From positions 1,116,001 to 1,180,000 of the forward strand of contig JAYJMM010000028.1 of assembly GCA_037349105.1 (NCBI GenBank): a DNA stretch of 64,000 nt. The letters are read 5' to 3'. The notes under the pieces are model-generated. The model had not been told where the DNA came from. It was given only the letters and a program-made list of their open reading frames with translations, and did no database searches. The translations under genes were made by a program, and so were the position numbers. This DNA is from Limnomonas spitsbergensis (taxonomy: Eukaryota; Chlorophyta; Chlorophyceae; Chlamydomonadales). Shown here one piece after another: positions 1 to 64,000 of the stretch; position 1 is the stretch's first letter; each line of letters begins with the position of its first letter.

Positions 1-2019
1 TGGCCATCTGCTTGAGGCTTGCACCACCCAGGTCCCCCATTTCCAGGGCAAACTTCTCCCACGAAACCACTTGCTGTGTCAATACGGCGATCTGATCTTC
101 ATCCGCCATGCTGAGGTACCCGGGCACTGTCATAACGAACTTGCTCAGCTTTGCTTTGGCAGCAGCTGGCAGCCCGTCATGGAACATGTGCGAGACAGAG
201 TGCCGTCTGCCGAAGTGGTCCACTGCATCCCTTGAGATCTGCAGCAACTATGCTGTCGACAGCACTCTGTGAGCAAACGCCTCCACTGTCTCCTCTGGTT
301 TAACGTCGGGGTCGAGGGTGGTCCTCACCCCTACCCTGAGGGTGGAAATTGCTGTCCTCTCATCTGAGGTTGGCGTCCCCACCTCTGCTTGAACCACCTT
401 GATCCACAAGGTTAGCAGCGAGGCCTCGCAGTACTGTTCCCCTGCTGGGGCAGTCCACAGCCCCCTGATCCTTTCCACTTCTCTGGTGGCCCTGTCTCAT
501 GCATGGGGCGCTGCCCTGATGGCTACCATCAGCGGCCCCAAGCTAGCAGGCTTGCTGTCCTGCAGCTTGATCAGAGATTTCACCAGCATTATCATAGCTG
601 ACGGCGACTGGCACGACCCAGCTATTTCTCCAGCTACCACAGCCAATGCCGGCGGGTCATCCGACAGCGCCAGCCTGTTGTGTGATCCCCAATAGCCACA
701 TGCCTGGCTATATTTCCTGGCTGCAACCGCGCCCGGGTGCGACATATCCAACACCGGCACGTTGCCTTGGATAGCTGGGATTTTGGTAAATTTGGCCACA
801 CCTGCCAGCTGCAGGACCATCTGCTGCTGCAGCTGCAGGTTCATCCTTGCCTGATCTCTATCGAGCCTCTTCATTTCCTGGTCGCTGGACTCCTGCCTGG
901 CTCCCGGCCCGCGTCTGTCCGCTCCCCCTCTTCCTCCTGAGTCTGCTGATTCTGAGCGTGACCCAGATCCACCTCCGCCGCCTCCTGATGGGCTGCGGCC
1001 CTGCTGGTATCTATTATGTATGTTATCACCCTCCCCTTGGGCATGACCTTCTTGTGACGGCTGTCTGCCTGCTCTGCCTGCGGGTCTCCTGCTCCCCTCA
1101 GGTGGCGGCTACCCAGACTCACTTCTGCTTTGTCTTTCTTCAGGGCCGGACCTCCAGGGCTGTTCCTCTGCCAGGTTCTGCCTGCCCCCTGGGCTGCACC
1201 TGGCTCTGCCAGCCTTGCTGCGCCCCCCCGCTGTATTCGGCTTGCCTCCTGGGCATCTCCTGGCTTTGCCAGCTTGGCTGTTCCCTGCCATCTGCCTGCC
1301 CCCTGGGCGGCTCCTGGCTGTGCCAGCTTGGTTGTTCCCTGCCGTATGCCTGCCCCCTGGGTGGCTCCCGGCTCTGCCAATGTGGCTGTTCTTCGCCGTC
1401 TGCCTGCCCCATGGGCGGCTCCTGGCCCTGCCAGCCTGGCTGCGTCCCGCCTGTGTAATTCCTGGCGTAGGAATCGGACTGCGCCTCCTCTCTGGTCTCG
1501 ATCCTCTGTGCAACCCTTGCCACCCTGGGCGGATTCTGCTGCGGAGTGGCGTCATGACCACATTCCCGCCTTGTGTCACTGCTCTGGGACACTTCAGCTG
1601 CCTGATCCAAGATCAGCTCTGGAGTTCCCGCTTGAGTCGGCCACTGCTCAGATTCCAGGCTGGTCCTGGAATCAGCGGGCACTGGACCCCCTCGACCGAT
1701 GCCTACGTGTCACACACACCGAGCCATCGGCCAGCGCCCCTGCCCTTGTGGGCAGAGAGCGGTCATGCTCTGGCACACTGCATGCTCTTGCGGCCGGATC
1801 CACTAGCCCTGCCAGCTTCTCCGCCACCATCAAGGCTTCTGAAATTAGTTCATCACTAGCCTCCATCAGGTCTGCACCTGGCTCCAGCCCCCTTACCCGC
1901 CCACTCCTCCGTTGGGCGTTAGGGTGTTGGTGCCTATCAGGATGCATATCTACTTCTGTCATTCCTACAGGCAATCTACGAACCACGCGGTCTTGCAGTT
2001 GTGCTGGCAACGCCAACAA
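1..2019 (-). pseudogene. gag-like polyprotein fragment, copy A
   Basis: Minus-strand coding segments at 1672-2019, 1140-1682, 497-874 and 248-478 correspond in order to the gag region of copy B. They are broken by frame changes and stops. The part at 1180-1445 encodes a Gln/Pro/Trp-rich repeat, and 248-874 encodes the helical gag core seen better in copy B. The zinc knuckle, protease and RT would lie to the left of the window. In copy A the frame reads through the site of the 1.39-kb indel (near 1500), whereas in copy B the upstream frame meets a stop there. Assignment as gag rests on position and on the CCHC knuckle directly downstream in copy B. Confidence 0.55.
1180..1445. repeat. 51-bp minisatellite inside gag (copy A)
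   Basis: About five imperfect 51-bp units (for example starting near 1298 and 1349). On the minus strand each encodes a 17-residue Gln-Pro-Trp-His/Gln-Ser-Gln-Glu-Pro-Pro-Arg-Gly-Gln type unit. The same array is at about 24271-24536 in copy B. Confidence 0.85.
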
Positions 2020-2636
2020 CAGGATCTGCTAACTTCAGGCTTCTGTCTCTGTTACTGCTGCGGCCTGGTGAGGGCCTGCAGGCCAGGTTCAGACAACAGG
2101 TACAGCAGATTGCAAGATAGGCCCTGCCTTCCTGCTTTCTTCCTAAAAAATCCCAGGTCTGGCGGAATTTTCCTCGCCTTCAGCACCTCCCACCTTCTGC
2201 TGGGCAGCTTCTTGTAGTCGCACGCCTTGCGTGGTTGTAGCCTCTTGCGTGTTGTCCGCTAAGCTTCGTAGTCCTGCACAAAGGCTTGGACCACCAGGTT
2301 TTAAACTCGGATCCTTGATCCTTCGGGTTTACTTCTGTATATGCCTGTGTGCTTGGCGGATTGGATTCACCTCAACCACAATCCTCAAGCACACAGGTAA
2401 TTTATCTGCTGGGTGTATAAATCCACAGCAAAATCTTCAAGCCTCTCCTGGACTCAACACTGAGCTGTCACGCTCAATGATTCACAGGGTTTAACTTGGC
2501 AATCTCTCTCTGGAGATTTCCTCAGCAAGGTGCAGGTCAAGCACTATCCAAGGCTGACTGCTGAAAAGCAAAATTCAAATTTCACGGCACAAGGACCTTC
2601 TGCAGGAACTGGCAAATCAGGCTGATCAGGCTAGAT

Positions 2637-3099
2637 TTACTTCGTCCCTATCTAAAGGACACGCGATGTGCGCTTCGGGTCCGTGTCGGACTTCTTTCCT
2701 CACAGCAGTGATGGACGCCTACGGGCAGACTCGGTGACTACACACTGGCTGCGAGTGGTCATCGAGTTAAGCTGTGAAACTGACTGTTGTATGCCAAGCA
2801 ATTAGGACTAGGGAGCGCAGGCCTTCTGGCCGTTTGGGCGCGATCCAGCAGGGCTATGTAAAGGGGCACTTACCGCGCGGCGCGCGGTGAGGTGGCCGAA
2901 GCGTAGACTGCGTACTTCTTCTTCGGCAGCGGTCTCGGTCCTCAACTGAGAATTCTATCGCCTGCTATATCAGCGGAGGCTGTATAGGCTTGACTTGAGT
3001 TTAGGTACTGACTTAAGGGAACGCAGTAGGTCACATTCACAGATGACAGCCGGTGCTTGTTACAAATAGAGGTCTGTCCTTTAGAAAGGGACGAAGTAA
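2637..3099. mobile_element. about 460-bp terminal-inverted-repeat segment within the terminal region of copy A
   Basis: The left end near 2639 reads ACTTCGTCCCTATCTAAAGG and the right end, up to 3097, carries its inverted complement (with AAAGGGACGAAGT). The matching segment in copy B is 27086-27551. Flanks CTAGAT (2631-2636) and CTAGTT (3100-3105) could be a target-site duplication. A related 497-bp element lies at 59361-59857. No coding capacity. It may be a small non-autonomous DNA transposon or an inverted repeat native to the LTR. Confidence 0.5.
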
Positions 3100-3298
3100 C
3101 TAGTTTAGGCAATTGCCGGGATACAGGGACCCGGCAGGCCCAATTCAGAGTACGGTACAATCTGCTAATCCCCTTGCGTAAGCGGGTTTCTGGGTTCCAG
3201 TTCAAATCAGGAGACTCTGCAGAGAAGCTGCGAAGACTCCGTGGCCGCTAACAACGGCCTTAACGGTTATGTCACGTATACGGTAATATACTGTGGCA

Positions 3299-3700
3299 CT
3301 TTTCTTTGCCTGCTAGGGGAAAATGCTTGATCGAGGGGCAAGGATACTCCGGGCTGCCTTTTCCTTTCGGGGGGGGTATTTCTTTCTCCTTTGTGTTATG
3401 TTCCTTCTTTCTCTCTTCCCTTCAGTTTATTTTCTTCCAACGGGACACTTGGGCGATCACGCAGCCGAGCCTTTCGAGCAGGGCCCGGAGGTGTAATGTC
3501 ATTGACATATACTTCAGCATCCTAATAACGAGGAGTACTATGATGTCATGGCTGCATATGATAAGCTTCAACACATTATGGCTTCAGTAAAAAAGCAAAT
3601 GCTGCAAAGTAATGAACATCTGCTTGCTTTTATGTTTGGGCTTGCCACAAAAACGTGTGCCCTAAATTATACGTGACAATGGTCCCGAACCCTCGCATGA
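3299..3700. other. Non-coding; polypyrimidine stretch and possible LINE 3' tail
   Basis: No credible gene. A T/C-rich stretch (about 3350-3440) is followed at 3482-3507 by a GGGCCCGGAGGTGTAATG-type sequence, which reappears with small changes near 5218-5243 and 61151-61176. At the last site it follows the end of a LINE ORF2, so this may be another 3' tail of the same family. Confidence 0.35.
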
Positions 3701-3707
3701 AACGTGA

Positions 3708-4863
3708 TCAGCATGATGAGCTGCAAACCTTATGGCTGCACAAAGGCAAACCAAACCTGGTAGCTGCTTTCTTGCCATGCTTGGCCTGGTACGGCCCGCA
3801 CGTGCTACGGTGCGGATTAAGCCCCAAGCCACCATCTGACCTCCCACCACATATGCAAGACTTTGTCCCCTGCGCTTGCTTGTTGGCCCCATCCAGCTTG
3901 GCCGTGCTCTTCCACCTCTTGCATTGAACAGAGCCTGCAAGAACTGATGGCCCAGCTGAGGAAGAGGGTGTGCAATTTTCATGGCCACCCCCTCTACTGG
4001 ACCCTACCACCTTAAAAGCCTGCATCCGTGCATCCATAGCATTTACGACCTGCTGGACACCAACAGAAAGGGGGAAAGAGTGCTTAGCAGTACATGTGGT
4101 GGCCTCCATCACGCTAGATGTGCCTCGCTGGCGCGGCTCTGTTGCTACCTTCATGTCAAATGCTGCCAACTGCTTAGCTGTTTTTTGTGGTCAGCCGATT
4201 GCCTTGGCCCCAACAAGCCGCTGCTGTCTCAGAGCACATACCACCTCGTCGTTAAGTGACCTAGCCATGCTGTCAAAATTCGTCTCGTGTCCACGTGTGT
4301 GAAAGGGCAGAAGCTGATTAAAAAGCGTGACCTCAGTTGGAGTGCTGATGGACATGGAGCAGCTGGTCATGGTAGCCCGCCTGGCCCCATGAACTCCCGG
4401 ATATACATACCCTTCCTCTGCCTAGGTTTGGCTGAGAAGCTCATCTCCGGGCCTTGTTATGAGATTTCGAGTAGTCAAAAGGCCGCTTGAGCCTGGAGCA
4501 CTCCCCAGGCTGGAGCTGCATGGCTGCATCCTTGGGAGCTACATCCGCATCTGCATTGGGAACCCTCTCAGAGACAGGCAGCGAGGTGCTGGCTGATGGC
4601 AGCTGGCTGGAGGCAGCAGAAACAGCTGCATGGGGCAGCATGGGGCTGATGGCTGATTGCAGTTGTCTGGAGGCTGCGGTAGCTGCATGTGGCACCATGG
4701 ATTTGCTGACTGATGGCAGCTGTTTAGAGGCAGCAGCAGCTGCATGGGGCAGCATGGGGCTGCTCGCTGATGGCAGCCGTCTAGAGGCAGCTGCATGGGG
4801 CAGCATGGGGCTGATGGCTGATGGCAGCTGCCTAGCGGCAGCAGCAACTGCACGGGGTAACAT
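3708..4863 (-). pseudogene. Unrecognised degraded coding region
   Basis: Minus-strand open segments (4441-4863 and 3708-4169) are joined by a stretch with plausible amino-acid composition and at least one stop. The first part is built from an Ala/Leu/Pro/Ser-rich 22-residue repeat, followed by a basic segment. The last part is Cys/His-rich (3708-3900). I do not recognise the family. The composition would fit a transposon-encoded DNA-binding or nucleocapsid-like protein, but nothing specific supports that. Confidence 0.25.
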
Positions 4864-4945
4864 GGAACTGATGGCTGATGGCAGCTGCCTAAAGGCAACA
4901 GCAGCTGCATGGGGCAGTATGGGGCTGCTGGCTGATGGCAGCCTT
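4573..4945. repeat. about 66-bp minisatellite
   Basis: Five to six imperfect copies of a unit of about 66 bp, each containing GCTGATGGCAGCTG and GCATGGGGCAGCATGGGGCT. Both strands are open across the array. The length variants I saw are multiples of three, which fits a former coding repeat. Confidence 0.8.
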
Positions 4946-5109
4946 TACTTCCTTTCCTTTGTTCTCCCTACCAGACAGGACGTCGGAGAGCTCGCAGGCA
5001 TGGGAGGGAGGCCCGGGTTTTCTGCACTTTGTAGTTGAACTTTTTGAAGGCTTGTCTCTTCAGGAGCAGCCGGGCAGGGGATACGGTTTCCAGACCTTTG
5101 TGTCCGTGT

Positions 5110-5290
5110 TGTTAGGTGGGTGAACTTGCTATCCTTTCCTTTCTATTGTGCCTTCTCCCTTGAATTTCCTAGCTGGCTTTTTATTTGCCGACGTGGCCGA
5201 GTTTCATTTCAGCATGGCTCAGAGGGGTAACGTCATTAACGTACGGGGCTCTCCAGGACCAACCTGTGACACGCTGATCAGACAATGCGG
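5110..5290. other. Polypyrimidine stretch with second copy of the GAGG(T/G)GTAAYG tail
   Basis: T/C-rich DNA followed by GGCTCAGAGGGGTAACGTCA at about 5217-5236. This resembles the tails near 3482 and 61151. It lies directly upstream of the plus-strand methyltransferase remnant. No gene seen. Confidence 0.3.
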
Positions 5291-5323
5291 CTAGCATAGG
5301 AAGGTCGGAGGGGTGTCCAGAGG

Positions 5324-6600
5324 TTGATGGGGGTCGAGTCGGCATTTGTTTCTGCCCAGTGGGGGCAGGAGATTGCTAGCACAGTGGTGGATGACCATGA
5401 GGAGGCACAGCCACCTTCCGTAGCAGAGATGCTGTATGACAGCAGGGCCAGGGCTCAGGGGATGATCAGCCAGGTGCCGGCCGATCTGACTAGGAAGCCA
5501 GTGCCCCATGTCAGTGCAGGTGTGTGTACACAGTGCCTGCCGGGTACAGCAGTCCAGACTAGGACAGTTGACGGCGTGGTCTTGTTTGAGCCTTTTGGGG
5601 GCATGTGTATGGGCCCAGAGATGGTTCTGAGGGCAGGGATCTCGGGGATTCGGTACCTCATACCTGTACTCCGACATCAGTGTAGATATGAGGGCAATCG
5701 CGGGAGGGCGGTTACAGCAATTGCTTCACCGTTACCCCCTGCTGCTCCCCATCGCAGAAATTTAGGGGGCGTTCGGGACTTCGGTTCAAATCCTCAGGAT
5801 GTGTGCGCTATCACGGGCGAGCATCTGATAGCAGGAGCGAGGTGCCCAGGATGGGCACCAGTGGTCCATGGTGGCATGTTGGGAGTGCCATGAGCCCCTG
5901 CCCTATCATTTGCAGCAGGGAAGGGGAAAGGCCTGTCAGAGAAACGAAGCAAATATTTGCATTTCCCCCCCGCTAGTGAAGCTGCGGGTCACACTTCAGG
6001 TGTTGCAGCAGGCTAGGCCTCCCGCTTACCTGATCGATAACGTCGCAACGCAGAAGAATCAGAACAGTGCGGCGGCTAGGGTCGATGCCTTCGAGGAGGC
6101 CTGCAACGTCCTAGGCCGGCCATCCGTGTTTTATGCAGTGCAGGTGGGGTCGTATGCACACCGCCTATGGGACTACTGGGGTAACATTGCCCCAGCAGCC
6201 GATATCGAGTTTTTTTTATCTGTTCCTCCACACGCCCACACGAATGGATCGTTAACGACGTGCTGGACAAGGGTAGCAGTGCTCAGGAAGTAGCGTGCCC
6301 AGATGGGATAGATTATGGCCTCAATGTGACAGGCCAGGGAAGGTTCTGCCTAGTCTCATGGCCACGCACGGGCCGTCTGTTTCCCGGAACAGGGGGCATG
6401 GCATGGTACCCAGGCCTAACGGGGAGTTGGAAGAGCCCAATGCCAACAAAAGGGAGAAGGCTATGGGGTACGCAGTGGGATCTACCCAACCATGCCCGGA
6501 CTTCCCAGAGGGGGTCCTAAGGGAGGTGTATGGACTCATGGGCGTTAGAAGCGTGGTTCAGCATGCCATTGGGGCTAGCAACGACCATGCTTGCTGAACT
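5324..6600 (+). pseudogene. DNMT3-like cytosine-5 methyltransferase remnant (plus-strand retroelement)
   Basis: Segments at 5324-5893, 5868-6293 and 6295-6597 in different frames line up in order with the copy B methyltransferase. Visible motifs: motif I (VLFEPFGGM) near 5580; motif IV region with W-E-C at about 5880-5888; ENV-like motif VI here mutated to IDNVA; motif VIII region YAHRLWDYWGNI near 6150; motif IX-like NANKREKAMGY near 6440. An N-terminal extension rich in Glu/Ala also matches copy B. Several frameshifts show that it is dead. It is clearly diverged from copy B, so this is an older or separate subfamily member. Family role: SAM-dependent methylation of cytosine C5 in DNA. Confidence 0.75.
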
Positions 6601-7019
6601 GGCACGCAGACAGCAGTGTGTGAGCCAGGATGAGGATCCTCGAGAGGGCGTTGTTTTGCAGTTCAGTCACTATCAATGCCCTTGCTACCGCAGGAGAAGC
6701 TTGCACGGGAGTGACGAGGTGGCCGCATCCTACAGGTAGTACACGGAGGAGGCTGTGGCAGCGGACAGGGCCGACGTGGTGCAGGAACCTGACAGAAAAC
6801 AGGTTTCGTCGAGGGCACCAGCAGATGAGGGGGCCAGCGATGATGAGAGCTGGTCCCGGCGGGATGCGCGGCCACCGGGCCGACTGCCAGGGTGGATATC
6901 TGTCTGGAAGAGCCGCTCCTGCATTTCTCGTATCACGGGGCGCACTACCTCGGGATGGAGCTGAGGGAGCAGGTGAGGGTGCAAGCACAGAGCTGCACCA
7001 TTCCGCTGGGAGGAGGAGC

Positions 7020-7860
7020 GAGGGGGCCTCTTTGTCCGCCTTATGCCAGATGGCCGAAGGTGTGTCGTGCCGCAGCCTGAAAAGCACCTGGCTGTGATCC
7101 ACGAGGCTCATGCCAGCACAGAGCACTTTGACAGCCATCACACTGATTTCAAGCTGATGCAGCAGCATTGGTGGCGGGGGCTCAGGGCAGCCATCAAGAA
7201 GGCGGTCCAAGGGTGCCAGGTGTGTGATACGGCCAGGGGTTCCACCTTCAACCACCTGCACTCGGTACTGCACCCGTTTCCCATTGAGGGGCTGCTTTCC
7301 CGGTGGGGAGTGAACCTGAGTGTTCCCTTCGTTGAGACACTCAGGGTAAACCGATATGTTATGGTGTGCGTGGAGCACTACTCGAAGTGGGTGGAGTTGA
7401 TCCCCATCCCGTGCAAAGCGTCAGATGTGACGGCCTCAGCAATTTCTTTTCGAAACGTGATCGCCCGGCTCGGGAGATATGCAGAGGTGGTCACCGACGG
7501 GGGCACAGATTTCCAGGGGGGAGTTCCATGACATGCTCCTTGACTGTTTCAGTGACCACCGCACGACCACCCTCAGCCACCACCAGGCGGATGGGCTGTC
7601 CGAGAGGGCAGTCCAGACCCTCAAAGCATGTCTGTACAAGAGCTGCGCAGAGGGGGGCAGCGACGAAGCATGGGATAAGAAGGCTCCGTGGAAAGCGTTG
7701 GGTTCCCGTTGCTTACCACAGCAGTCACGCGGATGGCTCCCTACGACGTTTTGTACGGGCAGCGGCCCGTCTTTCCCTCTAGGGTGGGGGCGAACCTGTG
7801 AAGCACAGCCCCAGTGGCCACAGCCGAGGTGGCTGAAGACCTTCTCCTGACCGGGGTGGC
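7020..7860 (+). pseudogene. Ty3/Gypsy-type integrase remnant
   Basis: The H2C2 zinc-binding domain is visible at 7100-7230 (HEAH...EHF, then CQVC). In the catalytic core the first acidic residue is replaced: the context is WGVNL at 7307-7318, where copy B has WGVDL. The second Asp is intact (VVTDGG, about 7490-7505), and the motif with the third acidic residue (ADGLSERAVQ) is near 7590-7620 in another frame. The core therefore has both a catalytic substitution and a frameshift. It follows the methyltransferase remnant in the same order as copy B. Confidence 0.8.
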
Positions 7861-7879
7861 CAGGATCAAGGAGGCCATG

Positions 7880-8266
7880 CCCGCTGCTGGTTAGCATATG
7901 GACTGCCCGACGCCGTCTATGAGGGCCGTGCCCGAAGGAGAATGGGTATGCCCCCGTTGCCGGGTCGCGGAAGATGAGCCTGTCCCAGCTGCCGCAGAGG
8001 AATCGGGCACCAAACCAGCTACCAGGGCCACAGCCAGAGCAGCCCAAGACTGCAGCATGCTGGATCGGCTGGATGTAGAGGTCATGGCCACCAACCTCGC
8101 CACCATAGAGCTGGAGCCGGGGATTGCCAGACCGCTGGCGAGCGGGGGCTATGAGATCATGTACATCACCGGGAGGGGAGAGAAACATTTCCGCCAGGGC
8201 GGTTCAGAGCTGGGTTCCGTGGTGGGCTACGGTGGCTGCTGCTGCAGAGAAGGAGACTGGCTGTGA
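7880..8266 (+). pseudogene. C-terminal half of PHD finger and integrase tail
   Basis: After a stop, the open segment begins with HMDC and continues to EGEWVCPRC (about 7895-7965), the second half of a PHD finger. The first half and the integrase C-terminal domain are missing: the sequence jumps from the copy B equivalent of ARIKEA directly to HMDC. The downstream segment (to 8266) matches the acidic/Ala-rich tail of copy B. Family role: PHD fingers bind histone H3 tails. Confidence 0.65.
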
Positions 8267-8279
8267 AGGGGGGCGAGAG

Positions 8280-8475
8280 TACCGAGTCTGCTTGAGTTTT
8301 TTTCTCTTAGCGCTTCAAAGTGCCGCGGTGGCACCATCCCAGCCAGCTGTGGAGGGGGCCTAGAGTCCCGAGACTGCTTGAGATCTTTCTTTAAGCGCTT
8401 CAAAAGTGGTGGATGAGGGGGCGAGGGCCCCGAGGCTGCTTGAGACGTTTCTCCTAGCGCTTCAAATTGCCATGG
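8280..8475. repeat. Triplicated direct repeat, about 45-85 bp
   Basis: Three copies start near 8280, 8366 and 8428. All contain CTGCTTGAG followed by TTTCT and AGCGCTTCAAA. They lie in the 3' untranslated or terminal part of the plus-strand retroelement. Confidence 0.75.
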
Positions 8476-8714
8476 AAGCACCTGCCCGGCAGCCCTGAGG
8501 CGCGTATGCAGCAACTTGAGGAGGCGGACGCTGTTGAGGGCTGTCCTGTCGCGGTATTCAGTCGGAACGGGCGCTGTGAGGTACGGACCGGAATATCGGC
8601 TGCCAGTACGAATCAGCAGACTTCCTAGTATCTAGAACGCAGGATCGGTGGTCTAGCGAGCAAGACTGCAGTAGACAGTGGTGTTGTTGATTCGGAGCGT
8701 GGGCATCTGGGCGT

Positions 8715-8897
8715 GGAGCAGCGGACAACGAGAGCTAGCAAGAAGCTAGATCTGCCCATGCTACGTCAGCAAGTGTGAGCATGCTTTGAAATTTTTGATG
8801 CGGAGCAAAAGCATTTGGAGTGGAGCAACAGACAATGAGAGCTTGTTAGAAGCTAGATCTGCTCGTGCTAGGCCAGCCAATGTTAGCTTGCTTTGAG
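8715..8897. repeat. Tandem duplication, about 103-bp period
   Basis: 8716-8793 and 8819-8897 share TGGAGCA..GACAA.GAGAGCT, AGAAGCTAGATCTGC and the end ..GCTTTGA. Non-coding. Confidence 0.75.
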
Positions 8898-8917
8898 TTG
8901 GTCATGAGGATTGCAGG

Positions 8918-9136
8918 GTCTGACAGGCTGTACATCAGACGGTGGGGCACGCGAGTGCCTAGCACACAGGATCTGATAGGCATGTAGTCAGGCTTTGTAT
9001 GCTTGTAGCGCTTAATTGGGGGTTTGAGTTTCTAAGGCAGTCTGACAGGCCGTACATCAGGCTGTAAGGCACGCAAGTGCCTAGCGCACATGATCTGATA
9101 GGCTTGCAGGCAGGCTGTCTCCATTTGTATCGAGTG
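8918..9136. repeat. Tandem duplication, about 123-bp period
   Basis: 8919-9012 and 9042-9136 share GTCTGACAGGC.GTACATCA, AAGTGCCTAGC and GATCTGATAGGC. Non-coding. Confidence 0.75.
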
Positions 9137-9650
9137 TACTGCTTTGCAGTTACTGGTGCTCTTAAGGCACGTCCTAGCGTAGTCCTGGGGCAGTGTGACT
9201 GGGCTACAAACCATTCCACTAATACCAGTTGTAGATGGATGGAGCAACGGGCCCACTGTCGAAACCAGCGGGGGTCTGCGTGTTGCTTTCTCTTTCCTGA
9301 GTGCCTAGGGGCGATTAATAGGGTGTTTAAATGTTCTGTGTGAATAGGTCCAGGCCGCATGTCGCAACCAGCGGGGGCCCGGAGTTTTTTTTCAAAATGT
9401 GCCTTTGGGTAGGGACCAGTGGGGTCTCTACCACTGCCACTGCGCGCGTCTCCTGTGTCCCAAGCTGGTCAGGCGTCGACGGTGCAGTGTGGGGAGAGCA
9501 GCGGTAATTTCCTAGGGGTGCGGGAAGGCAAACTTAATCTACGGTATTCTGGACTTTTCTTGGACTCTACACAAGCTCTATTATTGAGCATGTTCTAATC
9601 CTGAACAGACCATGAAGTGCATTCACAGTATCTGAACTCTGAAGTTATGC
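9137..9650. other. Non-coding spacer
   Basis: No gene seen. A short direct repeat (AACCAGCGGGGG) occurs near 9263 and 9367. It is probably the 3' remainder of the plus-strand retroelement. Confidence 0.4.
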
Positions 9651-9884
9651 CAAGGGGCCTGTCACTTCAGGGGTCAGACGAGTACCCCGACAACCGTAGT
9701 CAATCCTTGGGAGGGGGTCTTTCCCCGCGAAAAGTTTTACTGGCGTTCAGGACTTTAAAGTTTTTTAATACGGAAGGAAATTTTGCTTTTTTCCCTGTCG
9801 AACTTTCTGTGGGGAAATGCTCCGTCCCGGCCGAAACCCCTTGTTTGGGGGACTCGTCCGACCCCTTAAGTGACAGGCCACTTG
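9651..9884. mobile_element. MITE-like foldback element with target-site duplication
   Basis: The ends are inverted repeats of about 40 bp (left CAAGGGGCCTGTCACTTCAG, right its near-complement ending at 9884), about 85% matched. The interior also pairs (the CTTTCCCC region near 9719 with GGGGAAA near 9813), so the whole 234 bp can fold. It is flanked by TTATGC (9645-9650) and TTACGC (9885-9890), a 6-bp near-perfect duplication. No coding capacity. Confidence 0.75.
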
Positions 9885-9944
9885 TTACGCTCAGCACCCT
9901 GAATGTTTCAAACTCACAGCCAAACTTTGGGTAGGGATACCGGT

Positions 9945-10570
9945 CGGATGCAAACAGGGAGATTTGCTGACAGAGTGAGCAGTCATGAAGGTGACCGGTC
10001 ATACCAGCCTGCAGGCCACACGGCACCAGAAGCCCCCCAGAGTAAGTGGAAGCCCCCCAGAGTAAGAGTAAGTGGAAGCCAAGCGCCTCCACCACAGCCG
10101 AAACAGAGCAACCAGCCAGCAGAAGTAGACATAGAGTGGCTGGAGGGGCAGAATGTGGCAGTAGAGTGGCTGGAGGGGCAGAATGTGGCGGTGCGTCCCA
10201 TGGTGGAGCAATTGTCCCAGAAAAACGACGAGTTGATGCTTCAGATGCACGCAACAAAATGCTTTGAACTAAAAAGGAGGTCGTGGAGCTCGAGACGAAG
10301 GTTCCTACGTAGGTGAAGGAAGTCGCTGAGCCATCTTTCCTGGTCATTCGTGATGATGATTCGGGACTGAAGGCTAGCATGAGCGTGCTGAACGGCAGGG
10401 ATGTCGTGATAGCTGCGATGCAGAAGGAGCATGTCAATGTGAAGGCAGATTTGAAGAAGATGGTGTCAGTAGCAACATTGGCAGCAGCAACAGCAGGAAG
10501 AACACTGATGGTAGAAACCGAACGATCTAACGGCAGCAGCGTCAACAACAACAACAACACAGAGCGGTAG
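9945..10570 (+). other. Plus-strand coding fragment with coiled coil, unidentified
   Basis: Two plus-strand open segments (9903-10316 and 10313-10570) look like one protein with a frame change near 10310. It has a Gln/Pro-rich start, a duplicated 10-residue unit (EWLEGQNVAV) and a Lys/Glu/Leu-rich segment of coiled-coil character, ending in Asn repeats. The style resembles the N-terminal part of a retroelement gag, but no diagnostic motif is present. The long minus-strand open frame over it (9700-10728) has a low-complexity translation and is probably its shadow. Confidence 0.3.
10134..10193 (+). repeat. 30-bp tandem duplication
   Basis: Two 30-bp copies (GAGTGGCTGGAGGGGCAGAA...) encode a duplicated 10-residue unit. 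Confidence 0.85.
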
Positions 10571-11184
10571 GCAGCAGCCCCGGCGGTTGCAACATTGTGC
10601 GGCGGTGGCACCAGCATGGGTGCCAACGGCATTGCGCCATTTTGTCTGCATTTCCAGCCTTTGGCCCGCTGGCCGCCGGCCCACTGCCTTCCGGGTACTA
10701 GGACAAGCCGCTCTGCGCTTGAAGGCATCGTCTGCTACGCAGGCGCTTGCCCGCTCCTTGCCGGTTACCGCGTGGGTACCGTCAAGTTCTCAGCGGCCTT
10801 GCCGCTCTGGGCTCGGCCTTCCCTGAGTTGTAGGCCTCAGCACACCCTTCAAGTGCTGACTCCTCTTCCTCACTTGCTGCTTCCTTGGCCACCTTAGCCC
10901 TTCTCGCAACTGCCCTTGGGGTGACATTGGCCTCCCCTGCCAGTGGTGTACGAGATGTCGTACAACCCGTTCGCCATTGGACTTGCGATGCCCCGCTCCA
11001 TTTGCCTCGTTGCTGGGTTGGTGGCCATAACTTTTACCTCAGGCTTGTCCATGGCATCGGCCTCCGGGGTTGCTCTGGCAGCCGCTCTAGCTGCTGGTCT
11101 AGGCCGCCCCTGGACCACCACACTGAGGTCTTCCGTAGCGGGCCCTGCTATCGCAGCGGGCCCAGCTCCTTCATCTTCAGGCGT

Positions 11185-11318
11185 GCATCTTGGGCACAAC
11201 CACTCGCCCTCAGACACCTCTTCGAGTGCCGGTACCAAGCAATCCATGTGCCAACATGTGTTGCCGACATCGCACAAAACATCAGTTCCCCGCGATCAGG
11301 CAGCTGGCACACCTCGCA
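11185..11318 (-). pseudogene. PHD finger at the integrase C-terminus
   Basis: On the minus strand a C4HC3 pattern can be read across two frames. The first half is CEVCQLPDRGELMFC (11318 downward). The second half has CDVGNTCWHMDC and ends EGEWLCPRC (to 11185). The characteristic Trp two residues before the last CxxC pair is present. A frameshift lies between the halves, just after the third Cys. Many Ty3/Gypsy integrases carry a chromodomain in this position; here a PHD finger occupies it. PHD fingers read unmodified or methylated histone H3, so the module could direct integration to chromatin states. Downstream, an acidic/Ala-rich tail runs to about 10776. Confidence 0.8.
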
Positions 11319-11319
11319 A

Positions 11320-12679
11320 GACAGACTGTTATTGGGCCTGGTTCCACTGAAATCCACCACTCCCCTTAGGTTGGGAAAGTGGCAGGGAGAACAGTTGACA
11401 GCGTTCTCTGTCACTGTGAGGCCATCTGCCCCATCCAGAACCAAGGTTCCCGTCGCCCCCAGCTTCTTCACCCTGAGTATCTCAGGCCTAGCCTTGGGAT
11501 CGAGGCTGCGGCGCTCTGATGAGTACCTCACATACACGTTATCTCCCTCTGCGAAGCGCCTGACCTGGGGAACGTATCCTCCCCCACGGATGCGTGCATA
11601 ACGCAGCTTGTCGCGGTGCTGCGCAATTTTCAGATGTTCACCCGCGACTGACAGTGCCTCCTTGATCCTGGCCACTCTGGCCAAGAGCAGGTCTGCCGCT
11701 TCCTCCGCCGTTGCCACCTTGGCTGTGTTCCACAGGTCCGCCCCCACTCTGGAGAGAAAGGTGGGCATCTGCCCAAACAGGACCTCGTATGGCGCCATGC
11801 GCGTGGCCTGCTGCGGCGAGTAGCGGAAGCCTAGGGCCACCCAAGGCACCATTTTGTCCAAGGACTCGTCGTTGCTGCCCTCTTCGCAGCACTTGCGCAG
11901 GCCTGCCTTGAGGGTTTGGACAGCCCTCTCGGACAGCCCGTCTGCCTGGGGATGGTTGGCAGAAGTGGTGCGGTGATCAATGAAGCAGTCCAGCAACATG
12001 CCCTGGAACTCTCCATGGAACTCTGATCCCTGGTCTGTCACAACCTCTGCGCAGCCCCCGAATCTTGCAACTACATTTTGAAAGCAAGCCAAGGCCGTCA
12101 CATCACAAATCGATTGCCCCTGGCAGTGGTTGTGAATGGTCCACACAGGTCCACTCCCCATCGAAAAAACAACCCCTCAATGGGCAGTGGGTGCAGGTCG
12201 GGCTGTGTGTGATTGAATGTGGACGCCCTGGCCCTATCACACACACCACATTCATACATCGCCTTCTTGACTGATGCTCTGAGCCCCCGCCACCAGTGTT
12301 GCTGCATGACCATGAAAGCTGTGCGGTGACGGCCAAAATGTCCAGTACCAGCATGGGCCTCCTGGATCACTGCCAGCCTGTCCTCTGGCCTGGGCACCAC
12401 GCAACGTCTACCGTCGGGCATGAGCCTCATCAGCACTCCTCCCCTCTCTGATTCCCACTGGAATGGAGCGGCCTGCGTTGACACATCTGACCACACATCC
12501 ACCCTGGCCGATGGTCCTGCAGGACACCCTGGCGGGTCTCTCTCACCCCCTTTGTCCCCGTTCACATTGCTGCCAGCATCTGCTTTTGCCATAGGCATGT
12601 TCCCACCTGGTTCTTGCGCTGCGTCGGCCCAATCTGCCGCAGCGGATTCTTCCAGGCACTGCATGTATGACGCGGCCAC
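11320..12679 (-). pseudogene. Ty3/Gypsy-type DDE integrase (broken)
   Basis: The zinc-binding H2C2 domain is in the segment starting at 12679 (HAGTGHF, then CGVC). The core Asp1 lies in WGVDLCGPF near 12165. The frame is then lost through a deletion of about 60 bp relative to the plus-strand relative. It resumes from 12161 with Asp2 in VVTDQGSEF (about 12035) and Glu in ADGLSERAVQ 35 residues further, the canonical D,D(35)E spacing. A GPY/F-like C-terminal domain follows (GDNVYVRY and downstream) and runs into the PHD finger. Function of the family: 3'-end processing and strand transfer of the cDNA. The deletion and frameshift between Asp1 and Asp2 mean this copy cannot make a functional enzyme. 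Confidence 0.85.
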
Positions 12680-12694
12680 TACCCCACTGCCAGA

Positions 12695-13848
12695 TCACGC
12701 ATCTCCTGCGGTAGCAAGGGCGTAGTGGCTGGACTTAAAAGTTGCACCAAGCGCGGGATCCATGTCCGGGCCCGGCAGCCGTGCTCTGCGCACCATTTCC
12801 CCTGGTATGATTTTAGCACACTCAAGTGCTACATTGAGCCATGCTCCCAGTGCCCATGAATCCATGCACCTGCCCAGGGCTGCCCTCCTGGCAGCCTCTG
12901 GGAAGTCTGGGCGTGGCATCGTGGAACCCATAGCGTACCCCATGGCACGTTCACGTTCATTTGCATTGGGCTCCTGCAGGTCCCCCATGGGCCTGTACAC
13001 CATCCCATTTGCCCGTTACTGAAAGAATATGATGCGGGAGTCGCCATTAAGCAGGGCAGCACCCTCCTGGGCTGTCCTGTCTCATTGATGCGATACCCCC
13101 CATTGTCTGGGCATGCGACCACTTGGGCCCTGCTGCTCTGGTCCAGAATGTCGTCTACGACCCCCTCGTGGGGCCTTTCCGAGGCACAGATCACATACTC
13201 AATACCCACCGCTGGGGCGATGTTCCCCCAAAAGTTTCGAGTGCGGTGGGCGTAAGACCCCACCTGCGCCGCATCAAACAGTGCAGGTGTCCCCAGGACC
13301 CTGCACACCTCATGAAAAGCATCCACACTGGCCTTTGCGCTCCTCTGATTTAACTGCATCGCTACATTTTCAATCAGGTATGCGGGCGGCCTAGGCCTCT
13401 GCAGGATTTGCAACGTGCCCAACAGCTTGACTAACGGGAAGAAAGACTTGCTTCTTTCCCCCGCGAGCCCACGCCCCGTGCCTGCTGATGAGAGATAGTG
13501 GCACTCCCAGCCTGCCACCATGAACCATTGGCGCCCGTCCTGGGCGCCTGCCCCCTGGAGGTGCTCCGCCGTAATGGCATACACATCTTGGGGCAGCGCT
13601 CTGAACGCGTCATCAAACGCCTCTACTGGTAGCAACTGGGGATACCGCTTGTGCAACTGCACCAGGCGACCCCCAGCTATCTCCCTCACTTCCTCACTGA
13701 TATCAGCATACAGGTACCTCACCACTGGAATACCTGCCCTGAGGACCATTTCCAGTCCTGAGCACATACCTCCAAAGGGCTCGAAAAGGACCACTCCCTC
13801 TGCCTCCATGGTCCGAACAGCCTGGACCGGCAGGCACATTGTGTCCAC
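12695..13848 (-). pseudogene. DNMT3-like cytosine-5 DNA methyltransferase domain
   Basis: The 339-residue minus-strand frame starting at 13848 shows the ordered C5-methyltransferase motifs. Motif I is VLFEPFGGMCSG (residues 21-31), motif II YLYADIS (45-51), and motif IV W-E-C-H with Cys116 (13501-13503) as the predicted nucleophile. Motif VI is IENVA (159-163), and motif VIII YAHRTRNFWGNI (199-210), very like the DNMT3 AHRARYFWGN block. Motifs IX/X (NERERAMGY and ALGRCMDSWALGAW) continue in another frame, 13003-12695, so there is one frameshift near 13010-13060. Motif IV has Glu instead of the usual Pro before Cys; the diverged plus-strand copy shares this. It lies between RNase H and integrase, in the same orientation. 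A conserved Glu/Ala-rich N-terminal extension is at 13849-14055. Confidence 0.85.
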
Positions 13849-14055
13849 TCATGCATGTAAGTGAGGTGGCGTCACCCGAGGCAGGTTAGACAGTACATTA
13901 CTGATCATACTCCTGGCTCGTTCCCGGTTGCCGAACGCCTGCTCTGCCGTACTGACAGGCTGTGCCTGCTCGTCATCCTCAGTGGCGGCGGAGGATATCT
14001 CCTGCCCCACCGAGGCTGTCACGCAAGCTGCATCTGCAGCTCGCAACATCTGCAC
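13849..14055 (-). other. Conserved N-terminal extension of the methyltransferase module
   Basis: A short open frame ends just before the methyltransferase and is matched by the plus-strand remnant (5330-5510) in an acidic/Ala/Gln segment (QEIxSxxxEDDEQAQP type). It is probably the linker joining RNase H to the methyltransferase in the intact polyprotein. No known domain. Confidence 0.5.
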
Positions 14056-14100
14056 TCTCCTTCTTCATTCCTGCGCCATGCGCACCACCTGGTCTGCATG

Positions 14101-16872
14101 TCACTGGTTCACTCTGCCCAATCCTGTGAGCACGGTTACTTGCCTCCCACTCGCCTCCCCCCTGACCGCTGGCTCGGAGGCGGCTGTATCCAGCCTGTCC
14201 CCCGTGCGATCAGCGGAGGATGGGAGCGGCGACCTGGACGGTATGTCCGCATTCTGGTGGCATGCTCCTGAGCGGTGGACAATGGTAATGTCCAGCTCTT
14301 GGAGCATGAGAGCCCACCTAGCGTGCTGGCCCACCAACGTCTGGTTGTCCATGAGGTAGGTGAGCGGCTCATGGTCAGTGATGAGGTGCACCTTGCACCC
14401 ACACAGCATGTGGCGATACGTGCGTGCTGCATACACTACAGCCAGTATCTCCCCCTGGAACGAGGAATAGTTCCTCTCGCTCTTGTTCAGGGATCTGGAT
14501 GTGCATGTAACCATATATTCCCGCCCGTTGTCGTCACACTGTCCTAGCACGGCGCCAATGTCTTGCTTAGAGAAATCAGTGTACAACAAGAAGGGCCTTG
14601 GCGGCCCACGGCCATCCGGCCCTGTCCCACTGTAATCCGGCCTGCGCAGGACTCTAACGCCCTCACATATTTCCGTTTTGATCAGCTGGAACGCCTGCGA
14701 CTGCTCTGGCCCCCACACAAACGGGATCCCCTTGACCAGCAATGCGGTGATGCATGCCGCCTTTTTCGAGAAGTCTGGGATGTAGCACCGGTAGAAATTC
14801 AAGAATCCCATGACTTCCTGGATGTTCTTAACCGATGCGGCCTCTGGCAACGCCATAACCGCCGCTATCTTAGCCGCATGCGGCGTGAGCCCTTGGGCTG
14901 ACACATTGTGACCCAGGTACTCCACAGTCGCACACCCAAACAGGGAATTGTCGGGGTGTGCCCTCAACCCGACACTGTGGAGCATGTCCAACATCAGCTC
15001 CACATGCCTGATGTGTTCTGCCGGTGTATCGCTGTACACCAGCAGGTCACCAATGAATGCCACGCCGAAAGCACTCAGGCCTGCCCTGGCAATCTCTTCT
15101 TCCATCATACGTTGGAAGAAGGGAGGTCCATTGCGCAGCCCGAAGTTGAGCTTGGTATACATCCAAAGCTCAGGACCCATCCAGAAAGCTGTCTCAGGCT
15201 GGTCTCTACCTTACTGAATATCTTGGCCGCCCCCAGGTTCTGAAAAATAGTCTCCATCCTGGGGATGGCAAACTCCTGCTTAGCCGTACAGGGCGGGTCA
15301 TATGTATCGTAAAAACGTGGACAGGCCCAGCAGTGCAAGGAGGTTAGGTCATGACTTGATATCAGTTACACATTGACTGTGCTCTAACCTGATTGCTAGC
15401 AGTGCACTAATACTGGTAGGCACCAACTGTCCCTTGCGATAATCAAACGCAAACACAATGGGCTTAAGGAGTCCACTTGACAGAATCACCAACTCCAATA
15501 AATTTATGTTTTGAGATAATTTGGCCATGCTGAGGGGCCTGCCTCTAATTTTTCGAGGATGTTATATTGCAGTGCTGGTCTCCATAGCTGAAGTATTACC
15601 TGCTGTAAAGCCTAAGGTTGTGGCTCTGAAACCACCAGTGCTGTTTGTTTCCATCCTCTCGCAAAACCAGTCCTCGGTAGATCTGGCTGGCTCAGCTCAG
15701 ATAAGAAGGGGGGCCTGGAATAAAAAACATGAAAATCAAGATGTGTGAATAAAGAGTGGATACCTGACTTAAGGCATTCTGGAACTCAGTGGCAGTGATA
15801 TGGGAGCTTGCATGGCTGAGGGGTTGCATGGGGCAAGGGGCATGGCTTCCTGACAAGCCACCTTTGCCCCAAATTCGCAGCATCTGGAGTGGGGAATGGT
15901 GCAAAAATTGGGTGGGCAGTCTTAATAAACTACTCCCAGGTTCTCTGAATCACCAGAAATCATAGCAATCAGACAGGTATGGAGTGAATTCCAATTCATC
16001 AAAGACAGCCCTGATGTGGGCCACATGGAAGGCCATATCTGCATGTTGGATTGGCCAAATGACCCAGGGAAGGTGGCAATGCCTCCGTCTATGGCCCACT
16101 ACCTACACCCACTGAAGGTTCTACCTTAACCGGGTTTTGGCCACTTTTCAGGCTCAGCCGCCGCAAGTTTGGTACCCAACGGGGCAGTTTTTGGCATCCA
16201 ACTGCCATTCGGATTCAAATGATACCCCAACAGACCTCAATAAACCGTGTATGGCAAGCTGATTACAGCACTTGACGATGTAGCAACACACCAGGACGAT
16301 CGAGGCAGTTCCTAGAGAGATTACTTCAAATTGCAGTTGGTCCTGCTAGTGTGAACCAGGTTGGGACGGCAGGTCAAACCTCAGTGCCCCTAAAACGTGT
16401 CGATACATCTGACCCGCCCTATACGCATGTTCAACCTGCGCATATCGTGCGCTATACGGTGGTCAGTCCACTCGCCCGTCTCAGCACTCTTCTTGGCTGC
16501 TACCACTGAGTTGGCAGCAAACTTGATAGGCCCCCCCCTGGGCACTTTGACGATGATGCCTGCCTGTATCATTGGTTGGCACTTTTCCGTAAAGATGGCC
16601 GCTTTGGGAGGCGGCATGTCCCTGGACTTATGAAAGCACGAACTGACCTCGTCTCCCAAAGCCAGCGTAAACTCACTTTGCGTGCCGCAGTAGCCGGGTA
16701 GATCCTCCATGGAGTAAGCGAATGCTCCTTGGCGGTCCCTGAGGCTCTGCTCAAGGATCTCCTGCTGGTCTGCCGTGAAGTCAGGGTGCTTTCCCAGCAG
16801 CCACCCCTCCTTTGTTTTGACGTACTCCGAGGGGGGTTCCACCACTCCCCCCGGCTGGAACATGTCGATCAT
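14101..16872 (-). pseudogene. Reverse transcriptase-RNase H (split and catalytically damaged)
   Basis: The RT N-terminus is at 16872-16390 (including a DHRIAHDMRRLN segment). After an insertion the frame resumes at about 15310 with YDPPCTAKQEFAIP and AKIFSKVET, then breaks again near 15190. The fingers/palm continue from 15180 with LWMYTKLNFGLRN. The YxDD box reads FIGD (15051-15043), so the first catalytic Asp is Gly through a single GAT-to-GGT change. The motif A Asp is also not visible where KVET stands. RNase H looks intact in its acidic residues: YTDFSK, a GEILAVVYA Glu, ITDHEPL and NADIPSR, ending near 14101. Family role: cDNA synthesis from the element RNA. This copy cannot be active. 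Confidence 0.9.
15311..16398. mobile_element. about 1.09-kb insertion inside the RT gene
   Basis: The RT frame stops at codons for C-I-D-T on the right side and resumes with D-T-Y-D-P-P on the left, with the TCG/CGATACA sequence shared at both junctions (a 2-3 bp duplication at most). Both ends carry TAAAACGTG-like sequence in direct orientation (TAAAAACGTGG at 15311, TAAAACGTGT ending at 16400). No coding capacity and no homology seen within the window. Its class is undetermined. Confidence 0.6.
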
Positions 16873-17618
16873 CTCCGCCGCCTATGGGTCGTCATCCGCG
16901 GGCAGCGCTTCCTCGCCGATGTTGTTGCTGCGTTGCCAGTCCTCATGCTGGCTGAAGGCGCCCCCAGCCCTGCTGGCACCCCCCATAGGGATGAAAGCTG
17001 GCGGTCGCAACCAGCCAGATGTAAGCTTTGCTGCTGCTTCCTGACTGGACACAAACGCCCCCTGGCCTGCTGTGAACCCTCCACCTCGTACTCCTTGCCC
17101 GGTGGCTTGCGCACCGGGGACGCACACCGACAGCAGGAGCCACACTAGTACCAGCTGGAGCGTCCACGTAAGGATCCCTTAAATGCTGTATAAGTGAGGA
17201 GTTCCATGCATGCTGGCAGCAGCCGCGCAGTCTCCTGCGGCTGGTGCGCTGTGGGCTGCCTTACTGATGGCTCCGCAGCCGGGTCTGGCCTCTGCTGCTC
17301 TCTGGCCCAGGTGATCTCCAGGTCCACCTGGCTGATCCTGACCGGTTGGACTGGACAATCCATTCCTGGCCTGCTGCCGCGGTCCCTGTCCGCGGCCGTC
17401 CTCTGTGCCTTTCTTGCGCGACGCCTAGCCCTCTTTGACTTCTTCCCCTATACTTTGGCTGTGTCAGCCCAGGCTGCGTCGGCTCCTTCTGGCCACGCCC
17501 CTGTATGTTGTCCCTTGCGGCCTGTTGCCTGCTTCCCCTGCCTGTGAGCGGGGCGCGGCACCTCCCCGCTGCCGCCTACGCACGCATCACATGCGGTACA
17601 TTGGCACATGCAGCACCT
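16873..17618 (-). other. Linker between central ORF and RT
   Basis: Short minus-strand open segments (17145-17363, 16943-17167) look like low-complexity polyprotein linker. No motif recognised, no separate gene supported. Confidence 0.35.
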
Positions 17619-20600
17619 TCAGCTGGTTCCTTCCGCTGTGTTTAAGGTGACCATGCACCCCAGGCACTGCTGAGGCGCAGTTGCGCCACTCGGGCACTGC
17701 GGCTCCTTGCTGCAAGCCTTGTTGCCCCTGCGGTCTAGCTCTCCGCTGTACCCGCTGTAGCTGGTTTTGCTGCCCTCCTCTATGGCTGCGCCTCCAGCCC
17801 AGCCCTCTGGCATGGGCGGATGCAGCACTGGTGCCTGGCTGCAGCAGCCGCCCGCCAGCTGCTGGACGATGACTCCCTCAGATTCCTTTTGTCTGAGGGC
17901 TGCCATTCTGGTAACTAACTCCTCCTGCAGATCTTCCAGCACCTGGTTGTACATGCGCATCCTTGGGTCCGGATCGGGCTCCGGCAGCGTCCTTAGTCTG
18001 AACAGCAGGCTGGACTCAACCATGGCCGGGCTGATGGTGCCTGATTTCTGGTCTGCCCCCTGCAGGCCCTTGTCTTCCTTTCTCTGCTCATCCAGCTGGT
18101 CCACAAAGCTCCTCAGTGTAGCCGTCCAGCGCACAGTGCTGTACATTGCTGGGTCACCCAAGGGTTCCCTTGCCCTTGCATGCACCGTCGTGCTGGGCTG
18201 GGCACCCCTTGGGCGGCCACTGCCTGCCACACAGGCAGCTGCGTCCCCCGAAGCTGAGGTATGTGGAGCTGCTGCCTGCCGCGGGTTCACCCCCACTGCG
18301 GACTGGCACGCCCCATGCTCAAGCTCCCTATCGCTGCTGCGTCCCTTCTCCTCGAGGGCGGCCCTCTCCTGATTGACACTGCTCATCCACTCCTGGCGCA
18401 GCTGTTCCATCTCCTCCTCGAGGTTTCCGACCTGGACTCCCTGGTCATGGGCCCGTGTCGGCTGGCTCCTCCATCCTGTCTGCTTTCCGGGCCTCTGCCC
18501 TGGTGATGCTGACCCAGTCAGGGGACTGAGCTCTGCTAGTGTACCACTCCTCCTCTGACTCTGAATCGTCCACCAGTGGTGGCGGCCCCTCCGAAGGTCT
18601 TCGCTCTCCCCTCCTAGTAGACTCGTGTCCTCATGGCTGGGATAAAACCCCTCGCGGAACCGAAGGTTCCCGCGGTCTGGTTCCAATGCAACTGTCTTGC
18701 TGTTACTGTCCGAGGGTGTCTGGGGCCCCGCCCGATCCCTGGGCTCAGCCTCCAGCGCCGACACCTCCATCTCTTCCATTGGTCCAAGCCATTCCCATGA
18801 GGATGCTGTTTCACCGAGTGTGGTGACAAACGCTGCATGGAACGGTTCCGGCAGCTCGAACGTTTTCTGGGACGGTCCGTCGCTGTCGGAGTTGGGGTCC
18901 CACGAGCGGGCTCCCTGTCTGCCCACTATCCAGCGACCCAGCTCGGGTTGATTCCTCAGCTCTTCCAGCTCTTCCTCGTAGGTGTCTGATCCTGTCCCCC
19001 TGAACAGTGGGTGCAGTGTGCGCACCCCAGCAGGGTGCGCCTGCCTCCACAGCTCCACTGTCACGACGTCCGCATGCCAATAAGGCGCAACGTTGCTGGC
19101 CATGTTGTTACGCCATGCTCTCCTCTCCCAACGCACACATTGGTGCACGCAGGCCTCCAACCGTTCCAACGCGAACTGTGAGCGCGTTAGCTCCTCTTCT
19201 CTTTCCCACATGGACCCATCTCCTGGTGACAGCTGGGTCCCATATGGCCACGTGGGGCAGTCCGCTATCTCCACAGGCGCCCACTGATCAGCCACTCCCC
19301 ACACATGCCGCATGGCTGCTGACAGCTGTCCCGGTAGCAGGACCCTTTGCAGCGCCATCAACATGACTGCCCACGTTGCTGGGTCTGCTCCCTTGGCATG
19401 CGTGTTTGCGTGGAACTCCGCCTCCTCAACCGATGCGCACTTGGTAATTGCGACATTACCTTCGCTCCTTGCGAACAGGAACAAGGAACAGGAAGACCGG
19501 CTGGTCATCCCGAGCTGCGTGCATGTGGATCCATGCCGATGAAACGGGCATTTCTCCCTCCTGCACCTCCTCGTAGTAGTACGATACCAGCTGCTGCACC
19601 GGGATGGCTGCTCTGGCCTCCCCAAGAGCCACTCCCCATGGTACAGCTTGGCCCGCGACCACCCTGGGAATGAGGATTGCTGCCTCAATTGTGACCTCGC
19701 ATCGCATGGGCATGCCGTAGTGGCACAGCCCTGCACCGCCATAGCTTCCCACCGCCGACCCATCGCCCCCCCCTTGCCCTCCTGCGGCTATGGCCTGCAC
19801 GGGTACGTAGAAGGCGTGGTCTCTCAGGTCGGGATGCTCCATCGACTGATGGACGCAGTCCTCCGCCCACGGCGTGCACATGAGCCCTTGCAGCGCGCCC
19901 TGCCACACTCCCTCTGTGCGTGCGCTGTCATGTACTTCCGGGCGTGCCCTGTCGGCTGCATCTACTGCTGTGATACCTTCTCCGATCACAAGGCCTACCA
20001 GCTCATAAACGCAGTATGCATAGATGGGGTGCGCCCACTCCCTCTGCATGTACTCTGCCATCACCGTTCCGGGCCGGATGTACCCCTTGACTGCTGCAAA
20101 AAGCAGCACTGCAGTCACTGCGTCCCACGGGAAGACCAGTCTGGCTACTGCCTGCATGGCAGCCCGCATGTTGACGCAAATCTGCTCCCCGCCTGCCAGG
20201 AGCCTGTGGCTTTGCAACCTACACAACCCATCCTTGTAATCTGCTGGCAGCGTGATCATGGCCTCTGTAGCTGACGCCTCTGGCAGCTCTTCCCCCAGGC
20301 GGTACCACTGCACAAAGCTCCTGCCTTCTGGCGGGCTAGGTGGTTCTGGCCTGGGATGAATATGTTCTATGCTACTAGACATGTCGCGGCGGCCCTCGCC
20401 AGCCTGGTCATGCTGTAAGTCCTCGTGCCATCCAACGGACGTCCAGTCCCTGTTGCGGCTGCGCTGCGGCTCTCTGGCCGTATCTTCCCATCCTCCAGGG
20501 TTGTACCTGGAGGTGGTACTATGATGGGTCCTGATGGGCCCCTCTGTGTCCTCCTCTAGGCTCATCGCTGCGGCCCCCCTGCCCCGTGGGCGGCGAACCC

Positions 20601-21301
20601 GACCGCTGAGTGGGTCCAGGGTCCTGGCGGCTGCTCCCGCTGCCTCTCTTTCTGTGTTTCTTGGGCCGCACGGTGTACCTGGGCAGAATGGGCTCTGCTG
20701 GCCCCAGCCATCCTGGCGGGCCTGGTAGCGTGCTTGGTCCCGCTGCAGCCTTCTGTTCCCTATAGTCTTCGAAAGAGACTCCCTGGGCCGCTGCATAGGC
20801 CTGCCTCATGCGCTCGTCCGAGGCCCCATGGCTGCTGCCAGGCCCCCTGGCCTCCAAGCCCCATTCTGGGCCTGGTGGTGATCGCAGCCGGTTAAGGCGA
20901 CTGATCTCGCCCGCTTGAAAGGCGTCTCCTTGCTCTGGGCACGCACTGGCACTTTGCGTCTGCGCGCTTGACCCAGCCACGGTTGGCGGTGTCTCCGCAG
21001 TGCGCCTGCTTTGGCTGCCTTCTTGCTGCGGCCTGGGCAGCTGCTCCTCATTGGCCCTCTCGCCTCTGCTGGGCACTCGCACCTCCGAGCGCAGCGTTGG
21101 TCCAGAGATGGCAGCTCTCCCTGTTGCAGCCGTGCCGTAGGCAACCCTCGGCTTTGCTGCAGGCGATGCAACATGGGCCTCTTGGACTTCCACATGGCCC
21201 CTTTGTCGCGTCAGTGCCAGAATCCTCTGCTCGCACTCCTTTGGCGAGTGCTGCCTTGGCGTCCCGCACAAGACGCATGGGTGGCCTGGGCTTGCCGCCA
21301 A
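17619..21301 (-). pseudogene. Central retroelement ORF of unknown function with a second zinc-knuckle-like motif
   Basis: Three overlapping minus-strand frames (20519-21301, 19456-20796, 17619-19763) read as one protein of roughly 1,200 residues with two frame changes. Near the start is CVLCGTPRQHSPKEC (residues 9-23 of the first frame), a CX2CX5HX4C spacing. It is followed by a Pro/Arg/Gly-rich basic segment, then a globular-looking part (19.4-20.3 kb) with hydrophobic helices. The end is acidic, Glu/Gln-rich and of coiled-coil character (17.9-18.5 kb). I do not recognise the family. Its place between protease and RT is unusual for Ty3/Gypsy elements. It could be a second gag-like protein from a nested element or an accessory structural domain. 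Confidence 0.5.
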
Positions 21302-21591
21302 GCATCTCCTGATAACCTCCTACTATTCCTTGGGCATTGCCGGTGCCTGGCGTGCCCTGCTCGTATCCTCTGGTACTGCTGCGGCGGTCACTGCCTTTGC
21401 TGCTGCCCGGCTCTGCTGTGATGTAGCAGCCCTTGCCGCCTCCTTGACTTCCCTAGGCACGGCTGTTGCGGGCACAGCCTGCACCTGACTGTGCTGGTGC
21501 GGCCTTAAAGGGGCCTCATGTGGACCCCCACGGCTGCTCCTGCCTGCATCTGCGGCTTTCCCGCGGCTCTGTCCCACCTCTTGTCCAGCCC

Positions 21592-22557
21592 TCATGGCGA
21601 CACCTGCGCGTGTTGCCATGGCATGCTATACGAGTGGTTCATGTTCTTCTTCAATACTGCCCGCAGGCCACCCCTCATGTTCCGCAAATCCACACTGGAT
21701 TCCGGCCCAGGCCACAGCTGCTGCCTGGTACCCCCCTCTGGGGATGCCAGCACCAGCGGCAGTGTGAGGTCCCTGAACCCTCGTGCCCTCTGGGGACCCT
21801 CTCTGGGGCGTAAGGTCAGCCTGCCTGCTGCCTCCAATACCCCGTTGTACTTGAGGAACTCCGGGTTCCCTACCAAGTGTTCATACGCGTCGGGTGGCGT
21901 CTTAACGACTCTGACCACTGTGGGCTCCATAATGGCATTGGGACCACCGTATCCGTACACCACATAAATGAAGAGCACGCCATACAAATCTGCCACTGCA
22001 TTGTCTGTGGTACGGATTTTCTCATCCGTGCGGATCAGCTCAGCCCCCATGGCGACTAACTGTTCAGCGATGTTGACAGTGATGACGTGGCATGAGCACG
22101 CCGAGTCCATGAGGGCTTTCTGAGCCACCAGAACTTTGCCTTTGACCATAAGTCCCACAAATTGCTCCAGGTTGCTCATGTCGTTCCGAAAGTACTGCAG
22201 CTTGGGAACAGCTGTCACAGCCTTTCTCTCCTGCCTGCCCCTACTGGCCTCACCACGGTGGTCATCTGGACCCATGGGCATAGTGGCGAAGGACAACGAT
22301 GTCAGCCTCTCGTTCAGCCTGAACACATGCAGACGGATGTCAGACATATCGTCAGCCAATTTACTCAAAACCAGCCTCTTTGCTCCTTTCCTGGAGGCGG
22401 GTTCCATGAGACTGCGCTCAAGTTCCTCCTCCTGGCAAGGTTCGGGCAAAAACGACTTAGGACGGGCGTTGTGAGCTGCTTGTTTGAATTCCGCAGGCTT
22501 GGGCACCAGCCCAACCTGCGTCATTAGTGCCACAGACTCGCTGAGCATCTCAGCCAT
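21592..22557 (-). CDS. Retropepsin-like aspartic protease region
   Basis: A 321-residue open frame starts at 22557, just downstream (minus strand) of the zinc knuckle. The candidate active-site motif is MDSACS at residues 150-155, followed by a hydrophobic strand and a LVAMGAEL segment, and then a Gly-rich flap-like region, as in retropepsin-like proteases of plant and algal retroelements. Canonical motifs read D-(S/T)-G; here Ala-Cys replaces Gly-(Ala/Ser). This may be a family variant or decay. Role: processing of the gag-pol polyprotein. The N-terminal 120 residues are a helical linker. The open frame is intact but the element is not. Confidence 0.6.
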   Translation of the reverse strand: MAEMLSESVALMTQVGLVPKPAEFKQAAHNARPKSFLPEPCQEEELERSLMEPASRKGAKRLVLSKLADDMSDIRLHVFRLNERLTSLSFATMPMGPDDHRGEASRGRQERKAVTAVPKLQYFRNDMSNLEQFVGLMVKGKVLVAQKALMDSACSCHVITVNIAEQLVAMGAELIRTDEKIRTTDNAVADLYGVLFIYVVYGYGGPNAIMEPTVVRVVKTPPDAYEHLVGNPEFLKYNGVLEAAGRLTLRPREGPQRARGFRDLTLPLVLASPEGGTRQQLWPGPESSVDLRNMRGGLRAVLKKNMNHSYSMPWQHAQVSP

Positions 22558-22566
22558 AGTCTGGTG

Positions 22567-23022
22567 TCAGACTTCTAGCGCAGCCTGCCCCGTTGGGCTG
22601 CTTAGGTGCGACACGTGTGCCGCCTGCTGGGCCTGACCTCCCTGGCCAGGCCCAGGCCTTTGGTACTGCCTGTTATTCTGATTCCGCTCGTACGGCCGGC
22701 TTGCAGCCTGTCCCTGCTGCGGCCTCGGCGGTAGAGGGTACTGCTGCTGCGGCGGCCTGGCCTGCCCAGCAGTTATGTCAGTAGCCAGTGGCGCAGGCCT
22801 GCGCTCATCCCTGGTCCTGGGCACCCTGCAGTCCCTGGCCAGGTGCGCCGTGCTTCCACACTGGTAGCATGCCTTGGCTGCCCCCATAGCGCTGCCCGCG
22901 CTGTAATTTGGTGCCACATGCTGGTCTGACCAAGTAACTCCTTTGGGTTTGCCATCCATCCGCAGTTGCTGGACAGCGGCTGAGCCTGCGGGGGCCACTG
23001 CCCCATCAAGGCGCGTCCGCAT
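22567..23022 (-). CDS. gag nucleocapsid with CCHC zinc knuckle
   Basis: A 151-residue open frame contains CYQCGSTAHLARDC, an exact CX2CX4HX4C retroviral-type knuckle, followed by Arg/Pro/Gln-rich low-complexity sequence typical of nucleocapsids. Role in the family: binding and packaging of element RNA. It overlaps the preceding gag frame (23006-23338) by 17 bp and is followed by the protease 10 bp downstream. Confidence 0.8.
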   Translation of the reverse strand: MRTRLDGAVAPAGSAAVQQLRMDGKPKGVTWSDQHVAPNYSAGSAMGAAKACYQCGSTAHLARDCRVPRTRDERRPAPLATDITAGQARPPQQQYPLPPRPQQGQAASRPYERNQNNRQYQRPGPGQGGQAQQAAHVSHLSSPTGQAALEV

Positions 23023-23965
23023 CTCCCACTGTCATGTTCTCTCTCTTCTTCTCCTGTTGGTCTGTGCCCCCCCCCTGGCTGGGTCCGCTGTTGGCCATCT
23101 GCTTGAGGCTTGCACCACCCAGGTCCCCCATTTCCAGGGCAAACTTCTCCCACGAAACCACTTGCTGTGTCAATACGGCGATCTGATCTTCATCCGCCAT
23201 GCTGAGGTACCCGGGCACTGTCATAACGAACTTGCTCAGCTTTGCTTTGGCAGCAGCTGGCAGCCCGTCATGGAACATGTGCGAGACAGAGTGCCGTCTG
23301 CCGAAGTGGTCAACTGCATCCCTTGAGATCTGCAGCAACTATGCTGTCGACAGCACTCTGTGAGCAAACGCCTCCACTGTCTCCTCTGGTTTAACGTCGG
23401 GGTCGAGGGTGGTCCTCACCCCTACCCTGAGGGTGGAAATTGCTGTCCTCTCATCTGAGGTTGGCGTCCCCACCTCTGCTTGAACCACCTTGATCCACAA
23501 GGTTAGCAGCGAGGCCTCGCAGTACTGTTCCCCTGCTGGGGCAGTCCACAGCCCCTTGATCCTTTCCACTTCTCTGGTGGCCCTGTCTCATGCATGGGGC
23601 GCTGCCCTGATGGCTACCATCAGCGGCCCCAAGCTAGCAGGCTTGCTGTCCTGCAGCTTGATCAGAGATTTCACCAGCATTGTCATAGCTGACGGCGACT
23701 GGCACGACCCAGCTATTTCTCCAGCTACCACAGCCAATGCCGGCGGGTCATCCGACAGCGCCAGCCTGTTGTGTGATCCCCAATAGCCACATACATGGCA
23801 ATATTTCCTGGCTGCAACCGCGCCCGGGTGCGACATATCCAACACCGGCACGTTGCCTTGGATAGCTGGGATTTTGGTAAATTTGGCCACCCCTGCCAGC
23901 TGTAGGACCATCTGCTGCTGCAGCTGCAGGTTCATCCTTGCCTGATCTCTATCGAGCCTCTTCAT
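23006..23965 (-). pseudogene. gag core region, copy B
   Basis: Consecutive minus-strand segments 23588-23965, 23339-23569 and 23006-23338 encode a predominantly helical region directly upstream of the zinc knuckle, as a gag capsid-like core would be. Stops or frame changes separate them. 23339-23965 is nearly identical to 248-874 in copy A. The assignment is by position rather than by a diagnostic motif. Confidence 0.55.
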
Positions 23966-24230
23966 TTCCTGGTCGCTGGACTCCTGCCTGGCTCCCGGCC
24001 CGCGTCTGTCCGCTCCCCCTCTTCCTCCTGAGTCTGCTGATTCTGAGCGTGACCCAGATCCACCTCCGCCGCCTCCTGATGGGCTGCGGCCCTGCTGGTA
24101 TCTATTTTGTCTGTTATCACCCTCCCCTTGGGCATGACCTTCTTGTGACGTCTGTCTGCCTGCTCTGCCTGCGGATCTCCTGCTCCCCTCAGGTGGCGGC
24201 TACCCAGACTCACTTCTGCTTTGTCTTTCT

Positions 24231-26492
24231 TCAGGGCCGGACCTCCAGGGCTGTTCCTCTGCCAGGTTCTGCCTGCCCCCTGGGCTGCATCTGGCTCTGC
24301 CAGCCTTGCTGCGTCCCCCCGCTGTATTCGGCTTGCCTCCTGGGCATCTCCTGGCTTTGCCAGCTTGGCTGTTCCCTGCCATCTGCCTGCCCCCTGGGCG
24401 GCTCCTGACTGTGCCAGCTTGGTTGTTCCCTGCCGTATGCCTGCCCCCTGGGTGGCTCCCGGCTCTGCCAATGTGGCTGTCCTTCGCCGTCTGCCTGCCC
24501 CATGGGCGGCTCCTGGCCCTGCCAGCCTGGCTGCGTCCCGCCTGTGTAATTCCTGGCGTAGGAATCGGACTGCGCCTCCTCTCTGGTCTCTTGCCTTCTT
24601 GGCCCACTGCTTCGCACACTGCCTGCAGGCTCAATGTCCTGCATGGTTCCTCTTGCTGGGCACGCTTGCCTGTTCCTCAGGAATTCTTCGATGTAATCCA
24701 CCTGGGTCTCCTTGCATGTGTTCTCCTTGTCCTCGACTATGCGCAGCAGTGCGTAAGACTCTTGCATGTTTGCTCTGCGCGTCGCTACGCCTTGCTCTGC
24801 CATCCTGGCAAGCGATCGGCTAGTCAACTCTGCCCTCTCGCTGGCAGCTGGGCTGCTGACCCTCGGTGCTTCCCTGCCTCTTGGCCGCCCTCTGAGGCTT
24901 GGCTCACTGCTGATTTCGAAAACTTCAGATCTGGGTTTTGGGGCTGGCGCGGCCCTTGCCTGCTGCTGCCACCTTTGGACCTCCATGAGCTCCTCCGGCC
25001 GCTGCGCCGCTGTTTCAAATCCCTCCCATGCCTGGTCCTCCTCATCTTCTGGCTCAGATCCATGTTCAACCTGATTTCCTGTTACCCCGCTGCACCATTC
25101 ATATGCAAAGGCCTTAACAGCTAGGGCTGCTTCGCGTCCCGCCCCTCCCTTGGATGCCTGTCCAAGGGCGGCTAACAGCGTCGCCCTGTCTTGCCCTGTA
25201 TGGGGAATACCCATCATGGCCTTTGTCGCCCATTCCCGCAGATGATGGGCCTTGAACTCCTCAATGGCTGTTACTTGGTCCTGGATGTGCGAGAACGTCC
25301 TGGAGCAAATTTGCTTCCACAGGTGTGTTGCCCACTGCAAGATTCCTGTCCAACCAATTGGATGCGGCTGCTCCTCTGACTTCTCCACGTCCACCGCTTC
25401 CATTGCCCTAGAGCGCTCTGGCTCTCTAGGGCTGTTCTCCTGCGCCCACGCTGGATTGTGAAAAAATCCGTACAGGTTTTCCTTATGGCTGTCGTCTCTC
25501 TGCACGTGGCTGCTAGATCCCTCCTTGGATTTTTGCACAGGTCTGCCCACACTGGGCGGAAACCTGGACAGCGGTGTCCCGTAGACTGTGGATCCTGCCC
25601 CTCTTCTAACCAGCACTCTGCGCGGTCGCAGCTGCTGCCTTGGACGCAGCCCTGCCTTTGGCTGCCGCCCCTTCTCTTCCTGAACTGGGCTTGCCAGCTC
25701 TTCCTCGGATATTACGTCGGCCCAAGGCTTTCCCACCGGCACAGCTGACTTTTGAATTGTCTCCCGCGGTTCTTTGCTGACCTGCGAGACCTGCCTGGTC
25801 ACTGCTGGCTGGACCTCAGCCCCATCGCGTTTGACCACTGCAGGCGCACGCCTGCCCTCCATTTCCTCTGCTCCTATCCGCGGTTCGCCTGGACAGGTTC
25901 TATCACGGCCTGCTAAGCCCCCAGGGGCTGCGGCGACCTCCGCTCTGAGATCCGGATGGCAGGGCTCTTCTTTGACCCGCTACGCAACCCTTACCACCCT
26001 GGGCGGATTCTGCTGCGGAGCGGCATCAGGACCACATTCCCGCCTTGTGTCACTGCTCTGGGACACTTCAGCTGCCTGATCCAAGATCAGCTCTGGAGTT
26101 CCCGCTTGAGTCGGCCACTGCTCAGATTCCAGGCTGGTCCTGGAATCAGCGGGCATTGGACCCCCTCGACCGATGCCTTTACGTGTCACACACACCGAGC
26201 CATCGGCCAGCATCCCTGCCCTTGTGGGTAGGGAGCGGTCAGGCTCTGGCACATTGCAGGCTCTTGCGGCCGGATCCACTGGCCTTGTCAGCTTCTCCGC
26301 CACCATCAATGTTTCTGCAATTAGTTCATCACTAGCCTCCATCAGGTCTGCACCTGGCTCCAGCCCCCTTACCCGCCCACTCCTCCGTTGGGCGTCAGGG
26401 TGCTGGTGCCTATCAGGATGCATATCTACTTCTGTCATTCCTACAGGCAATCTACGAACCACACGGTCCTGCAGTTGTGCTGGCAACACCAA
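24231..26492 (-). pseudogene. N-terminal gag/polyprotein region, copy B
   Basis: A 543-residue open frame (25862 to 24231) is preceded by a 170-residue frame (26492 to 25980). The long frame has a basic N-terminus, a helical middle (Trp/Gln-rich near 25.2-25.4 kb), an acidic part, and ends in the 17-residue Gln-Pro-Trp repeat. The stretch 24591-25983 is absent from copy A. I see no known domain. Probably the matrix-like or leader part of gag. Confidence 0.45.
24271..24536. repeat. 51-bp minisatellite inside gag (copy B)
   Basis: Same array as 1180-1445, with only a few substitutions. Confidence 0.85.
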
Positions 26493-26739
26493 CTACAGGA
26501 TCTGCTAACGTCAGGCTCCTGTCTCTGTTCCTGCTGCGGCCTGGTGAGGGCCTGCGAGTCAGGGTCAGACAACATGTACTGCAGATTGCAGGACAGGCCC
26601 CCCCGCCCTCCTGCTTCTGGCGGAATTTCCCCTCGCCTTCAGCACCTCCCACCTTTGCTGGGCAGCTCTCGTAGTCGCACGCCTTGCGTGGTTGCAGCCT
26701 CTTGCGTGTCGTCCGCTCAGCTTCGTGGTCCTGCACAAA

Positions 26740-27750
26740 GCCTTGGACCACCGGGTTTTAAACTCGGATCCTTGATCCTTCGGGTTTGCTTCTGTCAATG
26801 CCTGGCGGATTGGATCCACCTCAACCACAATCCTCAAACACACAGGTAATTTATCTGTTGGGTGTATAAATCCATAGCCAAATCTTCAAGCCTCTCCTGG
26901 ACTCAACACTGAGCAGCCACGCGCAATGATTCACAGGGTTTAACTTGGCAATCTCTCTCTGGAGATTTCCTCAGCAAGGTGTAGGTCAAGCACTATCCAA
27001 GGCTGACTGCTGACAAGCAAAATTCAAATTTCACGGCACAAGCACCTTCTGCAAGAACTGGCAAATCAGGCTGATCAGGCTAGATTCACTTCGTCCCTTT
27101 CTAAAGGACACGCGATGTGCGCTTCGGGTCCGTGGCGGACTTTTTTCCTCACGGCAGTGATGGACGCCTACGGGCAGACTCAGTGACTACACACTGGTTG
27201 CGAGTGCTCCGCGAGTTAAGCTGTGAAACATGACGTTGTATGTCGAGCAATCTAGACTAGGGAGCACAGGCCTTCTGGCCGTCTGGGCGCGATCCAACAG
27301 GGCTATGTAAAGGAGCACATACCGCGCGGCGCGCGGTGAGGAGACGATGACGTAGACTGCGTGCTTCTCGTCTGCAGTTGTGTCGTCCCTCGACTGAGGA
27401 AACTCTTATCTCCAGCTATAACAGCGGAGGCTGGTATAGACTTGACTTGAGTAAGGGTACTGACTTATGTGAACGCAGAAGGTCTCATTCAAAGATGACG
27501 GCCGGTGCTTGTTACAAATAGAGGTCTGTCCTTAAGAAAGGGACGAAGTAACTAGTTTAGGCAATTGCCGGGATACATGGACCCGGCAGGCCCAATTCAT
27601 AGTACGGTAGAATCTGCTAATCCCCTTGCGTAAGCGGGTTTCAGGGTTCCAGTTCAAATCAGGAGACTCCGCAGAGAAGCTGCGGAGACTCCGTGGCCGT
27701 TAACAGCGACCTAAACGGTTCTGTCACGTATACGGTAATATACTGTGACA
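26740..27750 (-). repeat. Terminal (LTR/leader) region of copy B
   Basis: Non-coding, nearly identical to about 2260-3298 of copy A. The outer end on the minus strand starts TGTCACAGTATATTACCG and contains a near-palindrome (GTCACGTATA...TATACTGTGAC). A segment identical to part of it recurs at 63914-64000. Whether it is a true LTR is unproven because a second copy at the element's left end is not visible. The inner boundary and primer-binding site could not be fixed. Confidence 0.55.
27086..27551. mobile_element. about 460-bp terminal-inverted-repeat segment within copy B
   Basis: Counterpart of 2637-3099. Ends ACTTCGTCCCTTTCTAAAGG (27088) and GAAAGGGACGAAGT (to 27549), flanked by CTAGAT and CTAGTT. 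Confidence 0.5.
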
Positions 27751-28904
27751 TTTCGCTTACGCATCACAGAGTCTTTACACAGACTCATACAATTTCACTC
27801 AAACTTTCTTGTTTCCTTCTCAATTTTCCTAGGAGGCGTCCAACCGAACTCTTTTGCACCCACGTCATGTTTTATGGCTGGGGCTAATATGCTGCACTCT
27901 GGGGTTCATTCCCACGCTACTGCTAGGTGGTTGAGTGTTGGTTGCTTGCCCATGGGGCCATGGGGGTCACTGGTTTTCGCTCGCTGTCCTAGCGTATTTT
28001 GTGCATGTACCGGTTTACGGGCACAAGTCCCATGCATCAAATGTGATGCCCCGTTGGACTGTAAAAACTTCACATACGACAACCTGAACAGGAAGCTAGA
28101 GAAGGATCTGCTAGGACTCTAAGAGGGAAAGGGCCTAATGATTCGCCAACAGGTACCCCCCATCCGCCAAGGCACGGCTCGCACACCGCCAGGCTGGCTG
28201 CCACAAGGCCCAAGCTTCTCAGAGGCCTTGTCAACACGAAGCAAGACTGCAGACAGGACAAGCTCACCCTAAGCTAGGGACTAAGTCACACAGGGGGCAA
28301 GAAGGGGTGCAGTGACCCAACGGTCCAAGTTAAAATTCAAAGCATATAGGGATGCTTCCCAGGAAGCACTCAGCTGGCGCCTACAGGCAGACTTCCCCTC
28401 GGTGACCAAGTTGATGACAACCAGCTTGGCCCCACGGCTTGGCCCGGTGCACAGCAACTTTGGGGGGACCCAAAACGTAGGTTTTAGCTAGATCTCACGT
28501 CTCCTCTCGTTTATAAGTTCTATGATGATTGATCTATACCGGTATATATGAATCATCCTTCATGTTCAGACCGGGTGCAGCAAGTCTCCTTAGCACTCCC
28601 GAGCGCTCACGAGCGTCGTTCAGGGCTACGTTCATGCAATACGGCTGTCATGCAATACGAGTGCAGTTCTGTATCTTTTTCATATCATTTCATAAGGGCC
28701 CAGGCAATGCCCAGGCTTCATGATGCAGAATACTGCTGAATTGTACCTGGTCACAATTCACACATGTGCCAGACATGCCAGACACAGTGTGGCCATGCGA
28801 AGAAGACAACAGCAGGCCTAATTTCAACGCACGGTCTATTGTAAATGTATATGAATGGCCTCGTCGCAAGCTGGCCGGAGACAAAGGTCCCGACGAGGTG
28901 AATT
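27751..28904. other. Intergenic, no supported gene
   Basis: Short open frames only, e.g. plus-strand 27745-28122 ending in a Lys/Asn/Leu-rich stretch. None shows a domain or clear coding bias. It separates the retroelement from the giant gene. Confidence 0.4.
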
Positions 28905-29165
28905 AGCCATGAGACCCGCGAGTTCCCTCCACTTGAGGTCGACTGCTTTGTGCTAGGATCTTTCAAATCGAAAATAAGGAGCACCTATGAAGAGTTAAAA
29001 CACAAACGTGCCCTGTCAAGCAAACACACTTTGTGCCCTGAGCGAGAACTTCCACAACCCCTGTAATTGCTTCACAGCGCCTCCTCATTACGAAAATTGA
29101 AAGCGTTTGCCAGGGCGCAGTCGACCTCAAGTGAGTAGAACTCGCGGGTCCTGTGGCTAATTTTT
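28905..29165. repeat. Foldback (inverted repeat) about 1.1 kb upstream of the giant gene
   Basis: 28907-28952 (with GACCCGCGAGTTC and ACTTGAGGTCGACTGC) is the inverted complement, with mismatches, of about 29116-29161. Weaker pairing extends inward to about 28985/29083. A foldback of roughly 260 bp; it may be a decayed MITE. Confidence 0.65.
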
Positions 29166-30227
29166 AATTCCCACCTTTTTCCCCACACAATGTTGCTGTG
29201 CCGGTGGGTGGCACGCTTCTCGTCCAGAGGTAAGTGGCCCGGTGTGAATCGCCTCTTACGGGACGAGGTGAAAGGCCGGAAAGGAGCAGGCTGAGGCCAT
29301 TCTGAAAAGGGATGGAATGAGGTGGCGAGATGTAAAAACGAGATGTGTTCCAGTCGTCGAGACGTGTTCCAGTCGACACCGTACGCGTACGTGGCACCTG
29401 GTGGCACTGGCGTCGGACGATGTACACCGTGGAGCGGAACTTCAACGGAAGGCCTGGCAAACATGGTTGATAGTGTTCATTTACACGTATTGAATTATAT
29501 ACACAAAGCTATTACCCCCCCCCCCCCTTCACGGAACTGGACTTATATTCGCAGCAACAGCGGCCTTTTGGAATTAACACACAGCAAGAGATGTAAAGGA
29601 CGGGCAAATTTCAGTACGGAATTTGAGCTTAGATAAGAGAAGCCTGATCAGATATCGTATCCCGGTCTATATCTCGTCACATCTTCGAGGTGCTTCGACT
29701 TGCATCCTGAGTTAAATTGTCGACCCACTTTGTATTTTCAAGGTGACTAGTATTCCACGGTCTCTTGGTTTAGAGAGTGCTTTGGTGTCATTCCGTTTAT
29801 ACCCTGCAGAAGCTGATTAGTGATCCCTGCCGCTTTCTATTGTTAATCGACCAAATTGCTTAGCATTCCATGTGCCGCATTTTTATTAAATACATCGCCC
29901 TTTTCGCAGCTGCGCGATGTATGTGGCACTGTGCTCACGGTGATGAGGACGACTTTTGAGACGACCTTGACGATGCCAAGCAGATATCGCTGCGACAACA
30001 ACACTGCAGATTGCTGGACAATCCACCAAGGGTTATCACATAGAAATGCAAAATTGCACCCTTCCTCTATGGGTTCCCACCCAGATGGGACACCCTGCGG
30101 ACCTTCGACATCTGGCCAATCCAGCGTGCCCCTCACGCTGATGCCCAATGCCGCAATCCATTGGGCCAGACAGCATATACGAGGAGCAATTTGCTTAAAT
30201 TTGTGGCAGCAGTCGGGCCGCGGTAGC
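29166..30227 (+). promoter_or_regulatory. Presumed 5' flank/5' UTR of the giant gene
   Basis: No gene supported. A run of 13-14 C lies near 29515-29528. An open frame extends upstream of the chosen ATG to 29856, but its translation before 30228 has no signal-peptide character. I could not identify a core promoter with confidence. Confidence 0.25.
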
Positions 30228-30299
30228 ATGGTGACGACAGTGCTCACTGTGCTCATGCTCATGTTCACGGTGCACATGCCCCTGGTGGCGCATGGCCAG
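30228..30299 (+). other. Signal peptide
   Basis: The first 24 or so residues have Met-Val-Thr-Thr followed by a Leu/Val/Met core (VLTVLMLMFTV) and a likely cleavage near A-H-G-Q. The mature protein begins with a Pro-rich segment. This places the N-terminal ectodomain outside the cell. Confidence 0.8.
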
Positions 30300-33200
30300 G
30301 GCCCTGCCCAGCCGCCTTACCTGCCGAACTGGCCCAGTCCTCCAAACCCTCCACTACCTAGCCCACCGCCATCACCGCCCCCATCGCCACCTCCATCCCC
30401 GCCTTCGTGAGTTTCGCCGGCTGCACTTTGTCCGATGTGTTGAAGGACTGCAGTTCATCAGGGATGTTGAATTGCTCAGGGCGGGAGATGGAGATCTGAT
30501 AGGGATGAATTAGGGTGTAAGGATTCATTGCTCTGTGTGGGGTGCAGAGGTGTGATGGGCAGGACATATCCGTAGGTTGCACGTCTGGTCCTCCGGCATG
30601 TCAAACTGCTTAGGGGCAGAGGTCTGATGGGGAGACAAAAGATGCTCAAGGCCAAGCTCAAGGCCTATGTTGTTCAAAGCAGGTAACACTGTACCCAGAT
30701 GGTATGCCCCTTGCATTCCTGATTGCTGGGATGCTTGCACTTGCTCCACAGTCCTTGAATCCCGCCACCATACCCCACTATTACAGGCCACCACCTGAGC
30801 CACCAAGCCCGAGCCCGCCTCCCCCGCCACGGCCTCCCAAGCCACCGAGCCCAAGCCCTCCGACACTACCTCCCAGTCCCCCGCAACCCCCTCCATCTCC
30901 TCCTCCCAAGCCTCCACGCCCATCCCCTGTGAGTTACCTGGCCACTAGCACTGGTAGCTTTCCCTTCGTGCAGCATGCGGCTAGGAATGAGGTGCATGAA
31001 ACTTTCAGGATCAGGGCAGGGTTAAGGATTTGAAGGTATATGCAGGAATTGAATTGAATCTCCATCCCATAGAAGAGGCTTGTAGTGGGCACTGTGCTGC
31101 GCTCACCGCGTCAGGCCAACTGTGGTCAAGGACGCTCCTGCAACCGTAATCAGAGTGATAGCCGTGTGTTGAATCTTTCAACATACCCCCAATTTTGCAT
31201 GCTGCATGCCCTACAACACTATGTGCGTCAGCAATACCTTGTACTCAAACTGACAAGCTGCATATTCTGCTGTCCTGTCATGCAGCCCCTACCACCGCCT
31301 TTTCCTCCGCCACCAAGCCCTCCAGTCCCCCCCTCTCCCCCCCCTCCCCCCTCCCCTCCTCCCCCCTCCCCCCCCCCTTCTCCTCCTCCACCAATTCCCC
31401 CCTCCCCTCCTCTCCCCCCTTTTCCCCCTCCCCCCTCCCCTCCCCCTTTTCCTCCGCCACCACACCCCCCATCCCCCTCCCCTCCCCCCTCTCCCCCTCC
31501 TCCCTCTCCCCCCCCGTCACCCCAACCACCACACCCCCCCTCCCCTTTTCCCCCTCCTAGTCCTGCACTCCCCTCACCACCACCATCCCCAGAACCCCCC
31601 CCCCCCCCTTCCCCCTCTCCCCCCCCTGGTCCTCCTCTCCCCTCACCACCACCATCACCGCCATCACCAAACCCTCCTTCCCCTCCCCCTCCACCCTCCC
31701 CCTCACCTCCAGAACCTCCCTCTCCCTCCCCTCCCCCTGATCCTCCACCACCGGAACCCCCCTTTCCCTCCCCCCCAGACCCCCCTTTCCCCTCCCCTCC
31801 CCCCTTACCCCCCCCTCCCTTTCCCCCCTCCCCCTCCCCCCCCCCCTCCCCTTCACCACCCTTGCCATCCCCTTCTCCACCACCTCCAGAGCCCCCCTCC
31901 CCCTCTCCTCCCCCCTCTCCTCCACCCCCCTCTCCTTCTCCTGCCCCCCCCTCCCCCTCCCCTCCCCCCTCTCCTTCTCCACCAGAACCCCCCTCCCCTT
32001 CCCCCCCCCCTTCTCCTCTACCACCAGAGCCCCCCTCCCCCTCTCCTCCCCCCTCTCCTCCACCCCCCTCTCCTTCTCCTGCCCCCCCCTCCCCCTCCCC
32101 ACCCCCCTCTCCTTCTCCACCAGAACCCCCCTCCCCTTCCCCACCCCCTTCTCCTCTACCGCCAGTGCCCCCCTCCCCCTCTCCTCCCCCCTCTCCTCCA
32201 CCCCCCTCTCCTTCTCCTGCCCCCCCCTCCCCTTCCCCACCCCCCTCTCCTTCTCCACCAGAACCCCCCTCCCCTTCCCCACCCCCTTCTCCTCTACCGC
32301 CAGTGCCCCCCTCCCCCTCTCCTCCCCCCTCTCCTCCACCCCCCTCTCCTTCTCCTGCCCCCCCCTCCCCCTCCCCTCCCCCCTCTCCTTCTCCACCAGA
32401 ACCCCCCTCCCCTTCCCCCCCCCCTTCTCCTCTACCGCCAGAGCCCCCCTCCCCCTCTCCTCCCCCCTCTCCTCCACCCCCCTCTCCTTCTCCTGCCCCC
32501 CCCTCCCCCTCCCCTCCCCCCTCTCCTTCTCCACCAGAACCCCCCTCCCCTTCCCCCCCCCCTTCTCCTCTACCGCCAGAGCCCCCCTCCCCCTCCCCTC
32601 CCCCTTCTCCTCTTCCGCCCTCCCCTTTTCCCTCCCCCCCCTCCCCCTCTCCCCCCCCCTCTCCTCTGCCACCAGACCCCCCCTCCCCTTACCCCCCCCC
32701 TTCTCCTCCTCCACCCGAACCCTCTCCCCCCTCCCCTCCCCCGTTTCCTCCTCCCCCGCCTTCTCCTCCTCCACCAGAACCTCCCTCCCCCTTCCCGCCC
32801 CCACCCCCGTCACCGCGACCACCAGATCCACCCTTGCCACTCCCGTCTCCACCCCCAAGTCCCCCTAAGCCCCCTCGCAATCCCTACCCACCGCGGCCTC
32901 CAAGCCCTCACCCTCCACCCAGCCCGAGTCCACCGCCAAGTCCATCACCCCCACCGAGTCCGTCACCCCCGTCACCTCCAGACCCTCCAAATCCGCCAAA
33001 CGGGCCACTGGTGAGGATCCTGCTGAGACAAAAGCATGTCCATCATCCATTTACTTTGGTTGTGAGGATTGTGGATTGACATCCAAAGATCCAGTCTTAC
33101 AATTTCAGCATCATGTTGTTGCTGTTCCTGTGATTTTCTTAGAAGTTGTGTCATGTTTCTGTCATGATATGAGATGCTGCATCAGATTCAGCATGTCCTT

Positions 33201-36200
33201 GCATAGATGTTTCGTGCACTTCATGAGTGCAGTGCGTAGCTCTGCATGTTGCTGAGCCTTCACATCCAGCAATTATGCATCGAAATTTTAATGCTCCATG
33301 CACTGTGTGCTTTGCTGTCTAAATTTGCACAAAAGCCTTCATATCATTTCTGGAGGGTTCCTGAGCGCATCTGGAAAAGTACCACGGACAGCAGCCAATG
33401 CTCTTCTCTACATGCTTACTTTTGCTCGCCCATGTGTTGCGCGCCACTGCCTTTGTTCCTGCACCTCTTGGCTGCGAGGCGCATCACCAGCGATCCGCCT
33501 TGTTCTGCGCGCCCCACTGTGTTGAGCACATTGCCTTCAATCAAATGCATCCGTGTGCCGTCTGGCCTGACTCTGTGGTGCATGATGCCCCCTTGCAGAC
33601 GCCCTACCCCCCCAACCCGCCTTCCCCGCCGAGGCCGCCGCCGCCACCAAGCCCTCCTGAATGGCCGGAGCGACCCCCGCCTCCGAGCCCGCCGCCGCCG
33701 CCGCCGTCCCCGTCGCCTCCCAGCCCCTCACCTCCTCCCAGACCGCCGCCACCAACTCCCCCCTTGCCGCCGGTGCCCCCCTCGCCACCGCCCCCCCCCG
33801 TCTATTCGGCAGGCGGCTCCCAGTATGCCTACCCTATCCTGCAGACTGTCAATGGGAACACATATGGCCTGATTAATGAAGGCATGACCTGGGACGTGGG
33901 GCGGACACAGTGCCAGCAGTATGGTGGTGATGTCGCCTGGTTCGGTACGGCCTTGGACTACCTGAACGTGATGGCAGCCTACGCCCCAGTGTTCACCTAC
34001 TACGACACCAACGACCTGACAGTGCGGCAGGTGACCTGCTTCTGCAGATCCTGCCGCCATTTGGCCGCTAGAGGGGATTGCGTTACGCGCAGCTCGAGTG
34101 TAACCTGAATTTCTGCAAGCTTGATCACTTTTATCCCCATGTCCTTGCATCTCTTCCACCCACTGTGTTCTTTCCCGCTGAAAGATCTTGCCTCCCCCTT
34201 CCCGCTTGGACCTAGGTATGGCTGGGTGGGACTGACTCAGACACCCCAGGCTGGTGGTACTGGGCGGCTACAAACGAGAGCCCAGACATCGAGGGGGAGT
34301 TCAACCTCTGGTCCCCTGACTCGACCAAGACAACTGTCGGCGCCTCTGGACTCAGCAAAAAGTGCCTTGCATCGGACGTTGGGTACAATGTGTCTAGCGG
34401 TGTGTGAAGGGGTTCTGATCAGGGAGCTGGTGGGGGCTGGACCGAGGCTAGGTTGAGCACATGAGCCCGTACCTTATGAGGAGTTTGGGAGGTCTAATGC
34501 AAAGTGTGGGATTTAATCAAAGGCTCAGGCTGAGGAATGTCAGGAATTTTTCCACAGAACTCATGTCTTGTCAAAAGGTACTGCGTACAGAAATCAAATT
34601 TTCTGCATCGCATGAAGATCATTGCTACACATGCAGGTCAGGGACATATTCTTAACTGGAGCATTGGAACCTCTATGACGATTTGAGCAGTCTTTGCTCC
34701 GCGTCCCTTCCCATTCCTCTTGGTCACCCTTGCATGCTGCCCTCCTGCAGGCAATGTGACCAGCGACGGTGCCTTGGTGGACCTGGATTGTTTGCGGAGC
34801 CACTGGGTGCTTTGCCGCTCCTTGACCGCGGGTTCGTTCTACGCGCCGCCGCCGTCACCCAGTCCGCCGTTGCCGCCGTCACCTCCTCCCTCTCCCTGGC
34901 CTTCCCCCCCTTCCCCTGATCCCCCCATGCCCTCCCCTCCCCCTTCATCCTCCCCCCCATCATTGCCCACGGCGCCCCCCGGCGGATGGCCACCAGATCC
35001 CCCCTCGCCCTGGCCTCCTGAGCCCAGTCCCCCGCTCCCTCCCTTGCCACCTGAGCCCAGTCCCCCGTTTCCACCTTCCCCGCCTCTGCCAGACCCTCCC
35101 TCCCCCTCTCCGCCGGTCCCACCCCTACCCCCTTCGCCCCCTATCCCGCCGCCCAACCCACCACCACCGATCACCCAAGTGGCCTCTGTGACGCAAGGCG
35201 ACTACACCTACACGCTGTACTTTACAGGCCTTGACTTCACCGCCGCAGAGGCTATATGTAGGACCTCTGGCGGGCACTTGGCCTCCTTCTCATCAAAGGT
35301 CGATTACGATGCCGTTACTGCCGCTGTTGCATCACACTTTACCGCCTCTTCAGAGTTTGGGCCCGTGTTGTGGATTGGTCTGGTGCAGGCCTCGCCCGGC
35401 GTCTGGGTCTGGATTGATGGCAGCCGCGTCACTTGGGTGGGCTTCGGCGAGGTGGACTTCTTCTCGCACAACAACTCGGTGGCACGGTCATGCGGCGCTG
35501 TATACTTTCAGCGGAACAGCGACTGGGTCAACACCGAGTGCACGGAGTTCTGGCCGTTCCTATGCAAAGACCTGGCCACCCTGCCGCCGCCATCGCCGCC
35601 TTCGTTTGGGACATTTGGGGTCGCGTACCCGCCTCCGCCTCCGCCGCCTGCATATGGCTCGGGCGCGGCACACCTACAGTACAGGTTCATCGTTGGGCAG
35701 TATGACTACCTGCTGGACCTGGACGTGCGCACGTACAGCGAGGCTGAGAGGTTCTGCTCCAGCAAGCTTCCAGGCAGCTTCCTGGCTTCGTTCCCAAGCT
35801 CATGGGACTTTGAGGAGGTGGCGGCACTGGTGCACGCATACCTCGCCACGGCGTCAGGTGCTCTCGCATCTTCCTCTCCACCTCCGGCCTCGTCGCAGGC
35901 GCCCGCCCCTCCAGCGAATGCCAATGCACCTCCCATTGGCAGCCTGCCATCATCCGCCTCAGCGGCCGCGTTCTGGCTTGGCTACTTTTACGACGGTACC
36001 ACCGGCTGGGCCTCAACGACTGCCACGTCATTCACATACTACCCCACGTCTGCATACGTGCAGCCCAACCCTACTCGTGCTTGCATTGCTTCAGAGCCAA
36101 GCGCAAGCTACGCTTGGTACCCGCACTTCTGCTTTGAGTCCTTGCCCTACTTGTGTCAGGCACCGCTGTCGACCTCGTCGCCTCCGCCAGGCCTCCCACC

Positions 36201-39200
36201 TCGGCCACCCGGAACAGCCCCACCGCCGTCCCCCGCATCGCCTGCGTCCACTGCCTTTGTTGAAGTGGACATGTACCGCTACGAGCTGTATGGCGCTTCC
36301 TCGCTGACCTGGCAGGCCGCGGACGATAGCTGCCAGTCTGTGGGCGGCTTCCTGGCCAGCTTCCACAGCGGCGGGGAGTATGAGGCTGCCATGGTTTTGG
36401 GCGGATTGCTGACAAGTCTGGGTAACCAGATGGCCTGGATTGGACTGCATGACCAGGTTGCGCAGGGCGTCTTCCGCTGGTCCGATCATGGCCCAGTGCA
36501 ATATACGCGCTGGGATGAGGCGTATGTGCAAGACACCAGCGGCCACAGCTGCACACTTGTAGACAGCGCCTGGGGCGGGACGTGGGCCGCCGCGGACTGC
36601 CTGGATACTAAGCCATACATCTGTAAGTTCCCTCTACAGGAGGGCACCGCGGTGCCGCCTTCGCCCCCCCCCGGAACAGCCACTTCGCCACCACCGCCGG
36701 GCTTCTACGAAGATACGCCTACCAACTACACGTACGCGGCGCAGTCATATTCATACGATGGCATTCACGAGTTTCTGCTGTTCGCCGAGACTGAGACGTG
36801 GGAGGACGCTGCTGACATATGCCTGCGCAACCAGGCAAACCTTGCCTTTTTTGACAGCCTCAACGAGTGGCAGGCAGTCTCGGCATACTTCACCGCGTTC
36901 GCCAATGCGACGCCGACTGCATCGCTGTGGGTGGGCCTGCAGGCGCTTGCCAGTGGCGGCGACAACTTCACCTGGAGCTCGGACCATGCCTCACCGACGT
37001 TTTCGGCATGGAACCCGCCCGGCTGCCCTGAAAGTGCTGTGCTGCAGCCTGACAATTGGGGCGGCGACCAGGCATGTGTGTCTGCATCCTTCCGGACGTG
37101 TGCCAGATGGGATGACCGCTCCTGTTTCTGGAAGATGCCCTTCTTGTGCAAGGCTAACCCCGCACCGCCTCCACCGCCACCCCCGCCCTACCCCCCTTCT
37201 CAGCCGCCTAAGCCCCCGCTCGCACCCAGCGATGCCAATGACTTCTACTCGTACAACCAAATTCCGCGGCCACCCATCGATCCTCCTCCTCCACATTCAC
37301 CCCCGCCCTACCCTCCTATGCCCCCACCTGTATCTCCCCCGCCCCCATTTCCAGACCCACCTTCCCCCCCCCCTCCACCCCCAAGCCCTGAGCCCCCCCC
37401 AGACTCAAATCCCCCTCCTCCCCCTCCTCCCCCACCCCCTCCCCCAACTTACTCTCCACCTCTGCCTCCGTCACCGTCACCATCCCCCCATTCTCCTCCC
37501 CCTCCACCCCCTCCACCTCCACCTCCTACCCCTGCTGCACCATACCCCCCCCCTCCCCCTCCCCCTCCTCCTCCTCCATACCCTGTCGCCCCTACTACCA
37601 CCTACCCTCCTCCTCCTCCCCCTCCACCACCTCCACCACCTCCGAGTAACCCAGCATCACCACCTCCTTTACCCTCCCCTCCCCCTCATCCCCCTCCTCC
37701 CCCCCCTCCTCCTCCTCCCCCACCCATTCCTGCTGCACCCTATCCTCCTCCTCCGCCGCCTCCCCCTCCGCCGCCAAATCAACCCCCTCTTCCTACTATT
37801 GTGCATCATTTCTACTCTCCTCCACCTCCTCCCCCCCCGCCGCCACCTCCGTTATACTCCCTACCATTGCCTCCATTATCCTCCCCTCCCCCTCACTCCC
37901 CTCCTCCCCCCCCCCCTCCCCCTCCTCCACCCACACCTGCCGCACCATACCCTCCTCCCCCTCCTCCCCCCCCCCCTCCACCAACACCCAGTGCACCTTC
38001 GGCCGGGTACCCTCCACCTCCACCACCTCCTCCCCCCCCGCCTCCATATACTTCGCCACCTCTGCCTCCGTCACCATTCCCCTCCCCCCATTCCCCTCCA
38101 CCTCCACCTCCTCCCCCTCCCCCTCCCACCCCTGCTGCACCATACCCCCCCCCTCCCCCTCCCCCTCCTCCTCCTCCATACCCTGCAAACCCTACTACCA
38201 CCTACCCTCCTCCTCCCCCCCCTCCCCCACCTCCACCGCCTCCAGATAACCCAACACTACCACCTCCATCACCCTCCCCTCCCCCTCATTCCCCTCCTCC
38301 CCCCCCTCCTCCCCCTCCACCACCCACTCCTGCTGCACCCTATCCTCCTCCCCCTCCGCCTCCCCCCCCCCCGCCAAATCAACCGCCCCTTCCCACCACT
38401 GTGCATCATTTCTACCCCCCTCCTCCCCCTCCCCCCCCTCCGCCTCCTACACTATACTCCCCACCATTGCCTCCATCACCCTCCCCTCCCCCTCACTCCC
38501 CTCCACCACCCCCTCCTCCCCCTCCACCACCCACACCTGCGGCACCATACCCTCCTCCCCCTCCTCCCCCCCCCCCTCCACCAACACCCAGTGCACCTTC
38601 GGCCGGGTACCCTCCACCTCCTCCTCCTCCTCCCCCCCCGCCTCCATATAATTCTCCACCTCTGCCTCCATCACCGTCACCCTCCCCCCATTCCCCTCCC
38701 CCTCCACCTCCTCCACCTCCACCTCCCACCCCTGCTGCACCATACCCCCCCCCTCCCCCTCCCCCTCCTCCCCCTCCATTCCCTGTCATGCCTTCTACTG
38801 CCTACCCCCCTCCGCCCCCCCCTCCCCCACCTCCACCGCCTCCAGATAGCCCAGCATCACCACCTCCTTCACCCTCCCCTCCCCCTCATTCCCCTCCTCC
38901 CCCCCCTCCTCCCCCTCCACCACCCACTCCTGCTACACCCTATCCACCTCCTCCTCCGCCTCCCCCTCCGCCGCCAAGTAAACCCCCTCTTCCAACTATT
39001 GTGCATCATTTCTACCCACCTCCTCCTCCTCCCCCCCCGCCACCACCTCCGGTATACTCCCCACCATTGCCTCCTTCACCGTTCCCTCCCCCTCACTCCC
39101 CTCCACCACCCCCTCCTCCCCCTCCACCACCCACACCTGTTGCACCATACCCTCCTCCCCCTCCTCCCCCCCCCCCTCCACCAGCACCCAGTGCACCTTC

Positions 39201-42200
39201 GGCCGGGTACCCTCCACCTCCACCTCCTCCTCCCCCCCCGCCTCCATATAATTCTCCACCTCTGCCTTCATCACCGTCACCCTCCCCCCATTCCCCTCCC
39301 CCTCCACCTCCTCCACCTCCACCTCCCACCCCTGCTGCACCATACCCCCCCCCTCCCCCTCCCCCTCCTCCCCCTCCATTCCCTGCCATCCCTTCTACTG
39401 CCTACCCCCCTCCGCCCCCCCCTCCCCCACCTCCACCGCCTCCAGATAGCCCAGCATCACCACCTCCTTCACCCTCCCCTCCCCCTCATTTCCCTCCTCC
39501 CCCCCCTCCTCCTCCTCCACCACCCACTCCTGCTACACCCTATCCACCTCCTCCTCCGCCTCCCCCCCCCCCGCCAAATCAACCCCCTCTTCCAACTATT
39601 GTGCATCATTTCTACCCCCCTCCTCCTCCTCCCCCCCCGCCACCACCTCCAGTATACTCCCCACCATTGCCTCCTTCACCGTTCCCTCCCCCTCACTCCC
39701 CTCCACCACCCCCTCCTCCCCCTCCACCACCCACACCTGCGGCACCATACCCTCCTCCCCCTCCTCCCCCCCCCCCTCCACCAACACCCAGTGCACCTTC
39801 GGCCGGGTACCCTCCACCTCCACCTCCTCCTCCCCCCCCGCCTCCATATAATTCTCCACCTCTGCCTCCATCACCGTCACCCTCCCCCCATTCCCCTCCC
39901 CCTCCACCTCCTCCACCTCCACCTCCCACCCCTGCTGCACCATACCCCCCCCCTCCCCCTCCCCCTCCTCCCCCTCCATTCCCTGCCATCCCTTCTACTG
40001 CCTACCCCCCTCCGCCCCCCCCTCCCCCACCTCCACCGCCTCCAGATAGCCCAGCATCACCACCTCCTTCACCCTCCCCTCCCCCTCATTCCCCTCCTCC
40101 CCCCCCTCCTCCTCCTCCACCACCCACTCCTGCTGCACCCTATCCACCTCCTCCTCCGCCTCCCCCCCCCCCGCCAAATCAACCCCCTCTTCCAACTATT
40201 GTGCATCATTTCTACCCACCTCCTCCTCCTCCCCCCCCGCCACCACCTCCAGTATACTCCCCACCATTGCCTCCTTCACCCTCCCCTCCCCCTCACTCCC
40301 CTCCACCACCCCCTCCTCCCCCTCCACCACCCACACCTGTTGCACCATACCCTCCTCCCCCTCCTCCCCCCCCCCCTCCACCAGCACCCAGTGCACCTTC
40401 GGCCGGGTACCCTCCACCTCCTCCTCCTCCTCCCCCCCCGCCTCCATATAAATCTCCACCTCTGCCTCCATCACCGTCACCCTCCCCCCATTCCCCTCCC
40501 CCTCCACCTCCTCCACCTCCACCTCCCACCCCTGCTGCACCATACCCCCCCCCTCCCCCTCCACCTCCTCCCCCTCCATTCCCTGCCATCCCTTCTACTG
40601 CCTACCCCCCTCCGCCCCCCCCTCCCCCCCCTCCACCGCCTCCGGATACTTCACCACTGCCTCCTTCACCATCCCCTCCCCCTCATTCTCCTCCTCCCCC
40701 CCCTCCTCCCCCTCCACCACCCACTCCTGCTGCACCCTATCCTCCGCCTCCACCGCCTCCCCCTCCGCCGCCAAATCAACCCCCTCTTCCAACTATTGTG
40801 CATCATTTCTACCCACCTCCTCCTCCTCCCCCCCCCCCTCCACCTCCTCCAGATTTCTTGCCACCACTGCCTCCGTCTCCGTTCCCTCCACCTAATTCCC
40901 CTCCCCCTCCACCTCCCCCCCCCCCGCCGCCCACACCCGCCGCACCATACCCCCCTCCCCCCCCCCCCCCTCCTCCTCCTCCTAGTGTTCAACCTGAGGG
41001 CCCATCTGCCCCTCCCCCTCCTCCTCCTCCCCCACCACCTCCTCATCCTCCTCTCCCACCTCCTCCCTCACCCTCACCCCCCCATTCTCCTCCCCCACCA
41101 CCTCCACCACCTCCACCGCCAGCTCCTGCACTACTAGACCCTCCCCCTCCCCCCCCCCCTCCACCACCACCTACCCCAGGTCATCCTGATCCTGCGGCTC
41201 CTCCTCCTCCTCCTCCTCCCCCTCCCCCTCCTCCCCCTCATTACTCTCCCCCACCTCCCCCCTCACGGCCTCCTTTCACCCCCCCTCCCCCTCCTCCACC
41301 CCCTCCCCCACCTACACCAGCTGCTCCCTATCCTCCTCCCCCGCCTCCACCGCCTCCACCCCCCACTGCACCATCTCCCCCACAAGTAGACTCATCAAAT
41401 GCCCCAGCTGCTCCTCCCCCCCCGCCTCCCCCCCCTCCACCTCCCCCACAGCCCCCACCTTTCTACTCCCCTCCCCCTCCCCCTCCTGCCCCCCCTCCCC
41501 CCCCCCCCCCTCCTCCCCCTCCACCTCCCACGCCTGCAGCACCTCACCCTCCTCCCCCTCCGCCTCCCCCGCCTCCTCCCTCAGTTCCCCCGACTTCTCC
41601 TAGATTCCCTCCTCCTCCTCCCCCCCCCTCCTCCTCCCCCTCCCTCACCCCTCTCTCCCTCACCCCCTCCTGTTGCCCCATACCTCCCCCCCCCCACCTC
41701 CTCCTCCACCCCCCCCACCTGAACCGCATGCTCCGCAGACTCCTCCTTTGCCTCCTCCGCCTCCTCCGCCTCCCCCACCTCCCCCTCCAGAGGCCCCCCC
41801 TCTTCCTTTACCGCCTCCACCTTGGGTACCCCCTGTGCCCCCTCCCCCCCCTCCCCCGCCTCCAAGCCCTCCTCCCCCTCCCCCCCCCAGACCCCCCTCC
41901 TCCTCCCCCTGAGCTGCCTCCCCCGCCTCCCCCTCCCCCCCCCGCCTCCCCCGCCCGACTTCCCTCCCCACGAGGCCCCAGCTGCACCGATGTCTCCGCC
42001 CGCAACCAACATCACGACGTTGCTTGTCGATGGCACCCTGACGCTGGAGCAAGCCACAGCGGCGGCAGTGGCGGCGGCAGTCAAGACCAGCATTATTCCA
42101 CAGGTGGTGGTCAGCACTCTGAACAACCGCCCGGCTCTGAACACCCCGATCACGATATACACGCCCGTGCCCGTTGTTGTGTCCTCGCTGCTTGTCACGA

Positions 42201-45200
42201 TCGACCCCTCGGCCCTGCCCCTGAGCCAGGCAAGGGCGCAGGCATTTGCAAGGACGTACATCCAGACGTTCCCACCCATCAGTTTCCGAGGGGTGATGCG
42301 TGTGCAGACATTCACAGTTGTGTACTTCAATCAGCTTGTCGACCGACCAAACCCGCCATCCCCGCACCCGCCGCCGCTGCCCCGCCGCTCCCTACTTGAG
42401 GATCCTGCCATGCTCAGCCCCTCCGCATCCTCAGCCTGGCGGAACTCCCTATACGATGGGCTGAACGCCTCGACGGCGATACCAGGGGTGTGGGGTCACG
42501 ACTCCTCCAACGGCTCCGCCCACACAGTGGACCGCGGCGCCTGGTCCACTGCCCGCAGTCTTACCGCCTTGGGCATTGTGCGCTCCCACCGCGTGCTGTC
42601 CTTGTCTGATGGGGCGCCTCAAGGGCTGGAGGTGCTCACCATGGATGCCCCTTCTGGCCCTCTGGACCTGGCAGACCCTTGTGGCTGGAGCCTGGAGGCT
42701 GAGCGAGACCAGCGCTCGCGCCGCCTGCACACCCGTGCAGCAATATCGAATGGGGCCGATCTTCCAACGCAGCAGGAGCTGGTGGGTCATCTCGCTGTGG
42801 GCCACCCGCTGCTTGAGGACACGGACATTGGCACGGCAGAGCATCAGCTGCCCGCATACTCGCGCACCGATGGCGATTTGCTGCTGGACTACACCGCACA
42901 GGTGCCTGGTCACGGCAGGCGGCTGCAGCAGCTGGCCACCTACACCAACCTGCTTAAGCTGACCAGCGTGACTGTCTTCCCCAACGGGACGCTTTCGGTG
43001 AGTGTCCAATCATCCCTGGAAGCTGGACGATGATGCCTTATACATGTTTCCCCACACATATGTGTTCGCCCTGCTTCACCTTATATTCAAGTTTTTGTAT
43101 GCTTGTGACTGCTTGACCCTCTCACGCCCACCCTGTTTCCCAGGTTCCGCGTGCCGTCCTCAATATGACAATCTACAGCCAGTATGTGGATCAGGGGACC
43201 ATAAACCGCAACTTGGGCTCCCTCAACTTTGCCTTGGCTATGATCAAGAATGGGTTTCCAGTGGCAAGCACAGTGCTGGTGAAGACAACGCCCAGCACGC
43301 TTTATGTGTACACGGGTGCGTGGCTGAGCAATCAGCAGGACAGGTTTCTAACAGCTAGTGTTTCTTTTTTTGCTACAAGTCCACCTTGAGCAAGCCGCTC
43401 TACAGCCCAAATCTGGACCAGCTAGTGACTGGTGGCCACAGCAGCATGGTTGGCCGGAAATGGGGTCGGCGGCCAGAGGACGGAGTGTAGCCGACATTTA
43501 GTTTTGTCACGAATAAAGAAACACTGCAAGCAGCTCGGTTGGTGCATGCATCGCAAGTCGTTTATATATTCCATCCAGTTTCACCTGAGTGCCTGTACCC
43601 CCTCCCTCCCCACATCACCCCTCTAGGCCGCCTCAACGCTTCTGACATCGTGCCCCCCGTGTTGAGCATGATCGGCCTTTCGGTGGTGTATGTGGCTCAG
43701 TTCGCCTCTTACTCTGACCTGGGTGCCACCGCCTCCGACAGCCTCGATGGAAATATTCCCAGGTCAGTGTGCCATGCAGCATGCGTCCACACCATGGGTA
43801 ACAAGCCGATCAATCGCCTTTGATGACCATGCGCACTGTCTCTCGGCCAGTTCGAAACTATGGAATATGACTGGTGCATCCCCTTTGCCCAGGATGTACG
43901 TGTATGCCTGGGGCCTGCCCATCAACACCTCTGCTGTTGGGACCACAAGCATCATGTACGGGGCATGGGACTACGCCGGCAATGCAGCTGCGGCGCTCAA
44001 CCGCACCATCATCGTGTATGACCCATGCGTGACCACTGGCGAGGTAATGTGTGTGGAGACGCGGAAGTGCTCCGTGCTCAACAGCTGTAGCCGCGACGCG
44101 GTGCTGCTGCTGGCTGACCTGGTCCCCGTGGCCTCCAAGGTCACGGATAGCAGCCAGCCTGTGTACGGCAACGCCGCTCAGGAGGTGTTTGACTCCGTGG
44201 CGCCCGTCATCGTATTGCTGCCGCTCAATTCAACGCGATTTATCACGGCCGATGGGCAGCTCAACGGCATCATCACAAATGTGACGGTGCTCGCCGGTTC
44301 AAAATACACTGAACCAGGTGGGCAATCCTTGCGGAGGTGGAGCGACGGAAAACATGGGTGTTTAGTTCATGATTGGGGCATGTGCTGCGCAAGGGGCTCT
44401 ACTGTTTGGGAGTGATGTTCCTTTTCCTTGCCTGCTCAGCCGCTCACCACATCCTCTCATGTCTCCTGCGTGTCCTGTTCGCAGGCTTTCTCGCCACAGA
44501 CAACATCGACACCTTCATCATGGCACGTGTCACATCACGTGGCCACGAAATCATTGACACCACGAGGCCCACTCTGCCAGACACACCCTACATTGTTAGC
44601 TTCAACGTTCGCGACTTTTCTGGTAAGGACTGGCAGACAGCTGGTGACGCATATCACGTCTTGTTTGCTGAGGGGGGCCAGCGGTGTTGCTCAGGGTAAA
44701 CAGACCTACCTGTCCTTACCAGAAGAAACCGACAAACAAACACAAGCGCATGTGCCTCAGCCTCAGCGCCCGCCCTCCCTGGCACCTGGTCCCACCTTGC
44801 AGGCAACACCGCCCTGTCCAAGTACCGACTGGTGTATGTCCAGTGCCCGGTGTCACAGTCTACGTGCCTTGACGTCATGACCGATAACCTCTACTGTGCT
44901 GACAGCTGCGGGCTGGAGCCGCCCAGCCTGGTGGTCCAAAGTGCAAACCACCCGCCCACCATCAACCTGCTTGGGGGGAGCAAGTATGAGATTGCATACG
45001 GGACGGCTTGGGGGGTGAGTGCAGGGAGATGGAAAGGGCCACCCGCCACTGCCAGGTGAAGGGGGGGAAACCTAGGAGTGGGTACCAATTGTGTTTCTAT
45101 GGTGCTTGTCATGTGCATCTGCTGCTGGACCTGGCTGCTGCTGATACTTGCCGCCGCTCCCAACTCTGCTGCTGCTGCCTTGTTTCCAGGCATGCCCTAC

Positions 45201-48200
45201 CACGGGCAACCCCACAGTCGCATGTGACCAGGGGATAATCGCACTCGACGAGGAGGAGGGGGATCTCACATACCGGGTATTCGCCTGCCCCTTCCATGCT
45301 CTGGGTGGCCAATCGCTGTTCTCCCTGGTACGTGGCTTGCATGAGTCACAAACTGGCTCGGAAGAGTCATGCCCAGACAAGCCTGTGTGGGTGAAGAGTG
45401 GCTCTGAACAGTGTAGCTAGTTTGCTGCATGGTTGAACTGCAGGCACCTATCTTCCTGCTAGATTGTCTTTATCTGTCACCCAGAGTACCCAACATCCCA
45501 GTTGGTGTCACCACTGGATCAACACCCCATTTTGTGTGTTAATGCTGTGTTGCAGGTGGGCCTAAGTAACTGCAACATCACCGACAAGTCACCCCCGGGG
45601 TCCTACACGGTTCAGTTTTATGTTGCTGACGTCTTTGGTGCTGTGGCACTAGCCAACAGAACAGTGAGTTCAAATGGATACCTCTGGTGTGCAAATTCGA
45701 AAACAAATATGACATAGTTATAGAGACTTTGTATTGAAAACATAACAAATATATAGCCGGCATTGTGAAGGGGAGATGGGGGAAACACGTGTGAGGAGCG
45801 GCAGGGGATGGGTGCAAAAGGTGACGAGGAGGGGCAGGGAGTAGCAAACTGGCCTCATTTACGTAGCTTTTGGTCCCTTCGATCCATTATTGGCTCGCTC
45901 TGTCTTTTCACTCTGTCTCTTCTGTCTGTCCTTGTACCACCCTGTTTTATGTTCCCCTGATGCGTGACACCCCGCCACCCATCTCTGCTGGCCCAGGTAA
46001 TTGTCCACCAAGCTTGTGCTGATGGGGAACAGCTGTGCACAGACCACTTCTGTACAGTGAACAGCAAGTGCGCTGGCAGTGCCACCACGGTGTTAAATAG
46101 CGACACCACCACCGCCATGACTGGCTCCTTGATGCAGCCGCCCTCAGTGATCCTCATCACAAACGGGACCACCAACGTCTCTATCACAGTCTCGCAGGTA
46201 ATACCAGGCTCCCGATCAGTGCTGCAGGCTGGGCCGTAACCCTGTTGCGCCAAGGGTTGGTGTCCTATTTTCCAATGTGTTTTACATTTGGCGATGTGCT
46301 TGAGCTTGTTATTGCGCGCGCCAAGTCTGACCCCTGCATGTGTGACAATGGTCATCTCTCAATGTTGCCTGGCCTTGACTGTCCCTCACGACTCCTCCTG
46401 CCCCTGACCTCCGACGCAGGGCTATGCGTATAAGATGTGTGCCCCGTACCAGATGCCGTCGGCCATTGCACCATGCGAGCCTGGAGCTTACGCCTGGGAC
46501 TACCAGGGCACCAACCTGACCAACCGCATCTACGCATGCCCTCCTGAGACCTGCCAGAATAATTGCCAAGGTTGCTTCGGCCATGAGTTCTTGTCCAAGG
46601 GTGTGCAGAGCTGCCTGGACACCTCAGCTGCTTTCAATACGCTGTATCGGATTCGGTTTGTTGCGTGTGACTTCCAGGACCCACCCATGATGAGCTATGT
46701 GGAGCGCCTGGTTACCGTGGTCAACCCTTGCGTGGACCCTTCTCCGTACCTCTGTTTGGGGCTGGTGCGTGTTGACACATTCAAGTGCCGGAGAGTGCCT
46801 ACTCTGCCTGACCAGGGGGCGCTCAATTATGAGATGTGAATTTGGCTGGTATTATCAGGATGTCACTCTAGCATGCTGTCGGTGCACAGCTGTGTCCTAA
46901 AACTCCTGGATGGCATCCAGCTTGGTTGTGCTAGGCCACCCAAAGTATGTCTCCCCTGCCTATGGTGTTGCATGAAGCTTTTCCGTTGTGCTTTCGATTC
47001 TGCCTAAGCTGTGCTGGATGACTCTTGTCGGCCCTGCCTGTCCGGGATAGCACACTGTGCCAGCACCAACGATTCGACAAACATGAGGGCCATCACCCCA
47101 CAGCATCTATCTGCCTCAACGCCAGGCTTCCTGCCCTGGCCTATAGTGTCCCTACCCTTCGCCCTTAACCACCTCCCTTTTGTGAGGCCCTACCTCAACC
47201 CTGTCCTATCCTGTGTTTGTTCACCCCTTGTCTTTCTCCCGCTCCCCCCCTCCGTGTGCAGTGCTATGCCGTACCCTGCAGTGCTGCCTCCCAGCTCAAT
47301 ACAACTGCCACCAATGAGGGGGCTGTCATCCTGACCCTCAGCATCAAAGGGTTGCCCTTCTCGTGGGTTGCGCCCTCAATGCCGCCAAAGCCATCGGTCC
47401 CACCGCCAAGTCCGCCACCACCTTATGGGACAAGCCCGACCCCCAGCAGCCCTGCCCCCTCAAGGTCTCTGCCCGCGCCGTCCCCGTCGTCCGCTTCCTT
47501 TACCAGGTTCACGTCAAACCTGTCAGTGTTTGTGCAGTACGATGTGGTGAGTTGACGGGGACCTGCCCCCCCTTCTCCTCAGGGGGGGTGCTTAGGTGTG
47601 GGAGGCAGGCCTGGGCTGTTGCTGCATGTGTTTCCCCAGTGCAGAGACCGTCGCCCAGCTCTGGAGGGAATGGCTCACGCCTTGCTGCAAACAATGGGGT
47701 GTGCCTTGTTAAGGGTTTTCCAACACAACTGGGGCCATAAACGGTGACCAGGGCCAGGTTTCTGAGGCAGCGTTGAGCCTATGCTGACCCCCTCCCTGTG
47801 ACAACCTCAGAGAACTGTTTGTTGCAGAGCGTCAAATGTCATTGAGCCCTGCGCCCTGACAGCCGGGACCGCTGAGCACTTAACTCTGAACCCTGCCCTC
47901 TGCAGAGGTCAACGTACTCGTTCATGCCGTGCCCCAGCGGCAACAGCACCAATGACTGCTTAGCCTATGCCTTTGACTCGCAAGGCAATGACGTGACCAC
48001 CAGCATAAAGGTCGTTGACGTGACCCCGTGCGTGGCCGGCACCATCTGCCTACACTGCTCGCCCGCGTTCATGAACCTGGGGCAGTGTATCAATGGGAAC
48101 TACACCTTCCAGTAAGTGGAGCAGCGTGCCTGTCCCTTTGTCGCTGCCTCCTGCGGATGCTGTGTGTCATCCATCGTACAGGCTGTGATTTGTATATCAT

Positions 48201-51200
48201 GTGCATCATCTCGCACACCATGGCTTTGGGACCTGGGCTGAGGTATCATGGCGCAAGCAGCAGGGAGGAATGTGGTGTTCGGCTGCGCACATGTGTCACA
48301 TGGGCGGCAAACCAGCCGCAGCAGTCACCTCTCAACTCCAAAACTCCCCTGGCCAGACATTAGCCGCGTGGGGGCAGGGCATCGGGGATGATGAGCAAGG
48401 TCACGTCGAGCTGTCCTCCGCCTCTGCTGCTGTTTGTCGTCACGTCTCTTGCCCTTGCTCGCAACTGTTTCCCCCCACCTTCCCTGCCCACTCCCTTGCC
48501 TCTGCTAGGTACACAGCTACCAGCCTCAGTGGCATCCGCACGGCTGCTCTGTGCATGAACTTTGTCGTCGAGAACTACAGTCGGGTCAACATGACGGTCT
48601 ACTCCGGTTCAGGCCTGACTGAAGACATGGCCAACGTGGCAGCAGAGAGGGTTGCAGCCAACACCTCATTAATGGACAGTCTCGTATACAATGCTGTGCA
48701 GGTGGGGGTGGAACGGCTATGTTTTTCTGGCAGGTTAGCCAGGGTGATAAGTCAAACCAGTGCTGACCACTAAGTGATAGGACGGGTTGCCTTCTTAATC
48801 CATTTACATGAATAGTTGGCACAGGTGCACTGTAAACTCCAATTTGTTCCAGAACCACATGCGCGCCAGTGGCAATATCAGTAGTGTGAACTTATGTGCA
48901 GTATGCCCCCCCCGCTCCCTGGCCGATTTGCTCACAACTAGCTATGCCCTGCCTTGTCCGTGTGTGCAGAACATGACCCCGCCCATCAACCCATCCTCCG
49001 TGCGCGCGCTGCTGGTCCTGTCCGTCTCAGCAGTCTCAGCGGGCAATGCCTCCAACTGGACCGTTCGAGTGGACGTAGAGATCACGGTTGGCTCTGTGTT
49101 CAACCTTACCAGCCTGGTGGCTGCAAGCGGGCTAAGGCGCGGCCGTGCGCTCGCATCAGCCACCTCGGTAGCTCTCTCGCAGTGGGCCATGCAGGACGTG
49201 CACCTGCGGCCCGCAGCAAGTGCCTCAGCATCCATGCCGTTTCTTGCGACGGGCGGGATGGAAACGGCGGACACGCTGCTCGACTTAAAGTCTGGCGCAG
49301 GCGGGTTTGGCCATGAACCTGCTGCTGCCTCTGCACAGAGGCAGCTGAAGGCTGTGCTATCAGGTCATACGCGCCGCATGCTGTCAGCGTGGATCCACGA
49401 ACAGGCAGTGCCAGCGCTGGAGCGGGCAAGGCGGGCCGCCGCCGAGTCGCTGCAGGCGCTGGAGGACCTTGACGAGGGCTTATACAATGGCTCCCACGGC
49501 GGCGGCAGGTCGCTACTCGCCTCGGCACCCAACGCGTCCAGCATTCTCCTGGCGCAGATCTTTTCCGTGCTTTCAAACCTAGAGACGTTGGAAGTGGGTT
49601 CCTGCAGCCTACTCTCTGCTCTGTCAAGCCCACCATAGACATGCAGTATTGCAGTGGCATAGCACCCATGGAGGTGCTCTGATCATGAACATGGGCGTGT
49701 GCCTTGCAATTGTATCAAACCCATGCCTTTTGTCTCCAGTATTTTCCGTGTGTCCTCTGAGGGAAGAGGGCCAAGCCTGCCGGGGTTTCAGAGTGTGCGC
49801 AATTGCCAGTCCCTGAACCGCACCTCCTGGATCGCAGCATTGTCATGCATGGGGCTGCCCAACCCCGCTAGCCTATTATGTATCACATTCACATACACCA
49901 TCACGACATGTCAACATCCCCCCCCTCTGTGTGTTCCTGCCCTAACTGCAGTCCGACATCCAGGTCTCCATCCAGTCCATGAACACCACGGTTTCTCTCA
50001 CCAGCAACACCTTTGACATGACGGACATTGGCTACCAGAGCGAAATAACGGGCTTCAGCACCGCGCTCCAGTCCAGCTATGAGAGCCTGACTAGCACTGT
50101 GCTGTTGATGCCCCAGAAGCTGCTGACCATGGTAATTGCTAGATAGGGTCGGAGCAAGTGTGGGCGGGGCACTCATGCGCTGCATGTGCAGAGAACTAGA
50201 GCTGCATATCAAGGGAGGGGATGCAGAGATCGGGCAGTATCATAAGGGATGAGTAAGGCTGTTGTATATGGCCTCCTCTGGCTGCAGCCGCACGCAAGTG
50301 TATGAACTGCCAGGCGCTTCCCTGCCTATGTTATGTCCAGGGTCCTTGGGCAGGCCTCTGGCGCCCCCTAGGATACAATCATCACTGATGATGGCAGCGC
50401 CCTGGCTATCTACCCCTTTTAGATCATAGGTCGTTTGACTGACCGCCCCAATCGCGATCCTGACAGCTCGTAAGCCCTGTGTGTCGCCACCTTCACGCCC
50501 ACCTCCCTCCTTCTTCCCTGTCCTGCAGCCCAGGACCTCCATTCAGGCAGCTACCGCTGCTGCTGCAGCCTCGCTGGTGACCTCGTACACCAAGCTGGTT
50601 TCAGAGCTGGTGTCCAACGTGGCCATCGACACCACCTCCGTGCTTTCTGCCAACACGAGTGCTTCCTCGGCTGCGTACAGCACCTACCTGGCCTGCTTAC
50701 TGCAGCGCGCCAGTGGTGCCCGCGCCAGCTTTTCACTGCGGCACTTCACGCCGCCCTCGCAGGACTATGTAGCGTCCATGCTTGAGCAACGCAAGCAGCA
50801 GTCGGGCGGGCTCAGCATGGGCAGCACTAGGCGCAGGCGGCTTGATGCAGATGCCGGCCTGCAGAGTGAGGATGCTGAAGCTGCTGGGTCTAGTTTGACA
50901 GCCGCTGCCCAGCGCCGCGCGCTTTCTGCTGTAAATGAGTCTGATGTGGACTGGCAGGGCGAGGTGTTGGCGGGCTATTCCCACAGCTACCCGGTGTACT
51001 CGGTATACAACAGGAACCGCCAGGGCTGGAGTCTGCCACGCAATTTTGATGCGGTTCTGGCGTCTAATCGAGTGGTCGGGCAACGCAACAACCTGCTGTT
51101 GGGCGGAATTCACATGCACCAGACCCGGCACAAGATCTCAGAGGCGGTGGTCACGGAGGGAAATCTAGCAAGCGCGTGCTCTTCGCACTACGCAATGCTG

Positions 51201-54200
51201 AGCACAGAATGCATCCCAGGGGCCAGCCTGACACACTTCAACTTTGTTCAAGGAGGAAGAGTTGGGCGGGATCCAGTTTTCTACAACCGCTCCACTCTGT
51301 TCGACCCACTGCTTGCAAGTAAGGAGGTCTGCAATGGCCCTGAAACCTTTGCATGGTGGGCTGTCCTAGTGTTGTGTAGCCAAATGATGTATGGTACCAG
51401 CCCTTGCTTCTCTGAAAGAAATAAGCACTCTGTATGGCGGCTGCTCCTCCTGATTCATAGGCCTCCTGACTGACCTCCTCTGCCTTGACCCGCCCCTGCC
51501 CCACCCTCCTCCTGACCTCCCTTCCTCTGCCCTCCCCCTCCCCCTCCCTGATACTCGCAGCCTCCCCTGACCTGTACTACGATACAAAGAAGTGCCTTTC
51601 GGGTCTTGCCTCATGCGGCGAAACAGATCCTTACGGCCAGCCGTTTGGCTTCCAGCCCATGAGCCTGCCAGGCCTGACAGAAGGGTACTCGATCGTCATC
51701 GACAACCACGTGCCGAAAGCACGCATGCAGGACATGGTGAATATGGGGGGAGGAGGAAGGGGCAGAGAGGCGTTTGTAGACGCAGGTAGGAGATGCTATG
51801 TATGGGTGCGGCTTTTGAGGGTGGATATTCAGGCTGCTTCGGTACTTGAACGATCCTCCGTGCAACTTGAGCAACCGGCCTCGGAAAGGAAGAGAGAGAG
51901 AGAGAGTTGACAAATTAGACGGTGGGACTCACCGTAATCACCATGCATGTCATAGTCCTCCCCTGCTTTCTATCAGAGTATGCTCTACCCTCGTACTCCT
52001 ACTCCTCTCTCGTCATTTCATAGCTGCTTTGCCATGCTCCTGGTTAAGTACCCTGTGCCCCCCTCCTTGCTTTAGATGCGCTACCTTTGGGATGGAGAGT
52101 ATCTGGACCGGGTGCTCACCTCTTCGCTCACACTGCGTGCTGCGACTTACAATCCCAACTCTAAGACGTTTGGCTTTGCCAAGATGATCTTCAGGTACTA
52201 TTGTACGAGCTCACTTCCGCTGTATTGGATTGGCCTTGACCGCTGTTACCCATCCTTGATTGATAACAAGTGCAATACGTGGCCAGTGTGAGGGAAGTGG
52301 GGTGTCCACCCGACCGGAAAACATGCTGGATGTTTGCTGTGCCTCTTTTCTCAACACAAACACCATGATTTAAGAGGCGATTTAAGTTGTGGTGACACCC
52401 AAGTTTGCCTGCCAGGGATGTGCACCTCGCTTTCCTGCTCGTAAACCCACACCTGTCTTTCCTGACTGGCTATGTGCAGTTGGTCCGGCAACGGCTTCAT
52501 CACATTCAGCCTGTCGGCCATGGGCCTGCCTGCCATCGACTACTCGGCCTACATACAGAACCGCGAGTACCGAAAGTTTGTCCCTGACTGGTTTGTGGTG
52601 GTTCTGGCCTTGATCTACGTGATGCTCACTGTACTGGACCTCTCCCAGTCAGCCATCAGCCAGTCCAAGATAGCAGACGAATCCCCCGTGGCCATCCAGC
52701 TTACTGCAGGTGAGAGGCCTCCTCCGCGACCTCCTCCTCCGCGACCTCCTCCTCTCGACATGCGTTGATATGTGTGGGATGCTCCTGGTGCCTGTCCTCT
52801 CCTGACTGCCCACCCTATTGCCCGCCCTGCGTCTTCACAGAGGAGGTCTATGAACGCAAGCTGAAGGCCAAGAATGAGTTCCGCCCACGTGTGAGCGCCT
52901 TCTGGGTGATTTATGAGGTGTTCATATGCGCGCTGATGGCGGTTGCCATCGCCCTACAGTTCTACTACATCTTTGACCTCTCGCCCAATGCGCCGGTGCA
53001 GAACCGATGGGATGTGTATGATGCAGGTAATGCAGGGAGTGGGGGGCGGGTGGAGGAACTGATTGAATGCAGGGTTTACAGGATTCTCTCTGTGGGCTGT
53101 GCAGGGGGGGAGGAGAGAAATGGTGCATTTTTTCTGGGGATCCTATTTTTTTTTTTGATAGTGATACCGGTATACTGGTAAGAGGCGCAATACAGTAATG
53201 GCACGTTTCTGTGTCCATTCGTTAAGGGTCTGGTAACAATCTTGAGTTGGTTGAGCATGTATGTTGCCCTGCCCCCCATGATGTCATTTGCACTTGGCTG
53301 TCTTTCCTGGACCCCCGTTTTGCCCATAAGATCCCCGCCTCCCCCCACCCACCCCCCTCCTTCCAGACGTCGCGTCTCCCGCTCACTTCTTCATGCTCAA
53401 GAAGGACTCCACTGCCTTCACCACCAGCCAGTTCTCGCAGTTGCTCGGCAGCTCCCTCCTCAGCGGAAACAAGAGCAATGCTGCAGCCACTGCCGCCGCC
53501 ACCATGTCGACTGGCGTACCTGCCCCAGGCGAGCCCTATCGATGGGCGCTGCCAGACGTGCCCGCTGGCATGCAGGGCATGGCGGGCCTGTACAGCGCGA
53601 TGGAGAAAATGACCAATGTGTACACAGGCTACTGCCTGGTGCAGGGTCTGATCCTGCTGCTGCTCATGTTTCGCCTGATCAATTACGTATCGTTCCAGCC
53701 GCGACTAGCAGTGGTGTCAGGCACGTTGTCGCGGATGATCCCCGACCTGCTGCACTTTGTGGCTGTGTTCATCATCATCGCGTGCATGATCGCCATGGTC
53801 CTGACTGTGGTGTTCGGGTACCGCGTGGGGTCAGTTTCGACGTACTCTGACGCACTGCAGCTGTTGGTGAAGTACGTCATCATCAAGAAGGGCAAAGCGA
53901 ATGTGGGGGGCATCGGCGTATCGGTGAGTGGGGTCCAGCCCAGACAGTTTATATGCACATCCAGATCCGGTACCAGTACCTAAGTTAATGCTTCTTGCCA
54001 TGCCCTGTGATCCTGTGTGGAAAGCTCGCCTGCGTCTGGGACGTTGAGGTGTGCGGGTTTGGGGACCCGCCAGCTGTCTCTCTTAAGCAGGGAGGCAAAT
54101 GTGCTGACGAGCCTCCCCTAGTCTTTTGGATGGTTTTCATATTTACTCGTATGCAACCGCACCTGGCTTCAGAATCAGGACACTTCACCAGGGATGTGTG

Positions 54201-57200
54201 TTTGACTCCCTCACGGCCCCTCGGAACTTCATATGGGAGACAGCTACAGCCAATCTGATATTTTGTTTTAGTGGTATACCGGCATTCGATTGCATAAGTG
54301 TTCCTGCTCCCATGATCTCATCCCTGCCCATGTAGCTGACCGCTCTCCTGGCCGCCCCCCGCCTCACTGCTCCCCCACCAGACGCTGCTGCCAGCGGGCG
54401 TAGACATCCTGCCCATTGAGCAAGCCGTGGGCTACCTCATCTTTGTGGGCGTGCCCATCTTGTTCACCTACCTGGTCCTCAACTACTTTGTAGCCCAGGT
54501 AATGAGCTTTCATCGGGGCATAGAGAGATCCGGTCGTGCTCACCTGGGGTTCAGCGGCTCAGGAGGTTCACGTGTTCAGTCAAGATGCAGTGCTTGGGGG
54601 CTCGGAGCTAAATTGAGTGCTTATACCCACTTGCACCCTCCTTCCCGGCACCTGCGTCCTCCTGCAGATAATTTACCCATTCGTGTGGATCAAGCATAAT
54701 TACCGCGACAAGCCGCACGTGTGGACTGAGATGTTCTGGCTGGCCCAGGCAAGGTGGCAGGCCCTGCGTGGACAGGCATCAAGCAACGGCAAGCTGGACC
54801 GCCTTGTGGACTGGCTACTGATGCCCAAGATCGGCAACAACTGGTGGTACAACACCATCTACCGGGCAGTGATCCGCACCACTGCCAAGAGGAGCGCGGG
54901 GCTGGCTGTCGGCAGGACGTCCCAAGGCAAAGAGATGGTAAGGGCGACTACTGTCTAGCTTTTCATTGCACCCCTGATTCATGCTGGTAACCGCCTTGAT
55001 GTACCCAGGGCATGGGATTCAGCTTTTCAGTAGGTCTTGTCGAAAGCATTTGACTATGTTTGCTTGATCGGCTGAAGCCCCCCTGGTCTTTCTGATCACC
55101 CCTGTTGCCCAGACCATCGAGCTGAGTGAGGACGATGGCTTAGCCCGCTTCAATTTCAAGCGGCTGGCCAATGAGCTAGACGCCCTCTTCATAGAGGCGC
55201 CTGAAGCTGAGGGTCAGGCTGCGCTGCTGCTGCGCGGAGGGCCCAGGTCATCGAGCTCCATTCGCATTGCAAAGTGGAAGCGGCTGCAGCATGTGCTGTC
55301 AGTGGCCGGGCCTGCCTACGCTGGCACCACCGAGGTCACCGCTATCACCTCGCTCAAGAGCCTGGAGGCTCGAGGGTCGGGCAGCAGCCTGGCAGCCAGG
55401 GACTCAGGTGGCAGCAGCGGGGCCAGAGGCTTGGGCAGGAGCCCTCAGGTTAGCGACTCCTACGGCTCCATGCCACTCACGCCCATCAAGGGCGGCATGG
55501 ACATGCCCTTCGGCGCAGCCAAGGTTGGCCGCGCAGGAGCAGCTGGACATCCCATCAAGCGCCGCCCATGCAAGATCGAGGGCGCAAGCGAGCACAGTGG
55601 CGATGTGGCAGGGCGGCTGTCGCGGCTGCTGATTGAGCGCTTTGGCATCGAGATGCCCAAAGTGCAGGTGCGCAACTTCGACCAGCTCATGACGGAGGTC
55701 CGCCGCCAGCTGCGCTCCAGCGGATCGAGCGGCTCGCGCACGGGAATGGGCGCCTACCCCTTAGCTTACAGACTCTACCCCTACCCTTACCCTCAACAGC
55801 AGGGAGAGCAGGGTGCCATGCCTGCCTCCGGCCAGCTGTTTGCCTGTGGGAACAATTCCATCCAGCAGCAGCCGCAAGACCTCTTGCTCCAGCACCAGGT
55901 CCGCAAGGCATTTGCGAAGATCGGTGGGCAGATCCAGGCGGCAGTGGGTGCCGACGGCGCAGAGAACGACCCTGAACTGATCTCAACCTTGTTTGCCGGC
56001 ATGCTGGCAGCAGCGCTACCGCAGCCGGCATCAGAACTCCACGGCAACGACCCTGACATGGCACTCGCCTATGCGCTGTATGCAGCAGTCAATGGTGCAC
56101 CGCGGGGCACCCAGTCCCCGATGCAGCGCGCCTTCTTCCCGGGTGCTGAGCTGCCAAGCAACCTTAGCGCATTACCATCCAGCCGCTCAGGGCGCCGGCC
56201 GGCCCCGCTGTCCGGTGGCCAGGCCTCCTCTGGGGTGGAGCCCATGTACATACGCTCTGGCAAGGCCAATGCACAACTGGACTTAATGGCTAGGGAGCTG
56301 ATGGCTGCCGCAACTGGAGACCCAATGCCCCAAGAGCTCCTTGAGAGCTTCACTCAAGAAGACTTGAGGGAGAGCTCCCCCCTGCAGGAGCAGGACTTCG
56401 CCGGTTTCTCAGAGATTTCAGCTGAAGATGACCAGGAGTCCTGTGAGGGGGAGGCTGTGAGACAGGTGGGCTCCAACTCTGGCACGCTGGGGCCCCAAGA
56501 TGCCTGGAGGCGCATTGAGGGTGGCCCCACAACGTCCACTGGCAAGGAGGGGCGACTGGCGCACAGTCGGCACCAGACTTCGGCCCAGTTGGCAGCTGCC
56601 GTGACCGCACTTGCTCAGCAGCTGACCAGCCGCGCCTTGCACCTCTCCCGAGAGCTCAAGGTAAGTTTTTGTAGCCGACTGCAAGGCGTACGTGGATGTG
56701 TAGACAGAGCTGCGAGCGCTGACTGTGTTGCAAATCTCGTTTCATAAAAAAAGCAATAGATTGTTTGTCTGTCAGGTCACCTGCAGCCCCCATGCTCCGT
56801 AAATTCTCATTTTTTCTCCGCCTTCGCACCACTCGCAGGTTGTCCAGAACGATGTGGACCACATGCTGAGGTCCACGCAAGTGGTGCTGGACGCAATCCT
56901 CTCACGTCGCTTTGTGCCGGCTGCGCTGGCCAGGCGTCAGCGCCTGAACGAACCGCTGCCCGGCATACCCACACAGCCCTCTGATGAGCTGAGGAAGGAC
57001 AGCTGGCCAGCCATCCAGAGCTTCACGCCCCGCTCCTCCTCCAGGTACCGCGGGCGCACCTCCTGGCAAGAAACACTGCCTGAATTGCATGTCTTGCAAG
57101 GCCATGCATCCCGACCTGCTTGGACATAGCTACCCATAACTTGCAAGCTGCCTCCCTTATCCTGATATGATGTGTCCATGTGGTGTTGGGCACAGACTCA

Positions 57201-58387
57201 TCCTGGAGGAGGACACAGCGCACCGTGCAGTGGGCATCACGAGAGATCCAGCGCGAAGCCCTGCGGATGAGCGGCCTTTGGAGGCGGTCCAGGACACTGA
57301 GACGTGCAGGGAGGAGCAGGTTGAGGTGGACTACGAGAAGCTGGCCCATGAAGCCGAGGACCAGCACATGCAGGACATTGAGGACGATGCCGCGGAGATA
57401 TCCACGCGTATGCAGCTTGAGGGCAGCCTGACCAACTACCTGGACACTATCAAGCAGCGCCAGGCCGGCCGGTCGTTCATGGCCATGGACATGGGCTTCA
57501 ATGCCGCGCTCGACGCGATGGAGCGAGACCTTGAAATGTCACCGCCCACACCGATCGGAAAGCGCGAACTCGACCATGCGATGGGCAAGATGGTGCTTGG
57601 AGGTCCTGCGTCAAGCAGCATGCCGATAACATCTATAGAACATGAGCTTTCAAGCGGCAGCCCTGGTACAACAACGAATGGTATTGCAAGGACCCTAGAC
57701 CACTTGCCCCTCCTGGCCACTGAAGCGCCGCTTGACGATGAGAAGGGTACAAAATTGCGATGTTTGAGCAACAGCCCGGCGGCGGATGCAGGGGATGATG
57801 GAGCCAAAAAGGCAGGCCCAAGTTGTGAGGCCCTGGCCTCCCAGGCCGCAGACAGGGTTGTGCCCAAGAAGCTCAAGAAGCTCAAGAAGAAACATCTGGC
57901 TGAGCGGAAGGAGCCTGAGATCCCCCCCCTTGCTTCGGTCAAGGTTGATCATGCGGAGGCCGCTGTCGAGGTTGTGTCCGCCAGTCCCCTCTTGCCGGAC
58001 GCAACCTTAGCTTGGGGTACAAATGGGCCCATCGAGGAGAAAGCAGAGCATGCTCATGCACCCGTGAAAGGCAAGTCACTGGGGTTGAAGAAAATGAAGA
58101 AGATGGCTGGTGTGGACGCTGTTGCCCGGGCTGAGGCCGGGCCCAGCACATGGGCCGCAAGCGCAGACTCAGCCGCCCTTGTGGCTCCAGATGTGAAGAA
58201 GAAGAAGAAGAAGAACAAGGCCAAGACTGGTGGCGGGAACTTGGCCAGAGAGATTGCAACTGCAGCACAGCCGCTCCGCAATGAGGCGGGGGAAGGGCTG
58301 CCCAGGCAGACTTTTACTGCACCCTCCTCTATTCGCCCGGCTATTGACGTCAACGCCGAGGCTGTGCCTGACAGGGGTTCGAATTAG
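30228..58387 (+). CDS. Giant hydroxyproline-rich polycystin-like channel protein (mastigoneme MST3-like candidate), about 6,550 aa
   Basis: Exons (all GT-AG, phases agree): 30228-30406, 30787-30928, 31286-33010, 33599-34030, 34216-34399, 34751-42997, 43144-43315, 43627-43762, 43893-44317, 44485-44622, 44803-45014, 45190-45327, 45556-45663, 45997-46197, 46420-46764, 47262-47546, 47906-48111, 48509-48701, 48970-49593, 49952-50131, 50529-51318, 51561-51736, 52076-52194, 52480-52709, 52841-53026, 53367-53923, 54382-54498, 54668-54937, 55113-56660, 56839-57044, 57196-58387. Exon 6 needs four +1 slips in C runs. Layout: signal peptide; Ser-Pro stalk (to about residue 750); five C-type lectin-like domains; poly-Pro stalk; an unassigned globular part; Ig/HYR-like modules (about 3,690-4,360); polycystin extracellular domain; five membrane segments; cytosolic tail from about residue 5,500. 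The start was chosen for its signal peptide. Known: Chlamydomonas MST3 is a hydroxyproline-rich mastigoneme protein with a PKD2-like transmembrane domain. Inference: this is its counterpart or a paralogue. Alternative: a polycystin-1-like receptor of the cell surface or mating structures. Confidence 0.85.
31890..32595 (+). repeat. 138-bp (46-aa) tandem repeat in the Ser-Pro stalk, about 5 copies
   Basis: The marker CTCTCCTCCC recurs at 31903, 32041, 32179, 32317 and 32455, exactly 138 bp apart. Each unit contains SPAPPSPSPPP and PPEPPSPSPPP type segments, regularly broken by Glu, Ala or Leu. Ser-Pro/Pro-Pro repeats of this kind are substrates for prolyl hydroxylation and O-glycosylation in algal HRGPs. 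Confidence 0.95.
33815..34843 (+). other. C-type lectin-like domain 1 (split over exons 4-6)
   Basis: Strands read YAYPILQTVNG..YGLI..GMTWDVGRTQC (33820-33920), WLGGTDSD (34219-34242), then a Cys and the terminal DLDCLRSHWVLC block (about 34789-34824), matching the C-x(n)-C end of the fold. No EPN/QPD or WND motif is visible, so calcium-dependent sugar binding is not predicted. Confidence 0.75.
35190..37155 (+). other. C-type lectin-like domains 2-5 (single exon)
   Basis: Four domains lie at about 35195-35566, 35683-36158, 36265-36627 and 36764-37152, each separated by short Pro-rich linkers. Each shows an early Cys after an A-(A/E)-x-x-C helix, a WIGL/WLGY/WVGL strand and a terminal W-x3-C-x5-(F/Y)-(L/I)-C block (domain 3 lacks the exact Trp spacing). 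Domain 5 alone has QPDNW (37045-37059) and a WDD (37108-37116), the positions of the calcium/galactose-type site of C-type lectins. Domain 3 has a Ser/Ala/Pro-rich insertion (about 35865-35965). Confidence 0.85.
37168..41990 (+). repeat. Poly-Pro stalk with a 600-bp (200-aa) higher-order tandem repeat
   Basis: The anchor GTGCATCATT (coding VHHF) occurs at 37801, 38401, 39001, 39601, 40201 and 40798: four exact 600-bp steps and one of 597. Each 200-aa unit is three related subunits of about 66-67 aa. A subunit consists of a run of 11-13 Pro, a SPPLPPSPSP.PHSP linker, 11 Pro, TPAAPY and 11 Pro, with variable caps (PSAPSAGY, PAIPSTAY, LPTIVHHFY). The tract continues with degenerate units to 41990. 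It should form a long rod of polyproline II helix. The reverse strand is extremely G-rich. Confidence 0.95.
41610..41943 (+). other. Four +1 frame slips in C homopolymers of exon 6
   Basis: The sensible reading changes frame at C runs 41610-41618 (9 C), 41686-41695 (10 C), 41880-41888 (9 C) and 41935-41943 (9 C). Each is corrected by removing one C. After four corrections exon 6 enters the globular segment in frame and ends in phase 0 at 42997, agreeing with exon 7. Either assembly overcalls or true mutations. Confidence 0.7.
42000..42997 (+). other. Unassigned ectodomain segment after the stalk
   Basis: About 330 residues follow the last poly-Pro block. A Thr/Val/Ala-rich part (TTLLVDGTLTLEQATAAAV... 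to about 42330) looks like a folded alpha/beta domain of the kind seen after stalks in algal HRGPs. Then come a short Pro-rich break and a Ser/Leu-rich, less ordered segment. No named domain recognised. Confidence 0.5.
43627..48701 (+). other. Ig/HYR-like extracellular modules
   Basis: Repeated signatures such as D-I-V-P-P-V-L followed by Y-S-D-L-G-A-T-A-S-D-S-L-D-G (43645-43755), D-S-V-A-P-V-I (about 44190) and HPPTINLLGG (about 44950) are typical of DUF5011/HYR-like beta-sandwich modules. Between them are Cys-rich stretches (exons 11, 14, 15, 17) with Tyr/Asn-rich strands. Many N-x-S/T sites are present. Compared with animal polycystin-1, these modules take the position of the PKD/Ig-like repeats. 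Confidence 0.6.
50529..52590 (+). other. Polycystin extracellular (TOP) domain
   Basis: Exons 21-24 show NLLLGGIHMHQTR (about 51087-51125), a Cys-containing loop, PYGQPFGFQPMS (exon 22), GYSIVIDN, and the YLWDGEYLDRVLTSSLTLRA - YNPNSKTFG - FITFSLS series (exons 23-24). The order matches the PKD2 extracellular domain. It ends at RKFVPDW, directly before the first membrane segment. No hydrophobic S1 helix precedes it. Confidence 0.8.
52590..54700 (+). other. PKD2-like channel membrane domain (S2-S6)
   Basis: Hydrophobic segments: FVVVLALIYVMLTVL (exon 24), FWVIYEVFICALMAVAIAL (exon 25), LVQGLILLLLMF and LLHFVAVFIIIACMIAMVLTV (exon 26), and VGYLIFVGVPILFTYLVL (exon 27). These correspond to S2, S3, S4, S5 and S6. 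The pore loop lies between S5 and S6 (YSDALQLLVKYVIIKKGK) and lacks a recognisable L-G-D filter. Five spans with an extracellular N-terminus put the C-terminus in the cytosol. Confidence 0.8.
54700..58387 (+). other. Long cytosolic tail with Lys-rich clusters
   Basis: After S6 come a Trp/aromatic-rich segment (exon 28), a large Ser/Gly/Gln-rich region (exon 29), a short helical part (exon 30) and exon 31. Exon 31 has an acidic helix (about 57310-57400), then three Lys clusters: KKLKKLKKK (about 57866), LKKMKKM (about 58084) and KKKKKKNKAK (about 58195). They could bind acidic lipids, tubulin or IFT/BBSome adaptors. That is inference. Confidence 0.7.
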
Positions 58388-59360
58388 GTCCCTTCGCCAG
58401 CTGTACGAGGTCTTCCTTAAAGACCAGGTCTTTCTGGACCAGCAGCCAGGAGGCACGTCATTGGAAGGTGGCCTCACTAAACTGCAGGCGGCGGTAGCCT
58501 GCCGGGTTATATTCAGTTCTCCCAATCTCTTGTCTTGTTGTGGCGCCTTACAAACCAACAGTTCAAAAGTGCTATGTTGCATTTGCGGACCTTGTTATGG
58601 TTATTGATGTTTTTATCTATTTAGTAGGATTCCTCTCTCCATGCCTGGTGAGAACTTGGAACCAAGATGAGGTGCCCTCGAGTGCCTCATTAATTGTTAT
58701 TATTTGTAGACTAAACATATGTATGGAGACTACTTATAATGCCATTCATCCTAATAATTAAGGGTTAGGTCTAAGTTGTAGATGAAGTTGTCGGTATACG
58801 CGGGTATCCAGGGTGTGCAAACTGCGACTCGGTTGATATTGCGGCCTTCCATGACAATACAAGATCACCTTGCTTTCATTCAGGTGGGCTAGGACACCGC
58901 CCTCGTGTTGAAAGGGTGTTGCTGTGTACTTTGAAAGGAGTTGATATGTTCTGGCTGATTTGTATGAGGAAGTGGCGGCAGTATTTTACATGGGTTGGGA
59001 ACCATAGGGGTAAGTCATGGGATGAATGACTTTGAAAGGTGGCCCAAGTCTAAGAAAACGCTTTATATCTATAATAGAACGAGAGGAAAGAAAGCAAGCG
59101 TCTTAGCGATGAGTCAGCAGAGGGGTCGAGGATGCCGATGGGATGAGGATTCAAAGATGACGGTCACAGTGTATTCACCTAAACGTGGCTGAACCGTATA
59201 TTCCGCTGTTTCGGTCGCGGAGTCTCCGAGCCCAGTCACGGAGCAGTTGGCAGCCCTGCATCCCGACTTTCCGGGACGAGCCGAGGCAGAGTTTCACGTG
59301 CATATTTCATAATCAAGCCTGTCGGGACCTTGTTGCCCCGGCTGCCCCACCGGCTTCTTT
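58388..59360. other. 3' flank, no supported gene
   Basis: AT-richer than the gene. The 3' UTR of the giant gene must lie here, but I could not place a polyadenylation signal. The short plus-strand frame at 58995-59192 has no recognisable features. Confidence 0.4.
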
Positions 59361-59857
59361 ACTTTGTCCCTTTTAAAGGACAGGCTTCTAACTGTAAAGA
59401 ACACCTGTCTAGCTCTCCGAGCATCCATACCAGTTCAGTGCATAACAGCCAGCACCTTAAGCACAACAAAGTTTAGATCTGCAGCACCCAGACATTGTAT
59501 TAACTCAAGCAACGGAGCAGGCACGCCAGAAGCTGCAGTCCTAGCAAAACAGCAGCCCTCGCCGCATCCCTCCTAAAAGTGCGCATTCTACGGCGGCATC
59601 CCTCGACTCCCGGCTTGCGTCCCCGGCAGATCAGGCCAAGTCCGACCATAGCAGAATTATTTTTACCTGTACACAAGCGGGTATGCACTGTTCTTAACCT
59701 ATACCAAAGCGGCGCATAGACATGATCGACCTCGCGGCCAGTACCCTGGGTGCTGAGCTCGCTCATGTGCGCTCCCTTTCACGGAGATCAGTCCCGCACG
59801 AACGTAAGTGCCCCCTTTGGCATCCGTACAATAAGTGTCCTTAAAAAGGGACAAAGT
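59361..59857. mobile_element. 497-bp terminal-inverted-repeat element
   Basis: The left end ACTTTGTCCCTTTTAAAGG (59361) is mirrored by CTTAAAAAGGGACAAAGT at the right end (59857). The first 50 bp also match the right-hand end of the TIR segments in copies A and B (AGGACAG.C.TCTA..TGTAA..A.CACC). No target-site duplication obvious, no coding capacity. A third, diverged member of that small family. Confidence 0.65.
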
Positions 59858-59959
59858 GGTTATAGCCTGACCAGCTAGTGTCATCAATTTCCCGGGAGGT
59901 GCTGGGCCTTCTCTGACTTCGATATTTTGTTTTGTGAAATCTACTCTGCCTTGGATCAG

Positions 59960-61176
59960 CTAGAAATGCAACCTAGCAGCCATCTTCAGCTTGAAATTCT
60001 TTCCCCAATATAGCTTGGGAACCCCAGTCGTGGCACCTCCGAACTCGATTTGTGGAGAAATTTTGAAGATCACCGGTGGAGTAAAGAACCCAAGTCGATA
60101 TCCTGCCTGCTTGCCTGAGATCAACAGGTGGGGTCGGACTGTGTGGTCACACCTGCGCCAGGCTGCCGGGCTACCTGCGTCCGCTGCCAATTGGGGGGTC
60201 ATGAGGGATTTGCATTTCCAGCCGTTACAGCGAGGTTGGTGGCAGCATGTACTTCCCTTCTACAACGCAGCGGTAACACCAGCAGCACAGCAAGACAGTC
60301 CACTCATGACGGCAGCCATGGCGGCCGACATGCTACTCGCTGTCAGGCAGGGCACCGGAGGGCGCTATTGGTGTAGTGATTTGCTAGGCGCCGTGGAGGA
60401 GCTGGAGCTGGGATCAGCCGTTCCCAAACTGTGTCAGACAGCGACCGACATGCAGCCACTACGTGTCACAGAGGTGCTAGTGCTAGTTGATGCAGCATAC
60501 CAGCGGGCGCAGCTGGATGCAGCTGGCAGAGAGAACCCCAGAGATCCTGCCACTAAACACAGGTTTGCGGCCGCCTACCGCGCCTGGTTCCAGCCTACGG
60601 CGGGTGCCGTCCTTGCGCAGGCCAGGGGCCGCACCAGCCGAAGGGAGTGTGCTTGCATGTGCACAAATTTAAGGCTGCGGCTCGGCGCCGTCAACACGGC
60701 TGACACTGGAGGACGGCGCAGCGGTCAGCAGCGTGACAGACGGTGCTGCCAGCGATGTTTGGCTAAGGGAGATGGCGAACATGTGGAGGACGCATTGCAT
60801 GCTTGCTTTCAACGCCCTAGCGTGCAAGATCAACTTAGGGAGCGGGGATGGGCAGGTCCTCCGAGCGGTGTTAGATACTTCTTAGAGTTGTACCGGGACA
60901 GGCTTGGGTGGGGTGCCCTGGCCTTTGTGGAAGACATGATAGATAACGTTGAGGCATGGACGTTTTCAGAGCCTGAAACTTCCTTTACCTTTCTCTTCCA
61001 GCCTTTTGTGTTGTCGCTTCACTTTATTTCCCTTTTCCGCCACTTTTCCTCATTTTTTGTCCTGCCCCTCTCGCTGCCCCTATATGTTTGTTTCGTTTTT
61101 TCTTCTCAATTCTTTAGTTAGGTGCCCACACGGCCATACCTTTTTTGCGCAGGGCCTAGAGGTGTAACGCCATTGA
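59960..61176 (+). pseudogene. LINE ORF2 C-terminus and 3' tail (5'-truncated)
   Basis: The 376-residue frame at 59991-61121 has the features of the C-terminal part of non-LTR retrotransposon ORF2: an LRLRLGA segment followed by a Cys-rich block and CQRCLAKGDGEHVEDALHAC (CX2C...EDxxHxxxxC) near 60745-60810, with a downstream R-x5-G. There is no RT or endonuclease, so the copy is 5'-truncated, as is usual for LINE insertions. After about 60970 the translation becomes Phe/Leu/Ser-rich, which is a polypyrimidine 3' tail rather than protein. It ends near 61176 with AGAGGTGTAACGCCATTGAC. Confidence 0.65.
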
Positions 61177-61620
61177 CCTCGATTGCCAAACAATTGGGGA
61201 AACTTCGAGATATCGACATAAACCTTTTCACCGAAAAGCACCTCATCATCTGAGTCGTATCCCCCACCAGCTGGTGACCACCCTGGGCCGCCATCCAGGT
61301 CCCTGGTCCCCCTAGACGTCCTAAGCCACCCTGACCAAATGGGTCACCTGACCATCTGGTCCCCCGGCCAGCTGTGCCAATCAGACTACCCGGAGGTGTC
61401 ACCAGCCCCATAGGGAACACCTAGGTATCGTGGACCATCAGGACCACCAGGCCCTCCTGGTGCCCAACGATACTCCCTCTTGGGGTAGCCTTGCTCACCT
61501 GCTGCGCCAGCGGGGTAATTGCCCGCGGCGTTGGTACCTCCCTGAGGCCGCCCAATACCACCTAGGAGTACCCTGTTACCTCCCGAACGTCGATGAATGT
61601 GAATGTGCCCATTCTGGATA
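61120..61620 (-). other. Gly/Pro-rich minus-strand coding remnant
   Basis: Minus-strand frames here give Gly-Pro-rich segments (GGPGGPDGPRY, GQGGLGRLGGPG, and then an acidic DSDDEVLFGEKVYVDI stretch) interrupted by stops. They read as a decayed low-complexity protein, possibly retroelement gag. No family assigned. Confidence 0.25.
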
Positions 61621-61901
61621 GTAGGCCCATTTTGATCGAGGGAATGGTGCTTGTTTACACCAGCCCTGTGACGGCTGAGACAGGGAGGACGCCATTGTCT
61701 AACTTGGGGAGTTGAGGTAGTTACACGTCATACGCAACAAATCCCCCTTGGAACTCACATGCCTGGTTCAGGATCTGCTGCCCCTCAATGTCCTGGCCGA
61801 GTAACCAGAGGCATCATCAGCCTGAGTACTCCAAATACCCTGGTGGTACTGCAATGCATCACTGCCCTTTGCATGTCACTAATCTTGGAAAGTTAGGCCC
61901 A

Positions 61902-62587
61902 CTGTCGCGGCACAGGGATGCACCCTAAGGAATGGGTGCACCAAGCACCTTTCCTTTAAGCCTCGACTCCTGAGGTGCTTCTAGACTTCCTGGGACGATC
62001 TTGGGCGAATGTGGCCGTTGATCTGCTGTGATGAGTCGCTTGCTTGGCGACTTCTGATGACTGAAGATATCTCTGATTAATCAGATGGTCGACTTGGAGC
62101 CACATGAAAGGCTTTGTAGTGGAGATGTGATGGTTGGGTGGTGGTAATATCCAGCTGTAGGACTGGAGATATGCCTTGTTAAGGGGCAGGAATAACTTTA
62201 ATTACTGCTGATAGTCGACTGTTGGCCTAGATGCTCTGCCAGCTTCGTATTAGGAGACTTGTTGATGCTTATAGGGTCGCTGTTGGCCTAGATGCTCTGC
62301 CAGTTTCCCCTTAGTAAGACTTGATGACGATTAACTTGCAGAAGTGATATTCAAAAACAATAGCTGGAAACTTTAAGAGTCTATTGAAGGCCGTGAAATC
62401 GCAGTAACAAAGAAAAAGTAAAGATCCAAGTTCGGGATCCTCTAAGACGGCAAACACACTTGTCCATGTTCACACATAACTTTCAAACCGAAAAAGCAGT
62501 TGGCGCGGTCATACGCACGGTGCAGTCATACGTCGTGACAGCTGTCGCGGCACAGGGGTGCACCCTAAGGAATGGGTGCACCAAGCA
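61902..62587. repeat. 46-bp direct repeat pair
   Basis: 61902-61947 and 62542-62587 match with one mismatch (CTGTCGCGGCACAGG.TGCA...AATGGGTGCACCAAGCA), 640 bp apart. They could be target or terminal repeats of a decayed insertion between them. No coding content in between. Confidence 0.7.
62220..62323. repeat. Tandem duplication, about 61-bp period
   Basis: TGTTGGCCTAGATGCTCTGC occurs at 62220 and 62281, followed by related GACTTGNTGATG sequence. Confidence 0.8.
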
Positions 62588-62620
62588 AAAAGAATACAAG
62601 ACATTCCCCCCCCAGATCAA

Positions 62621-62667
62621 AGATTACTGGAGGCGTATTAATTTATTTAATACGCCTCCAGTAATCT
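62621..62667. repeat. Perfect 21-bp inverted repeat with 5-nt loop
   Basis: Left arm 62621-62641, loop TTTAT (62642-62646), right arm 62647-62667. All 21 positions pair. AT/GC-balanced, no following T-run typical of a Pol III terminator. Confidence 0.9.
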
Positions 62668-63120
62668 GAGGCGCTGGATTTGCAGTAGCGATAGTGATCA
62701 CGATCTGCGTCTTGTTCATTATTCCCCATTGTTCATTTTCCCCACCCATAGAATTTTTCATCTCCTCCTTCCGCTGTATCCTTCCACACCATCCACCACC
62801 ACCAACTCTGACCTAAATCCCAGCTCCAGTGAGCTCTCAAAGTTCATCCTAATTCCCAGCCCCAATGAGCTCTCAAAGTTCCATTCTAATTCCCAGCTCC
62901 AATGAGCTCTCCTCCCCCCAGATCCAGAAGTTTATCCCCCCCCTCGGACCAAGCGCAGATCCAGCAAAGATCCTTCGCAGCACCAGCGCAGATCCAGCGC
63001 AGATCCAGCAAAATCCAGCTCATTTTAGCTCCTCTTTCCGCCGTATCACCGCAACCAATCACCGGAGTAGATGGAGAAAGTGCAGCTATATACCGGCGCT
63101 AGGGAGCAGTACAGTATTGG
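62668..63120. other. Non-coding with short repeats
   Basis: A 36-37 bp tandem repeat (CAGCTCCARTGAGCTCTC at 62821, 62857 and 62894) and a run of AGATCCAGC units (about 62930-63015). No gene supported. Confidence 0.5.
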
Positions 63121-63702
63121 CTAACGGATAAACGTGTGCATCGGTGGGATCATCCGGGCCCGGATAGCCGCTGCTGCAAACATGAGGATCCACACCTTGT
63201 TGCTGCGACAGCCGTGAATGGATCGGTTAGCGCCCAGACCTGCTGTGAAGCTGACAGACTGCAAAATGACCAGACGCCTTTCTTTCCGTAGTTGGGACAG
63301 CCACTCAAACCTTGCTGGATGACACGTAAGGAAATCTTGGGAGACTAAGCAGCAGGCCACGTGGCGCGCGCACTTGACCGCAAGAGCACAGGAGATGTCA
63401 GCGTATTCAGCAGGAGGATTTGTGATGAGGACATGCAGTCCATGCTGTCGTAGTAGAAACTCGTAGGTGGAGGGTTGCAGTGGGTCAGCACAGTAGTCTG
63501 CGGGGACGTTGACACCGATGCCAGTGTTGGTGAGAACGTGGAGGGATCGAGGGTAAGGGTAAAGCTGGCTGTTCTGCAGAAGCCCGGTGGCTTGCCCATT
63601 ATCCTTGAACAGCAAAAGAATGCTGGGGGACAGGGATAGTGTCGCACCATAAAGCAGTAATTGCAATACTGGTGAATACCGTAAACTCCGGTCAGGGCGC
63701 AT
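63121..63702 (-). pseudogene. ORF with adenine-methyltransferase-like NPP motif (tentative)
   Basis: A 193-residue minus-strand frame. From the middle onward it shows PADYCADP, then HVLITNPPAEYAD, an Ala-rich helix, VACCLVSQDFL, R-x-E-W-L, VILQSVSFT and a final strand with Trp (KVWILMF). A D/N-P-P-x motif after a hydrophobic strand, followed by FL...R and SF blocks, recalls DNA N6-adenine methyltransferases of phage and DIRS-like retroelements, in which an MT domain is common. The fourth motif residue is Ala rather than an aromatic, which would be unfavourable for catalysis. The N-terminal 60 residues look hydrophobic and could be out of frame. Low confidence. Confidence 0.35.
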
Positions 63703-63871
63703 TAGAGAGGCGTCCTCTACTCACAAACATGGTACAGCATCGTACATACAGGCTCCTTGTACTGCGTACAAGGGCTGTTAACCGGTCAACTGTAAGGCAC
63801 AGTCCTAGCAGGAGAGTCTCCCTGTCTATGACCTGTCTGGGTGTCCCTGTCTCGAGGGTACCGCCCCTACT

Positions 63872-64000
63872 ACTTTACTGCGTGAGGAAGAAGTCCGCCA
63901 CGGACCCGAAGCGCACATCGCGTGTCCTTTAGAAAGGGACGAAGTAACTAGTTTAGGCAATTGCCGGGATACAGGGACCCGGCAGGCCCAATTCAGAGTA
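63872..64000. repeat. Third occurrence of the copy A/B terminal sequence, rearranged
   Basis: 63914-64000 matches 3073-3157 in the forward direction. The adjoining 63872-63945 instead matches the inverted complement of about 2639-2705. The switch point is the inverted repeat GTCCTTTAGAAAGGGACGAA. The sequence continues beyond the window edge. Confidence 0.85.

Follow-up and report, generated by a model that had tools for sequence, protein, structure and literature searches.

The locus analysed here raises the question of whether a single gene can supply an extracellular proline-rich stalk, lectin domains and a PKD2-like channel in one chain, and whether its product is the counterpart of MST3, as proposed in a first-pass annotation of the window (the whole 64,000-nucleotide stretch of Limnomonas spitsbergensis DNA that was analysed). 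The reference for comparison is Chlamydomonas reinhardtii MST3 (Cre06.g309951; PDB 9b4h chain X), and we take Mstax to be a name for this same axial protein. Dai et al. 2024 (PMC11015965) describe MST3 as carrying a signal peptide, a poly-Pro N-terminus with no interruption over one residue, five C-type lectin domains, 42 repeats of the motif P13-Yn-P11-(XXP)3 and a PKD-like domain lacking S1.

Gene model

The window gene spans positions 30228-58387 of the + strand, on which all features below lie, and its 31 exons, separated by GT-AG introns, encode ~6,550 residues. It opens with the ATG at 30228 and a hydrophobic signal segment, ends with the stop codon at 58385-58387, and reads in order: signal peptide, 726-residue Pro/Ser stalk, five C-type lectin domains (CTLDs), 21 poly-Pro repeats, Ig-like modules, TOP/channel region and cytosolic tail. 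The final exons were set by hand and checked on phase and splice sites. They replaced an automatic dynamic-programming model built with a small codon table (38 exons, 4473-letter translation), which was rejected for having taken poly-Pro stretches to be introns. The phase-consistent 31-exon model that had been claimed stood in its downstream part, where the 3' part of exon 6 and exons 7-31 (26 pieces) join into 3253 aa with no internal stop; it did not stand within exon 6, where the frame breaks at 41620-41990.

N-terminal stalk and lectin domains

The predicted signal peptide and Pro-rich stalk were both recovered. Exon 1 (30228..30406) encodes the predicted signal peptide MVTTVLTVLMLMFTVHMPLVAHG, assigned by hydropathy only as the one segment of the upstream half to exceed the hydrophobicity threshold, and the start of the Pro-rich N-terminus. 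The stalk continues through exon 2 (30787..30928; phases fit, acceptor TTACAG, donor GTGAGT) and the 575 codons of exon 3 (31286..33010), a region of 138-nt tandem repeats (TRF period 138) in which one frame is Pro-richest in 29/29 sixty-base windows. Over residues 25-750 the stalk is 67% Pro, with interruptions of one residue in 221 of 231 cases and of two residues in the other 10; it is longer and slightly looser than that of Chlamydomonas (726 against 429 aa).

CTLD1 is split between exon 4 (33599..34030), which holds the stalk end and the first half of the domain and was placed by splicing and a weak spliced PF00059 match, exon 5 (34216..34399), which holds its middle, and exon 6 (34751..42997), which adds its end, CTLD2-5, the poly-Pro array and the start of the post-repeat domain. 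Among the five lectin domains announced, PF00059 matched CTLD2 (35170..35565), CTLD4 (36247..36624; E=2.5e-14 in a genome-wide search) and CTLD5 (36736..37149). The other two stand on weaker ground: spliced CTLD1 reached PF00059 at E=0.0016 only, under the curated cut-off, and CTLD3 (35668..36156), which contains a Pro/Ala/Ser insert, had no Pfam match and was assigned by its position, its four Cys and alignment to 9b4h_X 675-1309 and to P0003, an independent gene model of 2512 aa (EukProt gene6161-2774_t). All five domains lie between the tip and the repeats, collinear with 9b4h_X.

The lectin part (query 208-838) aligned with 9b4h_X 675-1309 at E=6.8e-81. The next best PDB matches were mannose-receptor-type lectins, with which the likeness is limited to the lectin fold; a lectin homologue search likewise gave 7 matches among 8000 scored, six of them animal mannose-receptor-type or unnamed lectin proteins. 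In CTLD5, QPDNWGGDQACV...WDDRSC forms a motif common to 9b4h_X and P0003, and QPDNWGGDQ.CV and WDDR.C are identical in the window gene and Chlamydomonas MST3. CTLD5 keeps a putative QPD/WDD sugar site, also present in Chlamydomonas.

Poly-proline repeats and the exon 6 reading frame

The array at 37411..41620 consists of 21 modules of the pattern P11-13, linker, P11, xPxxPx, P11, grouped in 200-aa super-repeats, and its 63 poly-Pro blocks comprise 43 P11, 11 P12 and 9 P13. The mean spacing is 66.7 aa, compared with ~66 aa in Chlamydomonas as roughly estimated from phmmer coordinates. A regex for the strict published motif P13-Yn-P11-(XXP)3, to which Chlamydomonas adheres, gave 0 matches in the window protein, where the core is P11-TPAAPY-P11 with P12-13 blocks: block sizes are equal and the period is similar, but the short linker differs. 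From 37240 to 41600 the same frame is Pro-richest in 73/73 sixty-base windows. Moreover, 78 of the 129 differences between adjacent super-repeats fall at third codon positions, a bias that reflects coding constraint.

Exon 6 holds frame 0 up to ~41620, and the downstream exons need frame 1. Across the intervening Pro-rich stretch (41621..41989), the Pro-richest frame follows the order 0-1-2-0-1, with four changes within ~320 bases of 41.62-41.99 kb, at C9-C10 runs (41620, 41686, 41880, 41935). Most simply, these changes are base-count errors in the C-runs, and ~120 residues at 41.6-42.0 kb are uncertain. An intron bridging this stretch is less likely than length errors: 11 GT-AG pairs could do so, none with a good donor (GTAGAC, GTTCCC, GTTGCC, GTACCC or GTGCCC). 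A search of the assembly with channel-exon DNA found one copy, hence no second allele to settle the C-run frame.

So many apparent changes in so short a stretch could also be real, in which case the locus would be a decaying copy that no longer makes a full-length product. We regard this as very improbable, given that every change sits at a run of 9-10 C, that the remaining ~19 kb of coding sequence is stop-free, that the super-repeats keep their third-position bias and that the channel-exon search returned this copy only.

The frame breaks at 41.6-42.0 kb fall between the two halves of the gene, as would be expected if the model had fused two neighbouring genes, one for a lectin/HRGP wall protein (30.2-42 kb) and one for an Ig-polycystin (42-58.4 kb). 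Some paralogues have no detected lectins, and P0010 (FOA52_015057, a hypothetical protein from Chlamydomonas sp. UWO 241) is a model that begins inside the Ig region, without lectins or poly-Pro blocks of at least 9. However, MST3 (8572 aa) and P0003 (2512 aa) each carry lectins, Ig modules and TOP in one chain and in the same order, and the frame changes at C-runs interrupt an otherwise unbroken Pro-rich reading. P0003, whose model has a single poly-Pro block of at least 9 and ends after S3, joins lectins (35% identical to those of the window gene, with a QPD/WND site in CTLD5), Ig, TOP and S2-S3; P0010 has Ig, TOP, channel and tail in one chain. A separation into two genes is thus very improbable, and the claim of a single gene from signal peptide to channel is supported by MST3, P0003 and P0010, each of which unites several of these parts.

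Ig-like modules, channel and cytosolic tail

The Ig-like modules and a Cys-containing ectodomain are encoded by exons 7-20 (43144..50131), placed by PF16403 and by alignment to 9b4h_X and P0010: exons 7-11 (43144-43315, 43627-43762, 43893-44317, 44485-44622, 44803-45014), exons 12-16 (45190-45327, 45556-45663, 45997-46197, 46420-46764, 47262-47546) and exons 17-20 (47906-48111, 48509-48701, 48970-49593, 49952-50131). PF16403 matched two stretches of the spliced region at E=1.9e-17, in agreement with the Ig-like part of the Ig/HYR-like modules claimed, and the region aligned with 9b4h_X 4363-4889 at E=2.3e-86, its only PDB match at E up to 1.

Exons 21-24 (50529..52709; 50529-51318, 51561-51736, 52076-52194, 52480-52709) encode the TOP (polycystin) region and helix S2, as judged by 9b4h_X alignment and hydropathy. 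Exons 25-28 (52841..54937; 52841-53026, 53367-53923, 54382-54498, 54668-54937) add S3, S4, S5, the pore region, S6 and a membrane-proximal cytosolic part, as judged by PF08016 and 9b4h_X. The proposed PKD2-like channel was recognized by PF08016 (E=1.3e-7). The proposed TOP domain was found by alignment to MST3, but Pfam TOP/polycystin-domain models gave no match at E up to 0.1. In the downstream half, five helices with hydropathy peaks of at least 2.0 fit S2-S6, and no S1-like helix was predicted just upstream of the TOP region; the only other segments to pass the threshold, at 53-78 and 398-420, peak lower (1.70 and 1.79) and lie a long way from TOP. The window gene resembles polycystin-2/PKD2 in its channel core (PF08016) and its TOP-type region, but by hydropathy it lacks the S1-TOP-S2-S6 layout that polycystin-2 has in one chain, and its extracellular part is thousands of residues long. 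GAIN and PLAT domains had no match in the scanned window pieces, P0003 or P0010.

Exons 29-31 (55113..58387; 55113-56660, 56839-57044, 57196-58387) encode a cytosolic C-terminal tail of 981 aa with a Lys-rich end, followed by the stop. These exons are 32, 45 and 27% identical to P0010, whose alignment covers 23 of the 26 downstream pieces at 27-63% identity, is collinear through the Ig region, TOP, S2-S6 and tail, and reaches 44-45% identity in the channel region. No PDB chain, not even the 8572-residue MST3 chain, matched the tail at E up to 1; the Chlamydomonas tail is ~1,600 aa long. An AlphaFold model of the P0010 TOP/channel fragment, based on four sequences, was unusable (mean pLDDT 36).

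Relationship to MST3

Among PDB chains, the spliced TOP and channel region matched 9b4h_X 6297-6941 at E=9.1e-104, with polycystin-2 next at E=0.0018, and is 30.4% identical to Chlamydomonas MST3 (193/635). The lone channel exon had given the opposite result against the PDB: polycystin-2 led (7.6e-5) and MST3 was unlisted at E up to 1. We take that result as misleading because the query was short; the spliced region favours MST3 over other polycystins. A homologue search with a 4041-aa query gave one match among 1716 scored candidates.

Three parts of the protein, lectin, Ig and channel, align with 9b4h_X in the order in which they occur there, and PMC11015965 lists the same domains for MST3; both observations support the proposed MST3 counterpart. 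The two proteins share signal peptide, Pro-rich stalk, five lectins and poly-Pro repeats in equal order, then Ig-like modules, TOP and S2-S6 without S1, and a long cytosolic tail; they differ in length (~6,550 aa against 8,572 in Chlamydomonas) and repeat number (21 against 42). The alternative reading of a "lectin-bearing paralogue" of MST3 is not needed, because MST3 itself has five lectins. Gene order, domain content, repeat pattern, the lack of a predicted S1 and the collinear MST3 homology are direct observations here, and with them we consider the product of the window gene to be, very probably, a mastigoneme axial protein of the MST3 type.

Paralogues in the genome

The TOP/channel exons also match eight other loci of this genome, at some of them through a single exon, and four of these loci have Ig-like matches upstream (at C108 by 29 residues only). 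The window gene might accordingly be a stalked polycystin paralogue serving another surface structure (cell-body membrane, gamete adhesion), with the true MST3 elsewhere or lost. On columns matched to MST3, the paralogue is ahead of the window gene at six of the eight loci, by 1 to 16 residues, level at one and behind at one, but the choice of columns, made by match to the paralogue, is biased towards it; bits summed over the MST3 channel stretch instead favour the window gene (356, against 240 for C37, 217 for C38 and 157 for C42). In a tree of channel fragments the window gene and MST3 do not group together, the nodes that place one relative to the other having supports of 31-50; the only split supported at 100 separates C37, C38 and C42 from both. 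Channel sequence by itself does not settle MST3 orthology, most paralogues being as close to MST3 on matched columns.

The rest of the protein weighs against a role in another structure. A genome-wide Lectin_C search found four places, three of them in the window gene, which is the only one found with more than one lectin domain, even though the search missed two of its own five. In the stretches read, the paralogue loci had no lectin match and the P11-P13 array was confined to the window gene. Together with the joint fit of lectin, Ig and channel parts to MST3, this makes the paralogue reading improbable.

It is possible, if rather doubtful, that MST3 is no lone oddity and that green algae possess a family of half-polycystins with very large ectodomains, of which it is one member. 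C42 has a plain Ser/Pro stalk of more than 500 residues, the first 500 of which, as read, contain no P6 block. If such a family exists, the alga could build two kinds of hair tethered to channels, with the window gene supplying MST1-coated mastigonemes and the other gene bare poly-hydroxyproline fibres.

A model for a probable MST3-type protein

By analogy with Chlamydomonas, we infer glycosylation, coating, partners, ciliary location and shaft length. The N-terminus would be secreted and its prolines modified by hydroxylation and glycosylation; the 726-residue Pro/Ser segment would form a thin distal tip. The 21 repeats would form a rod coated by MST1-like subunits, their number setting shaft length. 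At 19 nm per repeat, 21 repeats (42 in Chlamydomonas) predict a shaft of ~400 nm, the tip segment of 726 residues (429 in Chlamydomonas) predicts a bare tip of ~225 nm, and the difference in repeat number offers a natural test of the ruler idea, in which repeats are thought to set hair length. The five lectin domains would sit between tip and shaft. Among them CTLD5 alone retains a site of the QPD type, through which it may bind galactosyl glycans in the mastigoneme coat; that three algae retain this site in their fifth lectin domain points to a sugar-binding role.

The Ig-like modules would lead to the TOP domain and helices S2-S6. Since S1 is missing, a partner resembling Chlamydomonas SIP, A8JFQ9, would have to complete the channel fold. 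The absence of S1 from a channel at ~30% identity suggests that green algae have long had the split MST3-SIP polycystin. New here are the 21 repeats against 42, the putative sugar site of CTLD5 and the Ig-TOP-channel paralogues, one with a plain Pro-rich stalk. In animal polycystin-1, too, a C-type lectin domain and Ig-type repeats occur together with a channel-like end; to our knowledge, neither this protein nor the C-type mannose receptors have an HRGP stalk.

The MST3-type unit would join PKD2 in a channel tethering the hair, and the cytosolic tail may hold the axoneme. The best PF08016 score in the genome is at C109:490260, a candidate PKD2.

Homology of the window gene to MST3

We compared the translated parts of the window gene (plus strand, 31 exons, 30228-58387) with solved structures. 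The lectin part matched chain X of PDB 9b4h (E = 6.8e-81), which bears the name 'C-type lectin domain-containing protein' and is 8572 residues long; in Dai et al. 2024 (PMC11015965), the Chlamydomonas reinhardtii mastigoneme protein MST3 has this same length. The Ig part matched this chain and no other at E up to 1 (2.3e-86), and the spliced TOP (polycystin domain) and channel part matched it at 9.1e-104, with polycystin-2 second at 0.0018. The lone channel exon matched polycystin-2 (7.6e-5), with MST3 absent from its matches, and the 981-residue tail had zero matches among solved structures.

A search of protein collections returned P0003, a 2512-aa EukProt model (gene6161-2774_t) carrying lectins, Ig, TOP and S2-S3 in a single chain, and P0010 (FOA52_015057), listed for Chlamydomonas sp. 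UWO 241 as a hypothetical protein with a length of 2795 aa. P0010 aligned with 23 of the 26 downstream pieces at 27-63% identity, tail included, the three unaligned pieces lying upstream of its start. Over TOP and channel, identity was 44.2% (281/636) to P0010 and 30.4% (193/635) to MST3; P0001 and P0002, both short proteins from contigs, shared 59% identity with the channel exon.

Gene model and reading frame

The 31 exons were placed by hand from stop-to-stop reading frames, using the raw sequence and a first automatic model. The upstream six exons encode 3177 residues and stay free of stops as far as 41620. A further 3253 residues, closed by a single terminal stop, come from 25 more exons together with the 3' portion of exon 6 that begins at 41990. 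Counting roughly 120 intervening residues, the chain reaches about 6,550 residues, the length given by the first-pass annotation. Its phase-consistent 31-exon model held for the downstream exons, where phases agree and borders are GT-AG, but frame continuity is broken in exon 6 from about 41600.

Between 37240 and 41600 the proline-richest frame was frame 0 in 73/73 sixty-base windows. Beyond 41600 it shifted to 1, to 2 (for window starts of 41660-41840), to 0 and finally back to 1, in which the downstream exons are read. These changes coincide with C-runs of 9 or 10, and none of 11 possible placements of a frame-restoring intron had a good donor. Base-count errors in the C-runs are the most likely cause, although numerous C-runs of equal length occur in the array without a frame change.

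Lectin domains

The Pfam lectin domain scored over its cut-off in the window gene; among the five C-type lectin-like domains, CTLD1 reached 0.0016 only and CTLD3 had zero lectin match. In CTLD5 alone, a QPD string (QPDNWGGDQACV) is accompanied by a WND-like partner (WDDRSC). The corresponding strings are QPDNWGGDQRCV and WDDRAC in Chlamydomonas CTLD5, and QPDNFGGQQCV and WNDDFC in P0003. CTLD3 has a QPN string and lacks the WND-like partner. QPD is the mark of galactose-type C-type lectins, and we would guess that the CTLD5 site binds galactose of mastigoneme glycans. The halves of CTLD3 (35668-36156) are separated by a Pro/Ala/Ser-rich insert, and P0003 has a Pro-rich insert at the same place.

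A six-frame PF00059 search of the assembly (124 contigs, 260 Mb, the window being C28:1116001-1180000) found four places: three in the window gene and one on contig C123 (6537939-6538274, minus strand), the only one detected outside it in a search that overlooked CTLD1 and CTLD3 and that weak or split lectin domains elsewhere could likewise escape.

Stalk repeats and predicted shaft length

The N-terminal Pro-rich segment spans 726 residues and is 67% proline; serine accounts for 140 of its 241 non-proline residues, and of the 231 interruptions 221 consist of one residue. The main array comprises 21 modules, spaced 66.7 residues apart on average, with 63 proline blocks of 11-13. Block sizes are the same as in the Chlamydomonas MST3 repeats and the period is near, whereas the strict published motif has 0 occurrences in the main array. 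Three modules form a super-repeat of 200 residues; four adjacent pairs share 90-98% DNA identity, and 78 of 129 differences fall at third codon positions. In Dai et al. 2024 (PMC11015965), each repeat corresponds to 19 nm, a scaling by which 21 repeats would give a shaft of about 400 nm. For the tip, a rise of 0.31 nm per residue predicts a length of about 225 nm. The altered repeat number and tip length make testable the idea that repeat number acts as a ruler for shaft length.

Channel architecture and orthology

On spliced pieces, Pfam detected an Ig-like domain (PF16403, 1.9e-17) and the polycystin channel (1.3e-7). TOP was assigned through the MST3 alignment because TOP-domain Pfam models were unmatched at E up to 0.1 in the window piece, P0003 and P0010; the MST3 TOP domain is described as lacking two helices by Dai et al. 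(PMC11015965). Hydropathy showed a signal segment and later S2 to S6, with no helix comparable to S2-S6 directly upstream of the TOP region. In that paper MST3 lacks S1, and SIP is proposed as its source; SIP is, according to Das et al. 2024 (PMC10846610), a single-pass protein of 361 residues resembling the N-terminal part of PKD2. Thus, as far as hydropathy can show, the split-channel feature is common to the window protein and MST3.

Genome-wide, PF08016 marked two places, the window gene and C109:490260. A P0010 fragment gave 68 matches. Of these, 7 fell in the window gene and 54 belonged to or bordered a tandem array on C38; the other 7 were single-exon matches on C37, C38, C42, C53, C108, C109 and C113. 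We read pieces of 20-40 kb around the seven single-exon loci and C109:490260. TOP/channel-family exons lie at C37:49000-68999, C38:3672400-3702399, C108:359500-367000, C109:111200-131199 and C109:475500-495400, and on C53 and C113. Ig-region matches occurred on C37, C38 (3.67-3.70 Mb), C42 and C108 (29 residues); the window lectins were unmatched in all eight stretches at E up to 1e-3.

In MST3-matched columns, which were picked by match to the paralogue and so are biased toward it, paralogue identities exceeded those of the window gene at 6/8 loci (C37, 114 vs 107; C38, 73 vs 57; C42, 61 vs 55; C109, 67 vs 66 and 65 vs 59; C113, 11 vs 10), tied on C53 (52) and were lower on C108 (47 vs 48). 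By summed bits to MST3 the window gene came first (356 vs 240 for C37), and at 8/8 loci it resembled P0010 more closely than the paralogue did. With comparisons so mixed, orthology to MST3 is unproven by the channel alone, and the assignment therefore rests on the whole architecture. Judged from sequence, the window gene most likely encodes the mastigoneme axial protein of L. spitsbergensis, of the MST3 kind. Among the titles found in the literature searched, with most subscription journals outside it, there was no description of MST3 from a species other than C. reinhardtii; the word Mstax was absent from 15 papers retrieved. The relevant papers treat the mastigoneme system (PMC11015965 and PMC10846610) and the ciliary coat (PMC12021028).

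Paralogues and other elements

The paralogues are worth study of their own. Only the C42 stretch (1587300-1617299, minus strand) had a Pro-rich stretch above the set threshold, of >500 residues with a Pro/Ser/Phe/Leu pattern. The paralogue there carries Ig-like, TOP and channel exons with this Pro/Ser stalk (>500 residues) upstream; P6 blocks are absent from the first 500 residues read, and the 5' end lies beyond the stretch read. It is possibly a second stalked polycystin.

A satellite at C38:458176-465524 (locus L020:1677-9025) repeats a 128-bp unit 57.4 times with 97% matching. The unit combines part of a polycystin TOP exon with the apparent end of the preceding intron, and nearly all P0010-fragment matches there contain TAA in the matched frame.

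Within the window, retroelement reading frames occupy 11148-23031 on the minus strand, with reverse transcriptase and RNase H (14104-15210), an integrase match under cut-off (11151-12176) and a zinc knuckle (22570-23031), all on that strand. Most of these frames are bracketed by two stretches (497-1458 and 23588-24630) that are nearly identical, lie about 23.1 kb from each other and share a 54/108-bp tandem repeat.
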